Origin: Spongiibacter nanhainus
Lineage (GTDB): Bacteria; Pseudomonadota; Gammaproteobacteria; Pseudomonadales; Spongiibacteraceae
Direction: 5' to 3'
Assembly (NCBI RefSeq): GCF_016132545.1
Contig: NZ_CP066167.1
Coordinates: 3,408,001-3,472,000 of the forward strand
Length of the DNA stretch: 64,000 nt
Below the pieces are notes generated by a model. That model saw nothing but the letters and a program-made list of their open reading frames with translations. It was not told the origin of the DNA and ran no database searches. Positions 1 to 64,000 of the stretch are shown piece by piece. The position numbers and the translations under genes were made by a program. Position 1 is the first letter of the stretch. Every line of letters begins with the position of its first letter.

Positions 1-157
1 TACCAGCGCGGCAAAGGCCGCCAGAGAGCGCCTGTGGTCCTGGCGCGGTCGCAGCGACGTTAAACAGGAAGCCCGCCGCATTCTCGCCCGCCATGTGCGG
101 CCGGACAGCCACAGCACACCGCGCTCCAAGACCACAGAGAGGCGCCGCCGCGCATGA
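1..157 (+). CDS. 3' end of an unidentified gene (partial)
   Basis: An open frame enters from the left edge (frame 2) and ends at a TGA at 155-157 that overlaps the ATG of the photolyase gene in an ATGA arrangement. The visible 51 or so residues are basic and helix-prone, rich in Arg and Ala, and end in a run of arginines. The four-base overlap suggests translational coupling with the photolyase. The family cannot be identified from this fragment, and it could be non-coding; the overlap and lack of stops are the only support. Confidence 0.45.
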   Translation, partial: TSAAKAARERLWSWRGRSDVKQEARRILARHVRPDSHSTPRSKTTERRRRA

Positions 158-1704
158 GCCATCCACAGCGTCTGCGACTGATCCTCGGGGATCAGCTCAA
201 CCCCCGTCACAGCTGGTACCGACAGCAAGATAGCTCCGTCATCTACCTGCTGGCCGAACTCCGCCAGGAAACCGACTACACCCGCCACCATGTGCAAAAA
301 GTGTGTGCCTTTTTTGCCGCCATGGCGGGCTTTGCCACAGCGCTAAAAAAAGCCGGGCACCGGGTTCTGCACCTGACTTTGGACGACACCGCCGACGACG
401 CCGACCTCCCTGCGCTGTTGAGGCGGCTGTGTCAGGACCTGGAGATTCAGCAGCTGGACTATCAGCGCCCCGACGAGTACCGCCTACTGCAGCAACTGCG
501 GGCGCTGAGCATTGACGGCGTCACCCTTGTCGAGGCCGACACGGAACACTTCCTGCTGCCCTTCGACGACATTGCCCAACAGTTCAAGCCCGGCAAGCAC
601 CGCAAGATGGAGTTTTTCTACCGGGATATGCGGCGACGCTTCCAGGTACTGATGGATGGCGATCAACCCCGGGGCGGCAAGTGGAATTTCGATGCCGATA
701 ACCGCAACCGCCTCAGCACGGAAGATATCGACGCGCTGCCCCAAGCGCTGTGCTTCAGCAACAAGGTCGACAGTATTCTCCAGCGTCTGCAACGCCACGG
801 CGTGGACACCTTTGGTACGGCAAGCAAAGAACTGCTGTGGCCGGTCAACCGGCGCCAGGCGGAAGAGCTGCTGGCCTTTTTCTGCGACGCGCTGCTACCC
901 CTGTTCGGACGCTTTCAGGACGCCATGACCGGCAACAGCCCCCACGCCTGGAGCCTTTACCACTCCCGACTGTCCTTTGCCCTCAACGCCAAACTGCTGC
1001 ACCCGATGCAGGTCATCGACGCGGCACTGCGCGCCTTTGAGAACCACCCGGAGGCCATTGATATCGCTCAAATCGAAGGCTTTGTCAGGCAGATTCTCGG
1101 CTGGCGGGAGTATGTACGAGGGGTGTACTGGGCCAATATGCCGGACTACCAGAGCCGCAACGCCCTGGGCGCCACTCGAGCACTGCCTCGCTGGTTTTGG
1201 GATGGCAATACCCGCATGCGCTGCCAGCAACAAGCCATTGGCCAGTCACTGGAGTTCGCCTACGCCCACCATATTCAGCGCCTGATGGTCACCGGTAACT
1301 TCTGCCTGCTGGCCGGTATTGACCCCGATGAAGTCGATCAGTGGTACCTGGGAATTTACGTGGATGCGATTGAGTGGGTGGAGCTGCCCAACACCCGGGG
1401 CATGAGCCAGTTCGCCGACGGTGGCATTGTCGCCACCAAGGCCTACTCCGCCAGCGGCAATTACCTGAACAAGATGAGCGACTACTGCGGCGACTGCCAT
1501 TACAACGTCAAGCAAAAAACCGGCGAGCGGGCCTGTCCGCTAAATAGTCTGTATTGGGATTTTATGCTCCGTCATCGGGCCCAGTTTGAGCGCAACCCCC
1601 GGGTGGGCATGGTTTACAGAAATTGGGACCGCATGAGTAAGGACAAGCGCGAGGCCGTGCTCGATCATGCCGGCGGCTTGTTGGCAAAACTCGATGAACT
1701 TTAA
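154..1704 (+). CDS. Prokaryotic iron-sulfur (6-4) photolyase / cryptochrome-like protein
   Basis: A 516-residue flavoprotein of the FeS-BCP photolyase/cryptochrome family (PhrB type), expected to repair UV photoproducts with blue light using FAD and a [4Fe-4S] cluster. The N-terminus (LRLILGDQLN) is the usual start of the antenna domain. Cysteines 357, 445, 448 and 461 have spacings of 88, 3 and 13 residues, which are the spacings I recall for the cluster ligands of Agrobacterium PhrB. The C-terminal FAD-binding helical domain includes the conserved segment with GNYLNKMSDYCGDCHY. Length is normal. The start is set by the ATGA overlap with the upstream frame. It converges with the TetR gene beyond. 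A signalling (cryptochrome) role is possible but less likely. Confidence 0.92.
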   Translation: MSHPQRLRLILGDQLNPRHSWYRQQDSSVIYLLAELRQETDYTRHHVQKVCAFFAAMAGFATALKKAGHRVLHLTLDDTADDADLPALLRRLCQDLEIQQLDYQRPDEYRLLQQLRALSIDGVTLVEADTEHFLLPFDDIAQQFKPGKHRKMEFFYRDMRRRFQVLMDGDQPRGGKWNFDADNRNRLSTEDIDALPQALCFSNKVDSILQRLQRHGVDTFGTASKELLWPVNRRQAEELLAFFCDALLPLFGRFQDAMTGNSPHAWSLYHSRLSFALNAKLLHPMQVIDAALRAFENHPEAIDIAQIEGFVRQILGWREYVRGVYWANMPDYQSRNALGATRALPRWFWDGNTRMRCQQQAIGQSLEFAYAHHIQRLMVTGNFCLLAGIDPDEVDQWYLGIYVDAIEWVELPNTRGMSQFADGGIVATKAYSASGNYLNKMSDYCGDCHYNVKQKTGERACPLNSLYWDFMLRHRAQFERNPRVGMVYRNWDRMSKDKREAVLDHAGGLLAKLDEL

Positions 1705-1743
1705 GGGCTGGTGACCATCGATGGCTCTAATCAGTGGCCGTGA

Positions 1744-2505
1744 TCAATGACCATAATCACCGGCGCTACCGATAAACCAGTCCGGCTCGCCCAGGGCCTC
1801 AGCGGCCCGCTCCAGGGACTCGGCAATATTTGCCGACAGCGGCGTAAAGTCTTCTCGCAGCAAGCTGGCGCTCACACAATTGCTCAAGCGGATGACAAAA
1901 TCCTGTAACTGGCTGACCACCAGCTGAGTCTCGCTGGGGAAACGCCGGGCCAGCTCGCAGCAACGCTGCTCTATCATTAACCAGGCGTTACCGGTGTAGT
2001 GCAGGGCGGCGCGACGGCGTTGCTGCAGAATCGATTCCGGCAGGGAAGCAGCCAAACGCTCATCGATCGCCTGCCAGCAGTCGTGTAAGGGGCCGTACCA
2101 GGGGTAGTCCACATCTCGTTCGCTGGCTCCCGGTGCAAAACCACCATTTTTGCAGACGAAGGCCGCATAGTAACTCTCCGGCAAAGCGTGACGAATCACA
2201 TAGGCATGGGGAGCCAACACCGCAGATACCAAATGACTGAGACTGAGCTCTTGATTGGCCACGGAAGACTTCATTGCCGCCATGTAGGCGGCGCAGTATT
2301 CGTTGACCACCTTGGAACGGTAGGCCCACACCGCCTCTACCAGCGCGTTTTTGGACCCGAAGTGGTACTGAACCGCGCCGGAGTTGGCGGTGCCGACCTT
2401 CTCCAGAATGACCCGGGTATTGGCGCCCCGCTCACCCAGAATGGCCACCTGGGATTCGGTCTCCAGGATAATTTTTTCTTTGAGCGCGTCACCCTTGCTG
2501 CTCAT
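1744..2505 (-). CDS. TetR-type transcriptional regulator (second of a pair)
   Basis: A 253-residue protein with an N-terminal helix-turn-helix of TetR type: residues ~10-55 include VGTANSGAVQYHFGSKNALVE, matching the recognition helix and the conserved YHFGSK-type motif. The remainder is helical and would form the ligand-binding and dimer domain. Its ATG overlaps the TGA of the upstream TetR gene (ATGA), so the two are co-translated. Both differ enough in sequence to be separate regulators. The ligand is unknown, and no catabolic gene is directly adjacent. Confidence 0.8.
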   Translation of the reverse strand: MSSKGDALKEKIILETESQVAILGERGANTRVILEKVGTANSGAVQYHFGSKNALVEAVWAYRSKVVNEYCAAYMAAMKSSVANQELSLSHLVSAVLAPHAYVIRHALPESYYAAFVCKNGGFAPGASERDVDYPWYGPLHDCWQAIDERLAASLPESILQQRRRAALHYTGNAWLMIEQRCCELARRFPSETQLVVSQLQDFVIRLSNCVSASLLREDFTPLSANIAESLERAAEALGEPDWFIGSAGDYGH

Positions 2506-3269
2506 GGCCGCTCCTGTGTTAGGGGGTCCGCCTCGGTGCCGGTAAGGGGGTGGCCGGGGCGAATCGGTAACTGGTCAAACAGGTCGTAGAAGTCCCGCGC
2601 CGACGGCTGATAAAAATCCTGCAGCAAGGCGGCGCTGACCGACTCAGTCAGCTCCCGGCAAATACTGGCGAAATCAACCTTGCTGGGTCTGTCTCTGAAG
2701 CGACGCAATTCGCCCTCAATCTCCCGAACTGAGCCGCTCAAGGTCGCCTGGGTCAGCAGTAGCCGCTCTGCCGCCTCCTGCTCGCCCAGCAAGGTAGCGA
2801 GGTGGGCCTGCATGGTGTCGTAACCCGACGACAGTACGCCGCCCCAATCCCGGTAGCGGGCAAAAATGCCCTGGTGGTAACCGTCGGCGTTGAGTACGTC
2901 CATAAGACTGCAGGCAAAGCACGAGGGCCAGGTTTCGGCCACCAGCGCCAATTGCGGCGCCACCACACAGTAAACCTGTGCTTGCAGAGGCAGTTGGCTG
3001 CGAGCGCCAAAGTAGTCTCCTACCTGCTTGCGACAATCCTGAGACAGCTTACTGATCCGCGGTTGACGCAAGGCGCAAACAATTTCCAGAAACGCGTCAA
3101 CGCTGCCAAAGTGGTAATGAATGGCTGAGATATTGGCGCTGCCCGCCTCGACGGTAAACTGCCGTATCTTGGCGTCGGACAGCCCCTGCTGACTGAGGAT
3201 CTTCTCGCCGGCCAATAACAGCCGCTGACGGATACCTAAATCGGGCCACTGGCGCTTTATCGAATTCAC
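2502..3269 (-). CDS. TetR-type transcriptional regulator (first of a pair)
   Basis: A 255-residue regulator with the N-terminal DNA-binding domain at residues ~12-62 (helix-turn-helix ending ISAIHYHFGSVDAF) and a helical C-terminal domain. It starts with GTG at 3269, and no strong Shine-Dalgarno is visible. Its stop overlaps the ATG of the next TetR gene. A tandem, overlapping TetR pair is unusual, because TetR proteins normally act as homodimers encoded alone; a heteromeric or sequential regulator pair is possible. Targets are unknown. Confidence 0.8.
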   Translation of the reverse strand: MNSIKRQWPDLGIRQRLLLAGEKILSQQGLSDAKIRQFTVEAGSANISAIHYHFGSVDAFLEIVCALRQPRISKLSQDCRKQVGDYFGARSQLPLQAQVYCVVAPQLALVAETWPSCFACSLMDVLNADGYHQGIFARYRDWGGVLSSGYDTMQAHLATLLGEQEAAERLLLTQATLSGSVREIEGELRRFRDRPSKVDFASICRELTESVSAALLQDFYQPSARDFYDLFDQLPIRPGHPLTGTEADPLTQERP

Positions 3270-3618
3270 TATGGCCGTCGCTCCACGCCGCTCAGTGCCA
3301 CCACACCGGCGCTGTGTGCACCGGCATGACGACCGGCAAGGTACCGACTCTCCGCTGATTGATTCATTACTCTACCTTTGCTCACTGTTGCACCCAGGCC
3401 TGTCACGGAGCCCATTGACAAGGTCGCCACCGACACACCGGCCTGGAGGCTGCCTGTTTGCTGCAACACACTGCATTTCTCGCAACTGCCATCATATACG
3501 GTGCAGATACGCCGCAAATGACTAACATAATAGTTGACCGCGGATAATCGCACAGCCTCTAGACCCCGCGCAACGCCGGTAAAAGGCTGATTTTCCTAAT
3601 TTTGTGGCTTTACTGAGC
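3270..3618. other. Intergenic stretch without a supported gene
   Basis: About 350 bases between the GTG start of the first TetR gene and the 3' end of the secreted-protein gene. Short open frames exist on both strands (84 and 94 codons) but have no ribosome site, composition or motif support. The 94-codon minus-strand frame ends one base into the TetR start codon, so a leader peptide cannot be excluded. No convincing promoter or hairpin was found. It presumably holds the promoter and operator of the TetR pair. Confidence 0.5.
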
Positions 3619-4269
3619 CTACAACGACGGCGGATCGGCGCGATTGCCCGCCAACCAGTCGTAGAGCATAGCAAGTTCTTCACGCCACTGTTCCACGGCC
3701 GGGATATCCGGGGCCACCCTGGCGTAAAGCTGGTCGTCGACATCGTCCATCATCGCGTTACTCTGGGCGATCACATCGGGAACGCGACGCATGGCATCGA
3801 GCATCTTTTGTATCTCCGCCTCACTGGTCCCCACCTGACGCATCATGGCGATCATTTCCTGGGTTTCCGGGTCCAGCGCAGGGTCAGGCGCCGCCTTGGC
3901 CTCTGCCAGGGTAGCGTCCCGCTCCTGCTTATCCGCAATAGCATCGCTGCGGTTGAGGATATAGTCGTGGGCCTCTGAGATGCGCCTTTCATGGTCTTCA
4001 AAGCGCGCCCGCGTGTAGCCCACCTGCTGCAAGTAACGATCTCGTGCGGCAAAAAACGCCACCACCACATCATCGTATTGATCGGCCTGGGCGCGAAAGC
4101 GGTTCTGGAGTTTGTGGGTCTCAATGCGAGTCTCCGACCACTTTTTTACGTCATTTGAACTCAGTGGTTCCGCCGCAAGCGAAACCACACTAATCACCAG
4201 AGCCGCTAGTGCAACACAGCCCCTAATAAAGTTTTTTGCAGTTGGTCCGATAACCTTCTCGACAGCCAT
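3619..4269 (-). CDS. Secreted, mostly helical protein of unknown function
   Basis: A 216-residue protein with a basic N-terminus and a hydrophobic segment at residues ~14-32 ending SLAAE, a likely Sec signal peptide with cleavage near residue 33. The mature part is acidic, helix-rich and likely partly coiled coil, with Asp/Glu/Gln/Arg-rich stretches and no cysteines. It is divergent from pomA across a 134-base spacer. I do not recognise the family. Its periplasmic location beside the stator genes could mean a role in motility or envelope function, but that is inference from position only. Confidence 0.65.
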   Translation of the reverse strand: MAVEKVIGPTAKNFIRGCVALAALVISVVSLAAEPLSSNDVKKWSETRIETHKLQNRFRAQADQYDDVVVAFFAARDRYLQQVGYTRARFEDHERRISEAHDYILNRSDAIADKQERDATLAEAKAAPDPALDPETQEMIAMMRQVGTSEAEIQKMLDAMRRVPDVIAQSNAMMDDVDDQLYARVAPDIPAVEQWREELAMLYDWLAGNRADPPSL

Positions 4270-4403
4270 GAATCACTCCGTTTTTTTATGGCGTTTTAGG
4301 CACGCAACATCGCGTACGGCAATTACTTACAGATTCACATTGGACGCCAGGTGTAATGTCATACGTCCAGTACCAGCAACTAAACTGACGGGATACCCAC
4401 CCC

Positions 4404-5177
4404 ATGGACATCGCCACACTACTCGGGATATTCGGCGCCATCGGCGTCATCATCGCCGCGATTTTTGTCGGCGGTAGCGCGAGCAGTTTTATCGATGTTC
4501 CCAGCGTGCTTATCGTATTCGGTGGTGGCCTATTCGCCAATCTCATAAAGTTCCCTTTAGGTGAAACACTGGGCGCCTTCAAAATTGCCTCCAAGGCGTT
4601 TTTCCACCGCCCCGCCAGCCAGCAGCAGTTGATTGAAGAGTGCGTCGATCTCGCGAAAGTGGCCCGCCGGGAAGGCCTATTAGAGCTGGAATCCAAGGAA
4701 ATCAGCAACGAATTTCTCGACAAAGGCGTCAAAATGGCCATCGACGGCCACGATACCGCCCTGGTCCAACACCTCCTCAGCAAGGAGATTAACCTCACCA
4801 TCGAGCGCAATGAGCAGGGCGAGGCGATTTTCAAGGGATTTGGCGAGTCCTTCCCCGCCATGGGCATGATCGGCACACTGATCGGCCTGGTCCAAATGAT
4901 GTCCAATATGGACGACCCCAAAGCCATCGGCCCCGCCATGGCGGTGGCACTACTCACTACCCTCTACGGCGCCATCATGGCCAACGCCGTCTGCCTGCCG
5001 GTGGCGCAGAAATTGGCCTTCCGCTCTCAGGAAGAGCGCGGCAACCGGCAACTGATTCTGGAGGCGGTCAACGCGATTCAAGAAGGCATGCAACCGCAGG
5101 TATTAGAATCCCTGCTGGAAACCCACCTCCCCGAGAAACAGCGCGAGCGAGCTGCCAATGACGCAAAAGCCGCTTGA
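4404..5177 (+). CDS. pomA: Flagellar motor stator protein PomA (MotA family)
   Basis: A 257-residue inner-membrane protein of the MotA/PomA/ExbB family. It has four expected membrane segments (residues ~5-22, ~30-48, ~150-172 and ~182-205) and a large cytoplasmic loop that contacts the rotor. The segment FPAMGMIGTLIGLVQMM and the following GPAMAVALLTTLYGAIMAN are the conserved third and fourth membrane helices. It pairs with PomB to form an ion-conducting stator; the partner sequence points to sodium coupling. It overlaps pomB by 20 bases, so the two are translationally coupled. No other flagellar genes are in the window. Confidence 0.93.
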   Translation: MDIATLLGIFGAIGVIIAAIFVGGSASSFIDVPSVLIVFGGGLFANLIKFPLGETLGAFKIASKAFFHRPASQQQLIEECVDLAKVARREGLLELESKEISNEFLDKGVKMAIDGHDTALVQHLLSKEINLTIERNEQGEAIFKGFGESFPAMGMIGTLIGLVQMMSNMDDPKAIGPAMAVALLTTLYGAIMANAVCLPVAQKLAFRSQEERGNRQLILEAVNAIQEGMQPQVLESLLETHLPEKQRERAANDAKAA

Positions 5178-6000
5178 CGCGCCGCCAGAGAAAAAAGTCG
5201 AGCCAGGCGCTCCAGCCTGGATGCTCACTTTTGCCGACTTGATGTCGCTGCTGCTGGCCTTTTTCGTACTGTTGTTTTCATTCTCGGAAATGGACAAGCA
5301 GAAGTTTAAAGAGCTGTCCGGATCTTTGCGCAACGCCTTCGGGGTGCAAAAAGAGATGCCGGCTTTCCAAACGCCGGTGGGTAATAACATCATCGCCCGG
5401 GAGTTCAGCCCCGCCCAGACAAGGCCGACCATAGAGAACGAGATTCGCCAGGAGGCCCTGCGCGAACTGCAACGGGCATTGAGTCGGGATGTAGCATTTG
5501 TTGAGGCACAATTCGCCCAGGAGATCGCCAACGACCAGGTCGAGGTGGAAGTCTCTGAAAACGGCTTCATCATCATCCGCTTGATGGAAAACGTCACCTT
5601 TGAGTCCGGCAGTGCCACTCTGACCATCAATGCCTGGCCGGTACTGGAAAAATTAGGGGATGTTATCGGTCACCTTCCCGGCGACATTGTTGTCAGCGGT
5701 CACACCGACTCGCTGCCCATAAACACCAGTCGCTTTCGCTCCAACTGGGACTTGTCGTCGGCCCGTGCCTCTACTGTGCTGCAGGAAATCCAGCGCTACT
5801 CGGAACAACCCCAACGCCGTTTCCGGGCCGTCGGCTACGCCGCCAACAAACCCATCGACAGTAACGACACCGCGGAGGGGCGGGCCCGCAATCGTCGGGT
5901 TGAGGTCACTCTGCTGCGGGGCGAGGAAGATCCAGCCACCGGTGATTTCACCGAGCTCTTTGAACCGCCACCCAATGCCGACACGATCCCCCTCAACTAG
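5158..6000 (+). CDS. pomB: Flagellar motor stator protein PomB (MotB family, OmpA domain)
   Basis: A 280-residue partner of PomA. There is a short cytoplasmic N-terminus, one membrane segment (residues ~21-42) containing the ion-binding Asp27 in TFADLMSLL, a plug/linker, and a C-terminal OmpA-like peptidoglycan-binding domain (residues ~135-265, with VVSGHTDSLP and GRARNRRVEV). The stretch after the membrane helix (FSEMDKQKFKELSGSLRNAF) is close to Vibrio PomB rather than proton-type MotB, so sodium coupling is inferred. It begins inside the 3' end of pomA. Confidence 0.93.
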   Translation: MTQKPLDAPPEKKVEPGAPAWMLTFADLMSLLLAFFVLLFSFSEMDKQKFKELSGSLRNAFGVQKEMPAFQTPVGNNIIAREFSPAQTRPTIENEIRQEALRELQRALSRDVAFVEAQFAQEIANDQVEVEVSENGFIIIRLMENVTFESGSATLTINAWPVLEKLGDVIGHLPGDIVVSGHTDSLPINTSRFRSNWDLSSARASTVLQEIQRYSEQPQRRFRAVGYAANKPIDSNDTAEGRARNRRVEVTLLRGEEDPATGDFTELFEPPPNADTIPLN

Positions 6001-6020
6001 GGCCTGTTCACACTCATCTC
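6001..6020 (+). repeat. Single sequence resembling the terminal repeat of the 28.8-kb MITE
   Basis: Directly after the pomB stop codon, AGGGCCTGTT followed by CACACTCAT resembles the terminal inverted repeat at 28841-28860 (about 16 of 20 positions alike). No matching second end is visible nearby, so this could be a decayed remnant, a solo end or coincidence. Confidence 0.25.
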
Positions 6021-6072
6021 CTGACAGCAACACAAACAAGCTATATCAGGCTCAAATAACGCCACTCAATAC

Positions 6073-7683
6073 CTAACGCGGCGCACGAGGGGTGGGAGTG
6101 GGAATGTACGAATAGGTCGCCGCGTCATTGAGATGATGGCTCACCCGCCAGCAATGCCTGCCCACCCACTGCATCCATACCAGTGCCGCGAGCAATAGAT
6201 CACCGGCCTCGGTATCTTCCCGTCCGGCGGCGATATCGGCAATGATTGCTTCGCGCTGTTTTATTTCCTCTGCATTAAGACGCTCTGCCATCGCGGAGCT
6301 AAGCTGGGCCGCGCCGGCCCAATCCTTTTTATGTAGGAGATTGCGCAGCTCCCTCAAGCCACCATCCAGCGTAGTGCCGGCATCAATAAGCTGGCGGGCC
6401 GATTGCCAACACTGGGCCTCACGGCTGGCCCCCAATCTGACCTGCAGGCGCTGTAGATGGTCAACAGTGTGCAAGCAGGCTTTTAAAAAATGCCACTCCC
6501 GCGCTCGCTCGGGGTGGGAATGAATCTGGTCAAGGTAGGCCTGACAGGCTTCAACCGACTCATAGAGTTCGACCAAACGCTCGGGATTGGCGCCCTCCTG
6601 TTTTCGCATCAAAGCCAGGCTGTATTGAACCTGAGCAACAAACAAATCAACCAAAGTCACCCTCACGGCCTCCAAGGCCACTGGGGAGTCTTTGAGCAAT
6701 TGCCGATCCAACAGCCCCACAAGGTGAGACGGTCGATCGGGAACGAGCCACTCCATTAAGCGGGCAAAATGAGGGGTCAGCGGCAGCACCGACAAGGTAC
6801 CAAACACATTGAATAGAGTGTGAAAGCCAACCAGTGCAATTTCAGCCTGTAGATAAATCGCCCCGGGAGACAACCACTGCCACAGCGCGACGTAGGGCAG
6901 CAAAAAGAAAAAGGCAAACAGCCCGGTAAAGAGGTTGTAGACAACATGGGAATACCCGGTGCGTCGGGTCTCCGCCGAGCCACCCAAGGTAGCGAACAGA
7001 GCAGTGGCGGATGTGCCCACATCCATACCGATGACCAGGGCCGCCGCCTGCTCAAAACTGATCACACCGCCATGCACCGCCGTCAGCGCCGCCGCCACAC
7101 CAGCACTGGAGGACTGGGTTACCAGCGTAATCACTACCCCTAACAGCAATAACTGAAAGCGGCCGAGCCAGGTGTTGGCAGGAAAGGTCTCTGGGGTTAT
7201 CTGCCCCTCAAGTCCCGCCATCCCTGACTGCATGGCGGCGATGCCGACAAAAATCAGCCCGAAGCCAGCCAGCGCAAAACCGCCCGGCTCCATACGCCCG
7301 CGACCGAACAGCTTGAGCAAGATACCGATCAGAATCAGCGGCATCACCGCAGTTTTCAATTCCAGTTTAAAGCCCAGCAAGGCCACTAACCAGCCGGTCA
7401 CTGTGGTGCCAATATTGGCGCCAAATATCACCCCCAAGGCCTGGGGAAAGGTCAATAAGCCCGCCCCGACAAAGCCCACAGCGGCAACGGTAGTCGCACT
7501 TGAAGACTGCAGGATCGCAGTGCTAACCGCCCCCGTGGCGGCACCGGAATAAGGACTGCGGGTAAAGCGGGTCAGCGCATCGCGCAGGGCATCGCCGGCC
7601 AACCCACGCAGGCCGTCGGTCATAATCACCACGCCCAATAGGAAGACCCCCAATCCCCCTAATAAATCGAACCACTGACCCAC
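6073..7683 (-). CDS. Na/phosphate cotransporter family protein with PhoU-like tail
   Basis: A 536-residue protein of the NptA/YjbB Na+/Pi cotransporter family. The N-terminal ~310 residues are hydrophobic and contain the duplicated family motif, QSSSATTVA in repeat one and QSSSAGVAA in repeat two. The C-terminal ~200 residues are soluble and helical, resembling a PhoU domain as in YjbB. It starts with GTG at 7683 preceded by a strong AAGGAG. YjbB-type proteins are linked to phosphate export or uptake in exchange with sodium; direction here is not known. It converges with pomB. Confidence 0.88.
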   Translation of the reverse strand: MGQWFDLLGGLGVFLLGVVIMTDGLRGLAGDALRDALTRFTRSPYSGAATGAVSTAILQSSSATTVAAVGFVGAGLLTFPQALGVIFGANIGTTVTGWLVALLGFKLELKTAVMPLILIGILLKLFGRGRMEPGGFALAGFGLIFVGIAAMQSGMAGLEGQITPETFPANTWLGRFQLLLLGVVITLVTQSSSAGVAAALTAVHGGVISFEQAAALVIGMDVGTSATALFATLGGSAETRRTGYSHVVYNLFTGLFAFFFLLPYVALWQWLSPGAIYLQAEIALVGFHTLFNVFGTLSVLPLTPHFARLMEWLVPDRPSHLVGLLDRQLLKDSPVALEAVRVTLVDLFVAQVQYSLALMRKQEGANPERLVELYESVEACQAYLDQIHSHPERAREWHFLKACLHTVDHLQRLQVRLGASREAQCWQSARQLIDAGTTLDGGLRELRNLLHKKDWAGAAQLSSAMAERLNAEEIKQREAIIADIAAGREDTEAGDLLLAALVWMQWVGRHCWRVSHHLNDAATYSYIPTPTPRAPR

Positions 7684-7795
7684 GGCAGCTCCTTAGCGAA
7701 AGCATCAGCAAATAGCTTGATTAGCATAACGGCCAGGGCCCTGCTCAAGCTAGAGGGCGCGAGAGCTATTTACGCCGCCGTATTTGAAGGTACAT

Positions 7796-10315
7796 CTAAA
7801 AACGCCAGGCAATCTCCACACCGTAGTGGCGGGGATCACCCTGAACAAGAGTCGCCGCTCCAAGCAGGGCGGACACTGCAAAGCCGCTGCGGTAGTGCAC
7901 TTCATTGAACAGGTTTTCGATATAGGCGGTCACACTCAGGTTTTCGCCGGGAACCCAGTTGAGCCGAAAGTCCCACAACTGCACCTCCTCAATATAGGAG
8001 TTATCGTACTCCACCGCTTTGAAGTCGATGCCGGTGAACAACTCCGAGCGGAAGTAGGTGGACAAACGGGGCGAGAACATTCCCCACTCGCTCAACCACT
8101 GGTAGCTCACCGCCAGGGAATAAGTATGTTCCGGCACCAGAGCAAAGTCCTCATCGCTGCGATCAACAAGCTGCTCACCCTGGAGGGGAATAACCACATT
8201 GGTGAGGAATTCCTGATACTCCGCCTTGGTGTAGGAATAGCTGCCCATCAGAAACCAGTTTCCCGCCACCAGCGTGGTTTCAAATTCGGCGCCCTGCACC
8301 GTCGCCTCACCGGCATTAGACAGGAATAAGAACAAATCGCTGATGCGCTCTCCCTGCTCGGCAACCCGCACCTGAATATTCTCGTAGTCCATATAGTAAG
8401 CTGCCGCGTTGAAACGCAAGCGAGAATCCAGGCCATCGACCTTCACCCCCACTTCGTAGTTGGTGACCTCTTCCGGATCGAAAGACACTAACTCATCGCC
8501 CTTGGGCTCAAAGCCACCCGCTTTAAAACCTTGGCTGTAAGTGAGGTAGGCCATAAAACTGTCGACAAACAAGTCGTCGTGCCAACGCTCAGGGGCAATA
8601 AAGGACAGGGTGGTAGAAGGGGTGAAGTTGGTCCATTCATCATGACCATAGTCAGCGTTGTTGCGCACTGTCACCGGCAAGTCGGGAATGTCATCCGCCA
8701 AGGCATTAAACTGCGCCATGGTGATGGGGGAATACAAACCTGCAGGTTCGATATACAACGCGCCGATGCGTCCGCCGTAAGTGTTGTAGTCGATATCAAA
8801 CACTGTTAACTCCCGCTCGCGCTCCTCAAAGGTGTAGCGCCCACCCACGGTCAACTGCAGGTAGTCCGTCAGGTCGTAGGTACCTTGGGCAAAGACCGCC
8901 CAGCTTTTATTTTCCAAATCGCTGCGCGTGGCAAACAATGACGCCAGTGGAAACACCAGGGTATCGTCAATCAAGCCACAGACACTGCCCAGACTGACCG
9001 CATCACAGGCGGTGGAAGGTCGGATTCCCGCCAGCCCCTTGGGACCCACCAGTTGGGAAAAGGGGTTATTCTCAATCTCTTCAATGGATGCAAAGCCGCC
9101 AAGGGTATAGTTGAGGCGATCATTAAAAGCGACCCCAGAGAGCTGCAGTTCTTGACTGAACTGCAGTCGTTCTTCCTCCGGTGTGCGTTCACCATCGGCG
9201 GCTAAGGTGCGATTCAAGGCTTCCGTGCCACTGTCGAGGATACCGATGACGGTACCGTCCTGATCGTCATTGCGGGCAATGCCATCCTGCCAACTCAGCG
9301 CGGATATGCCCTTTAAAGAAAGATAGTCATCGATTTGCCAATCCACCGTGAGGGCCAGAAGACGGCTCTCCATAGTGATCTCACTGTGGGGCGTGGTAAC
9401 TGACAATTTGCGATTTTTTGCCAGGCGTTCGCTGCGTTGACAGGCGTCGACAAAATCCGGCTGGCCCGGATAACGCAGGGTTGCCACATTGGCCTCGGGG
9501 TTCTGAAACAGGCAGGTGATGCCCGAGCTCAACTCATCTTGCTTGCTCCAATACGCAAAAATGTCCACCCCCAGGTTTTGAGAGAGATCCATTTGAAAGC
9601 GGGCGGAAAAAGCCAGCCGATCTTCGTCGGCGAAGGTACCGCTGCCGTCTACATTGTCAAAGTAGCCCCCGGAACGGGTGCTGTTCAGCGCCATGCGCAG
9701 GCCGGCCTTACCGTCAAAAAGCGGCAAGTTACCGGCTAGCTTCATATTGCGACGGCCATAATTGCCAATATTGACGTCGATACTGGCATCGTAGTTGTTG
9801 TAATCCGCCGCCCGGGTATTCACCAAGATGGCGCCGCCGGTATTGTTCTTGCCAAACAGCGTGCCCTGGGGACCCCGCAACACCTGGATACTCTCCGTGT
9901 CCACGGTGTCCAAAAGCTGGGTATCTTGCCGGGCAATAAAAATCCCATTGAGATAGACCCCCACCCCGGGATCCAGCACCGATGTCGCCTCCCGCTGACC
10001 GATGCCACGGATAAAGATCGCCGGTGTTTTCGAGCCGCTTTCGCCAAATTGCAGACTGGGCACGGCTCCCTGTAGATCGGTAATCGAGGCGATCCCCGCC
10101 TCTTTCAGGCTTTCCGCTCCCAATGCGGTCACTGCCACCGGAGTTTCTTGCAGTCGCTCTTCTCTTTTTCGCGCGGTAACGAAGACTTCTTCGAGCACTA
10201 GCCCTCGCCCCATTTGTTTAGGCAGTGGAGTATCCTCAGCGGGGTCGGCTAGGGATACCGATGGCGCGACCAGGCACAGCGCTATCATCATCAAGCCACA
10301 AGGAAACTTATTCAT
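7796..10315 (-). CDS. TonB-dependent outer-membrane receptor at the end of the CYP51 operon
   Basis: An 839-residue receptor with a signal peptide (residues ~1-23), a TonB box near residue 43 (EEVFVTARKRE), a plug domain (RGIGQREATSVLDPGVGVYL; VLRGPQGTLFGKNNTGGAI) and a 22-strand beta barrel ending in the aromatic terminal signature (WRF). It belongs to the large CirA/FecA-like group common in marine and sphingomonad genomes that import hydrophobic or bulky substrates. It is the last gene of the run CYP51-ferredoxin, SDR, NTF2-like, cycloisomerase, receptor, 44 bases after the cycloisomerase. The strong GGAG before its ATG resembles the sites of the other genes. Sterol import is inferred only from this linkage. 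Confidence 0.9.
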   Translation of the reverse strand: MNKFPCGLMMIALCLVAPSVSLADPAEDTPLPKQMGRGLVLEEVFVTARKREERLQETPVAVTALGAESLKEAGIASITDLQGAVPSLQFGESGSKTPAIFIRGIGQREATSVLDPGVGVYLNGIFIARQDTQLLDTVDTESIQVLRGPQGTLFGKNNTGGAILVNTRAADYNNYDASIDVNIGNYGRRNMKLAGNLPLFDGKAGLRMALNSTRSGGYFDNVDGSGTFADEDRLAFSARFQMDLSQNLGVDIFAYWSKQDELSSGITCLFQNPEANVATLRYPGQPDFVDACQRSERLAKNRKLSVTTPHSEITMESRLLALTVDWQIDDYLSLKGISALSWQDGIARNDDQDGTVIGILDSGTEALNRTLAADGERTPEEERLQFSQELQLSGVAFNDRLNYTLGGFASIEEIENNPFSQLVGPKGLAGIRPSTACDAVSLGSVCGLIDDTLVFPLASLFATRSDLENKSWAVFAQGTYDLTDYLQLTVGGRYTFEERERELTVFDIDYNTYGGRIGALYIEPAGLYSPITMAQFNALADDIPDLPVTVRNNADYGHDEWTNFTPSTTLSFIAPERWHDDLFVDSFMAYLTYSQGFKAGGFEPKGDELVSFDPEEVTNYEVGVKVDGLDSRLRFNAAAYYMDYENIQVRVAEQGERISDLFLFLSNAGEATVQGAEFETTLVAGNWFLMGSYSYTKAEYQEFLTNVVIPLQGEQLVDRSDEDFALVPEHTYSLAVSYQWLSEWGMFSPRLSTYFRSELFTGIDFKAVEYDNSYIEEVQLWDFRLNWVPGENLSVTAYIENLFNEVHYRSGFAVSALLGAATLVQGDPRHYGVEIAWRF

Positions 10316-10359
10316 TATTATTTCTCCGCGAGTCCGTTCATTCCTTTATTAGGCAACAC

Positions 10360-11190
10360 TTACAAGGTGCCCAACCAGTGGGTAATAAAATCCAACAAAT
10401 AGAATGTCAGCATGCTGGCACTGAGGGCGGCGGCTATCACCACGAGCAGATTCCAGCGCTTGTCTCGGGTCTCGTCCAGGTAGTAGTAGATAGGAAAGCT
10501 GGCAATAAAGTAGGTAGCATAGATCGCCGAGCCATACGCCAGCATTCTCGCCATATCCCGATAGTAAAAGCTGTCCGCCATCATGGGATTAGCCATGGCT
10601 TTGGTTTCCAGCCAGGCCCAGATATAGCCCACGACAAACACAAAAATCGGAAATAACGCCACCATCCCCGGCAGGCCGCTGCTCTTTAGCCGCCGCAGGG
10701 CAATATTGGCGGTGGCGTGATAGGTCATGAAATAGACGTGGGTATAGAAATACATGATCAGTGGCACAGTTTGTTCACCGCTGCCCACCAAGGCCGCATC
10801 GAGGGTGGTGGTGGCATTGGGGTAGTGGTAAACCATGCCCAGTAGATCGAAGAAATACTCCGAGCCAAAGTAATTACCGAAAAAGCCGAATACAAACAGA
10901 TACAAATTGGCCTTTAACCAGTAGCTGTCCTGCCAGGGCACATCGGTATAGCGGGCGGCCAACACCATGGGAATCAACAGCACCGGTAGTGCCGTCAGCG
11001 CCGCGTGAGCCAGTAGCCCGGCATCGCCAAAGGATTCCGCCCAACCGGTGAACATCATCACCGCCATGGAGGCCATCCACACCGGCGAATACAGTAGGAA
11101 GAATTTCTCCACCCAGGCTTTGTCGGGATTGCTGGAAAACCAGCGCCCCGTGTTACCCACCGCCTGATTGTCCAGAACCTGCGTCGTCAT
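10360..11190 (-). CDS. Cycloeucalenol cycloisomerase (cyclopropylsterol isomerase) homologue
   Basis: A 276-residue polytopic membrane protein, close to the ~280 residues of the plant enzyme CPI1. In plants CPI opens the 9beta,19-cyclopropane ring of cycloeucalenol to give obtusifoliol. From memory, the plant protein matches here over the whole length: NPDKAWVEKFFLLYSPVW near the N-terminus; YWLKANLYLFVFGFFGNYF; EYFFDLLGMVYHYP; THVYFMTYHATANIALRRL; WLETKAMANP; YATYFIASFPIYYYLDE. Six or more hydrophobic segments are visible. A strong AAGGAG precedes the ATG. It lies between an NTF2-fold gene and a TonB-dependent receptor in the operon that begins with a CYP51-ferredoxin fusion; CYP51 acts directly after CPI in plants. 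The bacterial substrate is unproven. Confidence 0.85.
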   Translation of the reverse strand: MTTQVLDNQAVGNTGRWFSSNPDKAWVEKFFLLYSPVWMASMAVMMFTGWAESFGDAGLLAHAALTALPVLLIPMVLAARYTDVPWQDSYWLKANLYLFVFGFFGNYFGSEYFFDLLGMVYHYPNATTTLDAALVGSGEQTVPLIMYFYTHVYFMTYHATANIALRRLKSSGLPGMVALFPIFVFVVGYIWAWLETKAMANPMMADSFYYRDMARMLAYGSAIYATYFIASFPIYYYLDETRDKRWNLLVVIAAALSASMLTFYLLDFITHWLGTL

Positions 11191-11290
11191 GCCTTTCTCC
11201 TTGTCATTATTATTGTCTGTCTCGATCGCGTTTCTAACGACTTGTCGGCGAACCGAACCGCGCTAGCACCCTATGCAGGCGCGATTGGAC

Positions 11291-11929
11291 TCAGCGCCCT
11301 GTCATCGCGATTTTGACCATTGCCATGGCATTGCGGGCCTTTTCCCAGCGGCTGGGCTCCTCACGCAATTTGCGGTGTCCGGGCAGCAATGCGCCCTTGG
11401 CCTGTTGGTGAATTTTCTTCTTCACCACTGGTTCCAGGGCTCCTGCACCGGCCAGCTGAAAGAAACAATCTTTGGCATTGCCGAAGTCAAAGAAATCCCG
11501 CTGCCAGTGCCACTGATAATTACCGGCATATTCAAACCAGGAGCCGCCAATTCCGGCGATTTCAAAACGGCTGCCATCCTTGCGCCTATATGGCGCAAGC
11601 TGTTTCCAGAAACCGATCACCGTGCCCCGTTTTTCGTCGATAATGATGTCGTGGTAGGGATACTCCCACTCTTCAAAACCGTGCATCTGAAACCCCAGAG
11701 CGATATCACAAATTTCGCTTCGCCCCTCGGCGACAAAGTCTTCATTGGGCCCGATGTTCCAGCTGTACACTGCATCCTCGGTGTACATGGGGCCCAGGTA
11801 GGTGGGCCAGTCGCCGGCCTTTTCCGCCTCCACGTTGGCGGCCAGCCATTTTTGCATCATTTCTTCCAGCTCTTCCCGGGGGTAGGCCTTGTTGGGGGGT
11901 GTCATGGATGGAACGCGTTTATCACTCAT
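11291..11929 (-). CDS. NTF2/SnoaL-fold protein of the sterol-like operon
   Basis: A 212-residue protein whose central part has the alpha+beta cone pattern of NTF2/SnoaL/ketosteroid-isomerase folds: an N-terminal helix (EELEEMMQKWLAANVEAEK), then DWPTYLGPMYTEDAVY and a set of beta strands with WFEYAGNYQWHWQRDFFDF, followed by a basic helical tail. The start is the ATG at 11929 because GGAG stands seven bases before it; an upstream in-frame extension into the SDR gene is unlikely. It sits 17 bases after the SDR gene. Members of this fold include isomerases, cyclases and hydroxylating polyketide enzymes, so the reaction cannot be named. Confidence 0.7.
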   Translation of the reverse strand: MSDKRVPSMTPPNKAYPREELEEMMQKWLAANVEAEKAGDWPTYLGPMYTEDAVYSWNIGPNEDFVAEGRSEICDIALGFQMHGFEEWEYPYHDIIIDEKRGTVIGFWKQLAPYRRKDGSRFEIAGIGGSWFEYAGNYQWHWQRDFFDFGNAKDCFFQLAGAGALEPVVKKKIHQQAKGALLPGHRKLREEPSRWEKARNAMAMVKIAMTGR

Positions 11930-11946
11930 GGTTTTCTCCAGTATTG

Positions 11947-12981
11947 TTATATTTCTGTGTTGGGGGAAACGCTGGCGCCGGAGGGCGCAGGAATATGCCC
12001 AGCTGCCACCAGCCAATCGACGGTGTCAGCGAGGGTCTGTGTCGCCTCCCGAAAGGGGCGGCCATAGAGCTGGCGGATTCTTTGCGAGTCAGCCGGTCGC
12101 AGGCCGGTGGCGATACGCGCCGTCTCTCGGGAAAGGGGAAAGTCAATGCTGACAAAGCGGCGCAGTACATCAAACACCACCCCTGTGATCCGCAGCAGTG
12201 CCCCCGGCAACCGCAGCGTCCGCACTGGTAGCCCTGTCGCCCGCAGCGCCCCGGCCACCTGTGACCAGCTCAGGTAGTGGCCGCCAAGAATAAAACGGGC
12301 ATTACATGGATTGCCCTCCGGCGGCTGACTCAACAGCTGACAGTGGGCCTGAGCCACGTCCCGCACGTCGACGATTTGCAGGCCGGACTCCGTCAAAGGC
12401 ACAAATTTCTCGACAAAGGTCTTCACTGCGGCATTGCTCTCTGACAGGCCCGGATCGTCGGGCCCCATCACCGAAGAGGGGTAGGTAATCACTACCGGCG
12501 CCCCAGCAGACTGCATCGCCCGCACCGCCTCCTCGCAGGCCAATTTCGACGCCGTGTAGGCATCCCCTGCCGGAGACAGCGGCCCGTCCTCACGATAGCG
12601 GCGGACTTCCGGGTGCATCAGCACCGCCAAACTCGAGACATAGATCACCCGCTGAATACCCTGCCGCACCGCACTGCCGATCACATTGCGCACCCCGTCC
12701 AGGTTCATCGACCGGGTCTGGGCGGCGTGGCGGGCATCCAAGTTGACCGCCGCTGCCGCATGGACAACGGCGTCACAACCGGCCATCCCCGATTCCACCA
12801 GCGTGGCGTCCTCCATACTGCCCACCAGCCAGTCGTCGAGGTGATGACCGCGTTCGGCAAACCAACGCTGAGCGCGCTGGCGGTCACGCACTAACAAACG
12901 CAGTTCGTGCCCCGCCTCCAGCAACGCCAATGCGGTGTGGGCGCCGACAAAGCCAGTTGCACCGGTCACCAGAACTTTCAT
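11947..12981 (-). CDS. Extended SDR, 3beta-hydroxysteroid dehydrogenase / epimerase-like
   Basis: A 344-residue NAD(P)-dependent extended short-chain dehydrogenase. The Rossmann motif is TGATGFVGAH at residues ~6-15, and the catalytic pair is YTASK. The C-terminal half is variable and substrate-binding, as in 3beta-HSD, HpnA and dihydroflavonol reductase relatives. Its ATG abuts the P450 stop with no gap. In bacterial and eukaryotic C-4 demethylation a 3beta-HSD-family enzyme oxidises and decarboxylates sterol 4alpha-carboxylates. That role, or plain 3beta-OH oxidation, would fit the neighbours but is inference. Confidence 0.82.
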   Translation of the reverse strand: MKVLVTGATGFVGAHTALALLEAGHELRLLVRDRQRAQRWFAERGHHLDDWLVGSMEDATLVESGMAGCDAVVHAAAAVNLDARHAAQTRSMNLDGVRNVIGSAVRQGIQRVIYVSSLAVLMHPEVRRYREDGPLSPAGDAYTASKLACEEAVRAMQSAGAPVVITYPSSVMGPDDPGLSESNAAVKTFVEKFVPLTESGLQIVDVRDVAQAHCQLLSQPPEGNPCNARFILGGHYLSWSQVAGALRATGLPVRTLRLPGALLRITGVVFDVLRRFVSIDFPLSRETARIATGLRPADSQRIRQLYGRPFREATQTLADTVDWLVAAGHIPAPSGASVSPNTEI

Positions 12982-14694
12982 TTAATGGGCGGCCTTAACA
13001 ATGCGCAGCGCCTGGTTGGGGCAGTGGGCCACGGCGGCCTCTATGCGCTTTCTCCGCGCCTCGCTTACTGTGTTATCAACAATGGTCAACACACCGTCGT
13101 CATTCACCTTGAAGACTTCCGGCGCCTCCCCGGTACACATGGCGTGTCCCTGACACAGCTGCCGGTCCACCTCGACCAACAGGCTCTGCTCGACTAGCTG
13201 CTCGCTTTGCGGTTCTGCCCGCTGGCTGTGGGCGGGGCACCGAGCCAGGGTGTCGGTCTCAGCCCCCGTCTCAGCGCTCGAGCCAAGGCGAGAGGAAAAG
13301 CTGGCGGGATCCCGACGGCGGTAACGGACCCGACAAGGCGTCATCGGCTGCACAATCATCTCGGCATAGTTGTCGACATAACTGTCCGGCGCATCCACCA
13401 GTTCAAAGTCATAGCGGCGCAGCAAAATGGCGAAAATGGCCTTGATCTGAAACATGGCAAAGGCGTTGCCAGAGCACTTGTGCTTACCACCACCAAAGGG
13501 TTGGTAAGCCATTAGCCGACGGTCTTCCCCCCGCTCTTTACTAAAGCGGTCGGGATCAAACACAAAGGGATTGGCAAACAGAGAGGCAATGCGGTGAGTC
13601 ACCGGTGGCGAGGTCCACACCATATCGCCCTCGGCAATGCGGTAGTGTTTGAAGGTCAGGGGCTCGGACACCTTTCTCATTAATATGATCAGCGGCGGGT
13701 GCAGGCGCAGCACTTCCTTTAAGGCATTTTCCAGTGTCGGCACTTCCCGCAGGCTTTGAAAACTCACCGCACCCTCTGCGCCCAGCAGGGTATCCAGCTC
13801 CCGATTAACCCGGCGCAGATAGTCCGGGTGGCGAAGCAATTCCAGCAACACCCAGGCAGCCGTGCCGGAGCTGGTGTGGTGGCCGGCAAAGATGGCACCC
13901 ACCAGCAAACCGGTTATCTCGTTATCATCCAGCGCCGAGCCATCCTCATAGCGCATATCAATCAGGCTTTGAAACATGTCGGTGGGTTTATCGGTCTGCG
14001 CCTTGCGCCGTTCGACGATTCCCCCTACCAGAGTTTGCAGGCGCGCCCGGGCTCTGTCCCGGCGGCGAAAACGCGGCAAAGGCAAACCGGGAAAATGGTA
14101 GGCCAGGGGGTGCACCCCCTGCTCCAAATCGTGGTAAATCTCGGCAAATTCCTCGCTCAATTCATAGCGAAATTCCCGGCCCAGCAGACAGTGACTAGCG
14201 GTGTTGATGGTGAGGCGCTTCATAAAATCGACCAGATCGATTTCACCGCTGTCCCCCCAGTCGGCAATGCTCTCTTCGACTTCCTTCACTATCTTATGGG
14301 AATGATCCCGCATCGCCTCCATACGCAGCGACGGCATCAGGGACTTAAGCTGCTCGTTCTTGCGATCATTGGGTGCATCAAAGACCAGCCCCTCACCAAA
14401 GATCGGCGTCATGAGCTTGTAAGCCGCAGACTGATCCAGTTGCTCGTCGGAGGAGCGGTAAAACAGCGTACTGGCCTCCTCGCCGGTAAGCAGCACAATC
14501 CGCTGCCCCAGTAATTTGAAGCTCACAATCTCGCCGTGGCGGTCGGCTAGCCCCTTTACAAACTGATAGGGATTGCGGACGAAATTCAGCATCTGCCCCA
14601 ATACCGGCAGACCGCCCGAGGCGCGGGGTGGCTCGGCACCGCCACCGGAAACGGCGGCGGGTTTGGCCTGGTTCGTCACTGTGCTTGTGGTCAT
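12982..14694 (-). CDS. CYP51-family P450 fused to a [3Fe-4S]-type ferredoxin
   Basis: A 570-residue protein. Residues ~25-460 are a P450 with CYP51 hallmarks: Y92 and TPIFGEGLVFD at 96-106 (substrate-recognition region), AGHHTSSGT in the I helix at 270-278, ENALKEVLRLHPPLIILMR with the ExxR at 327-330, and the heme Cys407 in FGGGKHKCSG. These match Mycobacterium CYP51 closely from memory. An Arg/Ser-rich linker leads to a ferredoxin (residues ~503-570) with C514, C520 and C558-Pro, the pattern of a three-cysteine ferredoxin. The same fusion is known from Methylococcus capsulatus CYP51. The expected reaction is oxidative removal of the sterol 14alpha-methyl group. GGAG precedes the ATG. No ferredoxin reductase is nearby. 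It is first in its operon, divergent from a TetR gene. Confidence 0.87.
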   Translation of the reverse strand: MTTSTVTNQAKPAAVSGGGAEPPRASGGLPVLGQMLNFVRNPYQFVKGLADRHGEIVSFKLLGQRIVLLTGEEASTLFYRSSDEQLDQSAAYKLMTPIFGEGLVFDAPNDRKNEQLKSLMPSLRMEAMRDHSHKIVKEVEESIADWGDSGEIDLVDFMKRLTINTASHCLLGREFRYELSEEFAEIYHDLEQGVHPLAYHFPGLPLPRFRRRDRARARLQTLVGGIVERRKAQTDKPTDMFQSLIDMRYEDGSALDDNEITGLLVGAIFAGHHTSSGTAAWVLLELLRHPDYLRRVNRELDTLLGAEGAVSFQSLREVPTLENALKEVLRLHPPLIILMRKVSEPLTFKHYRIAEGDMVWTSPPVTHRIASLFANPFVFDPDRFSKERGEDRRLMAYQPFGGGKHKCSGNAFAMFQIKAIFAILLRRYDFELVDAPDSYVDNYAEMIVQPMTPCRVRYRRRDPASFSSRLGSSAETGAETDTLARCPAHSQRAEPQSEQLVEQSLLVEVDRQLCQGHAMCTGEAPEVFKVNDDGVLTIVDNTVSEARRKRIEAAVAHCPNQALRIVKAAH

Positions 14695-14877
14695 TATTAT
14701 TCTCCAGTACCGTCTTGCGGCCCTGTTTCAATCAGCGGTGGTGAAGGTAAGCCGGTTTTCCCACGCCGATTTATAGGGAATGATTGTTGGCGTGGTGAAA
14801 TGTAGTGCTCGCCCTTCGCTTTTTACATACTGGCGGATAGTGGCCAGTTGTGATTCTTGGTGGCTGACATTGCACAC

Positions 14878-14908
14878 TTACAGCCTTACACTTTATGGAA
14901 ACCTGTAA
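14878..14908. promoter_or_regulatory. Candidate operator between the CYP51 operon and the TetR gene
   Basis: TTACAG at 14878-14883 and CTGTAA at 14903-14908 form an inverted repeat with a 19-base spacer containing a further TTACA. It lies in the 239-base divergent region between the CYP51-ferredoxin gene and the TetR start at 14934, the usual place for an autoregulatory TetR operator. It is short and unproven. Confidence 0.35.
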
Positions 14909-14933
14909 AGTCTCAGCATACTCAGTTTGGACG

Positions 14934-15512
14934 ATGAACCCAATAAGCCGACAAAGCATCTACAACGACACCCAGCAGCGTATCCTCGACGCCACCATCA
15001 ACTGCGTGAAGCTCTGGGGGCTGGAGAAAACCAGCCTCAACGACATCGCCAAACAGGCCGGCGTGACCCGGCCGACGGTGTACAGCTACTACCCCAGTCG
15101 CGACGCAGTGATCCGTGCCGCCCTGCTTCAATCCGGCTACGCCTTTGGCGAGCGGGTCATCGACCATATCCGCCGCTTTGCCTCGGCCCGTGAACGCCTG
15201 CTTGAGGCAGTGCTGTTTGCCATTGAGCAACTCCCCCTTGAACCTTATCTGACCCTGGTGACCCGCTCGGACATCCCCAGCCAGTTTTATGAGGACGCGC
15301 TGATCGACAGCGAGGGCCTACACATTTGCCTGGCGATCTTCGACGCTGTTTTTGAAGACAGTGACCACAGCGATCAGGACAAGCTCGACATCATGGAGCT
15401 CAGCATCCGCCTCACGCTGTCACTGCTGGTGCTGCGCGGCCCAACCACCCGCAGCACCAAAGAGCTGCGGGGCTTTTTAGAACGGCGCTTGCTGCCCGCG
15501 GCGGGGCTGTAA
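14934..15512 (+). CDS. TetR/AcrR family regulator divergent from the CYP51 operon
   Basis: A protein of 192 residues from the ATG at 14934. An upstream in-frame ATG at 14895 would add 13 residues but overlaps the candidate operator and lacks a ribosome site. The N-terminal TetR DNA-binding domain has LEKTSLNDIAKQAGVTRPTV followed by YSYYPSRDAV, a normal recognition helix. The C-terminal domain is helical. Divergent placement suggests it represses the CYP51-to-receptor operon and its own gene in response to a hydrophobic effector. Its 3' end converges with the second operon, 12 bases away. Confidence 0.85.
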   Translation: MNPISRQSIYNDTQQRILDATINCVKLWGLEKTSLNDIAKQAGVTRPTVYSYYPSRDAVIRAALLQSGYAFGERVIDHIRRFASARERLLEAVLFAIEQLPLEPYLTLVTRSDIPSQFYEDALIDSEGLHICLAIFDAVFEDSDHSDQDKLDIMELSIRLTLSLLVLRGPTTRSTKELRGFLERRLLPAAGL

Positions 15513-15524
15513 CCAACCGGACTC

Positions 15525-15968
15525 TCATTGCCCGCCGGGTCGCTGACCGCCGCAGAGCACCTCGGTGACCGCTTCGGTGTCCATATACTCTTTTAGCTGG
15601 ATCACTTGGCCGTCTCGAAATCGAAACAGAAAGTGATAGCGGTTGCGGTAGACCTGCCCCGAGGCATGTTGGCCTTCACTCACTGCCTCAACCGCCACCC
15701 GGTCTCCCTCGGCGGTGGTGGCCTGCACCTCAAAACGCAAACCCTGGGGAAAGGCTTCCAGCACAGCACCCGCCGACGCGGCTATCTGCTCCCGAGTGTA
15801 AGTACCGGATATCAATGTCTGTCCCGAGGTCCACAAGCTTGCTTCCGGGTGATAGAGGGCAACAAAGCCCTCCACATCCCCCGCCGACAGGCGGGCCATA
15901 AACTCCAGCGCCGTCGCCCGGTTGGTCTCAGTGCGCTCCCGAAAGGCCGACTCACTCTCTGCCATCAT
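15525..15968 (-). CDS. NTF2/SnoaL-fold protein, ketosteroid-isomerase-like
   Basis: A 147-residue protein of the SnoaL/KSI-like group (COG3631 type). It has a helical N-terminus (NRATALEFMARLSAGDVEGF), then ALYHPEASLW, strands with VEAVSEGQH, and YHFLFRFRDGQVIQLKEYMD, the typical final strand pair. It is the last gene of the second P450 operon, and its ATGATG start overlaps the stop of the preceding gene. Family members include delta5-3-ketosteroid isomerase and limonene-epoxide-hydrolase relatives. An isomerase or hydrolase step on a terpenoid or steroid is plausible but not shown. Confidence 0.75.
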   Translation of the reverse strand: MMAESESAFRERTETNRATALEFMARLSAGDVEGFVALYHPEASLWTSGQTLISGTYTREQIAASAGAVLEAFPQGLRFEVQATTAEGDRVAVEAVSEGQHASGQVYRNRYHFLFRFRDGQVIQLKEYMDTEAVTEVLCGGQRPGGQ

Positions 15969-16348
15969 TCAGTCTCCGCAGCCTTGCGCCATTTATCGAT
16001 CAGGCCCAACAAGGTCAGTCGCAACTTAGAGGCCCGGGGATAGCCCACATACTGGGTTAAAAACAACACGGCCTCCTCTAGCTGCTCCGGACTGAGCTCG
16101 CCCCGGCGGTAGGCCGACTCTGCCTGGATGGAAAAGGTCATTTCCTCACCCTGGGCGGCGATGGCCCCCAACAACAGCAAACGCCGGTCGCGGATACTCA
16201 GAGTGTCATCGCTCCAGAGCTCGCCAAACAGCGAGCCCAACATAAAGTCGAAGAAGCGATCCTCCCCTTCCGCCGGCGGCTCCGGCAGCTGGTTGCAGTA
16301 CACCTCGTGATAGCGGGCAATACCCTGGTCGCGTTTTGAATCGCTCAT
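15965..16348 (-). CDS. Carboxymuconolactone-decarboxylase / AhpD-like protein
   Basis: About 127 residues from the ATG at 16348, chosen because GAGGAAA lies upstream and the longer frame overlaps the SDR gene. The helical core (TLSIRDRRLLLLGAIAAQG...) followed by SPEQLEEAVLFLTQYVGYPRA is characteristic of the CMD/AhpD fold. The CxxC pair of AhpD peroxidases is absent, so this is the CMD type. CMD-like genes commonly accompany P450/SDR catabolic sets with unknown activity. It overlaps the next gene by four bases. Confidence 0.78.
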   Translation of the reverse strand: MSDSKRDQGIARYHEVYCNQLPEPPAEGEDRFFDFMLGSLFGELWSDDTLSIRDRRLLLLGAIAAQGEEMTFSIQAESAYRRGELSPEQLEEAVLFLTQYVGYPRASKLRLTLLGLIDKWRKAAETE

Positions 16349-16371
16349 TGCACTTTCCTCAATCGCTGGTG

Positions 16372-17112
16372 TTAAACCCGCATAAACTGGCCGCCGTCGA
16401 CATTGAGAATATGTCCGGTAATCCACGACGCCTTATCCGAGAGCAGAAACAACACGGCGTCGGCCATATCGTCCGGGGTGCCCACCCGGCTGATGGGCAT
16501 TTGTTTCACCAGCTCATCGGCATAATCACCGGCGGTATTGCGCAGTGCCTGGGTTTCGGTAGGGCCCGGCGCGATGGCGTTGATACGGATTTTGCGCCAG
16601 CCCAGCTCCCGGGCCAGCGATCCGGTTAAACCGTTGACGGCCAGCTTGGCCACACCATAAAAGCCCATATTCATCCACGCTGCCGTGGAGGACTGATTGA
16701 CGATAGCGCTGCCCTTGGGCATGTGGGGCACGCAGGCCCGGGCCATCAACAAGGCACCGTGAACATTGACCCGCATAAATTTTTCCAGGTAATCCATATC
16801 GACATTCAGGTAGCCCTCGATTTTCATGTCGCCAAAAATCGCGGCATTGTTGATCAGGTAGTCGATCTGCTGATAGCGATCCATAGCCGCCGCCGCGCAA
16901 TCCAGGCAGGACTGCTCATCCCCCACGTCGGTGCGCACAAACAGCGCGTCGCCGCCGTCTGCGCGGATGTCCGCCACCACCCGCTCGCCCTGCTCGGCAT
17001 TGAGCTCGGCGACTACAACTTTCATCCCTTCGGCGGCGCAGCGCTTGGCATAGGCCTCGCCAATGCCCTGCCCGGCCCCGGTTACCACCACAACTTTGTC
17101 TTTAAAGCTCAT
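16372..17112 (-). CDS. Classical short-chain dehydrogenase/reductase
   Basis: A 246-residue classical SDR with cofactor motif TGAGQGIGEAY at residues ~11-21, NNAA at ~88, catalytic Ser in NQSSTA and YGVAK (Tyr-x3-Lys), ending ILNVDGGQFMRV as usual for the family. It probably oxidises or reduces a hydroxyl/keto group on the operon's substrate. An AGGGGAT site precedes its ATG at 17112. It stands 23 bases before the CMD-like gene and 35 after the ferredoxin gene, consistent with one transcript. Confidence 0.88.
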   Translation of the reverse strand: MSFKDKVVVVTGAGQGIGEAYAKRCAAEGMKVVVAELNAEQGERVVADIRADGGDALFVRTDVGDEQSCLDCAAAAMDRYQQIDYLINNAAIFGDMKIEGYLNVDMDYLEKFMRVNVHGALLMARACVPHMPKGSAIVNQSSTAAWMNMGFYGVAKLAVNGLTGSLARELGWRKIRINAIAPGPTETQALRNTAGDYADELVKQMPISRVGTPDDMADAVLFLLSDKASWITGHILNVDGGQFMRV

Positions 17113-17147
17113 CAGCTATCCCCTGATTCTGTTGATATTAAGCGCGA

Positions 17148-17468
17148 TCACTCCTGGTGCTCAGGCAAGCGGATGCGCAAACCATCCATGGCCTCGGTCA
17201 CCGGTACCTGACAACTGAGGCGGCTCTCCGCCCGGCGTTCGGATACGCCCTCCAGCATGGCCTCTTCCCCTTCGGCAATGGCGGGCATAGCAGCTTGGTC
17301 TTCGAGTTGGATAAAACAGTGGCAGGTGGCGCAGGAACAGATACCACCGCACATACCCTCGATGCCCGGGATCATGTTGAGAGTGGCGCCCTCCATCAAG
17401 CTCATGCCCTCTTCGACCTCCACCGTGTGGGCCTCGCCGTTGTATTCTATGTAGGTAATCGCTGCCAT
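17148..17468 (-). CDS. [2Fe-2S] ferredoxin, probable P450 electron donor
   Basis: 106 residues from the ATG at 17468, with GAGGGCG upstream; a longer in-frame extension to 17615 crosses the intergenic region and the adjacent SDR and is not needed. Cysteines in GMCGGICSCATCHCF and a later RLSCQVP give the C-x5-C-x2-C...C pattern of adrenodoxin/putidaredoxin-type ferredoxins. It would shuttle electrons to the operon's P450 (20838-22031), since the other P450 carries its own ferredoxin. No reductase gene is in the window. Confidence 0.9.
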   Translation of the reverse strand: MAAITYIEYNGEAHTVEVEEGMSLMEGATLNMIPGIEGMCGGICSCATCHCFIQLEDQAAMPAIAEGEEAMLEGVSERRAESRLSCQVPVTEAMDGLRIRLPEHQE

Positions 17469-17533
17469 TGTCGCCCTCGTGTTATTGCTTTTTCTGTTGC
17501 CATTTGTTGTAGATAGCCGCCCCTGGGCCACCG

Positions 17534-18319
17534 TCAAAATTGGAATTTTTCGCTCAGCCGGTTGGGGCGAATTTCCAGCAAATCGATGGACACCCCCGCT
17601 GGCACCCCCAGGCAATACACCAGCGCGTCAGCGACATGCCCCGGCTCCATACCGGTATCCATCCAGCCCCCCAGCCTTTTGTTCCAGGCATCCACCGCCT
17701 CTTTAAGCCGCGCCATATCCCAACCCGCCGCGAATTCGGTCATGGCCGCTCCGGGTCGCAGTATCGTCACCCCGATGTCCCACTCCTGGCATTCCCGGCG
17801 GGTATCCCGACTCAACCGTTCCAGGCCAGCCTTGGTGGCGGCGTACAAGGACAATCCCTGCATCTCGTCGATGTGCTCGGCGCTGGCGGAGCTGATATTG
17901 ACGATGCGGGGGTTGTCGCCCCCCTGAAGCAGAGGGATCGCCGCCCGGGTGCAATACATCGCCGCCGCTATATTGAGGGAGAGCTGCTGATCGATTTCCT
18001 CATCGCTGTAGTTATTGGCAAAGCCCGGCCGCGCCATACCCGCGTTGTTAACAAGGCCATCCAATCGCCCAAAGTGGGAGTGGATGGCCTGGATCGCCCG
18101 CGCCGCGTCGGCGCTATTGGTCACATCCGCAGCGACGGCGACACAATTGGCTTGCCCCAAGGTCTCAGCGACGGCGGTCAATTTGTCCTCACCTCGGGCA
18201 ATAATGCCGACTCGGGCACCGGCAGCGACGATAGCCTCGGCCATGGCCAACCCGTAGCCGCTGGACGCGCCGGTAATCGCATAAACTCGCTCAGTAATGT
18301 CTGTTCGGAAGGCGCTCAC
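17534..18319 (-). CDS. Short-chain dehydrogenase/reductase
   Basis: 261 residues from the GTG at 18319, preferred because GGAG lies six bases upstream; the alternative TTG eight codons earlier has no site. It has cofactor motif TGASSGYGLAM, NNAG, catalytic Ser in NISSASAEH and YAATK. The C-terminus (LEIRPNRLSEKF) resembles the YdfG/clavaldehyde-reductase-like SDRs. It is the second SDR of this operon and quite different from the first, so the pathway likely has two alcohol/ketone steps. Confidence 0.87.
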   Translation of the reverse strand: MSAFRTDITERVYAITGASSGYGLAMAEAIVAAGARVGIIARGEDKLTAVAETLGQANCVAVAADVTNSADAARAIQAIHSHFGRLDGLVNNAGMARPGFANNYSDEEIDQQLSLNIAAAMYCTRAAIPLLQGGDNPRIVNISSASAEHIDEMQGLSLYAATKAGLERLSRDTRRECQEWDIGVTILRPGAAMTEFAAGWDMARLKEAVDAWNKRLGGWMDTGMEPGHVADALVYCLGVPAGVSIDLLEIRPNRLSEKFQF

Positions 18320-18361
18320 AGCTTCTCCACTCTCTTTTCCCAATACGCGGCCACAGTGACG

Positions 18362-19828
18362 CTAAACAGCCAGCGCCAGAGTCTTGGTTTCCAGATATTC
18401 TTCAAAGCCTTCGGGGCCCATCTCCCGGCCGACACCACTTTGTTTGTAGCCGCCGAAGGGGGCATCGGGCCCGAGGAAGTTGCCGCCATTGATGTTCACG
18501 GTGCCGGTGCGCAGCCGGCTGGCAAAGTCCAAAGCACGCTCATCACTGCCGGCGTACACGGCGGCGGACAAGCCATAAATAGAGTCGTTAGCAATCTGCA
18601 GGGCCTCATCTTCGCCGTCGTAGGGAATCATCACCAGCACAGGCCCAAAGATTTCCTCCCGAGCGATGGTCATGCTGTTGTCCACCTCAGAAAACACCGT
18701 CGGCTCAACAAAGAAGCCCCGCTCGATATGGCTGGGCACACCGCCACCGAAGATCAGTTTGGCCCCTTCCTGCTTGCCTTTTTCGATATAGGACAACACC
18801 CGGTCACGCTGCCGGGCCGAAATCAGCGGCCCCTGCATTTCGCCACTGGTATCCTCACTGCCATAGCTGAGGCCGCCGAGGTAGGCTTTCACCAGCTCCT
18901 CGGCCTCCGCCAGTTTACGGCGGGGCACCAGCAGGCGAGTAGTAATGGCACAGCCCTGGCCACTATGGGCACATACTGAGAAAGTGCCAAACAGGGCGGT
19001 GGCCAGGTCGGCATCCTCCAGCACCACCATCGCGGACTTGCCCCCCAGCTCTAGGAACACCCGCTTGACGGTGTCGGCGGCGTTCTTCATCACCTGCCGC
19101 CCCACGGCTGTCGAGCCAGTAAAGGACACCACATCCACCCGGGGATCGCGGCTCAGTAATTCGCCAATCTCAGCCGGATCAGAGGCGGTTAGTACATTAA
19201 AGACCCCCGCCGGCAGCCCGGCATCGGCGGCAATCTTGCCCAATACACTGGCCGACCAGGGAGTTTCCGGCGCGGCCTTAAGTACCACCGTGCACCCTGC
19301 CGCCAGAGCGGGGATGCACTTGGCTAAATTGATCTGAATGGGAAAGTTCCAAGGCGAAATCGCCGCCACCACGCCGGCCGCTTCCTTCCAAACCCGGCGC
19401 CGGCTGGTGATCCCCATCACCTCGTAGTCACCAATATCCCGCTGCCACTGGAAGCCTTCAAGATAGTTCAGGGGCCAGGACGCCATACTCACTGGGCCGT
19501 CACACTGGGGGCCGTTAACAAACATCTGGGTAGTGCCGGTGTCTGCAGCTACTGCACCGCGCAGCCAGTCGATATGGGTGTGTAGTCCCGCCACAAAGCG
19601 GCGCAAACACTCTAGACGGTAGCTGTGATCCCGGGACCAGTCACTGTGATCAAAGGCCTGCCTTGCAGCGTCCAACGCTCGATGGGCGTCTGCCAAACTG
19701 GCGTCGGCGGCACGCCCCACCACAGCTTCTGTCAGAGGGCTAACATTGTCGTAAAGGCGCTGCCCCTCGGCATCGCAAAGCTGGCCGTCGATATACAGTT
19801 TGGCCACGGCGTAGTCGGCATCAGTCAC
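18362..19828 (-). CDS. NAD(P)-dependent aldehyde dehydrogenase
   Basis: A 488-residue aldehyde dehydrogenase with all main motifs: PWNFPIQINL, FTGSTAVGRQ, catalytic Glu in LELGGKSA, catalytic Cys near residue 292 in SGQGCAITT, and EIFGPVLV. It begins with GTG at 19828 behind GAGG. It should oxidise an aldehyde, for instance one formed by the neighbouring P450 and alcohol-oxidising SDR, to a carboxylate. Terminal oxidation of a side chain would use exactly this P450, SDR, ALDH sequence, but the substrate is unknown. Confidence 0.9.
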   Translation of the reverse strand: MTDADYAVAKLYIDGQLCDAEGQRLYDNVSPLTEAVVGRAADASLADAHRALDAARQAFDHSDWSRDHSYRLECLRRFVAGLHTHIDWLRGAVAADTGTTQMFVNGPQCDGPVSMASWPLNYLEGFQWQRDIGDYEVMGITSRRRVWKEAAGVVAAISPWNFPIQINLAKCIPALAAGCTVVLKAAPETPWSASVLGKIAADAGLPAGVFNVLTASDPAEIGELLSRDPRVDVVSFTGSTAVGRQVMKNAADTVKRVFLELGGKSAMVVLEDADLATALFGTFSVCAHSGQGCAITTRLLVPRRKLAEAEELVKAYLGGLSYGSEDTSGEMQGPLISARQRDRVLSYIEKGKQEGAKLIFGGGVPSHIERGFFVEPTVFSEVDNSMTIAREEIFGPVLVMIPYDGEDEALQIANDSIYGLSAAVYAGSDERALDFASRLRTGTVNINGGNFLGPDAPFGGYKQSGVGREMGPEGFEEYLETKTLALAV

Positions 19829-19914
19829 CCGTCATTCCTCTTGGTCTGCAAGTTGGATCGCTTGTGTTGTTAACCCGAAAAACATTATTCCCGGGTTAAT
19901 CCACATCGGCTGGC

Positions 19915-20805
19915 TCACCCCCGATCACCCTCGGGAGTAATGGCGTGGAGAAAACTGTGGAAAATGCCCGCCCGAGCGGTCTCGCCACAGGGCAGCGATA
20001 TGCCCAATTGCCCGGCGAGGGACAGGGCATGGTCCAGATCTTTCTCCGCCAGGGTGGCAAAGGGCTCAAAAATAGCGCGAACGTCGGATTCCGAGGCGGC
20101 CTCCAGCATCATGTCCCGGCCACTCACAAACTGTTTGGCCATAGGGGACAGCACTTTGTTGGCCTCCCCCACGGCGTAGAGTTTTTCCACATCCACCCCC
20201 GCCGCCTTGACCAGGGCAGTACCCTCACTGGCGGCGGTAAAGGCGATATAGTTCATTAAATTGTTGGCCAATTTTAACACCGTGCCATCACCGGGCCGGC
20301 CTGCGGCTACCACCGTGGTACTAACACAGTCCAACATCGGCTTAAGGCGTTCGGCGATGGCCGGTTCGGTACCCAACATCACGCACAGGCCGCCCTCAGC
20401 GGCCACCGCAGCGCCACCGGTAATGGGTGCATCCACCACATGCATGTGGTAGCGACCGGCGTCCCCGGCCCAGCGCACGATATTGTCCCGGGTGACAGTG
20501 CTGTGAATGGCGTAAATCGCGCCTGAGCGGGCCTGTTCAAACATTCCCGGGGTACCGCCCTTGCCATATAAAAGATCTTCCACATCCTGGTCGTGACGCA
20601 CACAGATCCCCACCAGATCGCAGTCCCGGGCGATATCCAGCGGCGAGTCCGCGGCGGTGGCGCCCAGGGCAACCAGGTCTGCAACCGGCTCTGGCATCAC
20701 GTCGTAGACCTGCAGGGACAGACCGTGATCGGTCGCTTTTTTTGCCAGATTTTCCGCCATGGGCTTGCCGATATTGCCGAGCCCGATAAAGCCGACGTTG
20801 AGCAT
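19915..20805 (-). CDS. 3-hydroxyisobutyrate-dehydrogenase-like NAD(P)-dependent enzyme
   Basis: A 296-residue beta-hydroxyacid dehydrogenase. The N-terminal Rossmann motif is GFIGLGNIGKPMAEN, the substrate-binding segment is DAPITGGAAVAAEG, and the catalytic Lys region KLANNLMNYIAF lies near residue 180. A perfect AAGGAG precedes the ATG. Family members oxidise 3-hydroxyisobutyrate, tartronate semialdehyde and similar beta-hydroxy acids. Within this operon it might handle a branched hydroxy-acid intermediate or fragment. It is 32 bases downstream of the P450 gene. Confidence 0.85.
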   Translation of the reverse strand: MLNVGFIGLGNIGKPMAENLAKKATDHGLSLQVYDVMPEPVADLVALGATAADSPLDIARDCDLVGICVRHDQDVEDLLYGKGGTPGMFEQARSGAIYAIHSTVTRDNIVRWAGDAGRYHMHVVDAPITGGAAVAAEGGLCVMLGTEPAIAERLKPMLDCVSTTVVAAGRPGDGTVLKLANNLMNYIAFTAASEGTALVKAAGVDVEKLYAVGEANKVLSPMAKQFVSGRDMMLEAASESDVRAIFEPFATLAEKDLDHALSLAGQLGISLPCGETARAGIFHSFLHAITPEGDRG

Positions 20806-20837
20806 GATATTTCTCCTTCAGCGATAGCGGCTGTCGC

Positions 20838-22031
20838 CTACACGACTGGCTCAAAAGTGATGGGGAGGGTGGTAAACCCGCGTACATTGGGGTTGTGGGT
20901 ACGGTCCGAACGGGACATATCGATATCGTAGTGAGGGATGCGTTTCAGCAGTTCCTCAAAACACACCCGCACTTCCAAGCGCGCCAGGGCCGCCCCCAGG
21001 CAGGAGTGAATGCCGGTGCCAAAGGCCATATGATCCCGGGCTCCGCGAAAGACGTCGTATTCCTCGGCGCGCTCATAGCGCTCTTCATCCCGGCTGGCGG
21101 AAATAATGCACAGGCCGACCCGATCACCCGCTTTGATTTTACGGCCCCGCACTTCCACATCCCGCATCGCAGTACGGCCAATCATCTGGGAGGAGCCGTC
21201 GTAGCGCAGGGTTTCCTCTACTCCGTCGCCGATGCGCTCGGGATGATCCACCAGACGCTGGCGCTGCTCTGGGTGCTGCCACAAACGAAAACCCATATTG
21301 CCGATCAACTTGGTGGTGGTTTCGTTGCCGGCCACAGCCAGCAAAATACCAAAACCGATCACGTCGTCGTGAGTCATCTTGCCGTCCCGCTCGGCCTGCA
21401 ACACGCAACTGAACATATCGTCGGGATCGTGGGGACGACCTGCCAGCGAGCGGGCAAGCTCGTCAAAGTAGCCAGCGATTTTCATATAGGCATTGATATT
21501 GCGGTCGTTGAGACCAAACTGGCCGTCCTCCCGGTAAATCAGGTCATCCGCCCACTGCCGGACATCCGCCTGGTCAGACTCGGGGACATGAATCATGGTG
21601 GAGATCACATCCATGGGCAGGATGGCGCTGAAATCTTGGATCAAATCCAGCTCGCCCCGGGCCAGGTGAGGCTCCAGCAGGGCGACAGCCTTCTGCCGGG
21701 TGTAGTCCTCCAAGCGGCGAATACGCTGGGGCACCATCAGCCCAGACAGTAACTTCCGAATCCGGGTGTGATCGGGCGGATCCATGTTGATAAACATCGG
21801 GTAGCCACTGGTGGCGTTTTGATCCGCCTCCAAGGCCACACCGTTACTGCTGCTGTAGGTTTTAAAATCCTTAAAGGCCGCCTGGCAGTCGTCCCACTTG
21901 GTGAACAACCAGAATCCGTGCTCCTTGTTGTAGTGGACCGGATCTTCCTCCCGCAACCGTTTGTAATAGGGGTAGGGGTCGTCGTGGACGGCGTGGGAAT
22001 AGGGATTAAATTCAATGGCAGCGCCAGTCAT
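20838..22031 (-). CDS. Class I bacterial cytochrome P450, first gene of the second operon
   Basis: A 397-residue soluble P450 with I-helix AVAGNETTT, ExxR in EETLR and heme-binding Cys in FGTGIHSCLG. It lacks a fused redox partner, and the operon's [2Fe-2S] ferredoxin is the likely donor. N-terminal features (INMDPPDHTRIRKLL) are typical of bacterial hydroxylases acting on terpenoids, steroids and fatty acids. I cannot assign a CYP subfamily with confidence; CYP125-like side-chain hydroxylation would suit a sterol pathway but is speculation. A 294-base divergent region separates it from the tandem-MarR regulator. Confidence 0.9.
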   Translation of the reverse strand: MTGAAIEFNPYSHAVHDDPYPYYKRLREEDPVHYNKEHGFWLFTKWDDCQAAFKDFKTYSSSNGVALEADQNATSGYPMFINMDPPDHTRIRKLLSGLMVPQRIRRLEDYTRQKAVALLEPHLARGELDLIQDFSAILPMDVISTMIHVPESDQADVRQWADDLIYREDGQFGLNDRNINAYMKIAGYFDELARSLAGRPHDPDDMFSCVLQAERDGKMTHDDVIGFGILLAVAGNETTTKLIGNMGFRLWQHPEQRQRLVDHPERIGDGVEETLRYDGSSQMIGRTAMRDVEVRGRKIKAGDRVGLCIISASRDEERYERAEEYDVFRGARDHMAFGTGIHSCLGAALARLEVRVCFEELLKRIPHYDIDMSRSDRTHNPNVRGFTTLPITFEPVV

Positions 22032-22204
22032 AGTGCACTCTAAACTCGGTATTAATGGGTGATTGCTGTATGGAGGCCGCAGAGCGGTGCCCTGCTTGTA
22101 CCTCGTTGCGCGTCACACATTATTGTTGTTGTTACGCTCATTGTTGCTCATCGCCACGGCGGCTTGCCTTGCCCGGGACGGATAATCACGCTAGCACAGG
22201 GATC

Positions 22205-22250
22205 AACATTTAGTAAATATTTAAATTTATTTTTATAAATAGTTGTTACG
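22205..22250. promoter_or_regulatory. AT-rich, partly symmetric block between the P450 operon and the MarR gene
   Basis: A 46-base stretch of nearly pure A/T, with AACA at its left and TGTT at its right and several overlapping TAAATATTTAAATTTA-type palindromes, in an otherwise GC-rich chromosome. Its position between divergent genes suggests an operator for the tandem-MarR protein and/or the UP and promoter region of the P450 operon. No protein-binding evidence exists. Confidence 0.4.
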
Positions 22251-22278
22251 TTGTTTTCTATTGCCGGGGCGCTATAAT
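22251..22278 (+). promoter_or_regulatory. Candidate sigma70 promoter of the tandem-MarR gene
   Basis: TTGTTT (22251-22256), a 16-base spacer and a perfect TATAAT (22273-22278) lie about 48 bases before the TTG start at 22326. The -35 matches consensus moderately and the -10 perfectly. The AT-rich block immediately upstream could act as an UP element or operator. Confidence 0.5.
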
Positions 22279-22325
22279 TTGCCGCCAAGACGTGTTAAAA
22301 CCGCCACTCCGACTGCGAGCCTAGA

Positions 22326-23549
22326 TTGAACCAGCCCCGAGCCAAGACCGACGCCTCGCCGCTTACAAAGCGACTGCCCGAAGCCTGGGAACGTTTTCGC
22401 GACAACCCCATCCGCCACCTCACGGCACTGGCGATTTACACCGAAAGTGCAGCCATGACCGCACTGAGCCAACAGGGATATCCCCAACTGGTGATGGCCT
22501 TTAGTGGCCCACTGAGCCTGCTGGCTCGCCGCCCCCGACGCCTCACCGAACTGGCCGATAACCTGAGCATGAGCAAGCAGCTGTGCCTGCAATCCTTAAG
22601 GCCCATCGAGGCTGCAGGCTACATACAGCGGCGGCCCGACCCGCAAGACAAGCGCGCCAAACTCCTGGAGCTGAGCCACAAAGGCAACAAACTGGTAAAC
22701 GATGCCCTTGATGAACTGGCAACAATCAACAGTCACTTTGAAGGGCAACTTGGAAAGCGCCGCCTCGCCCAACTCAGCGCCGATACAGCGGCAGTGACAA
22801 CGGCCAGACAACCAGCGGAATTTAGTGAAAATGGCCAGACCTTCGCCCCGACAATGCTCAGTGCGACCCTGGGCGCCCTCACCCGGAATATTCACCGACA
22901 ACTGATGGAGGCAGACATCGCCGCCGGTCACACTCGGCTACAGCCCTCTTACGGCCAGGTATTGGTCAACATTGACCTCAGCGGCACGCCACTTGGCCAC
23001 ATTGCCCAGCAAAACCGTGTGTCCACCCAGGCGATCTCCCGTATCGCACGAGAATTAGAGGCACGGGGCTATGTGCAACGCCGCGCGGCACGGGAGGATG
23101 GCCGCAGCACCCGGCTCTACTTCACCTCACAGGGGCTTCAGCTGATCGTCGATTCTGTCGACGCCATGACGCAATTGGAAGACGAACTGAAAGCGGTACT
23201 GGGAGAAACGCGCTACCGGCGCTGGTGTGGCAATATCGGCGAGCTCTACCATGCCCTGTCGCTGGACCCAGGGCTCCTGGCGCCCTACTCCAGCGGCAGC
23301 GCGGAGGCCATCCTTGCCGGTGACCCCGGCCCAAAGACAGAGGGGACACCGGATACCGCGCCATTGCTGCGCCATTTGGCGGGCCAACTCCTGGCCCCCG
23401 GGCATTCCAGTGAAGAGGTCGATGCTCTGCTAATGGCCGCAGCCCAAGCCCCAGCCCTGGCGGGTGAGGACCAGGCCGCCATCGAGAGCAAGCTGGGGAA
23501 ACGGGACACACAATCTCTGAACAGGCTGTTGGCGACCCTGCGGGCCTGA
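22326..23549 (+). CDS. Regulator with two MarR winged-helix domains in one chain
   Basis: A 407-residue protein. A first MarR-like winged helix spans residues ~50-125 (LTELADNLSMSKQLCLQSLRP, wing with RRPDPQDKRAKLLELSHKG). A second spans ~205-275 (LGHIAQQNRVSTQAISRIAR, wing with RRAAREDGRSTRLYFTSQG). MarR proteins are normally ~150-residue homodimers, so this looks like a covalent pseudo-dimer with an extra ~130-residue C-terminal part of unknown fold. The start is TTG at 22326; the next Met would delete part of the first dimerisation helix. It is divergent from the second P450 operon and likely its regulator. It converges with yaiI one base away. Confidence 0.8.
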   Translation: MNQPRAKTDASPLTKRLPEAWERFRDNPIRHLTALAIYTESAAMTALSQQGYPQLVMAFSGPLSLLARRPRRLTELADNLSMSKQLCLQSLRPIEAAGYIQRRPDPQDKRAKLLELSHKGNKLVNDALDELATINSHFEGQLGKRRLAQLSADTAAVTTARQPAEFSENGQTFAPTMLSATLGALTRNIHRQLMEADIAAGHTRLQPSYGQVLVNIDLSGTPLGHIAQQNRVSTQAISRIARELEARGYVQRRAAREDGRSTRLYFTSQGLQLIVDSVDAMTQLEDELKAVLGETRYRRWCGNIGELYHALSLDPGLLAPYSSGSAEAILAGDPGPKTEGTPDTAPLLRHLAGQLLAPGHSSEEVDALLMAAAQAPALAGEDQAAIESKLGKRDTQSLNRLLATLRA

Positions 23550-23550
23550 T

Positions 23551-24003
23551 TCAGCCCTGAGGACGGCGGGCCAACAGTCGGTCCAACTGGTTGGCAAAAG
23601 CCTGCTTCTCCCGCTGCCCGTAGGCTGCTGGCCCGCCACTCTGAATGCCAGACGAGCGCATGGTATCCATAAAATCCCGCATATTGAGCCGGCTGAGGAT
23701 GGTTTCTGTGGTGTACAGCTCGCCCCGGGGGTTCAAGGCTAAGGCCCCCTTCTCAATCACTTCTGCGGCCAGAGGAATGTCGGCAGTAATAACCAGGTCG
23801 CCGGGTTCTGCCCGCTCCACAATGGCATCATCGGCGACATCGAAGCCACTGGAGACCTGTAAGGCGCTGATTTGCGGGTCGGCCGGCACCTTCACCGGCT
23901 GGTTAGCCACCATGGTTAAGGCGACGCCCGTTCGCCGGGAAGCCTTAAACAACATATCTCGCACCACCGCGGGGCAGGCATCGGCGTCAACCCAAATTTT
24001 CAT
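23551..24003 (-). CDS. yaiI: YaiI/YqxD family protein (UPF0178, DUF188)
   Basis: 150 residues from the ATG at 24003; the E. coli protein is of similar size, and the longer in-frame extension has no family support. It begins [11 protein letters not shown], and the internal [26 protein letters not shown] is the diagnostic segment. Conserved aspartates suggest a PIN-like nuclease fold, but function is not established. It is divergent from the SDR at 24093. Confidence 0.9.
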
Positions 24004-24092
24004 CACTATAAAGCCTTGGCAAGAATCGAATTTTCCGGAACCATCGTAGCGAATAATAATTTTACATAGAAACAATACTTTGGAGAGAGTGC

Positions 24093-24842
24093 ATGACCCA
24101 GGAGGGGGTAGGTGGGGGATATTACCTGGTGGTCGGTGCCAGCGGTGGAATGGGGCGCGCCCTGGTGGATGCCCTGCAACAGCGCTCCCCCGGCCGTGTC
24201 ATTGCCGTCAGCCGGCAACCGGCTCCCATCGAGTTCAGCGTCGACGATCAAGCTATTGCCTGGTTTCAGTGTGACAACAGCGAGATCGGCATAACAACCA
24301 CCCTCGATCACCTGATTCCCGAGGGCGGGCACCTCGCTGGCGCCTTTATTTGCAGCGGTGTTCTGCATTCAGACAGCCTATGGCCAGAGAAGAAACTCGA
24401 AGATATTGAGGTCAACAACCTCCACTACCTGTTCCATCACAATACCGTGGTGCCGATGCTGTGGCTAAAAGCGCTGCTCTCGCTGGTGGGTGGCAATAAA
24501 CCACGCTGCGTTATCACGGCCTTCAGCGCACGTATCGGCAGCATTGGGGACAATAAACTGGGTGGCTGGTACGGCTATCGCAGCACCAAGGCTGCCCTCA
24601 ATATGCTGCTTAAAACCGCCGCTGTGGAATACGCCCGACGGGCCCCCAATACCAAATTGCTCGCCTTTCACCCAGGCACTACAGATACTGAGCTATCGCG
24701 CCCCTTTCAGGGATCTGTCCCTAAAGGAAAGTTGTTTTCCCCCAGTTTTGTGGCCAGACAACTTCTGGATATCACCGAGCAGCTTCCGACCGACCACACC
24801 CTGAGCTTTTTAGACTGGAATTGCGAGCCTATCGCCTGGTAG
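24093..24842 (+). CDS. Short-chain dehydrogenase of the C-factor / CsgA-like group
   Basis: A 249-residue SDR with cofactor motif [10 protein letters not shown] at residues ~14-23 and active-site [11 protein letters not shown]. The C-terminus ([14 protein letters not shown], later [10 protein letters not shown]) resembles the C-factor/CsgA-like SDRs. It stands alone between yaiI and the hybrid kinase, without operon partners. Substrate is unknown. Confidence 0.85.
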
Positions 24843-24974
24843 GCCCTACTCATCGCCCCCGGAAAATACGCATACCCCTCTACCAGTGCTTTTCATAGCA
24901 TGGTGTAAAGAATCGCAGTGCTGCGTCTGCCCTTTACGGCCGTGGATGCCGCACCAAACCATGATAATGGCGGT

Positions 24975-27900
24975 ATGCAACAGTTGACCGAGCACAACAG
25001 CCCAAGCGAGAACAGCCGTTCAAATGCAAACAAGGCGAACCCTGTCCGTAAGATGACGGCGGTGCGCGTGTTTTCTCTCGTTGTGGCTACAGTGGTCTTC
25101 ATCGCACTATCTACTGGGGTTTTCTACCTCAGCGCTACCACCACCGAAAAATACCGGCAATTGCTTCGCGAGGAAGCCCACCGCGAACTGGGCCTGATTA
25201 CAGCCCGACTGGAAGGCAATATAAAAGGGAATATTCAAACCGCTAAAGCGCTGGTGGCGGCCATCAATGCTCGCCCAGAGATGGATCAGGCTTACTTTTC
25301 GGCCTACGCCGCACCACTGTTTGACGGCGATGTGCAGTTGCGCAACATCGGCGCCACTCAGGATTTAACGATGCGCTTTGTATACCCGCTAGAGGGAAAT
25401 GAAAGCGCTATCGGGCTGGATTTCCGGCAGTTACCAGATCAAATCGGCGCCCTCACCCAGGCCCGCCAGACCGGCCGCCCAGTGCTCGCGGGCCCCGTGA
25501 ATTTAGTACAAGGGGGACGCGGGCTAATAGCGAGGATTCCGGTTTACATTAACCGGGGTAGTGACAAAACACTCTGGGGCACCATCTCGGCGGTTATCAG
25601 TGTCGACGAACTCCTGCAGGATAGTGGGCTGACAGACCCAGACTTGCCACTCAAGGTTGCAATACGTAAACCGGCGTCTATGAGCGAACCACACGGCTGG
25701 ATTTACGGCGACCCCTCGGTATTTGATACAAGCAGCCAAGCCGTCACCTGGACCGTGGGCTTGAACTACAACACCCAATGGGAGTTGGCTGCAACGCCCA
25801 AAGGCGGATGGCCCACAACGGCCCCCGAAACAGACATACTGCTAACCATCAGCGGCGGCATAGCCCTTATTATATTTGTCGGCGTACTACTCCTGCTGCA
25901 CTCCTTCCGTAAACAGCAGGAGAGTAGCGCCCTGCTGCGCTCGGTGTTCGACCTTGCGCCGATGGGTATTGCCTTAAACGATTTTGAATCCGGTCAATTC
26001 ATCCAGTTCAACGACGAACTCTGCCGGGCCACCGGTTACAGCCGAGAAGAGATGGCAGTATTGGATTACTGGAGGCTTACTCCAGAGGAGTTCAGCCACC
26101 AAGAACAGGAACAACTCCGGCAACTCGAAACCCAAGGGCGCTACGGCCCCTACGAAAAAGAATACATCCGCAAGGATGGCAGCCGTTTCTCAGTATTGCT
26201 CAACGGCATCCTGATTCAAGATCATCGCGGACGCCAACTTATTTGGTCGATTATTGAGGACATCTCGGAACGACGCTCGGCACAAAGTGCTCTGGTGCGG
26301 CACCAGGAGATGCTGGAGTCGATGTCAGAACAGGTTCGCATTGGCGCCTGGGAACTGGACCTTAGTAGCGGGCATTACATTTGGTCCGACATGATCAGAA
26401 AGATCTTCGAAGTCGACGACAGCTTCTCTCTGGATAACGACAGCATGCTGTCGCTATTAAAGAACGATGCCGACCGACTGCAAATATCTGCAGCCCTGGC
26501 GAACTGCATTGAAACCGGCCAACCTATCCGCGAAGAGGTTCGAGCCATTGCCTCCAGTGGCAAAACACTGTGGATTCAGCTCACCGGTCAGGCCGAGTTT
26601 AAAAACGGTACCTGTACCCGCCTTTATGGATCGATCCAGGATATCGATGAGCGTAAGCGCATTGAAAAAGAGCTGACTGCTGCTCGGGACAATGCCGAGA
26701 ACGCCGCCCAGGCCAAAAGTGCCTTCCTGGCCACCATGAGCCACGAAATTCGCACGCCAATGAACGGCGTACTGGGCATGCTCAGCCTATTGGAAAACAG
26801 CCACCTCGACTACGATCAAGAACGCAAAGTGTCCATCGCTAAAAACAGTGCCCGCTCGCTGCTGGCTCTGATCGACGACGTATTGGACTTCTCCCGGGTA
26901 GATGCCGGCAAACTGGCTCTGGAAGAGATCGATTTCAATGTACGGGAACTGGTCGAGGAGCTGTCGGAAAGCCTCGCCCTGCGCGCCCAGGAAAAAGGCC
27001 TGGAACTGGTACTGGATCTCACAGACCTCGACAATCACACCGTGTGTGGCGACCCGGCGCGACTTCGCCAAATCATTATCAACCTGCTGGGTAATGCCAT
27101 TAAATTTACCGATAACGGCGAGATCGTTATTCGCGCGGCACTGAGCCCTGCCAACGATGGCTGGCGCCTGCACTGCTCAGTCAGCGATACGGGGATCGGC
27201 ATAGCCGAATCCGACCTACCCAACCTGTTCAACACCTTTACCCAGATCGATGCCAGCACCACCCGCAAATACGGTGGATCAGGGCTCGGCTTGTCTATCT
27301 GCAAAAAACTCTGTGAACTGATGGGTGGCGACATCCGCGCCCACAGCGTGGTGGGAGAGGGCAGTAACTTTAGCTTCTCCCTGCCCTACCGTCGCGCCCA
27401 TCACCCCCGCAACGAGAGCCTCCCTGATTATGCAGGTCGCCGTGTGCTCCTGGTGGACAACAACCGTTCACTGCGCAGCGCTTGCAGACACCAACTGGAG
27501 CACTGGGGCGCCACCATGATCGAGGCCGAAAGCGCAGAGCATGCCTTGTCACTGTGCGAAAGACTCAACAAGGCCGAGGGCAACACCCCGCCCTTTGACC
27601 TCGCCATCATTGATCGCCACATGCCAGGACTGGATGGCACCGAGCTGGTTCACTTCCTGCGCCAAGAGTCTCGTTTCGACGCCGTGCCCATGGTGCTGCT
27701 GGGCTCACAGAACAGTCACGGCGCCAACCAGCACCTTAGCGAACTCGGCTTCGACGCCTGGTTTGCCAAACCCTTGACCACCGCCGCACTGCGTGAGGCG
27801 CTGTCGTTAAAACGCAACAATCTGCCCAGCCGCGATACCGCTCGACCCACCGGCGCCAGTGCCAACCAGACAAGCAAAGTGCAGCGCAAGGTTCTACTGG

Positions 27901-28775
27901 TGGAAGACAATGCGGTCAATCAGGAGGTGGTCAAATGTCTGCTCGAGGAGCACGGCATCACAGTGGAAACCGCCAGCGACGGCCTGGAGGCGCTACACGC
28001 ACTCAATGCTTCACCCGCCCCAAGCGGCTTCGATTTGATTCTTATGGACTGCCAAATGCCCCGCATGGACGGCTATGAAACCACCCGCCAGATCCGCAAA
28101 GGCGGCGGTGGAGAAAGTTACCAGCGCACCCCCATCATCGCGCTGACAGCCAATGCAATGCCCGGCGATCGCGAAAAATGCACGGCCTGCGGTATGGATG
28201 ATTACCTGAGCAAGCCCATAGAGAGTGATAGCTTGTTTGCCAAGCTGCAGCAGTGGTTGGAATTGCCTGTCCAACCTCAACAAGCAGAGCCTCAGCAAGA
28301 AAAGTCCCAGCAGACCACTTCAGAGCTGCTAATGCCGCAGTCCTATAGCTCGGGCTCGAAAGATGCGGATCTACAATCCACAACGGGCATGCAGCCACCT
28401 CAGCAAACACTGGCTATATGGTGCGAAGAGCAGGCTCGGGATGGCGTTATGGGCCAGCAAAAAACCCTAAATAAACTACTGCAACTGTTCTGCGACCACG
28501 TACAAAAACAACTGAGCGATCTTGATGATGCCTGGAAAGAGCAGGACCTGGACAGAGTCGGCGATCTCGCCCACGCTGTGAAGGGAAGTGCGGGCCAACT
28601 CCAGGCATTGCGCCTGCGGGATACTGCACTGAAACTTGAGGCCGCAGCCAAAGACGGCAACACTGAGCTCACCAGTGAATTAAAAGACCGCTTTGAGTCA
28701 GATTGCCACGCCCTTTGCCAGCACTTCAGAGAGTACCTCGAAGAACGCGGCCACGACCTCGCCCAATCGGCCTAA
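24975..28775 (+). CDS. Orphan hybrid sensor histidine kinase (CHASE-PAS-PAS-HisKA-HATPase-REC-REC-Hpt)
   Basis: About 1266 residues from the ATG at 24975; a GTG at 24918 would add 19, and neither has a strong ribosome site. A membrane helix (~30-55) is followed by a periplasmic CHASE-type domain and a second helix (~285-310). Two PAS domains follow, then the kinase with phospho-acceptor His in [15 protein letters not shown]. The ATPase has [15 protein letters not shown] and GGSGLGLSI. Two receivers (acceptor Asp in IIDRHMPG and LMDCQMP) and a C-terminal Hpt ([10 protein letters not shown]) complete a BarA/EvgS-like phosphorelay. No cognate regulator is adjacent, so output must be encoded elsewhere. 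Confidence 0.9.
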
Positions 28776-28841
28776 ACCCGCGCCGACAGTCTGCCGCTGT
28801 TAGCAGTCGCAAAAGCCAGTCCCAAGCGGGATAATACTCGA

Positions 28842-29107
28842 GGGCCTGTTACCACTAATTTCATTGGATCTGTTGTGACTAAAAATTCGCCAATCAAGGC
28901 GTGAGGAGAGATGTTTGGTTATCCCAAATGAACGACGAACAACGACGAGTGGTGGATTTTTAGCCACAACCCAAAGGGCTGGGGCCATTTTTGCCCCCAG
29001 CGTTGTTGTCGGTCGCTTATTTGGAATGACCAAACTGCGCTTCCTCCGCCTAGCTGGAGGCAAAAATGATCCCCAGCAGGCGCAATGCAATTAGTGGTAA
29101 CAGGCCC
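28842..29107. mobile_element. MITE-like element: 266-base long imperfect palindrome with terminal inverted repeats
   Basis: GGGCCTGTTACCACTAATT (28842-28860) is repeated in perfect reverse complement at 29089-29107, and pairing resumes after one mismatch (CATTG/CAATG). Inside, further arms pair symmetrically (TTTGGTTATCCCAAAT from 28914 with ATTTGGAATGACCAAA to 29034; AACGACGAACAACG near 28931-28944 with CGTTGTTGTC from 29001). The centre holds GCTGGGG and CCCCCAGC arms. The element has no transposase and fits a non-autonomous MITE. No clear target duplication was found. Its right end contains the Shine-Dalgarno and ATG of the next gene. Confidence 0.7.
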
Positions 29108-30274
29108 CAGGTGAAACAACGCGCACTCGACATCGACACCCTGCTGTGGCGGCATCGCTCACTGTGGCAATTACCGGCCTACCACAAGCGGGCCGAGCCC
29201 TATTGGCAGGACCATTATCCAGGGCTTGCCGAACACTTACTGGCGCTTAGCGACGCAGAAGTGGCGTCGCTTGCCGCTGATGACCGCGCGCTGTTGCACT
29301 ACCTGACGCCAGTTTTGGCAGACAGTGTGCCGCTACTTCAGCACATCGCACTGCCGAGACAGGACACGCTTCAGGAGCAGGAGCCGCCATCCGGGATTCC
29401 CGGGCGAAAATGGCAGCAGATTCGCGCATTTTGCCGCGCTCTGCCCGCTACGGCTGCCTCCTCAGGCACGGCGGTGGTGGACTGGTGCGCCGGCAAAGGC
29501 TACCTCACCGGCGCCCTCCATCAGCACTTAAATGCTCCGGCTGTAGGGCTGGAAATCGATCCGCGTCTGGTCCATGCCGGTAATCGCCGTCTCCCTCCCA
29601 AGGCCCGATTGGTTCAATGCGATGTACTATCGGGCAGCGTCGATCAACATCTGCATGCGGGGCAGCACTTGGCCGCGCTGCATGCTTGTGGTGGCCTTCA
29701 CCACCGGTTGCTGCAACAGGCAGTGCTCAGCCAGGCCGCGCAACTGAGCCTCAGTCCCTGTTGCTACCACCGTTTTATTGAGAACTGGGTTACTTTGTCC
29801 GACACCCTAAAACACTCCCCGCTGGAGCTCCGGCGAGAGGATCTACGACTCGCCGTTCGCCAAACTGCCACGGCACGGCGGGGAGAGCAGCTGGCTCGAC
29901 GAACCCTGCAAGCTTGGCAGCTGGGCTTTCGCCAAGCCCTGAGCGACAGTGGCAACAATCTTCCCGATCACCTTCCCGGCCTGCCGCAACCCGTGGCCAA
30001 AACCGATTTCGTGACCTTTAGTCGCAGCCTGGCCCGGCAAGCTGGGCTGCCTCTTCCCCCTGTTGACCGGCGCCACGAAGAGGCGGGCTGGCATTTACTG
30101 GCCCGCACCGAACGCCTGGAGCTGGCCGCCATGGCTTTCCGCCGGGCCCTGGAGCTTCGCTGCGTACTGGATGCGGCGCTATTTTTAGAGGAGCACGGAT
30201 TCAACTGTGATATAGAGGAATTCTGCCCTCCGACGTTAACACCGCGAAACATCCTGCTACGGGCCTACCGTTAA
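29066..30274 (+). CDS. SAM-dependent methyltransferase-like protein
   Basis: A 402-residue protein with a Methyltransf_32-like core. The SAM-binding glycine-rich loop is VVDWCAGKGYLTGALHQHL at about residues 132-150, followed by GLEIDPRLV and VQCDVL, then LHACGGLHHRLL and LSPCCYHRF, with a CCYH motif typical of this group (METTL25 relatives). The substrate is unknown; nucleic acid or protein is likely. The ATG at 29066 has a strong GGAGG five bases upstream, but both lie within the MITE-like palindrome. An in-frame GTG at 29111, just outside it, may be the ancestral start. Confidence 0.8.
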   Translation: MIPSRRNAISGNRPQVKQRALDIDTLLWRHRSLWQLPAYHKRAEPYWQDHYPGLAEHLLALSDAEVASLAADDRALLHYLTPVLADSVPLLQHIALPRQDTLQEQEPPSGIPGRKWQQIRAFCRALPATAASSGTAVVDWCAGKGYLTGALHQHLNAPAVGLEIDPRLVHAGNRRLPPKARLVQCDVLSGSVDQHLHAGQHLAALHACGGLHHRLLQQAVLSQAAQLSLSPCCYHRFIENWVTLSDTLKHSPLELRREDLRLAVRQTATARRGEQLARRTLQAWQLGFRQALSDSGNNLPDHLPGLPQPVAKTDFVTFSRSLARQAGLPLPPVDRRHEEAGWHLLARTERLELAAMAFRRALELRCVLDAALFLEEHGFNCDIEEFCPPTLTPRNILLRAYR

Positions 30275-30295
30275 TTTATAGTAATGCAAAGCACT

Positions 30296-30323
30296 CTTAT
30301 TTGTATTACGCTATACAAATAAG
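30296..30323. promoter_or_regulatory. Perfect 10-base inverted repeat upstream of a TonB-dependent receptor
   Basis: CTTATTTGTA (30296-30305) and TACAAATAAG (30314-30323) form a perfect inverted repeat with an 8-base spacer, 49 bases before the receptor ATG at 30373 and 21 bases after the methyltransferase stop. AT-rich symmetry and spacing look like a repressor operator. It is not a Fur box. A weak transcription terminator is less likely because no T-run follows directly. Confidence 0.5.
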
Positions 30324-30372
30324 CGGTACTGAGAAGCCGCACCTACCCAACGACTTTGCCCACGGAACCGAA

Positions 30373-32514
30373 ATGCCACGCCTGTATTGGAGCCCTCCTT
30401 ACGTCACCGCTTTGTCTCTAGCGCTGACCGCCCCCGGCCTAGTAGCGCAACCTGCCGCACAAGGAGAGGGCACCGATCGGCCCCAACGCCTGGAGGAAAT
30501 GGTGGTATTTGGCGACCCCTTACGCCGCCAGACCCTGGATACCGTATCCAGTATTAGCGTGGTGCCAGAAGCGCGATTGGATGCACAAAATATCCGCGAC
30601 CTCTATGACCTGCTGCTGCGCACCCCTAACGTCAGCGCCGCCAAAGAGGACAAATTCTCGGTGCGGGGTATTTCCAACGAGGGCATCGGCCCCGGCGGCA
30701 CCGGGCGTCCCACCGTCAGTGTGTTTATCGATGGCGCCCGGCAGCCCGGCCGGGGCGCCGGCAACACCTGGGATGTCGAGCAGGTAGAGTTTTATCGGGG
30801 CCCACAATCCACCGCCTTTGGCCCTGGTTCCCTGGCCGGCGCCATTGTGCTTAAGAGCCGGGCGCTGGACTACCAAGGCTACAGCGGCTCGGCCAAACTG
30901 GGCGCGGCCAACTATAGCGGTCAGGAGGCCGGTATCGCAGTGGGCGGCCCGCTTATTGACGGTGTGGCGTTCCGCTATGCTGGCGAGACCAATCAGACCG
31001 ATGGCGAAGTCACCAACACCACCCTCGACGACGATGAATGGCAAGCCCGCAAACGCTACCTCAACCGCTTTAAACTGGGCTGGCAGGGCAACGACTGGTA
31101 CAGCCTGGAACTGACCTGGCAGGACACCAAGCTCCGGGAAGGCACCGAGTACCTTCCCCCCGCCAATGCCGAGCGGCGCCGCTCCACCGACAACGTGAAC
31201 GGCTTTTACGACGACGACAGTGAGCTGTTTGTTTTGCGGCAAATTCTGACTTTAAGCGATGCACTCGACGTGGAGCTGATCGCCAGTCAGAGCGAGAGTA
31301 ACAGCGCCCGGCGCGGCGACTACGACGTCTCCGCCGAGGATCGGGGGCAATTTACCAACATCACCACCAAGGAAAACCAGGCCCTGGAATTGCGCCTGAA
31401 TATCAGCACTGAACGACTGCGGGCGGTGCTGGGCGCCTACTACAGCGAGGACGACTTAATGGGCACCTCCGCCAATCGCGGGGTTAACTACAGCCTATCG
31501 GGACTGGAGGTCAAAGCCGATGCCGACCTAGCCGCCGATCGCAGCGCCGATACCCGCGCCCTATACAGCGAGGCCGATATCGATCTGGACAGCCGCTTCA
31601 CCCTGACCCTGGGGCTGCGCTACGAAGAGAACGAGGCCGACAACCGCAGCGCCTTTATGGTCACCGGCGCCCAAGCCGTGGACCCCATCACCGGTACACC
31701 ACTACCCGGGGATGTCGGACCGCTGCTGGCCGCGGTATTAGATGACGATACCTCTGCCCCCAGCGGTGACACCGTACTGCTGCCCAAGCTGGCCTTGAGT
31801 TACGACATCAGCGACAGCCTGAGCAGCTTTGTCAGCTTTACCCAAGGCTACCGGGCCGGCTCCGTGGACTTTGTCAGCGACGGTAACTCTCCCACCTACG
31901 ACCCCGAGTACACCGACAACTACGAACTCGGGCTAAAATTCAGCCACCATAGCTGGTATGTGCAGGCCGCACTGTTTCGCATCGACTATCAGGATATGCA
32001 GGTGGGCGTGCGGGTCGACGCCTCTAACTTCCGCACCGACAACGCCGGAGAGGCACAGGCCCAAGGGGCCGAGCTGGAGTTTTCCGGTGACCTGGGTCTT
32101 GGCTTTAGCGTGTTTGGCGGCGTCGGCTATACCGAAACCGAATTCACCGACTACCAAGACGACGAGGTCAGCTTCGACGGCAAGCGCTTTCCCAACGCCC
32201 CACTGGCCACCGCCAATTTCACCCTACGCTACCAGCACAGCACCGGCTTCTTTGCCGACGCCAGCTGGAGCCGCACCGGCGGCAGCTTCACCGAACGGGA
32301 AAATACCCCTAGCTTGCGTGCCGACGCCCGGGACCTGTTTGGCGCCCGGGCCGGCTGGCAGGGCGAACAGCTTGGTGTTGAACTTTACGGCCAAAACCTG
32401 ACCGATAAATTCTACGTCACCGACCGCTTTGTCAGTGAGTCACTGGGCATCAACGCCGCCTTTGTCGGCGACCCCAGGGAGTATGGCATTCGGCTGCACT
32501 ACCAACTGGATTAG
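30373..32514 (+). CDS. TonB-dependent outer-membrane receptor
   Basis: 713 residues from the ATG at 30373, chosen because it is preceded by GGA and starts the signal peptide (MPRLYWSPPYVTALSLAL...); the upstream TTG at 30301 lies in the inverted repeat. A TonB box (EEMVVFGD) is followed by a plug (RGISNEGIGPGGTGRPTVSV; YRGPQSTAFGPGSLAGAIV) and a barrel ending GIRLHYQLD. It is unlike the 7.8-kb receptor in length and sequence. No substrate clue exists beyond the upstream palindrome; a siderophore or other large ligand is possible. Confidence 0.9.
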   Translation: MPRLYWSPPYVTALSLALTAPGLVAQPAAQGEGTDRPQRLEEMVVFGDPLRRQTLDTVSSISVVPEARLDAQNIRDLYDLLLRTPNVSAAKEDKFSVRGISNEGIGPGGTGRPTVSVFIDGARQPGRGAGNTWDVEQVEFYRGPQSTAFGPGSLAGAIVLKSRALDYQGYSGSAKLGAANYSGQEAGIAVGGPLIDGVAFRYAGETNQTDGEVTNTTLDDDEWQARKRYLNRFKLGWQGNDWYSLELTWQDTKLREGTEYLPPANAERRRSTDNVNGFYDDDSELFVLRQILTLSDALDVELIASQSESNSARRGDYDVSAEDRGQFTNITTKENQALELRLNISTERLRAVLGAYYSEDDLMGTSANRGVNYSLSGLEVKADADLAADRSADTRALYSEADIDLDSRFTLTLGLRYEENEADNRSAFMVTGAQAVDPITGTPLPGDVGPLLAAVLDDDTSAPSGDTVLLPKLALSYDISDSLSSFVSFTQGYRAGSVDFVSDGNSPTYDPEYTDNYELGLKFSHHSWYVQAALFRIDYQDMQVGVRVDASNFRTDNAGEAQAQGAELEFSGDLGLGFSVFGGVGYTETEFTDYQDDEVSFDGKRFPNAPLATANFTLRYQHSTGFFADASWSRTGGSFTERENTPSLRADARDLFGARAGWQGEQLGVELYGQNLTDKFYVTDRFVSESLGINAAFVGDPREYGIRLHYQLD

Positions 32515-32613
32515 TCGGCCCAACGGCCACTTCCCCTGAAGCAACCAGACTTGGCAAGGCTTGCCAATCAGTTGTGTAATGACGGCTTCGGCGAATAACA
32601 GGGGGAGAACAAC

Positions 32614-34170
32614 GTGGATTCCGAGTTGCTCACAACATTGGATCGCATTGCCGGTTGGATAATTGAATACAGTGCACTGGGCTTTCTGCTGCTGGTCGTC
32701 GCTGCGGTCATCACCATCGCGGTATTTTACTATCGGGACATCACCCAAACCCAACACGCCATCCGCCGAAACTACCCGGTGATTGGCCGCTTTCGCTATT
32801 TTTTTGAGCACCTTGGCGAATTCTTTCGCCAGTACTTTTTTGCCATGGACCGGGAGGAGTTGCCCTTCAATCGTGCCCAGCGCTCCTGGGTATACCGAGC
32901 GGCTAAAAACCTCGATAACACCATTGCCTTTGGCTCTACCCGGCCGCTAAATCAAAGCAATGAAGTGCTGTTTATGAACTGCGTGTTCCCCACTCTCAGC
33001 GCCGACGCGGTGCCCACCCATTCAGTGACAGTCGGCGAGGGCTATGCCCGCCAGCCCTACAGCAGCTCCGCGATCTTCCACATCTCGGGGATGAGCTATG
33101 GCGCCATCTCCAAGCCCGCCGTGCGCGCACTCTCCGCTGGGGCCAAAGAGGCAGGGATTTGGCTCAATACCGGGGAGGGGGGCCTGTCGCCCTATCACTT
33201 GGAGGGCGGCTGCGACATCGTGTTTCAAATTGGTACCGCCAAGTACGGCGTGAGGGACAGCGACGGCCACCTGAGCGACGAGCGGCTGCGGGAGATTGCC
33301 AGCCACGACCAGGTACGCATGTTCGAAATCAAGCTCAGCCAGGGTGCCAAACCCGGCAAGGGGGGAATTCTGCCCGGGGGTAAAGTCACCGAGGAGGTTG
33401 CCAAAATTCGCGGCATTCCCATCGGCCAGGATTCCATCAGCCCCAACCGCCACCCCGATATCCACGACGTCGACGACCTGCTGGAGACCCTGGCCCGGGT
33501 GCGGGAAGTCACCGGAAAGCCGGTGGGCTTCAAAGCGGTGATTGGCGAGATCGACTGGCTGGACGACTTACTGACAGCCGTTCATCGCCGCGGCTTGGCC
33601 TACGCCCCGGACTTTATAACCATCGACAGCGCCGACGGCGGTACCGGCGCGGCGCCGCAGAGTCTGATGGACTATGTCGGCTTACCCTTGCGCCGCAGCC
33701 TGCCGCTGGTGGTGGACAAGCTGGACGAGTACAACCTGCGGGGACGTATCCGAGTGATCGCATCGGGCAAAATGATCAACCCCGCCGAGGCGGCCTGGGC
33801 CCTGTGTGTGGGTGCCGACTTTGTGGTCAGCGCCCGGGGCTTTATGTTTGCGTTGGGCTGTATCCAGGCACTGCAGTGCAATAAAAACACCTGCCCCACC
33901 GGCGTCACGACCCACGACCCGGAGTTACAGCGCGGACTGGTGCCGAAGGACAAAGCCAAACGCGTGGCCCACTACGCCCACAACCTGATGCACGAGGTCG
34001 GGGTGATCGCTCACTCCTGCGGGGTCAAGGAAGCCAGGGCTCTACAGCGCCGCCATGTTTATCTGATTGACGAACGCGGCGTGCCCGAACCCCTGACCGA
34101 TCGCTATCCGCAAAAAACCCCGCGCCCCGAGTATCTGATTGCCAGTAGCGAAGACCGGGAGTCCGCTTGA
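32614..34170 (+). CDS. FMN-binding glutamate-synthase-like protein, membrane anchored
   Basis: A 518-residue protein. An N-terminal membrane helix (residues ~18-42) precedes a glutamate synthase alpha/beta-barrel domain with ISGMSYGAISKPAVRALS, NTGEGGLSPYH, FKAVIG, IDSADGGTGAAP and a cysteine segment CNKNTCPTGVTT. The glutamine amidotransferase part of GltB is absent, so these stand-alone proteins probably do another FMN-dependent reaction. The start is GTG at 32614 behind GGGGGAG. Neighbours give no pathway. Confidence 0.88.
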   Translation: MDSELLTTLDRIAGWIIEYSALGFLLLVVAAVITIAVFYYRDITQTQHAIRRNYPVIGRFRYFFEHLGEFFRQYFFAMDREELPFNRAQRSWVYRAAKNLDNTIAFGSTRPLNQSNEVLFMNCVFPTLSADAVPTHSVTVGEGYARQPYSSSAIFHISGMSYGAISKPAVRALSAGAKEAGIWLNTGEGGLSPYHLEGGCDIVFQIGTAKYGVRDSDGHLSDERLREIASHDQVRMFEIKLSQGAKPGKGGILPGGKVTEEVAKIRGIPIGQDSISPNRHPDIHDVDDLLETLARVREVTGKPVGFKAVIGEIDWLDDLLTAVHRRGLAYAPDFITIDSADGGTGAAPQSLMDYVGLPLRRSLPLVVDKLDEYNLRGRIRVIASGKMINPAEAAWALCVGADFVVSARGFMFALGCIQALQCNKNTCPTGVTTHDPELQRGLVPKDKAKRVAHYAHNLMHEVGVIAHSCGVKEARALQRRHVYLIDERGVPEPLTDRYPQKTPRPEYLIASSEDRESA

Positions 34171-34187
34171 TTCCTTTTTCAAAAGGA

Positions 34188-34314
34188 CGCTGAGGGCTGT
34201 GTTAAAAAGACGCTGAGGGCTTCACATGGCGCTGACGGCTTCACATGGCGCTGAGGGCTCTGCTAAGAAACGCTAAGGGCTTCTTGCGCAGAGCTCTATC
34301 TTGCGCTGAGGGCT
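34188..34314. repeat. Six short repeats of CGCTGAGGGCT before lnt
   Basis: The 11-base unit CGCTGAGGGCT occurs at 34188, 34211, 34230 (one change), 34249, 34271 (one change) and 34304. The middle three form a 19-base tandem array (unit plus TCACATGG); the other intervals are 22-33 bases. The array fills most of the 216-base gap between the glutamate-synthase-like gene and lnt. It is not palindromic and not CRISPR. It could be slippage-generated or bind a protein. Confidence 0.8.
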
Positions 34315-34386
34315 CTGTCATCTCGCCGTGCTAGTCGCGTCGAGCAGCGGTGGGTAAACTACGGTACTTTTTAACCAGGCTCGGAT

Positions 34387-35856
34387 ATGAACGCGCTGAT
34401 TGCTGCCCTGGCGGGGGCAGCCCTGCCTTTTTCCCTTGCTCCCTTCCACCACTGGTGGCTGGGCATCGCCGCCATGGCCGGCTTGGCGATAGCACTGCGA
34501 CAGGCGAGCCCCGGCCGGGGTTTTTTGCTGGCCTGGCTGTTTGGCTCGGTCAGCTTTGGCTTTGGAGTATCCTGGATATACGTGGCTATGCACGTGTACG
34601 GCGGCACTTCGGCCTGGCTATCCACCATCATGACCGGCGCCTTTTGCATTGCCCTTGGCTTAATTCCCGGACTGTTTGGCTACCTTTACTGCCGCTGGAT
34701 TCGCGGCGGGCGCGCCGGCTCGGTGCTGGGCTTTGCCGCCCTGTGGGTGCTGACTGAATGGTTCCGAGGCTGGTTTCTTACTGGTTTTCCCTGGCTCTAT
34801 TTGGGCTACGCCCACCTGGATACAGCGCTGTCGGGCTGGGCACCGGTGACCGGTGTATTGGGGCTGAGTTTTTGGGTAGCGCTGGCAGGCGCCGCCCTAG
34901 CAGAGCTGGTTTGGCCCAGCCATAGCCGCCGCCAACGCGCACTGCCCGCGGTCGCCGTCTTGGCGCTGGCACTGCTGGGCTACTCGCTGGGGCAGCTGTC
35001 CTGGACCAGCGCCAGCCCCAAAGGCACCCTGCAAGTTGGCGCCGTGCAACCCAATATCGCCCAGGATAAAAAATGGGCCTATACCGAGTACTGGGACACC
35101 CTGGACAAGCTCGACAAAGCCTCGGCGCCACTGTGGCCAGAGGTCGATCTGGTGATCTGGCCGGAGGCCGCCGTGCCGGCGCTCTACCACCAGGCTGCGC
35201 CCTTCTTTGACTATATCCGCGAGCAGGCCCAGGACCACAACACGGCCCTGATTACCGGCGTTCCTACCCGGGATGGTGAGGCGATGTACAACTCAACTCT
35301 GGTGGTGACTGGTGGTGAGGGGGTCTACCACAAGCAACGGCTGGTGCCCTTTGGAGAATATGTGCCGCTGGCCAGTCTGATCCGCGGCTTGATCCGCTTT
35401 TTTGATTTGCCCATGTCCAGTTTCAGCCGGGGAGCGGATCATCAACCACCCCTGCAAGCCGGCGGCTGGGCCTTCGCCTCCGCAATCTGCTATGAGATTG
35501 TCTATCCCGACCTGGTGGCCGAGGGGGCGGCTCAGGCCGATGTGCTGTTTACTGTCTCCAATGACGCCTGGTTCGGTGACACCAAGGGTCCTCACCAGCA
35601 CATGCAGATGGCGCAGATGCGAGCCCTGGAAAATGGCCGGGAACTGCTGCGAGTGACCAATACCGGCATTACCGCCTTCGTCGATCACCACGGGCAAATC
35701 CGCCAGCGACTGCCGGCCTTTGAGCCGGGAGTCATGCAAGGGGAAGTCCACGCCCGCCAGGGGCTGACACCCTTTGCCCGTTGGCGCTCGCTGCCAATCG
35801 TGCTGCTGTGCGCAGCAATAGTGATTATTGCCGCCCTCTCCCACCGGCGCCGATAG
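34387..35856 (+). CDS. lnt: Apolipoprotein N-acyltransferase
   Basis: A 489-residue inner-membrane enzyme that adds the third acyl chain to lipoproteins. The N-terminal ~190 residues hold several membrane helices; the nitrilase-like periplasmic domain has catalytic E260 (IWPEAAVP), K316 (KQRLVPFGEY) and C368 (AICYEIVYP). The C-terminal helix is VLLCAAIVIIAAL. Length and triad are normal. It precedes leuS as in many Pseudomonas-like genomes. Confidence 0.95.
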   Translation: MNALIAALAGAALPFSLAPFHHWWLGIAAMAGLAIALRQASPGRGFLLAWLFGSVSFGFGVSWIYVAMHVYGGTSAWLSTIMTGAFCIALGLIPGLFGYLYCRWIRGGRAGSVLGFAALWVLTEWFRGWFLTGFPWLYLGYAHLDTALSGWAPVTGVLGLSFWVALAGAALAELVWPSHSRRQRALPAVAVLALALLGYSLGQLSWTSASPKGTLQVGAVQPNIAQDKKWAYTEYWDTLDKLDKASAPLWPEVDLVIWPEAAVPALYHQAAPFFDYIREQAQDHNTALITGVPTRDGEAMYNSTLVVTGGEGVYHKQRLVPFGEYVPLASLIRGLIRFFDLPMSSFSRGADHQPPLQAGGWAFASAICYEIVYPDLVAEGAAQADVLFTVSNDAWFGDTKGPHQHMQMAQMRALENGRELLRVTNTGITAFVDHHGQIRQRLPAFEPGVMQGEVHARQGLTPFARWRSLPIVLLCAAIVIIAALSHRRR

Positions 35857-35902
35857 GCGCCCCCCTGGGCAAACTGCTAAACTACCCGGCTGCTGTCTAT
35901 AG

Positions 35903-38974
<3,072 letters not shown>

Positions 38975-38975
<1 letters not shown>

Positions 38976-39994
38976 TGCGCCTTCGGCCTGATCAATTGGA
39001 CAGCCATCTCAGCAAGACCCTGCTGCCAGCCTACCTCATCACTGGTGACGAATTGCTGCTGTGCCAGGAGGCCGCCGATCAAATCCGCAGCGCCTGTCGC
39101 CAGGCGGGTATCCTTGAGAGAGATGTTCTTGAGGTCGACCGCCACTTCGACTGGTCGCAACTCTTGGACGCCGGGCAATCCCTGTCGCTGTTTGGCGATC
39201 GCAAGCTTATTGAGCTACGCCTGGGCAGTGGCAAAATGGACCAAAAGTCATCGGCAGCCCTGCAGGACTACCTGGGCCACGCCGATGGCAGCAATATATT
39301 GCTAGTCAGCTGTGGCCGACTGGACAAACGTAGCATGAACGCCAAATGGGTAAAGGCGCTTGAGGAGCACGGCGCCGTCCTGCAAATTTGGCCGGTGGAA
39401 CGCCGCCAACTGGGCCAGTGGATTGGCCAGCGCCTTAATGCCGCAGGATTAAACGCGGATCGCGAAGCCGCTGAGCTTCTTGCCGACCGGGTCGAGGGCA
39501 ACCTGCTGGCCGCCGATCAGGAAATTCAAAAACTTAAAGTGTTGATGGGCGAGCGCGCCATCGACGCCGAGACAGTGGCCGCCGCTGTCACCAGCAGCGC
39601 CCGTTACGACGTTTTTAAACTGATCGACACAGCCCTGAGTGGCAACACTCCTCAAACTCTGCGAATACTGCAAAGCCTGATGGCAGAAGGCAGCGAGCAA
39701 ATCGCCATGCTGGGGGCCGTCAGTGCCGAGCTGCGTAAACTCTACAACTGCGCCGAGCAGCTGGCCAACGGCCACGGTATTGATCGGGTTCTGGATGGCG
39801 CAAGGGTATGGGACAAAAAGAAAGCGCTTTATAAACAAGCGCTGAAACGACTCAAGCGTCGGCAGCTAGCCGAGTTACTGCAACTGGCCGCTCGCAGCGA
39901 CAGCGCCCTGAAGGGGCAAAGCGACGACGATGGCGAGCAGCTTATGCAACAGCTGGTGACACGACTTAGTGGCGCCGACCTGCTACCCGCTTGA
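38975..39994 (+). CDS. holA: DNA polymerase III delta subunit
   Basis: A 339-residue clamp-loader subunit. The N-terminus (LRPDQLDSHLSKTLLPAYLITGDELLLCQEA) is typical, and the middle and C-terminal helical domains (SARYDVFKLIDTALSGN; later LAARSDSALKGQ) match HolA. Delta opens the beta clamp. Start overlaps the lptE stop (TGATG). It converges with the phosphatase gene eight bases away. Confidence 0.95.
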
Positions 39995-40002
39995 TACTGT
40001 TG

Positions 40003-40548
40003 TTATTCACCCGGCAGTCTTTCAAGACGCTGCCTGACCACACCCTCCAAACTGGTCAAGCCCCACTCTCGACCTTGCTGCAATGCCTCTTCCGGATCAC
40101 TGCCCGCCAAGCCAGCTCGCAACGCAATCAAGGCGCCCACCCGGTTACCACTGGCGCAGTGCAACAGCACCGGTTCATCACCGATCTCAGCCAGCAGGGC
40201 ATCAAGACGCGTCGCGTTCTCCACGGTCACACCGGCAGCTCCGGCCACGGGAATGTGGTGGTAGGTCATACCGTCAGCTCGCCCCTTGCCCTCAATTCCG
40301 CCAGCCACCTCACCAGGAGTGCGCAAATTAATAATATGGCGTACGCCCTGCTCCTTCAGAGCCTTGAGATCATCTGAGCTGGGTTGGCCACCAGCATAGC
40401 GGTTGTGTTCCACCTGACGATATGAGGCGCCATCCGCATACGCCAAGGGGCACAGTGACATCACTAGTAGTAATAAGGCCCCAAGCCTGGAAGATATAGC
40501 CCCAAGCCTCACAGGCATGGCCCCTAACCGACGAAAAGACACAATCAT
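40003..40548 (-). CDS. Exported dual-specificity-phosphatase-like protein (DUF442 / BLH type)
   Basis: 181 residues from the ATG at 40548, with a GGAAA-type site; an in-frame Met ten codons further is also possible. A basic N-terminus and hydrophobic segment ending CPLAYADG indicate export. The catalytic loop HCASGNRVG fits the Cys-x5-Arg phosphatase signature, and GGQPSSDDL near the start is typical of the DUF442 group, which includes beta-lactamase-hydrolase-like proteins. Substrate is unknown. Confidence 0.8.
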   Translation of the reverse strand: MIVSFRRLGAMPVRLGAISSRLGALLLLVMSLCPLAYADGASYRQVEHNRYAGGQPSSDDLKALKEQGVRHIINLRTPGEVAGGIEGKGRADGMTYHHIPVAGAAGVTVENATRLDALLAEIGDEPVLLHCASGNRVGALIALRAGLAGSDPEEALQQGREWGLTSLEGVVRQRLERLPGE

Positions 40549-40715
40549 TAGTTTCCACTCCACTATGCATCGGGCCGATGAGTCACGACTCTGCAATCCG
40601 GCCTGTACTCTAACACTGACTTACGATAGTCGCAGTTTTTCGGTTTTACCGTATAGCACAGCGGCAAACAACAGGACAGACTCAACAGCACATGGAATTC
40701 ATGGGGCTTTGAGCA

Positions 40716-40994
40716 ATGTTTTTATCAGAAGAAGTACACAATTTTATGGAGCCCATGGTCGAGGAGGAATTCTCGAACCGGGGCATCGCCCAGCAATACG
40801 ACAATGACTATGTACAGGATTTATTCTGCCTGACCCTCAATGCCCTGCCACCGCGGTACTTGCGGCACGCACTGGACGTAAGGATGAATATGACAGCCGG
40901 AGACCGGGAGCGTCTATCCCAGGATATCGGCCATGCCATTGAGCAGGGTCATGCCATTTTGCGCCAGGGGCGCCGCACTGCCGCCCGCCTGTAA
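40716..40994 (+). CDS. ComFB family protein
   Basis: A 92-residue protein matching the late-competence ComFB family: FLSEEVHNFMEPMVEEEF, DYVQDLFCLTLNALPPRYLRH and VRMNMTAGD. In other bacteria ComFB-like proteins occur near motility or competence genes; some cyanobacterial members bind cyclic dinucleotides. It lies immediately before the chemosensory locus, on the opposite strand, and may be functionally linked. A hairpin overlaps its stop codon. Confidence 0.85.
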   Translation: MFLSEEVHNFMEPMVEEEFSNRGIAQQYDNDYVQDLFCLTLNALPPRYLRHALDVRMNMTAGDRERLSQDIGHAIEQGHAILRQGRRTAARL

Positions 40995-41017
40995 ATCAGG
41001 CGGCACACCCTGTTTTT
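40985..41017 (+). terminator. Probable terminator of the comFB gene
   Basis: CCGCCTG (40985-40991) and CAGGCGG (40997-41003) form a perfect 7-base stem with a TAAAT loop that spans the stop codon; a T6 run follows eight bases later at 41012-41017. The gap between stem and T-run is longer than ideal. Confidence 0.5.
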
Positions 41018-41042
41018 TGATAAGACTTTGAGATAGAGGTAA

Positions 41043-42140
41043 TCAGGCGGTTTTCGCAGACGGTCTCATAGCGGCATAGAGTTCCGTTATCCGCCCAGCT
41101 ATTTTGGTCAAAGGAAGCACTTCTCCAGCCGCCCCAAGTTTTGCTGCTGCACCGGGCATCCCCCACACTACCGAGCTTGCCTCGTCCTGAACCAGGGTCG
41201 CAGCTCCGGCATTGCGCATTGCCAGCATACCTTCCGCACCATCCTTGCCCATGCCTGTCAGCATAACGCCGATGGCATTTTTTCCGACCTGTTGGGCCAC
41301 AGAGTGCATCAACACGTCTACAGAAGGTCTGTGGCGATTGACGGGCTCCGCGTCGCTAAGCTTGCAGTAATAGCGCGCGCCGTCCCGCCGCAAACTTAGA
41401 TGTTGATCACCCGGAGCGATATAGACGTGACCATGCATCACCCGTTGATCGTGACGGGCCTCACACACTTCCATTTGACTAACCCCATTCATGCGAGCAG
41501 CAAATGGCCCACTAAACATGCCCGGAATATGCTGAACGATAACGATACCGGGGGTATCTGCGGGGAGGTTTTCCAACACTTCTCGTATTGCTTCAGTGCC
41601 GCCGGTCGAGGCGCCGATCGCGATAACTTGATCGGTGGTTTTAAAACTGAGTTGTTCACCGCCGGTTTGGACCACCGGTTTGCGAGAGGTAATTGCCTTA
41701 GCTTGTGCATCGCTCAATTGCGCGACTTGCGCGACACTGGCTGTTTTCACTTTCTCGATAATTTGCTCGGCGTAGTCCTTTAGCTTCTCGGCGATGTCGA
41801 TCTCGGGCTTGCTTATAAAGTCGACCGCTCCGAGCTCCAGCGCTTCCAAAGTCACGCTGGCCCCTTGCTGGGTCAACGACGATATCATCACTACCGGCAT
41901 GGGTCTTAAGCGCATCAGGTTGCGCAAAAACTGCAGCCCATCCATTTTGGGCATCTCTACGTCCAGGGTAAGGACATCTGGATTGAGCTGCTTAATTTTC
42001 TGACGAGCGATGTAGGGATCAGACGCCACGCCAACAACTTCAATATCCGGATCCGAGTTTAGAATCTCGCTCAGTACATGTCGCATTAATACTGAATCGT
42101 CGACCACTAGCACACGTATCCGTCTATTTTGTTCAGGCAT
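41043..42140 (-). CDS. cheB: Chemotaxis methylesterase CheB
   Basis: 365 residues. The receiver domain has phospho-acceptor Asp in [12 protein letters not shown], followed by a linker and the methylesterase/deamidase domain with catalytic Ser in [10 protein letters not shown], His in VQHIPGMF and Asp in [10 protein letters not shown]. It removes methyl groups from receptor glutamates. It is last in the cheR-receptor-cheB group, whose receptor carries a WEEF tail that could tether it. Confidence 0.96.
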
Positions 42141-42186
42141 GATTTACCTCTATCATTTCCCTACACCTATTCTCCCCTGGGAGCGC

Positions 42187-44745
42187 TTAGAATTCCTCCC
42201 ACTCGTCAGTGCCGTGGTCATTTCCACCTGCCGCTTTTTTACGGGGCGCGGGAGCTGGAGCCTGCCGTGAAGGTACTGCGCGCAGGGATTGTTCTTTGCC
42301 CTGCGAAGCCGCGTGTTGAGACTCCGGTTCATTGACCGCATCATCACCCGTTTTGAAGAATGTCATCCGTTCGGTCAGGCCTTTCGACAAGGTATCCATC
42401 GACTGGCTGGCCGCGGCAGCTTGTTCGACCAGTGCTGCATTTTCCTGCGTGACCTTATCCATCTCGGACACCGCTTTGTTTACCTGCTCGATACCAGATG
42501 CCTGCTCCTGACTGGCCAGGGCGATCTCGGCAATGATATCGGACACTTTCTTCACGCCGGCGACAATTTCCTCTAGCGTGCTGCCAGACTCGTCAATCAG
42601 ACGCGATCCCTCTTCAACTTTTTCCTGACTATCGTTGATAAGGGTTTTGATCTCTTTCGCAGCTTCTGCACTACGCTGGGCCAGGTTACGAACTTCCGAG
42701 GCCACCACGGCGAAGCCGCGGCCCTGTTCGCCTGCTCTGGCTGCCTCAACGGCTGCATTAAGTGCCAGCAAATTGGTTTGGAAGGCGATTTCGTCTATCA
42801 CACCGATAATGTCAGAGATGCGTTTCGAAGATGCGTTGATTTCCCGCATCGCACTGACCGCTCGACCGACAACATCACCGCCTTTCTCTGCCTGGCCCCG
42901 GGCACTGGAAGCAAGATTGTTTGCCTGGGCCGCATTTTCGGCATTTTGTTTAACAGTAGCCGTGAACTCCTCAACGCTGGACGCGGTTTCTTCCAGAGAT
43001 GCAGCTTGTGCTTCAGTCCGGTTAGAGAGGTCCAGGTTTCCTTGGGCAATTTCTGAGGCGGAGTTACGAATCCCTGTTGCGGCCTCACGAATTTGTATGA
43101 CCATCTCTCTCAGATTATCGACAGAGCGATTGACATCGTCCTGCATAGAAGCGAACTGCCCCTGGTATTGCCCCGCCATACTTTGCAACAGGTCACCGTC
43201 AGAGAGCGCACTCATAACCCGTGAGCTTTCGGCAAGTGGCTCGGCAATGGCGTCCATTAGCTGATTCAATCCTGCAGCGAGACGCTTCAAGAACCCTACC
43301 GTTGCATCTGCGTCGATACGGCTCTCGAGCTGGCCGCCTATCGCCGAGTTCACCAGTTCCTGAATCTGCTGTTCCGCATTATTTTGCTCTGCAACAATGG
43401 CATCCATCAAACCGTTGATAGAGATGCCTAATCGCTGCATAAAGCCCTCGTAGCGATCGGCATTCAAGCGGCGGTCGAGCTCGCCGCTGGCAGCGGCCTC
43501 GATCAAACCGGCAATTTGACGCTCGGCGTCTTTCTGCTCGGTAATATCCTTCCACTCAACCATGTTGCCCATGTAATTGCCCTTGGCATCGAGCACTGCC
43601 GTTGCGTTGACCTCAAATTCCAAGTCGGCAATTTTTATCTCCGCCTTGGCCGGCAATGCGGCTACGTTACTGAGCAAACCGCGCTGGTGAGCAGGATGCT
43701 TGTGGAACTGATCGATGGATTGTCCAACAAGGTTGTCGGCACTGAATCCTGGGAATCGCTCCCGCAGTACCTCCTCGCGGTTCTTTAGCATCTCAACCAC
43801 TGATGGATTGGCGTAGGTAATATTGAGATCGGCATCACACATCATCAGGTTAGCTTCAGCGCCATCGACAGCTGCCTGCAAGCGAGAGACTTCAATCTCT
43901 TTAGCACGAACTGCGGTCACATCCAGCCATTCCAGTGTATTGCCGACGTAGTTGCCCTTTGCATCGATTTGGGCTGTGACATTGATATTGAAGGTCAGCT
44001 CACCGACATGGATATCGGCACTGTGAGGTAGGTTAGCTGGGTCCGCCAGCATCGCCCGCTGGTGCGCTGGATTTTTGTGGAATATGTCAATGCAGGTACC
44101 GACAATCTCATCCGGATTAAACGACGGATAGACCGACTGCAATGCCTCCCGATGACCTCCAAGCAGGGCCTTGGTAGCTTCATTTACATAGGTAACATTG
44201 AAGTCACGATCAATCATCATGATCGCGGTCATCGCGCTATCTACTGCCGTCTGCAGGCGCGCTACATTAGTCTCGTGCTTGCGTTGTTCAGTGACATCCA
44301 GCCACTCCAAGGTATTACCAATATACTCGCCTTGATCGTCGACCTGGGCTGTGACGTTGATATTAAAGGTTAATGGGCCAACATGAATATCGGCAGAGTG
44401 AGGCAAATTGGCAGGGTCGGCCAGCAATCCGCGCTGGTGTTCCGGCTTGGCATGGAAGAAGTCTATACAAGTACCGACAATGCTGTCGGCATCAAACTCG
44501 GGATAAATCGATTGAAGGTCGGCTTCATGTTTTTTCAACAGGGTCTGCGTGGCCTCATTCGCATAAGTAACGACCAAGTCCCTGTCCACCATCATGATGG
44601 CCGTCATCGCGCCGCCAACGGCAGTACGCCAGCGGGCCAGTTCTTTCTCCATCTCTTTCATCTTAGTGCTGGCGGGCGACGCCTTGGCAGTCTGACGGGT
44701 CGCACGAGGCTTGGATGCTGTCGAGGTGCTGCGTTTTGTAGTCAT
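42187..44745 (-). CDS. Soluble chemoreceptor with three PAS domains and a C-terminal WEEF tail
   Basis: 852 residues from the ATG at 44745 (TTGGAG upstream). A short basic N-terminus has no membrane helix. Three PAS domains follow (~30-150, ~155-280, ~285-400); the first two share nearly identical segments such as [14 protein letters not shown] and [11 protein letters not shown] linker with two or three HAMP-like units ([27 protein letters not shown]) leads to the signalling domain with [33 protein letters not shown]-type hairpin tip (motif ~43-60 residues before the adaptation helices). The protein ends DEWEEF, like the NWETF tether for CheR/CheB. It likely senses a cytoplasmic redox or small-molecule signal. 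Confidence 0.92.
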
Positions 44746-44797
44746 GAGAATCTCCAACTAAGGTCATTCAAGGGCTTCGCCCTCAACAGGGTTTGAG

Positions 44798-45643
44798 TCA
44801 TACCCTTTCGTAGATTGTTCTACCGATAAGTTTAAAGTCGTTGGTCACTCCTGCTAAGTTCTCAGAATGGCCAATGACCATTTTTCCGCCGGGTTTTAAC
44901 ACCCGAGCAAATTGTTTAAACAACTGCGCCTGAACCGACTTATCAAAGTAGATAATGACGTTCCGGCAAAAAATAATGTCGAACGGACCCTTCATCGGCC
45001 AGGAATGCAAAAGGTTGAGCTGACGAAACTCAATCAATGACGACAACTCCGGTTTTACTTTAACCATTCCCTGGTTTGCGCCCCGCCCTTTCATAAACCA
45101 GGTCTTTTTTATCCGCTCATCGACGCCATTGAGGCGCTCCAGGCTGTAGACTCCCTTTGAGGCAGTTTCAACCATCTTGCGATCTAGATCGGAAGCCAGA
45201 ATTTTGATATCCCAGTTTCTGCACTCCGGTACACGGTCCAGCAGGGTAACTGCCATGGAATAAGGCTCTTCACCGCTGGAACAGCCGGCTGACCAAATAC
45301 GGATGCGTTTATTGGTTTTTCCGAGATGGGCTACTTCCTGTGCCAGGAAGTCAAAGTGATGGGACTCTCGAAAGAAGCTGGTGAAATTGGTGGTTATCGC
45401 GCTGATAAAATCCTGCAGCTCATCTGAGTCGGACTCCCCCAGAAGCTGGATGTAATCTTCAAATCGGGAAAGCCCCAAGGCTCTCAGGCGCTTGGAGAAT
45501 CGACTATAGGCAAGCTGTTTCTTCTCGTCACTGAGTGAGATACCAGTGTGTTCAAAAACAAGATCACGAAGCTGAGCAAAATTCGCGGAGGAGAAATCAA
45601 AGTTCAACCCGGAACCGCTCGGTGTCTGGACAGCTTCGCCCAT
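44798..45643 (-). CDS. cheR: Chemotaxis protein methyltransferase CheR
   Basis: 281 residues with the N-terminal helical CheR domain (HTGISLSDEKKQLAYSRFS) and SAM-binding domain (WSAGCSSGEEPYSMAVTL; FCRNVIIYFDK; GHSENLAG). It methylates receptor glutamates using SAM. It stands 52 bases upstream of the soluble receptor gene and probably shares its transcript. The 180 bases upstream of its ATG separate it from the CheX-like gene and hold a terminator hairpin. Confidence 0.96.
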   Translation of the reverse strand: MGEAVQTPSGSGLNFDFSSANFAQLRDLVFEHTGISLSDEKKQLAYSRFSKRLRALGLSRFEDYIQLLGESDSDELQDFISAITTNFTSFFRESHHFDFLAQEVAHLGKTNKRIRIWSAGCSSGEEPYSMAVTLLDRVPECRNWDIKILASDLDRKMVETASKGVYSLERLNGVDERIKKTWFMKGRGANQGMVKVKPELSSLIEFRQLNLLHSWPMKGPFDIIFCRNVIIYFDKSVQAQLFKQFARVLKPGGKMVIGHSENLAGVTNDFKLIGRTIYERV

Positions 45644-45759
45644 AATTCGCCTGCATCAATTTTGTGATAGGGATAACAGTACACCATAGTGATATTTCGC
45701 TAAGAATAAGGAATGTCACTTACCAATAAGTACTTATCTGACAATCCTTACAAGACACA

Positions 45760-45787
45760 ATAACAAAGGCCAACACATTGGTTGGCC
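45760..45787 (-). terminator. Rho-independent terminator after the cheY/CheX-like pair
   Basis: On the minus strand GGCCAAC, a six-base loop and GTTGGCC form a perfect 7-base stem (45768-45787) followed by TTTGTTATTG. It lies 37 bases after the stop of the CheX-like gene, separating that pair from cheR. Confidence 0.7.
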
Positions 45788-45823
45788 CTAGATCGCAAAA
45801 CTTACACTTATAAAAATTAGGTC

Positions 45824-46285
45824 TTAAAACTCAAAAGTGAGCTGACCATCGCCGTACTTTGGAATGGAGATTTTAAAGGCGATACTTTGAGAGGGAGATA
45901 ATGCCGAGCGCGCTTCGGCAACAGCATCTCCCACAACCGTAGTATCCAGCCGGATATGCAGAGAGGTATCAGACATAATTAAACGTGAACAGATATTCAT
46001 TACCTCGTAGAAGTTTTCCAAAATAGTTTTGGAAAAATCCCCATCGGCAATCATATCTTCTGCTCCGCCTTTAGGCATCATCGACAACGCAGCACCTGAG
46101 TATGCAAGGAACGCCGCATCGCAGACACAGAGTGCTACTAGTGCGTCTTCGTCGCTGACATATTTCGCCGCTGCCGAAGCGGAAATTGATGCAGAATCCA
46201 CAGACGCGACCTCAGTTCCATCGCCAAACAGCATCTCTAGCATTTTTTCTACCGCATCTGCCGTGGGTTTAACCAGCTGACTCAT
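45824..46285 (-). CDS. CheX/CheC-like chemotaxis protein (tentative)
   Basis: A 153-residue acidic protein just after cheY in the same direction (nine-base gap). The central helix ENFYEVMNICSRLIM has an ExxN core like that of CheC/CheX/FliY phosphatases, with Glu in place of the usual upstream Asp/Ser, and a second helix pair and terminal strands (AFKISIPKYG..LTFEF) also fit that fold. If so, it would dephosphorylate the adjacent CheY. The family assignment is weak; the alternative is an unrelated accessory protein. Confidence 0.5.
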   Translation of the reverse strand: MSQLVKPTADAVEKMLEMLFGDGTEVASVDSASISASAAAKYVSDEDALVALCVCDAAFLAYSGAALSMMPKGGAEDMIADGDFSKTILENFYEVMNICSRLIMSDTSLHIRLDTTVVGDAVAEARSALSPSQSIAFKISIPKYGDGQLTFEF

Positions 46286-46294
46286 GGCTGACTC

Positions 46295-46654
46295 CTACAT
46301 AATCGCGCCAAGCACTTTCTCGAATGACTCAACTGAGAACGGCTTAGATATAAGAAATTTAGCGCCACCTTCTGTCGCCTTTGCGCGCATATCTGCAGTG
46401 GCTTCCGTGGTAATGAAACCAAACTTGGTTTTTATACCTTCTTCATTAAGCGCCTCGAGCAACTCAATCCCCGTCATATTAGGCATGTTCCAATCGGCCA
46501 ATACCAAATCAGGTACAGCCTTCTTTATCGCCTCCAAAGCCACAGCGCCATCCTCAGCCTGCTCTATATCGTTGCCGCCGAATCCGGCTTGGCGCAACGT
46601 TCTAACGATCATGTTTCGCATGGCGGCACTGTCATCGACTACCAGGATATTCAT
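46295..46654 (-). CDS. Single-domain response regulator (CheY-like)
   Basis: 119 residues from the ATG at 46654 (AGGAG upstream; the longer frame lacks a site). It has the acidic pair in VVDDSAAMR, acceptor Asp in VLADWNMPNMTG, switch Thr in FITTEA and Lys in ISKPFS. It is co-transcribed with the CheX-like gene and is the second CheY-type protein of the locus (the other is at 52057-52431). Confidence 0.93.
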   Translation of the reverse strand: MNILVVDDSAAMRNMIVRTLRQAGFGGNDIEQAEDGAVALEAIKKAVPDLVLADWNMPNMTGIELLEALNEEGIKTKFGFITTEATADMRAKATEGGAKFLISKPFSVESFEKVLGAIM

Positions 46655-46840
46655 CTTAACTCCTAACGCGGACATTATGGGTAATAGACTATGTTGGCTA
46701 GTTGATCACAGCCTATCTATTTCACCCATAAGTGATGCTACCTATTGAGTAAAACCCTTGACGAGTGGGATTCTTAAGCTCCGGTTTGGTGTAACCCGAC
46801 ACCATAGAATTTACTCCTCTCAAATGAGGTACAGGTGGCT

Positions 46841-47689
46841 ATGAATGCTCACAATCTGGTTAGCCAAACCCAGTCTTTGATTTCCTTTCCCAGTGTCGCG
46901 ATTCGCGTAAACGAACTTCTCGCAAACGACGACGTTTCCCTGAACGATGTCGCCGCAACAATAGAGACGGATCCAGCGTTGACCGCGGGCCTGCTGAGAC
47001 TGTCTAACAGTGCGGCACTGGGGGGCACGCAGGAAATAAATAGTGTCGCCAAGGCTATCACCCGAATTGGGCTTCGCCAGATCAACGAATTGGTTATGAG
47101 TATTGATACAGCCCGCTCTTTTAACGGGCTTAACAATACTTTAATCACAGTCCACGACTTCTGGCGTCACAGTTTATTCTGTGCGGTTATCGCCAGAAAA
47201 CTCGCCAGCCTCAGCAAGATAAAGCGTCGCGACGCAGCATTTACTGCAGGCTTGCTCCACGATATCGGGCAATTACTGATGTTCAACCAGTTGGGCAAGC
47301 AGTGCGCCGAATGCCTATCCCAATCTCTTGATGACAACGATGGTTTAGTTGTGCATTCCATTGAAACGGAAAAGCTTGGTTTCAACCACTGCGATGTCGG
47401 CCGCGAACTCGCTACACAATGGGGCTTACCCGAGGCGTTGATCGACTGCATAGCTCACCACCACGATCCCCAAAACGCGGAAGTTGACCCGGACTTGGTG
47501 GCAGCCGTTCATTTAGCCAATAGTCTGGCGGTAATGGCCGAGCTCGAAACTTGCGAGGAGGATAATGCACCACCCACAAACGACGGCGCCTGGGATCAAC
47601 TTAAACTGAGTCGGGATATTATTCCTGAATTGGTTTCACTCGCTCAACAAGAGGTGGACGAGCTGCTAGCAGTATTCACAGGAAACTAA
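46841..47689 (+). CDS. HDOD domain signalling protein
   Basis: About 282 residues with a full HDOD domain: LISFPSVAIRVNELL, IETDPALTAGLLRLSNSA, AITRIGLRQINELVMS, then the HD-like part (AGLLHDIGQLLM and later AHHHDPQN). The residue pattern HDIG...HH keeps several HD-type metal residues, unusual for HDOD proteins, which are generally inactive. It is the only plus-strand gene in the chemosensory region and divergent from cheY. ATG 46841 or GTG 46835 could be the start. Role in signalling is inferred from context. Confidence 0.87.
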   Translation: MNAHNLVSQTQSLISFPSVAIRVNELLANDDVSLNDVAATIETDPALTAGLLRLSNSAALGGTQEINSVAKAITRIGLRQINELVMSIDTARSFNGLNNTLITVHDFWRHSLFCAVIARKLASLSKIKRRDAAFTAGLLHDIGQLLMFNQLGKQCAECLSQSLDDNDGLVVHSIETEKLGFNHCDVGRELATQWGLPEALIDCIAHHHDPQNAEVDPDLVAAVHLANSLAVMAELETCEEDNAPPTNDGAWDQLKLSRDIIPELVSLAQQEVDELLAVFTGN

Positions 47690-47925
47690 CTCATCGAGAA
47701 TGGCGGCTACACGTCAGGGACTTTTTCGGATCACCGGGAAAATACAGCTAAAATACCAGTACGGTTTATCATTGATAGACCCGACCACTCTCTACTTATC
47801 TATACTAATCGCTACTAATCTCTATTACTCTCCTCTACCACCTACTACCCTCTTCTTCCGATATATCCTGGTCTTCGCCTTAGGAACTACCCGGTGTGAT
47901 GAACTAGGACCACCCACTATGCTTT

Positions 47926-48579
47926 CTAATCGAATAGCTCAATATCGTTACCAGGGGCCTCATCGGCAAGTACTCTTGAGTAGGCCTGCTCTTCCTGGGC
48001 AATACTGGTGTCGTGCAGGGAGCGCAAGCGCTTAACCAACACCCGACCAGAGGTTGGAAAGTAGTTTACTTTACGAGAAAATTCTCGACCCAAATCCGAA
48101 GCTTCGACCTCGAGACCCTCTGTTTCCAGAAAGCGCGTGACGAAATCGATATTCTTCTGACCGACATCCGTCATACCTCGCATTATCTTACCGCCCCCGA
48201 AAAGCTTAATCTCCAGATTTTCCCGACGGCCACCCAATTTAAGAATATCGTTAATGAGGTGCTCCATTGCGTACGCACCATAGCGCGTAGCCATACCGTC
48301 TAAGGTCAAATCTCCGGCGGGTAACATAAAGTGGTTCATACCACCGATACGGAGTTTTCGATCGCGGATACAGGCGGCGATACAGGACCCCAACACTGTT
48401 GAGATCATCTCTGTTTCACAGTCTGTAACATAGTATTGTCCCGGGAGTACTCGTGCAGCATGTACGCCGTGATGGCCGTCCCAATGCTTCTGAATATCCG
48501 GCGATCCCTCATGCCGAGTAGCGGTGCTAGCAAGAGCCACTTCAGTCATCCTCAAGCTGGGATTGGGATACGTTGCCAT
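47926..48579 (-). CDS. cheD: Chemoreceptor glutamine deamidase CheD
   Basis: Up to 217 residues. The catalytic Cys lies in TVLGSCIAACIRD and the His in IGGMNHFMLP; the later KLFGGGKIM and NIDFVTRFLETEG are typical of CheD. It deamidates receptor glutamines and can interact with CheC/CheX. The start at 48579 lacks a site; ATG 48549 directly overlaps the upstream gene's end and may be used by coupling. Its 3' end converges with the HDOD gene across 236 bases holding no supported gene. Confidence 0.94.
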   Translation of the reverse strand: MATYPNPSLRMTEVALASTATRHEGSPDIQKHWDGHHGVHAARVLPGQYYVTDCETEMISTVLGSCIAACIRDRKLRIGGMNHFMLPAGDLTLDGMATRYGAYAMEHLINDILKLGGRRENLEIKLFGGGKIMRGMTDVGQKNIDFVTRFLETEGLEVEASDLGREFSRKVNYFPTSGRVLVKRLRSLHDTSIAQEEQAYSRVLADEAPGNDIELFD

Positions 48580-48994
48580 TCAGGCATTGGGTCAGGGAGC
48601 GATGAGTTTCATGCTCAGCTTCACAAGTGTAATGTGCTCGCAATTCCTCCAAACAGCGACTATTTTGCTGAGCGGAGAGCGGAAGTGAACATGCGCTGTT
48701 TACGATGGAATCGGCGACGTGGGTAATGCGCTGGCTGTGCGCATCAAAAAACTGAAGTTGCTGCACCAAATCGCCCGCAGATGATTTAAGGGAGTCAATC
48801 AATTCCCGGTCGTCAGGGTAGCGTCTCTCCAGTTCCTCAAAACCCATCAATAAAGCGATTAAGGATTCTAGTGATTTGGCTATATGCTCTTCACCATCGG
48901 CTAATGCCGAATTTAGTTGCGCAGCTAGTACCTCGCGCAAATCCGGCAGGGCATTGCCATTTTGTTGATCGTCGAAGAGCCGCGCTCGATTCAC
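48542..48994 (-). CDS. Unknown helical protein of the chemosensory locus
   Basis: A 150-residue, nearly all-helical acidic protein between the STAS and cheD genes, overlapping cheD. A segment LVQQLQFFDAHSQRITHVADSI recalls the amphipathic QFxDxxSQ segments seen in CheZ-like proteins, but the rest does not match CheZ and the match may be superficial. Gene order and tight spacing (five bases after the STAS gene) argue it is a real component of the pathway, possibly an adaptor or phosphatase. Confidence 0.65.
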   Translation of the reverse strand: MNRARLFDDQQNGNALPDLREVLAAQLNSALADGEEHIAKSLESLIALLMGFEELERRYPDDRELIDSLKSSAGDLVQQLQFFDAHSQRITHVADSIVNSACSLPLSAQQNSRCLEELRAHYTCEAEHETHRSLTQCLNGNVSQSQLEDD

Positions 48995-48999
48995 TTAAC

Positions 49000-49416
49000 T
49001 TAACCTTCATATACAAGAAAACGTTCCAGGTCCAACCTAGACGCCACATCCGTGAATCCGTCTTCTGCACCTAGCAGATGCACTTCCACGCCTGCTGCCT
49101 TCGCATACTTGGCGTAATAGGCCAACACTTGCAAAAATGCTGTGTCGGTTCTACTTAAGCCATTGGCTAGCAATTCAACCGTCTTTGCTGCCGTTATATC
49201 CAACTCGGCCAACTGCTGGTATATATCCGCCGCGGCAGCGACTGTTCCGTCAGATCCCAAATCCAGAGTTACCTGCCCCTCCTTGGCATCAGTACTGGCT
49301 TCGACCGTATCATTGTCTTCGCCCAGCAGGACCACGAATTCGCCATTGTCTGCCTCACTAGGAGATGACTGTTCAGCCTCTTCACCCAGCAGAACCACAA
49401 ACTCATCTTGCGCCAT
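49000..49416 (-). CDS. STAS-domain protein with a duplicated EFVVLLGE peptide
   Basis: 138 residues. The C-terminal ~90 residues form a STAS-like domain (VTLDLGSDGTVAAAADIYQQL; TAAKTVELLANGLSRTDTAFLQVL; DLERFLVYEG). The N-terminal 45 residues are acidic and contain EFVVLLGEEAEQ and then EFVVLLGEDND, an exact eight-residue duplication joined by a flexible linker. STAS proteins usually act as phospho-regulated switches, but the typical DSxG site is SRTD here, so a phosphorylatable Ser is not certain. It lies between cheW and the unknown helical gene. Confidence 0.8.
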   Translation of the reverse strand: MAQDEFVVLLGEEAEQSSPSEADNGEFVVLLGEDNDTVEASTDAKEGQVTLDLGSDGTVAAAADIYQQLAELDITAAKTVELLANGLSRTDTAFLQVLAYYAKYAKAAGVEVHLLGAEDGFTDVASRLDLERFLVYEG

Positions 49417-49449
49417 TACTACTCTCCTCGCGGTGGTATAACCCGATTA

Positions 49450-49953
49450 TCAAGCTACCGCAGAAGTTGGGCGTTCGTTTGCAGCGACGATTTCATCGAC
49501 CGAGAATAAGCGATCAATATCTAGCAGAATCAGCATTTTTTCTTCAACCGTCGACAAGCCCTTGACGAAGTCTGCGCTTACGGAGGCGCCGAATTCGGGC
49601 AGTGCCTGAACCTCCTCTTCGTCAATTCGGTATACCTCGGAAACTGCGTCCACAACCATTCCCACTGTGCGGGCCTTGTCACTATTTTCTACCTTAACCA
49701 CGATGATAACGGTGGTGGGTCCAAAGGGGACACTTTCCATATCGAAGCGCTTACGCAAATCGATAATTGGCACAATGGCACCGCGAAGGTTCATGACACC
49801 CAATACATAGCGAGGTGAGTTCGGGATAGGGGTAACCGTATCCCAACCCTGAATACCTTGTACTCGTAAAATTTCGACGCCGTACTCTTCTCCATTCAGC
49901 ATGAAGGTCAGGTACTGGCTGGTATCACTGGATAGTTGCTTTTCTTCACTCAT
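49450..49953 (-). CDS. cheW: Chemotaxis coupling protein CheW
   Basis: 167 residues from the ATG at 49953 (AAGGTG upstream; a GTG nine bases earlier is also in frame). It shows the CheW SH3-like pattern: YLTFMLNGEEYGVEILRVQGIQ, RYVLGVMNLRGAIVPIIDLRKRF, MVVDAVSEVYRI and LLDIDRLFS. It links CheA to the soluble receptor. It sits 34 bases after the STAS start region and 51 bases downstream of cheA. Confidence 0.95.
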   Translation of the reverse strand: MSEEKQLSSDTSQYLTFMLNGEEYGVEILRVQGIQGWDTVTPIPNSPRYVLGVMNLRGAIVPIIDLRKRFDMESVPFGPTTVIIVVKVENSDKARTVGMVVDAVSEVYRIDEEEVQALPEFGASVSADFVKGLSTVEEKMLILLDIDRLFSVDEIVAANERPTSAVA

Positions 49954-50004
49954 TTTATTCACCTTTTATGACTATCGCGTCCGAACTACACAGGTGCGTT
50001 GCAT

Positions 50005-52050
50005 TCACGCCGCGCCAGTCTCTGTATCACTATCGATATTTTTGAAATCGATGCTATGTACCAGGCTGGGCACATCGATGATCATAGCGACACTGCCATC
50101 GCCCAGAATGGTCGCACCCGAGAGACCGGTAACCGGTAGATAGTTCTCTTCAAGACTTTTGATCACAACTTGCTGCTGATCCATAAGCTCGTCGACAAAC
50201 AAGCCCACTTTGGTGCCATCGGTCTCAACCACGACCAACAGCTCTCCTTCGCGCTCGCCGTAGCGGGTCATGATCTTGGGCCCTCGAAGACCGAAGGCTT
50301 CTCTGAGACTAATCACTGGAATGTACTCGTCTCGCAAGCGATAAACCCTGCCGTTACCGACCAGCTTGCTGACCTCTTGGCCTGAAACCAGTACTGTTTC
50401 TACGATCGACAACAAAGAGAAGATGTAGACATCTTTGCCGACGCGCACCAATTGCCCGTCGAGAATGGCCAGCGTCAGCGGCAAGCGTATTTTGAACGTC
50501 GATCCTTCACCTGGCTTTGATTGGACATCGATACGGCCACCGAGGTCGATAATATTGCGCCGTACAACATCCATGCCCACGCCGCGACCAGACATATCAC
50601 TGACCTGCTCGGCAGTAGAAAAGCCTGGCTGGAAGATCAAGTTATTTATCTGATCATCGCTGAGGGATTCAGTCGGAGAGACTATTCCACGCTCAATGGC
50701 CTTGCTTAGAATTCGCTCTTTGTTTAGACCGGCGCCATCGTCCTTCACCTGGATGACTATATTGCCACCCTCGTGGTAGGCGCTAAGGTGAAGGGTACCG
50801 GTTTCTGACTTACCAGCTTCCAAGCGCTTCTCAGGGGATTCGATGCCATGATCGAGGGAGTTCCGCACCAGGTGCACCAGCGGATCACTCATTTTTTCTA
50901 GTACGGTTTTGTCCAGCTCGGTATTCTCACCGGACAGCTTCAACTCGACTTTTTTACCCAGCTTGCCACTGATATCGCGGACCAGTCGCTTAAAGCGACT
51001 GAAACTGGTGCCAATAGGCAACATCCGGATCTGCATGGCACTTTCCTGGAGCTCCCGGGTATGACGCTCCAACACAAGTAAACCGTCCCGCAGCCCCTGA
51101 ACATCAGCTTGATTACCGTCGCCCTCACCATAGCGCGCCAACATCGACTGGGTGATTACCAGCTCGCCCACTAAATTTAGCAGCGCGTCAATTTTGTCGA
51201 TGCTGACCCGAATCGAACCTGCATCTTTACTGGCGCTGGCTGCGGGGGCAGAGCTTTCAGTACTGGCAGGCTTTGGTTCATTGCTGGAAGCAACGGCTGC
51301 CGGGGCGAATTTCTCCGCCTCGGCTTCAGGCTGTATGGCAGAAATTTCAAGGTGACACTGCCCTTTGACCCAATCAAAAGCCTCTTCGACCGCCTCTCGG
51401 GGTGCGGCACTGTCCAACTCGAGAGTCCACTTACAGTAGCAACTCTCAGGGTCCAGGGTGTCAAAACTGACCTCAGAGGACAGTTCGGCGGAGACGGATA
51501 ATTTACCAAGCTGCTCCAGCTCTCTAAAAATCCGCGCGGGTTCATTGCCGGTCTTAAGTACGCCCGGGTCGGGCTCAAAGACAATACGCCAACCACTGCC
51601 CGACGCGGTCTTCTGATCAGTTTGGCTGGTGGCTACCGGAGTTTGCTGCGCTGTATCACCACTTAGCAGCGCGTCGATACGGGCCTGAACATCAGTAGTG
51701 ATGGAGGCATCAGGCTCACGTTCTGCCTGAAGATCCTCCAGCATTGACCGCAGGCAATCCACCGACTCCAGGAAAAGCTCAACCAAAGATTCGTCAATTT
51801 CCCGCTGCCCACTGCGGAGCTGGTCCAGCAGAGTTTCAACACCATGGGTGAAGTTGGAAATGGTCAAAAAGCCAAATGTCGCAGCGCCGCCTTTAATGGA
51901 GTGAGCAGCCCGGAAGATGGTATTGATCGTTTCGGGGTCGGCGCTGCCGGGGCTCAGCCCCAATAAGCCCGACTCCATTGCATCGAGGCCCTCTGCACTT
52001 TCTTCAAAGAAAATGCCGTGGATCTCTTTCATGTCCATATCAAGCGACAT
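50005..52050 (-). CDS. cheA: Chemotaxis histidine kinase CheA
   Basis: 681 residues. The P1 Hpt domain has His50 in FRAAHSIKGGAATFGF; a CheY-binding-type P2 region (~150-245) is followed by the dimerisation helices, the ATPase (VRNSLDHGIE N-box; DDGAGLN; GRGVGMDVV; GSTFKIRLPLTLA) and a C-terminal CheW-like P5 domain. It phosphorylates CheY and CheB. It follows cheY by six bases, forming the operon cheY-cheA-cheW-STAS-unknown-cheD. Confidence 0.96.
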   Translation of the reverse strand: MSLDMDMKEIHGIFFEESAEGLDAMESGLLGLSPGSADPETINTIFRAAHSIKGGAATFGFLTISNFTHGVETLLDQLRSGQREIDESLVELFLESVDCLRSMLEDLQAEREPDASITTDVQARIDALLSGDTAQQTPVATSQTDQKTASGSGWRIVFEPDPGVLKTGNEPARIFRELEQLGKLSVSAELSSEVSFDTLDPESCYCKWTLELDSAAPREAVEEAFDWVKGQCHLEISAIQPEAEAEKFAPAAVASSNEPKPASTESSAPAASASKDAGSIRVSIDKIDALLNLVGELVITQSMLARYGEGDGNQADVQGLRDGLLVLERHTRELQESAMQIRMLPIGTSFSRFKRLVRDISGKLGKKVELKLSGENTELDKTVLEKMSDPLVHLVRNSLDHGIESPEKRLEAGKSETGTLHLSAYHEGGNIVIQVKDDGAGLNKERILSKAIERGIVSPTESLSDDQINNLIFQPGFSTAEQVSDMSGRGVGMDVVRRNIIDLGGRIDVQSKPGEGSTFKIRLPLTLAILDGQLVRVGKDVYIFSLLSIVETVLVSGQEVSKLVGNGRVYRLRDEYIPVISLREAFGLRGPKIMTRYGEREGELLVVVETDGTKVGLFVDELMDQQQVVIKSLEENYLPVTGLSGATILGDGSVAMIIDVPSLVHSIDFKNIDSDTETGAA

Positions 52051-52056
52051 AGCGTA

Positions 52057-52431
52057 TCAGCTCCTCACCGGCTCCAGGACACGGTCGACTACCTTCAACA
52101 GTGCCTCGGCATTAAAGGGCTTGACGATCCATCCAGTGGCGCCGGCTTCTTTACCACGCATCTTCATGTCGGCAGCCGACTCAGTGGTCAAAATCAGAAT
52201 CGGGGTGAAGCGAAACTTGTCCAGAGCACGCAGGGACTGGGTCAGGCTGATGCCATCCATGTTTGGCATATGCACATCGGTGATAACCAAGTCCACATCC
52301 AAGGACCCGGCTTGAGCAAGGGCATCGTCACCGTCCTCTGCCAAATGCACGTCGTGACCTGCATGCTTCAGAGTCATGGAAACCAGTTGCCGCATGGAGG
52401 GGGAATCGTCTACCGCGAGAATACTTGCCAT
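52057..52431 (-). CDS. cheY: Chemotaxis response regulator CheY
   Basis: 124 residues: acidic pair in AVDDSPSMRQ, acceptor Asp in LVITDVHMPNMDG, Thr in LTTESA and Lys in IVKPFN. It is the first gene of the cheA operon. Upstream on the transcript is a small hairpin (GAGCCG/CGGCTC) separated from the ATG by a few bases. Confidence 0.95.
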   Translation of the reverse strand: MASILAVDDSPSMRQLVSMTLKHAGHDVHLAEDGDDALAQAGSLDVDLVITDVHMPNMDGISLTQSLRALDKFRFTPILILTTESAADMKMRGKEAGATGWIVKPFNAEALLKVVDRVLEPVRS

Positions 52432-52439
52432 GGGGTCTC

Positions 52440-52459
52440 GAGCCGCTTTTTCTCGGCTC
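52440..52459 (-). promoter_or_regulatory. Small hairpin just upstream of cheY
   Basis: GAGCCG (52440-52445) and CGGCTC (52454-52459) can pair around an eight-base loop, ending nine bases from the cheY ATG on the minus strand. It might modulate translation initiation. No T-run follows on that strand, so it is not a terminator. Confidence 0.3.
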
Positions 52460-52614
52460 CAGGTCTGCTAGCACACACAGACAGGGAGCGTTACTTAAGG
52501 ATTGCGTTTGGGCTAGTAGACCGTTACAGGGCAAGAGCAGGTATTCGTAATTGTACTGAGCAGCCTGTTTGAGAAGCTTGAGGAGAGAGGAGCGCCGGTA
52601 GTGAATGCGTCTTT

Positions 52615-54825
52615 TTATCGTTTTATTTGCCGCAAGTAAAGTGACAAATGCTCTTCAAGGGTTTTGGCATCTTGCTCATCACGTGCCAGCAGCACCGGCA
52701 CGCTGCGCCACTGGGACGTACGCAGCTCACTTAGCAGGTTAGCGATACCCGAATCATCAGCGTGAGGCCCCACCACTATTAACTGCCAGGGCAGATCCAC
52801 CAGCCATTTTCGAGCCTGAGACACGTCAGCGGTGTGATATACCTGCCAATGATCGGACCCCGGCAATCTGGCAATGGCGGCGCCCAGTAACTGGCCCTGC
52901 TCCAATAACAACAAATTACCGGTACCCCGGGCCGGCAAAAGATCCCGAACAGCGGAAGTTAATTCCTCTCGCGGTACAGGTTTAACAAGATATTCATTGG
53001 CACCCAGCAATAAGCCCAAATCCCGCTCGTTGAGCATGGACTGCATCAGTACCGGCACGTCCCGCAATAGAATATCGCTGCGCAAGGCATTCAGCACCTG
53101 CCAACCATCCATACCGGGCATCATCACATCGAGAATGATAAGATCTGGTACGGATTGCCTGGCAAGTCGCAGGCCCTCTTCACCACTGAGCGCAGAGCTC
53201 ACCTGGAACCCCTCGCGACTCAGTACTCGCCGGGCTATGTCCAATATCGCGGGGTCATCGTCTACCACCAACACGCGCCCCTGAACATCACTGCTGTGAC
53301 CCAGCTCGCTACTGTCGCTAGAGTCCTCTCCGTTCAATGGCAGCTCCAGCACAAACCGGGACCCTTGTCCCTCACGGCTGCTAGCCGTGATTCGCCCCCC
53401 AAGCAATTCGGCAAACTTGCGGGAAATGGTCAGTCCCAGTCCCGAGCCACCGTACTGTTTGGTGGTGGAAAGATCAGCCTGGACAAAAGCATCAAACACC
53501 CGGTCCAGTTGCTCTTCGCTCATGCCAATACCGGTATCAGCCACCTCCGCTCTCAGGCCTTTACGATCTCCGTCTTGCCATACCGTAACAGTAAGGTCGA
53601 CGGTGCCATCGTGGGTAAATTTGGCAGCATTGCTCAGCAGATTTAGCAGGATCTGGCGAAACCGGGTGACATCGGTGCGTACCGGCTTATCCCCCAGCTG
53701 AAAGTGACGCTGCAGGGTATTGCCGTTTTTTTCCATCAATGGCGCCGTAGTGGCCTCGACATCCCGCAGAACCGTAGCGAGATCGCAGTCTTCCCAAAAC
53801 AGCGACATGCGACCCGCCTCAATCTTGGAAATATCGAGTACGTCGTTAATCAACACCAAAAGGTGCTTGCCCGCACGTTCGATTTTTTCCACATCGCCCC
53901 GCAACTGCGAGGCCGGCATGTCGCCATCGTCGTCGATTTCCTCCATGAGCATCTCTGAATAACCGATAATGGCATTCATCGGCGTGCGCAATTCATGGCT
54001 CATATTGGCGAGGAAACCGCTTTTGGCCTGATTGGCCGCATCGGCCCGACGACTGGCCTCCCGCACACGGCTCATTGCCCGGCGCAGATTGGAGGCCATA
54101 TCGTTAAAGGATTCGGCTAACTGCCCAAACTCATCGTGGCCCATCGGCTCAATGGTGTAGTCAAAATTGCCACTGCCCCACTCGGCGGTGCCGCGCTGCA
54201 GTTTGCGGATAGCCCGCCGCGTGTAACGGGTCATGTAGTATCCCAACACAAAGGTCGTGATCAGTGCGACCAAAAACACCCCCAGCGCGACCTTGTTCGT
54301 CAGGCTGACAATTTCTTTAAGTTGCGCATTGATCTCATCCGAGCGATTCAACAGGCTCAGCTCATTCATGCTCAGGCGCCGGGCAAGGGCATTGAAGCGC
54401 CCCTGATCCTCTTCCAGCACCGGCGCAGCGGGGTCGTTTAAGTTGGACTTCCAGCTTTGCAGTAGAGGTGCGGCCCCCAGCAGTTGGTAGGTACCCTCGG
54501 GCATATAGCGACGCAAATCCCGATTGAGCTCTTGCTCCCGCTTAAACAAATCGTCGATACTACTCAGTAATTCGCTGCGCTCAACTTGATTGATCCGGCC
54601 ACGCTCACCGGATTCCCGCAGCGCATCGACAATAAGTATTTTGCGGTGCGCCGCGTAGAGCTGCTGACTGAAATCGTTGACCTCCGCCTGAGTATTGATC
54701 ACGTTCTGCAACAGCCATACATTGCGCCGGCGGGTGTCATTACCCCACACCTGCACCAGCACGCTGCCCAGCGAAAGCACCAGAATGGCGACAAATGACA
54801 GCGTCAGGCGGCGGGTAAAACTCAT
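52615..54825 (-). CDS. Membrane hybrid sensor histidine kinase (HAMP-HisKA-HATPase-REC-pseudo-REC)
   Basis: 736 residues. Two membrane helices (~8-28 and ~183-205) flank a helical periplasmic sensor; a HAMP domain follows (RGTAEWGSGNFDYTIEPMG). The kinase core has acceptor His in MSHELRTPMNAIIGYSEM, FRQILLNLLSNAAKF, DTGIGMSEEQ and GGSGLGLTI. A receiver with Asp in IILDVMMPGMDG is followed by ~110 residues resembling a degenerate second receiver without the acidic site. Its stop lies 183 bases after the cheY start region, and it overlaps the upstream response regulator gene by four bases (ATGA). Confidence 0.9.
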   Translation of the reverse strand: MSFTRRLTLSFVAILVLSLGSVLVQVWGNDTRRRNVWLLQNVINTQAEVNDFSQQLYAAHRKILIVDALRESGERGRINQVERSELLSSIDDLFKREQELNRDLRRYMPEGTYQLLGAAPLLQSWKSNLNDPAAPVLEEDQGRFNALARRLSMNELSLLNRSDEINAQLKEIVSLTNKVALGVFLVALITTFVLGYYMTRYTRRAIRKLQRGTAEWGSGNFDYTIEPMGHDEFGQLAESFNDMASNLRRAMSRVREASRRADAANQAKSGFLANMSHELRTPMNAIIGYSEMLMEEIDDDGDMPASQLRGDVEKIERAGKHLLVLINDVLDISKIEAGRMSLFWEDCDLATVLRDVEATTAPLMEKNGNTLQRHFQLGDKPVRTDVTRFRQILLNLLSNAAKFTHDGTVDLTVTVWQDGDRKGLRAEVADTGIGMSEEQLDRVFDAFVQADLSTTKQYGGSGLGLTISRKFAELLGGRITASSREGQGSRFVLELPLNGEDSSDSSELGHSSDVQGRVLVVDDDPAILDIARRVLSREGFQVSSALSGEEGLRLARQSVPDLIILDVMMPGMDGWQVLNALRSDILLRDVPVLMQSMLNERDLGLLLGANEYLVKPVPREELTSAVRDLLPARGTGNLLLLEQGQLLGAAIARLPGSDHWQVYHTADVSQARKWLVDLPWQLIVVGPHADDSGIANLLSELRTSQWRSVPVLLARDEQDAKTLEEHLSLYLRQIKR

Positions 54826-55190
54826 GCTTTGTCCAACAGGCGCTCTATTTTTTCCAGTAGACGGGGCAAATCCACCGGCTTGGTATCGTAGTCGTCACAT
54901 CCGGCTTGGATGGCTCGCTGGCGATCGTCCGCCATGGCATGCGCCGTCAGGGCCACTACCGGGATCCCAGCCACCGAGTCATCCCCTTTTAGTTCCCGGG
55001 CCACCTGCCAGCCATCTTTGACGGGCAGGCTCATATCCAGCAACACCAGATCAGGCCGGAGGTCTCGGCACATATCCACGCCCTGCTGCCCATCCACAGC
55101 CAATTCCACCTGGTAGCCTCGCCGCTGAAGCCGGCGACTTAGCATATCCCGGTTCATTTCGTTATCTTCCACCAACAATAGGGTGGCCAT
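54822..55190 (-). CDS. Single-domain response regulator
   Basis: 122 residues from the ATG at 55190, which has a near-perfect AAGGAGGT site; the longer frame is not needed. Motifs: VEDNEMNRDML, acceptor Asp in LVLLDMSLPVKDG, ALTAHA and TKPVDLPR. This is the DivK-like type often paired with hybrid kinases. It overlaps the hybrid kinase start (ATGA) and follows the cyclase by 35 bases, so the three form a transcript. Confidence 0.93.
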   Translation of the reverse strand: MATLLLVEDNEMNRDMLSRRLQRRGYQVELAVDGQQGVDMCRDLRPDLVLLDMSLPVKDGWQVARELKGDDSVAGIPVVALTAHAMADDRQRAIQAGCDDYDTKPVDLPRLLEKIERLLDKA

Positions 55191-55225
55191 TGTCGACCTC
55201 CTTGGGGTCTCTCGCGCAGAATGGT

Positions 55226-57091
55226 TTATTGCAGGGCGCTCAGCGCCGCCTCGGCGCGACTGTCCCACGATGTGACGGAAAGGTACAGACCGCCTTCCTT
55301 TATAGAAAGCAATTTAGCGTACAGGGCGTCGTCGCCGGTCAGGCCGTAGATACAGACGTCGCTGGGCACTTGCAGGGACTCTGCCCCCAACACCTGGATA
55401 TCCCGCCCGCGCACCGCGATGACTTGTGCTTCAATACGCTGATCCGCCAACCGCTTGTCGGTTAATACCGCAAGTTGCACTGACCGGGGCGAGACCAATG
55501 ACTGCCACTCAGTCACCGGGCTTGGCAGTACCAAGTCGTAGGGCAGTCCCACGCCCAGTACCTCGCTAAGCGGCATGGGCACCGCCTCGCCTTTGATCAT
55601 GACTTCCACCGCCTGACCAGTGAGCAATTCCACCTTGGCACCAGCGATGGTGGCCGGTGAGGCCAGAACCTGACCGCCCACGGTACAGGATTCAACCCTG
55701 GCGGCGAGGTTTACATTGTGGCCAACAACACCGTATTTACTGCGCCGCTCAGAGCCAATATTGCCAGCAACCACATCTCCGGTATTTAGGCCGATGCCAA
55801 TGGCAATCTGGGGTAGCCCCTGCTCAGCATTACGGCGGTTCACCTCACCCATAGCCAGCTGCATGGCCACCGCGCACGCCAGTGCCCGGTCACAGTCGTC
55901 GTCCTCACTGACCGGGGCGCCAAATATGGCGAGAATGCCATCCCCGACAAATTCATCCACCGTGCCGCGATAGCGCTGAATCACTTCGGTCATGATGGCC
56001 AGATAATTGTTGAGTAACTGCACGCAACGTTCAGGCTCCAGATCCCGGCTGATCGTAGAGAAGTCGCGGATATCGGCCATCAAAATAGTAACTTCCCGGC
56101 GCTGCCCACCCAGCTTCAGGCCATCGCTGTCATCCAGCAGCCGCTGCACAATCTCGTTGGAGAGGTAACGGCCAAACACCTTGCGAATAAAACGCTGACT
56201 CTTCTCCAGCTCAGCCAGGTACTGCCGCTCCCGATCTTGCCACTGCTTGGCCTCCAAAAGCGCGCCCAGACGGGCTTTCAGCAAGGTGGCATTCACCGGT
56301 TTGATCAGGTAGTCACTGGCGCCGGCATCGATACAATGGATAGCCCCCTCTTCGTCCTGCACACCGCTAATCACCACCACCGGAATACGCCGCAGCTCCT
56401 CGTCGCCGCGGATAGCCTGTAACACCTCATAGCCGTTCATATCGGGCATCACCAGGTCCAGCAGGACCAGGTCCGGCGCCGCGCTGCGCATCACCTCAAG
56501 GCAGCGCTTGCCATCGGCCGCCTCAATCACGGTATGGTCCTGGCGCTGCAGCTGGTGGGCCAGCAGCTCGCGGCTACTCTCGTTGTCATCCACCACCAGG
56601 ATCGTCGCCGAGATCGACTCGCGCTTATCGGCCTTTAGACCTGACTTAAAGCTGCGAAAAATGGCAGCGATGGGGTCGTCGTCGGCCTTTTTCTGCGGCG
56701 CCACCGCCAACATATCCAGGCGTTCCTGCAGCAAGCGCGACTGCTGACGCAAGGTGCGCAATCGCGACAGTGCGGACTCGTCCTCACTGTCCTCCAGCAG
56801 GATGTCGGCATAGCCATCGACGACACCGACACCATTGCGAAGATTGTGGCGCAGGCGCGCCAGTTGGGTTTCATCCCCCGGCTCCAGCTCCAGCAGCACC
56901 TCTAAAGAGGCTGTCATCTCCGCCGCGGCCTGAGAGATCCGCTCGACGTCCGCCAGCATACCGGTATCCTGAGAAATGGCCGGCACCTGCTTCAGGGCGG
57001 CCGCCTCGCTCTGGATGGCCGCCAGCGGCTCAGCCAGCGACTGTTTAGTGCCTTCGAGGTATTCCGAGAAGTGGCGCTGCGTAGTTTGCAA
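55226..57091 (-). CDS. Adenylate/guanylate cyclase with DHp-like and receiver domains
   Basis: About 621 residues from the TTG at 57091 (GGGGGT upstream); the frame is open to 57172 and the true start is uncertain. The N-terminal ~130 residues are helical, with RLRHNLRNGVGVVDGYADIL resembling a histidine-kinase dimerisation helix. A receiver (Asp in LVLLDLVMPDMNG) is followed by a coiled linker and a class III cyclase domain (VTILMADIRDFSTISRDL; EFVGDGILAIFGAP; GIGLNTGDVVAGNIGS; YGVVGHNVNLAARVE). The final ~110 residues are unrecognised. It would make cAMP or cGMP under phosphorelay control from the adjacent kinase. Confidence 0.9.
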   Translation of the reverse strand: MQTTQRHFSEYLEGTKQSLAEPLAAIQSEAAALKQVPAISQDTGMLADVERISQAAAEMTASLEVLLELEPGDETQLARLRHNLRNGVGVVDGYADILLEDSEDESALSRLRTLRQQSRLLQERLDMLAVAPQKKADDDPIAAIFRSFKSGLKADKRESISATILVVDDNESSRELLAHQLQRQDHTVIEAADGKRCLEVMRSAAPDLVLLDLVMPDMNGYEVLQAIRGDEELRRIPVVVISGVQDEEGAIHCIDAGASDYLIKPVNATLLKARLGALLEAKQWQDRERQYLAELEKSQRFIRKVFGRYLSNEIVQRLLDDSDGLKLGGQRREVTILMADIRDFSTISRDLEPERCVQLLNNYLAIMTEVIQRYRGTVDEFVGDGILAIFGAPVSEDDDCDRALACAVAMQLAMGEVNRRNAEQGLPQIAIGIGLNTGDVVAGNIGSERRSKYGVVGHNVNLAARVESCTVGGQVLASPATIAGAKVELLTGQAVEVMIKGEAVPMPLSEVLGVGLPYDLVLPSPVTEWQSLVSPRSVQLAVLTDKRLADQRIEAQVIAVRGRDIQVLGAESLQVPSDVCIYGLTGDDALYAKLLSIKEGGLYLSVTSWDSRAEAALSALQ

Positions 57092-57166
57092 ACTGACCCC
57101 CAAAATCCGAGATTCCGGGTGATTATTGCACTGTGCGCTATAAATAGCATCGTCTTGGGGCAGCAC

Positions 57167-57195
57167 TGGCAATGGGCCGGGCCGGCAATTATAAT
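57167..57195 (+). promoter_or_regulatory. Candidate promoter of the tRNA gene
   Basis: A perfect TATAAT (57190-57195) lies 17 bases after TGGCAA (57167-57172). GCGGCG follows the -10, as in GC-rich discriminators of stable-RNA promoters. It is ~50 bases before the tRNA and overlaps the start region of the opposing cyclase gene. Confidence 0.55.
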
Positions 57196-57247
57196 GCGGC
57201 GTCTTTTCCGGGCAGCCGGCCAGTATTTGGCTGCGCCCTCCGCAAAA

Positions 57248-57324
57248 GGGCCTTTAGCTCAGTTGGTTAGAGCATCCGACTCATAATCGGCAGGTCGCAG
57301 GTTCAAGTCCTGCAAGGCCCACCA
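57248..57324 (+). tRNA. tRNA with CAU anticodon, probably tRNA-Ile2 (or elongator tRNA-Met)
   Basis: A 77-base cloverleaf with encoded CCA: acceptor GGGCCTT/AAGGCCC (7 of 7 pairs), D arm with AGCTCAGTTGGTTAGAGC, anticodon loop CTCATAA (CAU), and T arm GCAGG-TTCAAGT-CCTGC. The CGA/TCG pairs flanking the anticodon loop and the variable region GGTC resemble E. coli tRNA-Ile2 (lysidine-modified) more than elongator tRNA-Met. The U27-C43 end pair is mismatched. The integrase gene downstream suggests its 3' end is an attachment site. Confidence 0.9.
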
Positions 57325-57408
57325 TATACCCTTCCGGCGAATGCCAACGGATGCCGGAAACACTACAAAAATAGCAGTATATAAGAATAAAACGATCTAA
57401 CAGGTTCC

Positions 57409-57486
57409 GGGGGCATCTACTGGAAACCGAACAAAGCAGGGGGCACAATAGGGGGCATATCCACCCCCGCTGGAACAGGTGCCCCC
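57409..57486. repeat. GGGGGCA repeats between the tRNA and the integrase (probable integrase arm sites)
   Basis: GGGGGCA(T) occurs at 57409, 57439 and 57451, and in reverse (TGCCCCC) at 57480. Matching copies occur at 63697 (reverse), 63718 and 63730 near the other end of the element. Clusters of a short repeat at both ends of an integrase-bearing element fit recombinase arm-binding sites. Confidence 0.6.
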
Positions 57487-57487
57487 A

Positions 57488-58705
57488 ATGCCCCTCACCG
57501 ACCAGAACGTAAAGCAGGCCAAGCCCCGCGATAAAACCTACCGCCTTACTGATGAAAAAGGCATGTACCTAGAGGTCACCCCGGCGGGCGGTAAGTACTG
57601 GCGACTGAAGTACCGCTATGGCGGCAAAGAGAAGCGGTTAGCCCTTGGGGTATACCCGGCTATCAGCCTGAAGAAAGCGCGGGAGAAGCGGGAAGAAGCC
57701 CGCCTGATGCTCTCCGACGGTATCGACCCCTCAGCCCACAAACAGATTCAGAAGCTCACCGCCGCCACTGCCACACAGAACACCTTTGAAGCTATCGCCC
57801 TGGAGTGGTTCGCCAAAGAGAAGCCAGGGTGGGCAGAAAGCCACTGGTCCCGTATTCAACGCATGATGAAAAGGGACTTATTCCCGTACATCGGCGCCCG
57901 CCCTATCGCCGAAATTGGCGCCCCTGAATTACTGGCTGTCCTCCGCAAGATCGAAAGCCGAGGAGCACTAGAGTCAGCCAAGCGCACCAAGCAGATAGCC
58001 GGGCAGGTGTTCCGCTATGGCGTCGCCACCGGGCGGTGTGAACGCGACCCCTCCCAGGACATTACCGGCGCCCTCGCCAACCCCGTCAAAACCCACCGAG
58101 CCGCCGTGACCGACCCCAAGCTAGTTGGCCCCTTGCTAAACGCCCTGGACGGCTATCAGGGCAGCACAGTGGTCGCTTGCGCCCTTCGATTCGCCCCGCT
58201 GACGTTCGTGCGCCCAGGAGAGCTACGCACCGCCAAATGGGCAGACATCGACTTCGACAAAGCGGAATGGCGCTTCCTGGTTACTAAAACCAAAACAGAG
58301 CACATCGTTCCACTGTCTCGGCAGGCCCTAGAGATACTGGAAGAGCTGCATCCCCTTACCGGACGTAGTGAGTACGTATTCCCCAGCGCACGATCCCCCC
58401 GGCGCCCAATGAGTGACAACGCGGTATTGTCAGCGATGCGGCGGATGGCGATTGGGAAGGATGAAATGTGCGGCCACGGCTTCCGGGCTATGGCGCGGAC
58501 GATTCTGGATGAGGAGCTGAACTTCCGGACCGACTGGATAGAGCACCAGCTAGCCCACGCGGTCAAGGACGTTCACGGCAGGGCCTACAACCGGACTGCC
58601 CACCTCCCCCAACGCAAGAAGATGATGCAGGCATGGGCGGACTATCTCGACAACCTGAAAGCCCAGGCCGTCAATAACAACGTGATCCCGGCCAAGTTCG
58701 GCTAG
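57488..58705 (+). CDS. P4-type tyrosine recombinase (integrase)
   Basis: 405 residues from the ATG at 57488 (MPLTDQNVKQAKP, the usual N-terminus with the DUF4102 arm-binding domain); a GTG nine bases earlier is in frame. The core-binding domain (TFEAIALEWFAKEKPGW...) leads to the catalytic domain with Arg in VRPGELRTAKW, HGFR in CGHGFRAMART, a later His in HQLAH and the nucleophile Tyr in GRAYNRTA. It lies directly after a tRNA, the normal target. Confidence 0.95.
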   Translation: MPLTDQNVKQAKPRDKTYRLTDEKGMYLEVTPAGGKYWRLKYRYGGKEKRLALGVYPAISLKKAREKREEARLMLSDGIDPSAHKQIQKLTAATATQNTFEAIALEWFAKEKPGWAESHWSRIQRMMKRDLFPYIGARPIAEIGAPELLAVLRKIESRGALESAKRTKQIAGQVFRYGVATGRCERDPSQDITGALANPVKTHRAAVTDPKLVGPLLNALDGYQGSTVVACALRFAPLTFVRPGELRTAKWADIDFDKAEWRFLVTKTKTEHIVPLSRQALEILEELHPLTGRSEYVFPSARSPRRPMSDNAVLSAMRRMAIGKDEMCGHGFRAMARTILDEELNFRTDWIEHQLAHAVKDVHGRAYNRTAHLPQRKKMMQAWADYLDNLKAQAVNNNVIPAKFG

Positions 58706-58785
58706 GCTCAGTTGTAAGCGGGCGGGGATGGTGGTGGAGCACCACCCCCGGCCTAACCACAAAATGACTGAAAAGGAGTCACATT

Positions 58786-59079
58786 ATGGCTGATGCCAAT
58801 ACTACCAAAGCCGAGTTCTTTCAGCTTGGCGCACGATATGAGATTTCCCATGACGCGGACTGGAAGGGATTAGCAGAGGACGCTAATTCTTTTCTGACCT
58901 CAGCACTGGGGATGGTTAGCTCACTCGCTCAAGAGTTCGGGGAGAACCGCCAATCAATGACCCGCCACGATGTGGCCCACACCCTCTATTCGGCGCTGTA
59001 CCTGCTGGAAATGGGCAAGAACGCCGCCTATGAGTCTTATGAGCGGGCTTGGAAGCAAGAAAGGGAGGCTGCGGCATGA
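58786..59079 (+). CDS. Small unknown protein of the integrated element
   Basis: A 97-residue acidic, helical protein (residues ~28-90 predicted as helices, e.g. NSFLTSALGMVSSLAQEFGE). AAGGAG precedes its ATG. The stop overlaps the next gene's ATG (ATGA), so the two are coupled. I do not recognise the family; plasmid and phage small proteins of this sort are often unstudied. Confidence 0.7.
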   Translation: MADANTTKAEFFQLGARYEISHDADWKGLAEDANSFLTSALGMVSSLAQEFGENRQSMTRHDVAHTLYSALYLLEMGKNAAYESYERAWKQEREAAA

Positions 59080-59348
59080 ACACAGCAAGCAACGAACAAT
59101 TAGCCCTGGTCATGGAAACCATTGCGCAATCTATGGCCCATGCAAAAGAAGTCGCAATGGACGTTCACGAAGCGGACGACATACATCACCGCTGCCACCT
59201 TTTGGGAGTCATTGAACGAGTACTGGAACACACAGGGGCCATTGCTGACCGCTGGGCTAAAGAGCTTGGGGGCAATCAGTGGCGTGGCGATTTAAATGAG
59301 TGGTTTTTGCCGCCTAGATTCCATGAATTAGCGAAGACCGAAGATTAA
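59076..59348 (+). CDS. Small unknown protein of the integrated element
   Basis: A 90-residue protein beginning at the ATG that overlaps the preceding stop. It is helical, with several His and Asp/Glu residues in the middle (HEADDIHHRCHLLGVIERVLEH) that could be metal-binding but have no known motif. No family recognised. Confidence 0.65.
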   Translation: MNTASNEQLALVMETIAQSMAHAKEVAMDVHEADDIHHRCHLLGVIERVLEHTGAIADRWAKELGGNQWRGDLNEWFLPPRFHELAKTED

Positions 59349-59444
59349 CCAGAATTACTGCCCCTTACCCGACGGGGGACAGGCCGGACACCTTCACCGG
59401 CTTGGGGCAGTAACTTGTGAAGGCTTGCACTGGAAGGAGTGTTG

Positions 59445-59930
59445 ATGGCTGACCTTACCGAGTACTTAGGCCGGGATTGGCGAGTGAGTTTCACTGAAAA
59501 ATGTGCGGAAAATAATCATGTTGGAGAAGTTGAAAGGTTGTGCGAGATTTTAGCGCACAGAATTGAGGAGGAGGAGATAACCAAACCTACAAAAGAAATA
59601 TTGCTGCGCACACTTATTTTTTTACGCGAAAACCCCTCTATCGCGAGGAAGGCAATGTTGAAAACTCAGCCACAAGGGAGGCCGGTCAACCCAGAGACAA
59701 AATGGAAACGTTTTGAGTATGCATGCCATGTGGCTGAATTAAAGCTAGCGGGTAAACCTTTGTATGAAAATAGAGAATCAAAAGGCGCTTTTGTCTTAGC
59801 TGCCGAAAAGATATTTGGCAATGGCCCCAGTGATAAACAAATCAGGCTAATGCGCCAAAGCTGGGAAGAATTTAAATCTACTGATGCTAATCAAGGCTTG
59901 GCAGCTCTTGATTGGCTGGACGAAGAATAA
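59445..59930 (+). CDS. Unknown protein, AT-richer than its neighbours
   Basis: 161 residues from the ATG at 59445 (AAGGAG upstream). Base composition is visibly more AT-rich than the genes on either side, suggesting a different origin. The N-terminal half is helical and charged; the second half (TKWKRFEYACHVAELKL, later GPSDKQIRLMRQSWEEF) looks like a helical DNA- or protein-binding region. No family recognised. Confidence 0.7.
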   Translation: MADLTEYLGRDWRVSFTEKCAENNHVGEVERLCEILAHRIEEEEITKPTKEILLRTLIFLRENPSIARKAMLKTQPQGRPVNPETKWKRFEYACHVAELKLAGKPLYENRESKGAFVLAAEKIFGNGPSDKQIRLMRQSWEEFKSTDANQGLAALDWLDEE

Positions 59931-60022
59931 CCAGTAAACCCTGAAACTTTATTGGTGAGACGCCCAACCCACATAACCAGATCATACAGCCATGTTCCCC
60001 TAGATACCCACGAGGTAAGAGC

Positions 60023-60229
60023 ATGGCAGAGCAAGTCCGAGAGTCGCTACTGCGGCGCAAAGAAGTGGAAGCCCGCACCGGGCTAACCCGCAGCACCATC
60101 TACGCCCTGATGGCAGAGGGCAAATTCCCCAAACCTGTTCCGCTTGTCGGGCGCACTGTCGCCTGGACCGAGAGCAGCATCGATAAGTGGATTGCCGAGC
60201 GTATCAGCGCTGGCAAGTCCGCAGCATAG
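60023..60229 (+). CDS. AlpA family phage-type regulator
   Basis: A 68-residue MerR-like/AlpA helix-turn-helix protein: LLRRKEVEARTGLTRSTIYALMAEGKFP and later AWTESSIDKWIAERI. AlpA-type proteins control excision or element genes in P4-like and other integrated elements. It stands before the HTH and replication genes. Confidence 0.9.
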   Translation: MAEQVRESLLRRKEVEARTGLTRSTIYALMAEGKFPKPVPLVGRTVAWTESSIDKWIAERISAGKSAA

Positions 60230-60242
60230 CGGGGGTGGAGAG

Positions 60243-60560
60243 ATGAAAAAAAAGGCCACCCCAAAGAGCAGCCAGTCACGGACTAAAAACGCTAATTCGG
60301 TTGCCGCCCAGCACCTACGCATCGAGGAAGCGCTAAGAGCAAACCCGGCAGGGCTGACAACTATAGAACTTGTTGAACAATACGACATTTTGCGCCCCGG
60401 CTCACGTATCAACGAAATGCGCTGGTGGTTGGGCATGAATATACAGTCCGTTCGAGTATCAGACACTACCGCTAAAGGCCACTCACACCGAGTAGTTCGA
60501 TACGTGCTTCAACCCGGAAAATGGAAGCCTAGCGGGCCGGCAGGGGGTAATGGCGTATGA
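60243..60560 (+). CDS. Helix-turn-helix-like protein of the element
   Basis: 105 residues from the ATG at 60243 (GGTGGAG upstream); a longer reading is not needed. A basic N-terminus (KKKATPKSSQSRTK) precedes a winged-helix-like segment (EALRANPAGLTTIELVEQYDIL, then SRINEMRWWLGM and HRVVRYVLQP). Similar proteins are found next to replication genes in phages and may bind DNA. It overlaps the next gene by four bases. Confidence 0.75.
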   Translation: MKKKATPKSSQSRTKNANSVAAQHLRIEEALRANPAGLTTIELVEQYDILRPGSRINEMRWWLGMNIQSVRVSDTTAKGHSHRVVRYVLQPGKWKPSGPAGGNGV

Positions 60561-62746
60561 CAGAAGCTAGCTATCCCTCACTCTGTTCTGGTAACGGCCA
60601 GTATCACACCGACAGTAACAACCAGCACGGGCCACTGATTGGCGTATCGCTCCAACAAGTTCGGCTAATGGTGAACGATCCAGTTGACTGTAAGAAATCG
60701 GAGGCCCCGTGGATCATTCCCTCGACACTTAAAACCCGCAGTAAGCAAAGGCAGCTCAAGGAGGGCCAATTCTACGCCCTGTGGGCCGATCTCGATAATT
60801 TGGAAGGGATTACATGGAGTCTAGTAACGGACGCTGTGGGAGTTATTACAGGCTGGTCAGAGGCTTATATTTATTCCAGCAAAAGCGCCACCCCAGAAAA
60901 CCTAAAGTGTCGCGTATTAATTCCTTTGGCGGAGCCTGTCAGCGGTACTGACTTTCAGTACGGTCAGCAAGTGCTAGACGACTACCTATCCGCAGAAGGG
61001 ATAGAACCCGACCGCGCTACGGAGTCAGCTAATCAGATTTGCTACTTACCCAATCGCGGCGAACTGTATAGGCACCACGTATGCGAGGGAGGGGCTTTTA
61101 GCCTATCTGGTTGGTCGACGGAAACGGACGCTCTCAAGCATTTGGAGGCCCTGGCAGAAGCCAACCGCAAGGCCCGACTGGCCGAATCAATGGAGAAGCT
61201 ACGGCAACGCCTGGAAAGCGGCCAAAAAAGCCCGCTAGACGCATTTAACGCCGCTTACAGCGTTGAGCTGGTACTTGAGACCTATGGATACCGGCGCCGG
61301 GGTAATCGCTGGCTCAGCCCATACAGCGAGAGCGGGACGCCGGGGGTGGTCGTTAAGGACAATCGCTGGATTACCTCACACCAATCAGACCGTGACGCCG
61401 GGCTGGAGAAATCGGGGGATGCTTTCGACCTGCTAGTGCACTTCGAGTATGGCGGCGATTTCACAGCCGCCGTGAAGGCTGTAGGCGAGCAATTCACCAC
61501 CCCCGATGGGCTAACCATTACCAAGCACAACCAAAGAGAGTACATGCGCCAGAAATCAGCTCAGGACGATTTTATGAGCACCGAGGATGAGGGAACACCA
61601 GAGGCCCCACTGCGGTGTATCGACGTATCAGAAGTGATGGTGGCACTGCCGGAAAAGCCTAGCTTTGCGATGGCACCTTGGCTGCCTCGTGGATACCCCA
61701 CATTGTTCGGTGGCCACGGCGGCATGGGCAAAAGCTATGTGGCCATAGTGTTAAGTGCGCATATAGCTAGCGGTGACACCTTTGCAGGCATGGCCGTTGA
61801 ACAGGGGAAGGTCTTGTTCGTCTCTCTGGAAGATGAAGCCGCAATGGTGAAGTACCGCCTTCGCCGCGTCATTGAAGAATATCAGCTCAATGAATTCACC
61901 GTGCTGGAGAACTTTGAACTGCTCGACGGTACAGCGGAGTACGCCGCGCTGATGACCACAAAAGGGGACGGTCAGAATGCACCGACAGAATTAACCGCCG
62001 CTTACGAACAGGTACGTGAGCACGCAGAAGGTAAGACACTGGTCGTAATCGACAACGCCAGCGACGCCTTTGACGCTAACGAGAATGTCCGCCGACTAGT
62101 CCGGGGGTTTATTCGCTCCCTAACGACCATTGCCCGCGAAAATAACTCCGCCGTGCTCCTACTCGCGCACATAGACAAAAGCGCCGCCCGCAACGGCTCC
62201 AGCGGTAATAGCTACTCAGGCTCCACAGCTTGGCATAACTCTAGCCGGTCGCGGTTGGCGTTGATTGAGCGAGACGGCCAGCGCGTAATCGAACACGAAA
62301 AGCTGAATGTGGGCAAAAGGGCTAATCCGTTACCTATCACCATTACCGACGAAGGTGTGCCCGTACCGATGATGCAACTAGGCGCTGCGGAGGACTTTAC
62401 CGAGGCACAGGACCGGCGCGACCTGATAGCCGCATTCCGAGCAGCTGGAGAAGCGGGGGTAACGGTTTATTCTAAATTAGAGGCTGGAGGCTACAGCGCA
62501 ATGAGCGCCCTCGCCAACCTGGAGGAGTACCCGGAGCGGTTTAAGAGCGTCCGCAAAAGAGATGTCCCAAAACTAATACTCGCCATGATTCGGGATGGCG
62601 TCATTGTCCGCAAGGCTTATACCAAACCGAACCGGCAACGAGGTGAAAAGCTGGTACTTGCTGAAAGCCAAAAGGGTGAAATCTGCTCCGACGGTCAAAC
62701 CGGAGAGGAAATTAGCCAGTCTGAGGGGGCAGAAAATGCTGCTTAG
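60557..62746 (+). CDS. Primase/helicase-like replication protein with RepA-type ATPase
   Basis: A 729-residue protein. The N-terminal ~230 residues resemble a plasmid-type primase region (YALWADLDN; YIYSSKSATPENLKCRVLIPL; ANQICYLPNRG). The C-terminal half is an AAA ATPase of RepA/AAA_25 type with Walker A GGHGGMGKSY near residue 395 and Walker B TLVVIDNASDAF, followed by LLLAHIDKSA. It would initiate or drive replication of the element after excision. The last ~110 residues may be a winged helix. Confidence 0.85.
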   Translation: MTEASYPSLCSGNGQYHTDSNNQHGPLIGVSLQQVRLMVNDPVDCKKSEAPWIIPSTLKTRSKQRQLKEGQFYALWADLDNLEGITWSLVTDAVGVITGWSEAYIYSSKSATPENLKCRVLIPLAEPVSGTDFQYGQQVLDDYLSAEGIEPDRATESANQICYLPNRGELYRHHVCEGGAFSLSGWSTETDALKHLEALAEANRKARLAESMEKLRQRLESGQKSPLDAFNAAYSVELVLETYGYRRRGNRWLSPYSESGTPGVVVKDNRWITSHQSDRDAGLEKSGDAFDLLVHFEYGGDFTAAVKAVGEQFTTPDGLTITKHNQREYMRQKSAQDDFMSTEDEGTPEAPLRCIDVSEVMVALPEKPSFAMAPWLPRGYPTLFGGHGGMGKSYVAIVLSAHIASGDTFAGMAVEQGKVLFVSLEDEAAMVKYRLRRVIEEYQLNEFTVLENFELLDGTAEYAALMTTKGDGQNAPTELTAAYEQVREHAEGKTLVVIDNASDAFDANENVRRLVRGFIRSLTTIARENNSAVLLLAHIDKSAARNGSSGNSYSGSTAWHNSSRSRLALIERDGQRVIEHEKLNVGKRANPLPITITDEGVPVPMMQLGAAEDFTEAQDRRDLIAAFRAAGEAGVTVYSKLEAGGYSAMSALANLEEYPERFKSVRKRDVPKLILAMIRDGVIVRKAYTKPNRQRGEKLVLAESQKGEICSDGQTGEEISQSEGAENAA

Positions 62747-62817
62747 AAATCTGCTCCGTCACTCCCCCCATACCCCCCCTGCACCGTTGGTGCAAGCAGG
62801 GATGCTTGCCCACCAGT

Positions 62818-62866
62818 GCTCTAACAGTGTTGAAGCAGCGTTAGAGCACCGTTGGAGCGTTAGAGC
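62818..62866. repeat. GTTAGAGC repeats after the replication gene
   Basis: GCTCTAAC (62818-62825), GTTAGAGC (62840-62847) and GTTAGAGC (62859-62866) lie within 49 bases, giving one inverted and one direct pair; GTTGGAGC between them is one base different. Placement just after a replication gene would suit an origin (iteron-like) or operator. Three copies are too few to be sure. Confidence 0.45.
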
Positions 62867-62918
62867 ATAATCCGCCGCCACCCCCCCCGATTGGCTAAAA
62901 ACCTCAGGAGACCAAATA

Positions 62919-63143
62919 GTGAAACAGAAAAGCGCCAGCAAACCCTTCGAGTTTACCGCCCGCATAGCCAAAGGCTTACACGTCACCATTTCGTGGGGAG
63001 GGGGCACCGCTATCAATTGTGAATGGAACCCATATAAGCCAGAGCGCTTATCCCGGCAGATGCGCAACCGATATGACTCGGCGATGAGAACAGCTGCAAA
63101 CTTAATCCAAGAGCGAAAGGATAACCCGCCGAGGATGCATTAA
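62919..63143 (+). CDS. Small basic unknown protein
   Basis: 74 residues starting with GTG at 62919 behind CAGGAG. It is basic, with WNPYKPERLSRQMRNRYDSAM in the middle, as in many small phage or plasmid proteins of unknown function. No family recognised; coding status rests on the good ribosome site. Confidence 0.6.
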   Translation: MKQKSASKPFEFTARIAKGLHVTISWGGGTAINCEWNPYKPERLSRQMRNRYDSAMRTAANLIQERKDNPPRMH

Positions 63144-63779
63144 CAGGTGCCGAGTGGCCCCATCGACGCCCCTGGTCAACATCGGGTAATTCTAGGTGCC
63201 GGGAATTACTTGCGACAGTAAAAAGCGGAGTTTCTTTAGTCCTAAAAAGGGCCGAATTTTTTGACACTGTAAAAAGGGCAAATTCTGTGGATGCGAAAAA
63301 CTGAGTTCCGCTGCGGTGGAGCAGTCAGCCGCATTTGAGGATTTACCCGCCCCCGCCCATCAGGCACTTACCGATTGAATCAATCCATTTTCGGACATAT
63401 TGGGCGCTCCGGTTATCGCGAGGGTGCGAACACCGCAACCCTTTGACCTACCGCGAAAACTCAGCGAGCTGCCAACCAATTTCCGGAGGGGTATTTCCCG
63501 TCTATAAAAAGACCCGGCAAGGATCAGGCAAGGTTTTATGGGGGTCACTACGCGAGAGCGCCACACTTCGTGCTATGGGGCCGCATAGGGGCCAGTTTCG
63601 GGACCAGTACGCACGGGGGCCTAGAAACCTTAATAAACCTTAACCAGTCAGCCTAGAAAACCCTAGGCAGATCAGGCCGCTATCATCACCGCCAGATGCC
63701 CCCAGCAACAGCAAACCGGGGGCATAAATGGGGGCATAAACAGATAAGCCATAAACGATAAATATTAATATTCAATCAG
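63144..63779. other. Gene-poor right part of the integrated element
   Basis: About 636 bases without a supported gene. It holds three similar AAAAAG-G blocks (TAAAAAGCGG at 63219, TAAAAAGGGC at 63243, TAAAAAGGGC at 63270), two AAACCTTAA copies near 63625-63643, and the GGGGGCA repeats at 63697-63738. Two short frames (102 codons plus, 68 codons minus) lack ribosome sites. The composition changes to AT-rich after 63740, where chromosome probably resumes. Confidence 0.55.
63697..63738. repeat. GGGGGCA repeats at the right end of the element
   Basis: TGCCCCC at 63697-63703 and GGGGGCATA at 63718-63726 and 63730-63738. These mirror the cluster at 57409-57486 and mark the probable right border of the element, giving a length of about 6.4 kb. 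Confidence 0.6.
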
Positions 63780-64000
63780 TTACGATCTATATTCGGTAGC
63801 TGCAAGGCCATTAATCCCATGGATATTCCGCGCGACCAGCTCCCTCCACAAGCGCTCGTGATTACCCAATTCCAGATACTTCGCTGTACCCTGCAACTCG
63901 GCGGGGAGGTCTACAAACTGAGCCGCGATTTCTGCTTGGCTGGAAGAGGCCTCAAACAAAGCAAAGCCCAGCGTCATCCACAGCAGTGACTGAGCATGCC
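63780..64000 (-). CDS. C-terminal end of an unidentified gene (partial)
   Basis: A minus-strand frame open from the right edge to a stop at 63780-63782, at least 73 residues. An in-frame ATG at 63977 exists, but the frame continues upstream without a stop, so the gene probably extends beyond the window. The visible part is helical and mildly amphipathic (LWMTLGFALFEASSSQAEIA; LELGNHERLWRELVARNI). Family is not recognised. It may be chromosomal flank or part of the element. Confidence 0.5.
   Translation of the reverse strand, partial: HAQSLLWMTLGFALFEASSSQAEIAAQFVDLPAELQGTAKYLELGNHERLWRELVARNIHGINGLAATEYRS

What the first reader, a model, noticed from the sequence alone, without database searches (positions are those of the whole stretch)
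7796..22031. Proposed system for uptake and oxidative processing of cyclopropyl sterols or related triterpenoids
One operon encodes the CPI homologue and CYP51, consecutive steps of the plant pathway (cycloeucalenol to obtusifoliol to 14-demethylated sterol), plus a 3beta-HSD-like SDR, an NTF2-fold protein and an outer-membrane TonB receptor. The neighbouring operon adds a second P450, ferredoxin, two SDRs, aldehyde dehydrogenase, a hydroxy-acid dehydrogenase and a KSI-like protein, the set needed for hydroxyl, keto and side-chain oxidation. Algae and diatoms release cycloartenol-type sterols, so a marine bacterium could salvage or degrade them. I know of no described system with this composition.
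Basis: inference. Interest (0 to 1): 0.92.

Follow-up and report, generated by a model that had tools for sequence, protein, structure and literature searches.

The report
Bacterial kit for stripping plant-type sterols
A marine-type bacterium that seems unable to make sterols but able to eat them carries a gene set that probably opens the cyclopropane ring and removes extra methyl groups of algal and plant sterols so that its ordinary steroid-degrading enzymes can finish the job, which could also explain why other bacteria that make no sterols keep a sterol demethylase.

Summary
In detail: 7796-22031 holds two same-strand operons. One encodes a CYP51-ferredoxin fusion, an extended SDR, an NTF2-fold protein, a CPI homologue and a TonB receptor; the other a second P450, hydroxyacid dehydrogenase, ALDH, two SDRs, ferredoxin, CMD and SnoaL proteins. 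The NTF2 protein carries all six pocket residues of the published 8,14-sterol reductase (8,14-Bsr), which acts after CYP51.

CPI and CYP51 occupy the same 6 of 21 family genomes. Of 16 distinct CPI genomes, 15 have a strong KshA match and no cyclase match; the exception, a myxobacterial MAG, has sterol-synthesis genes. The home genome has an hsa-type ring-degradation cluster.

The 10 CPI genomes outside the family panel all have an NSDHL-like gene; the 6 family carriers lack it. Three of those have operon 2 whole; in the other three only its P450 (and one ferredoxin) was found. An actinobacterium has most of operon 2 around CYP51 and Bsr.

Best reading: a catabolic upper pathway that opens the 9,19-cyclopropane and removes the 14-methyl, with operon 2 as the possible C-4 demethylation branch. 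No sterol was tested; functions are inferred.

The parts
12982..14694 (-). CYP51 (sterol 14alpha-demethylase) fused to a ferredoxin
   Evidence: PDB 6mcw, a P450 51, 630 bits over query 21-566; PF00067 plus Fer4 families; motifs AYKLMTPIFGEG, FAGHHTSS, FGGGKHKCSG
11947..12981 (-). extended SDR (3beta-HSD / HpnA / SdmB-like)
   Evidence: PF01073 60 bits, PF01370 100 bits; HpnA 178 and SdmB 77 bits, both below cut-off; beside CYP51 at 43-53% identity in L009-L013, L019, L038
11291..11929 (-). NTF2-fold protein, probable 8,14-sterol reductase (8,14-Bsr)
   Evidence: Y37, Y43, Y78, Y80, D133, D136 of the published enzyme present at exact spacing (against text), invariant in 11 sequences; low-confidence model matches NTF2/SnoaL folds
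10360..11190 (-). cyclopropyl (cycloeucalenol) isomerase homologue, CPI
7796..10315 (-). TonB-dependent outer-membrane receptor
   Evidence: PF00593, PF07715; orthologues next to CPI in L013/L039 and L038, 67-74% identity; 60-61% homologues beside CYP51 in L059-L061
14934..15512 (+). TetR regulator between the two operons (start moved from 14895)
   Evidence: PF00440; divergent from CYP51 in 9 of 12 CYP51-CPI loci
14886..14908 (.). operator-like dyad of the TetR/CYP51 region
   Evidence: one match with 2 mismatches in 64 kb, 0 in 100 shuffles, to a dyad built from L013 and L038
20838..22031 (-). second P450 (CYP123-like)
   Evidence: PF00067; 42% identity to the P450 beside CYP51 in Nonomuraea; >600-bit orthologues in the other five CPI carriers of the family
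19915..20805 (-). 3-hydroxyisobutyrate-type beta-hydroxyacid dehydrogenase
   Evidence: PF03446, PF14833; best PDB match 3qha
18362..19828 (-). aldehyde dehydrogenase of the Rv0768 kind
   Evidence: TIGR04284 659 bits (cut-off 775), next family 379 bits
17534..18343 (-). classical SDR 1
   Evidence: PF00106; weak counterpart (26%) beside CYP51 in Nonomuraea
17148..17468 (-). 2Fe-2S ferredoxin
   Evidence: PF00111; fdx_isc 47 bits, below cut-off; 58% homologue right after the P450 orthologue in L065
16372..17112 (-). classical SDR 2
   Evidence: PRK07774 331 bits, cut-off 303; best PDB match 3qiv 273 bits; 88-90% identity in L013 and L038
15965..16348 (-). CMD-family protein
   Evidence: PF02627 28 bits
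15525..15968 (-). SnoaL/KSI-like protein
   Evidence: PF12680 65 bits; 72% in L038, no match in L013/L039
22326..23549 (+). double MarR-type regulator divergent from operon 2
   Evidence: two PF12802 stretches; homologue (43%) divergent from the P450 orthologue in L041

Best explanation
The region is a catabolic upper pathway that trims triterpenoid-type sterols (cycloartenol, cycloeucalenol, obtusifoliol, lanosterol and relatives) until ordinary 9,10-seco steroid degradation can take over. Proposed steps: the TonB receptor brings the sterol in (inferred). CPI opens the 9beta,19-cyclopropane to a delta-8 sterol (inferred from homology). CYP51, fed by its fused ferredoxin, removes the 14alpha-methyl and leaves the 8,14-diene (orthology strong, activity inferred). 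The NTF2 protein, as 8,14-Bsr, turns the diene into an 8(14)-ene (published for relatives; all pocket residues present here). Operon 2 removes C-4 methyl groups (inferred, the least certain part): the P450 hydroxylates the methyl, ALDH takes it to the acid, and the hydroxyacid dehydrogenase or the extended SDR oxidises the 3-hydroxyl of this beta-hydroxy acid so that it decarboxylates, the job SMO plus NSDHL do in eukaryotes. The product then enters the KshA/Hsa route encoded elsewhere in the genome. The TetR protein probably controls the CYP51 operon.
For: CPI and CYP51 (>360 bits) occupy the same 6 of 21 family genomes (1.8e-5 if genomes were independent). CYP51 lies beside CPI in 10 of 11 loci. 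8,14-Bsr (>320 bits) is in G000, G014, G020 and 7 of the 10 CPI genomes outside the family panel, with all pocket residues in the 11 aligned. No PF13243 cyclase match in 15 of 16 distinct CPI genomes; KshA_C >200 bits in 15 of 16. Beside KshA at home: best-family matches to HsaA, HsaC, HsaD and a DmpE-type hydratase (all below cut-off), HsaF/HsaG-type enzymes above cut-off. The one cyclase-bearing genome has OSC, SdmA, SdmB and squalene synthase matches. Complementarity: NSDHL-like >380 bits in all 10 CPI genomes outside the family panel (one is the query's own genome) and none at E<=1e-40 in the 6 family carriers; the operon 2 P450 is >600 bits in the 5 other family carriers and <=256 bits elsewhere among those searched. 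The NSDHL-like protein has human NSDHL (6jkg) as its only PDB match at E<=1e-20 and lies beside an SMO-like hydroxylase and ALDH. Nonomuraea has P450, SDR, CYP51, ferredoxin, Bsr, ALDH, SDR, HIBADH and CMD in 10 kb. Spongiibacteraceae isolates degrade steroids (PMC5790920, passages). A Mycobacterium fed lanosterol makes an 8(14) C19 steroid (PMC13277303, Discussion).
Against: No sterol, transcript or mutant was examined. Operon 2 is whole in only 3 of the 6 family carriers; in the sister genus (L040-L042, L059-L061, L065-L067) no ALDH, HIBADH, SDR or CMD match at E<=1e-3 was found in the fetched loci, and the P450 lies 7-11 kb from CPI. There CYP51 is not fused (a separate ferredoxin ORF follows it), is 12 kb or 242 kb from CPI or on another contig, lacks a Bsr orthologue (best 27-29% identity, 50-56 bits) and sits with luciferase-like and PQQ enzymes. 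KshA is in 18 of 21 family genomes at >100 bits, so within the family it does not discriminate; its base rate outside was not measured. The NSDHL/P450 exclusion coincides with one family boundary and may be one event; kinship of the 10 other genomes was not told by the tool. L015 and L016 genomes have no Bsr match. The NSDHL-like protein scores best to OleD in NCBIfam, below cut-off. A C-4 role for operon 2 has no direct evidence. CPI kinship to the plant enzyme rests on a recalled sequence. Nonomuraea's 21 kb has no CPI, TonB receptor or extended SDR match.
Confidence: 0.66

Rival explanations
1. Sterol salvage: the enzymes remodel scavenged algal sterols for use in the membrane or as signals, not for carbon.
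For: CPI, CYP51 and Bsr homologues work in biosynthesis elsewhere; the Polyangia CPI genome has OSC and SdmAB matches.
Against: KshA_C >200 bits in 15 of 16 CPI genomes; hsa-type cluster at home; operon 2 consists mostly of oxidative enzymes.
Confidence: 0.13
2. Operon 1 treats sterols, but operon 2 is an unrelated pathway (another terpenoid or aromatic substrate) that happens to lie next to it in this genus.
For: Operon 2's P450 has no close orthologue in the CPI genomes outside the family panel; in the sister genus the rest of operon 2 was not found in the fetched loci; Nocardia farcinica has ALDH-SDR-HIBADH-CMD without a CYP51 match in the fetched 21 kb; the only operator match is at operon 1.
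Against: The P450 orthologue is in all 6 family CPI carriers and at most 239 bits in the 4 non-carriers searched, 7-11 kb from CPI in the sister genus; Nonomuraea carries operon 2 genes on both sides of CYP51 and Bsr.
Confidence: 0.28
3. The CPI homologue is not a cyclopropyl isomerase; it performs another sterol double-bond shift or is a membrane partner of CYP51.
For: No Pfam, NCBIfam, PDB sequence or PDB fold match names it; the plant comparison used a recalled sequence.
Against: 36% identity across nearly the whole length to that sequence; constant link with CYP51.
Confidence: 0.2

Closest known systems
CYP51-Fd plus 8,14-Bsr pair (Lee, Giner and Welander 2026, PMC13277303)
   Same: CYP51 fused to ferredoxin, next to an NTF2-superfamily protein with the same six pocket residues; the paper names gamma- and alpha-proteobacterial homologues
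   Different: The paper's main text has 0 occurrences of cycloisomerase and of operon; CPI, the two C-4 module candidates and the nesting in KshA-bearing, cyclase-free genomes are added here
Mycobacterial CYP51 region (Rv0763c-Rv0771)
   Same: Fdx, CYP51, CYP123, AldA and an oxidoreductase carry the numbers Rv0763c, Rv0764c, Rv0766c, Rv0768, Rv0769 (passages); the rest of the order is recalled
   Different: CPI, extended SDR and TonB receptor added; CYP51 fused to its ferredoxin; no mycobacterial chromosome could be examined here
Plant sterol pathway (CPI, CYP51, SMO, C4D)
   Same: CPI with CYP51; SMO-like and NSDHL-like genes in the HdN1-type loci
   Different: 15 of 16 carriers have no cyclase match and do have KshA, so the direction is probably catabolic; Bsr would replace the C-14 reductase
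Methanotroph sterol synthesis (OSC, CYP51, Bsr, SdmAB)
   Same: CYP51-Fd and Bsr; SDR distantly like SdmB
   Different: No PF13243 cyclase in the home genome; no Rieske-type gene among the two operons
9,10-seco steroid degradation (KshA, HsaA-G)
   Same: Present in the home genome
   Different: As generally described it starts from 4-desmethyl, 14-desmethyl steroids (recalled); this unit would sit upstream

Membership tests
CYP51 | closest relatives are sterol 14alpha-demethylases; signature B' and I-helix motifs | tested here: met
   6mcw 630 bits, other P450 51 chains following; AYKLMTPIFGEG and FAGHHTSS; that these are the signatures is recalled
CYP51 | removes the 14alpha-methyl of a sterol | not testable with these tools
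   needs enzyme assay
8,14-Bsr | Y37, Y43, Y78, Y80, D133, D136 at given spacing | tested here: met
   all six in register and invariant in 11 sequences
8,14-Bsr | NTF2 fold | tested here: met
   model of low confidence (pLDDT 64.5) still matches NTF2/SnoaL structures, best E 1.3e-5; PF12680 21 bits, below gathering score
8,14-Bsr | direct sequence match to the characterised M. capsulatus protein | not tested
CPI (cycloeucalenol cycloisomerase) | full-length homology to plant CPI | tested here: inconclusive
CPI (cycloeucalenol cycloisomerase) | opens 9beta,19-cyclopropyl sterols | not testable with these tools
   needs enzyme assay
bacterial sterol biosynthesis | oxidosqualene cyclase in the genome | tested here: not met
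   PF13243: 0 matches in the home genome
9,10-seco steroid degraders | KshA and hsa genes | tested here: met
   PF19298 239 bits; HsaA 372, HsaC 296, HsaD 175 bits as best families though below cut-offs; HsaF- and HsaG-type above cut-off
C-4 demethylation of SMO/NSDHL type | SMO and NSDHL homologues | tested here: not met
   no NSDHL-like match at E<=1e-40 in the home genome; the SMO-like query gave no match in the window, whole genome not searched for it
mycobacterial CYP51 region | P450, SDR, CYP51, ALDH, SDR, HIBADH, CMD in one region | tested here: inconclusive
   the same gene kinds lie in one region in the window and in the actinobacterium Nonomuraea, L025 (SDR 1 only 26%); mycobacterial chromosomes not reached, so the comparison with them is part paper passages, part recall

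The most novel reading that the evidence does not exclude
Bacteria have re-used sterol-biosynthesis enzymes as a portable stripping kit at the head of steroid catabolism: CPI, CYP51 and 8,14-Bsr open the cyclopropane and clear C-14, joined to one of two interchangeable C-4 demethylation modules, an SMO/NSDHL type and a previously unrecognised P450-ALDH-hydroxyacid dehydrogenase type. The second type would give the orphan mycobacterial CYP51/CYP123 region its function.
Probability: 0.42. Interest if true: 0.87.

Novelty: new variant of a known kind. Interest (0 to 1): 0.75.

Why it matters
Known steroid catabolism starts from cholesterol-like molecules (recalled). Algae and plants also hold 4-methyl, 14-methyl and 9,19-cyclopropyl sterols; none of the papers whose titles and abstract starts were listed here (several lists capped) announces bacterial genes for degrading them, apart from PMC13277303 for the CYP51-Bsr pair. 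The unit names candidate genes for each ring modification needed and gives a testable role to the CYP51 of bacteria that make no sterols; for M. tuberculosis a review calls that role unclear (PMC6469627, passages). If the operon 2 inference is right it also offers a P450-based C-4 demethylation system.

Tried and rejected
De novo sterol synthesis was considered and rejected: no PF13243 cyclase in the home genome. The extended SDR as an NSDHL: only 28% identity over 178 aa to the NSDHL-like protein, so left as 3beta-HSD/HpnA-like. The CPI fold search against PDB gave nothing at E<=0.001. CPI on plasmids: no match. Shared operator for operon 2: the only match in the window is beside CYP51. The M. 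branderi plasmid (L026) and Streptomyces plasmid (L027) ALDH neighbourhoods show no CYP51-type cluster: tblastn of the window set against L026 gave only ALDH and a weak TetR match, and the annotated genes of L027 include no P450. Mycobacterial chromosomes could not be reached. The profile match of Bsr to 7ue2 covers 45 residues of a chain named RPB_PLP3_R6 and was set aside.

Counting rules. The weak CPI match in G167 (19.6 bits) was dropped. 'Outside the family panel' means not among the 21 genomes; the tool tells no kinship for them.


Full report
WHAT IS THERE. The window is positions 3408001-3472000 of a single-contig 4.08 Mb genome with 22 PF00067 match rows (two rows share one frame, so about 21 P450 genes). 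One congener in the panel, G014, is Spongiibacter pelagi (same contig and sequence as L013). Between 7796 and 22031 lie two minus-strand operons separated by a TetR gene. The NTF2-fold gene is 11291-11929.

CPI. The 276-aa membrane protein has no Pfam, NCBIfam or PDB sequence match. A model of good confidence (pLDDT 85, pTM 0.84) has no PDB fold match at E<=0.001. A pattern scan of 84,980 species genomes found 11 loci; that scan reaches close relatives only, and the 40% versions were not among them. In 398 genomes of the phylum, 3 matched, the window's own and one negligible match included.

CYP51. The closest solved relative is 6mcw, a ferredoxin-fused P450 51 (630 bits), which I take from recall to be the Methylococcus enzyme. 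The B'-helix reads YKLM in the window and in the 11 CPI-adjacent loci aligned, YPFM in Nonomuraea and YQMM in the sister genus. From recall, Leu rather than Phe at this position goes with tolerance of 4,4-dimethyl sterols, so obtusifoliol need not be the only substrate.

THE NTF2 PROTEIN. PMC13277303 (abstract, Results, Discussion and bioinformatics sections read, passages elsewhere) identifies an NTF2-superfamily enzyme that converts the CYP51 product, an 8,14-diene, to an 8(14)-ene. It reports homologues in gamma- and alpha-proteobacteria, Mycobacteriales and myxobacteria that often co-localise with CYP51. The pocket residues Y37, Y43, Y78, Y80, D133 and D136 all appear in the window protein at exactly that spacing and are invariant in 11 sequences. 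The paper cites work in which a Mycobacterium fed lanosterol made an 8(14) C19 steroid; the titles of its references 66 and 67 name cycloartenol, 24-methylenecycloartanol and lanosterol (seen only in its reference list). PMC5962712 (passages) also cites lanosterol conversion by that Mycobacterium strain. The word cycloisomerase does not occur in PMC13277303.

CO-CONSERVATION. CYP51 lies beside CPI in 10 of 11 loci, not in the Polyangia MAG L014. Counting the window and L038 there are 12 CYP51-CPI loci: Bsr lies between them in 10 of 12 (not L015, L016), the extended SDR (43% identity or more) in 8 of 12, and a divergent TetR in 9 of 12. In 21 family genomes CPI is present in 6 and CYP51 above 360 bits in the same 6; the exact-match probability would be 1.8e-5 for independent genomes, which these are not. 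Bsr above 320 bits occurs in 3 of 18 congeners, the same three that have CPI, and in 7 of 10 CPI genomes outside the family panel. In the three sister-genus carriers Bsr is missing (best 27-29% identity), CYP51 is followed by a separate ferredoxin ORF instead of being fused, and it is 12 or 242 kb from CPI or on another contig.

CATABOLIC OR BIOSYNTHETIC. Distinct CPI genomes number 16 after removing duplicates. PF13243 is absent from 15 of 16, although some are incomplete MAGs. KshA_C scores above 200 bits in 15 of 16. The exception to both is the Polyangia MAG (KshA_C 71 bits), with matches in one region to OSC (TIGR03463 701 bits; the broader TIGR01787 above its cut-off), SdmA (419), SdmB (300) and squalene synthase (113), the rest below cut-offs. 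The home genome has KshA beside best-family matches to HsaA, HsaC, HsaD and a DmpE-type hydratase, and above-cut-off HsaF/HsaG-type enzymes. Within the family KshA is common (18 of 21 above 100 bits), so the cyclase absence and the cross-family pattern carry the weight; the KshA base rate outside was not measured here. Putative steroid degraders were 265 of over 8,000 genomes in PMC4810484 (abstract). Spongiibacteraceae isolates from sponges degrade steroids (PMC5790920, passages).

TWO POSSIBLE C-4 MODULES. In L009, L010, L015, L016, L017 and L018 (6 of the 10 CYP51-CPI loci) a set of GMC oxidoreductase, ALDH, SMO-like FA_hydroxylase and NSDHL-like SDR lies beside CYP51-CPI. The SDR has human sterol-4alpha-carboxylate 3-dehydrogenase (6jkg) as its only PDB match at E<=1e-20, though NCBIfam ranks OleD first, below its cut-off. 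I then expected that CPI genomes without operon 2 would have the NSDHL-like gene somewhere. One search covered 19 genomes: all 10 CPI genomes outside the family panel have it above 380 bits (one of them, HdN1, supplied the query; six had been seen to have it), and 9 of 9 family genomes (6 of them CPI carriers) have none at E<=1e-40. New information came thus from four genomes (G023, G024, G026, G031) and the nine family ones. In G024 and G031 the fetched loci show ALDH and the SMO-like gene next to it (L082, L084); G023 was not fetched. Conversely the operon 2 P450 is above 600 bits in the 5 other family carriers, at most 239 bits in the 4 non-carrier relatives and at most 256 bits in the CPI genomes outside the panel. 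This fits replacement of one C-4 demethylation module by another. Against it: it follows one taxonomic boundary, so it may be a single event; and in the sister genus only the P450 (with the ferredoxin in L065) was found, without ALDH, HIBADH, SDR or CMD matches in the fetched loci.

ACTINOBACTERIAL COUNTERPART. In Nonomuraea gerenzanensis (L025) the window proteins match, in order: P450 (42%), SDR (26%), CYP51 (43%), then a ferredoxin ORF (read by eye), Bsr (52%), ALDH (53%), SDR (55%), HIBADH (36%) and CMD (37%); no CPI, TonB receptor or extended SDR matched there. Nocardia farcinica (L024) shows ALDH, SDR, HIBADH and CMD only. From papers, M. tuberculosis has Fdx Rv0763c, CYP51B1 Rv0764c, CYP123A1 Rv0766c, AldA Rv0768 and oxidoreductase Rv0769 (passages); the rest of that order I recall. 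The review PMC6469627 (passages) states that the relevance of the demethylase activity to mycobacterial physiology is unclear, and in PMC13254585 (passages) a CYP123 gave only the 420-nm form. The two regions look like versions of one system.

MECHANISM, SHOWN AND INFERRED. Shown: gene content, orthology of CYP51, Bsr residues, phyletic links, absence of a cyclase match, presence of ring-degradation genes. Inferred: CPI activity, CYP51 and Bsr activity of these particular proteins, uptake by the TonB receptor, order of steps, and the whole C-4 role of operon 2. The chemical argument for operon 2 is that a 3-hydroxy-4-carboxy sterol is a beta-hydroxy acid, the substrate type of the HIBADH family (recalled), and that its oxidation leads to decarboxylation.

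REGULATION. L013 and L038 share a dyad upstream of CYP51; the window has one match with 2 mismatches at 14886-14908, with none in 100 shuffles. Operon 2 starts divergently from a double MarR gene, whose homologue also faces the P450 in L041.

NOVELTY. Searches for CPI in bacteria with CYP51 or degradation and for cycloartenol or lanosterol degradation listed no paper whose title or abstract start describes such a cluster apart from PMC13277303 for the CYP51-Bsr pair; several lists were capped at 12-15 rows. Passages of PMC8172173, PMC6385002, PMC12667688, PMC5962712 and PMC10653915 describe none. The library lacks most subscription journals. I rate it a new variant of bacterial steroid catabolism.

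Noticed in passing
L059, L060, L061 (unnamed sister-genus genomes): A different CYP51 locus: unfused CYP51 with a separate ferredoxin ORF, flanked by two luciferase-like monooxygenases, a PQQ dehydrogenase, a SnoaL protein and a divergent TonB receptor 60-61% identical to the window's; no Bsr orthologue found in these genomes.
   Followed up: partly
L014:9911-10783 and L086: A Polyangia MAG has a CPI 71% identical to the window's, plus OSC, SdmA, SdmB and squalene synthase matches: possibly the same enzyme family used in biosynthesis there.
   Followed up: partly
L042:6766-9569: Two copies of the extended SDR (31% and 38% identity to the window's) beside a CPI gene.
   Followed up: no
L015:12760-15126: A second ALDH, 47% identical to the operon 2 ALDH, near CYP51-CPI in a genome without a close operon 2 P450.
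   Followed up: no
window 24918-28775: Large hybrid histidine kinase with CHASE, PAS, receiver and Hpt domains a few kb from operon 2.
   Followed up: no
window 154-1704: Protein that looks like a photolyase-related flavoprotein by recall; no family search was run on it.
   Followed up: no
G000 whole genome: About 21 P450 genes in 4.08 Mb, a high number for a gammaproteobacterium (recalled comparison).
   Followed up: no
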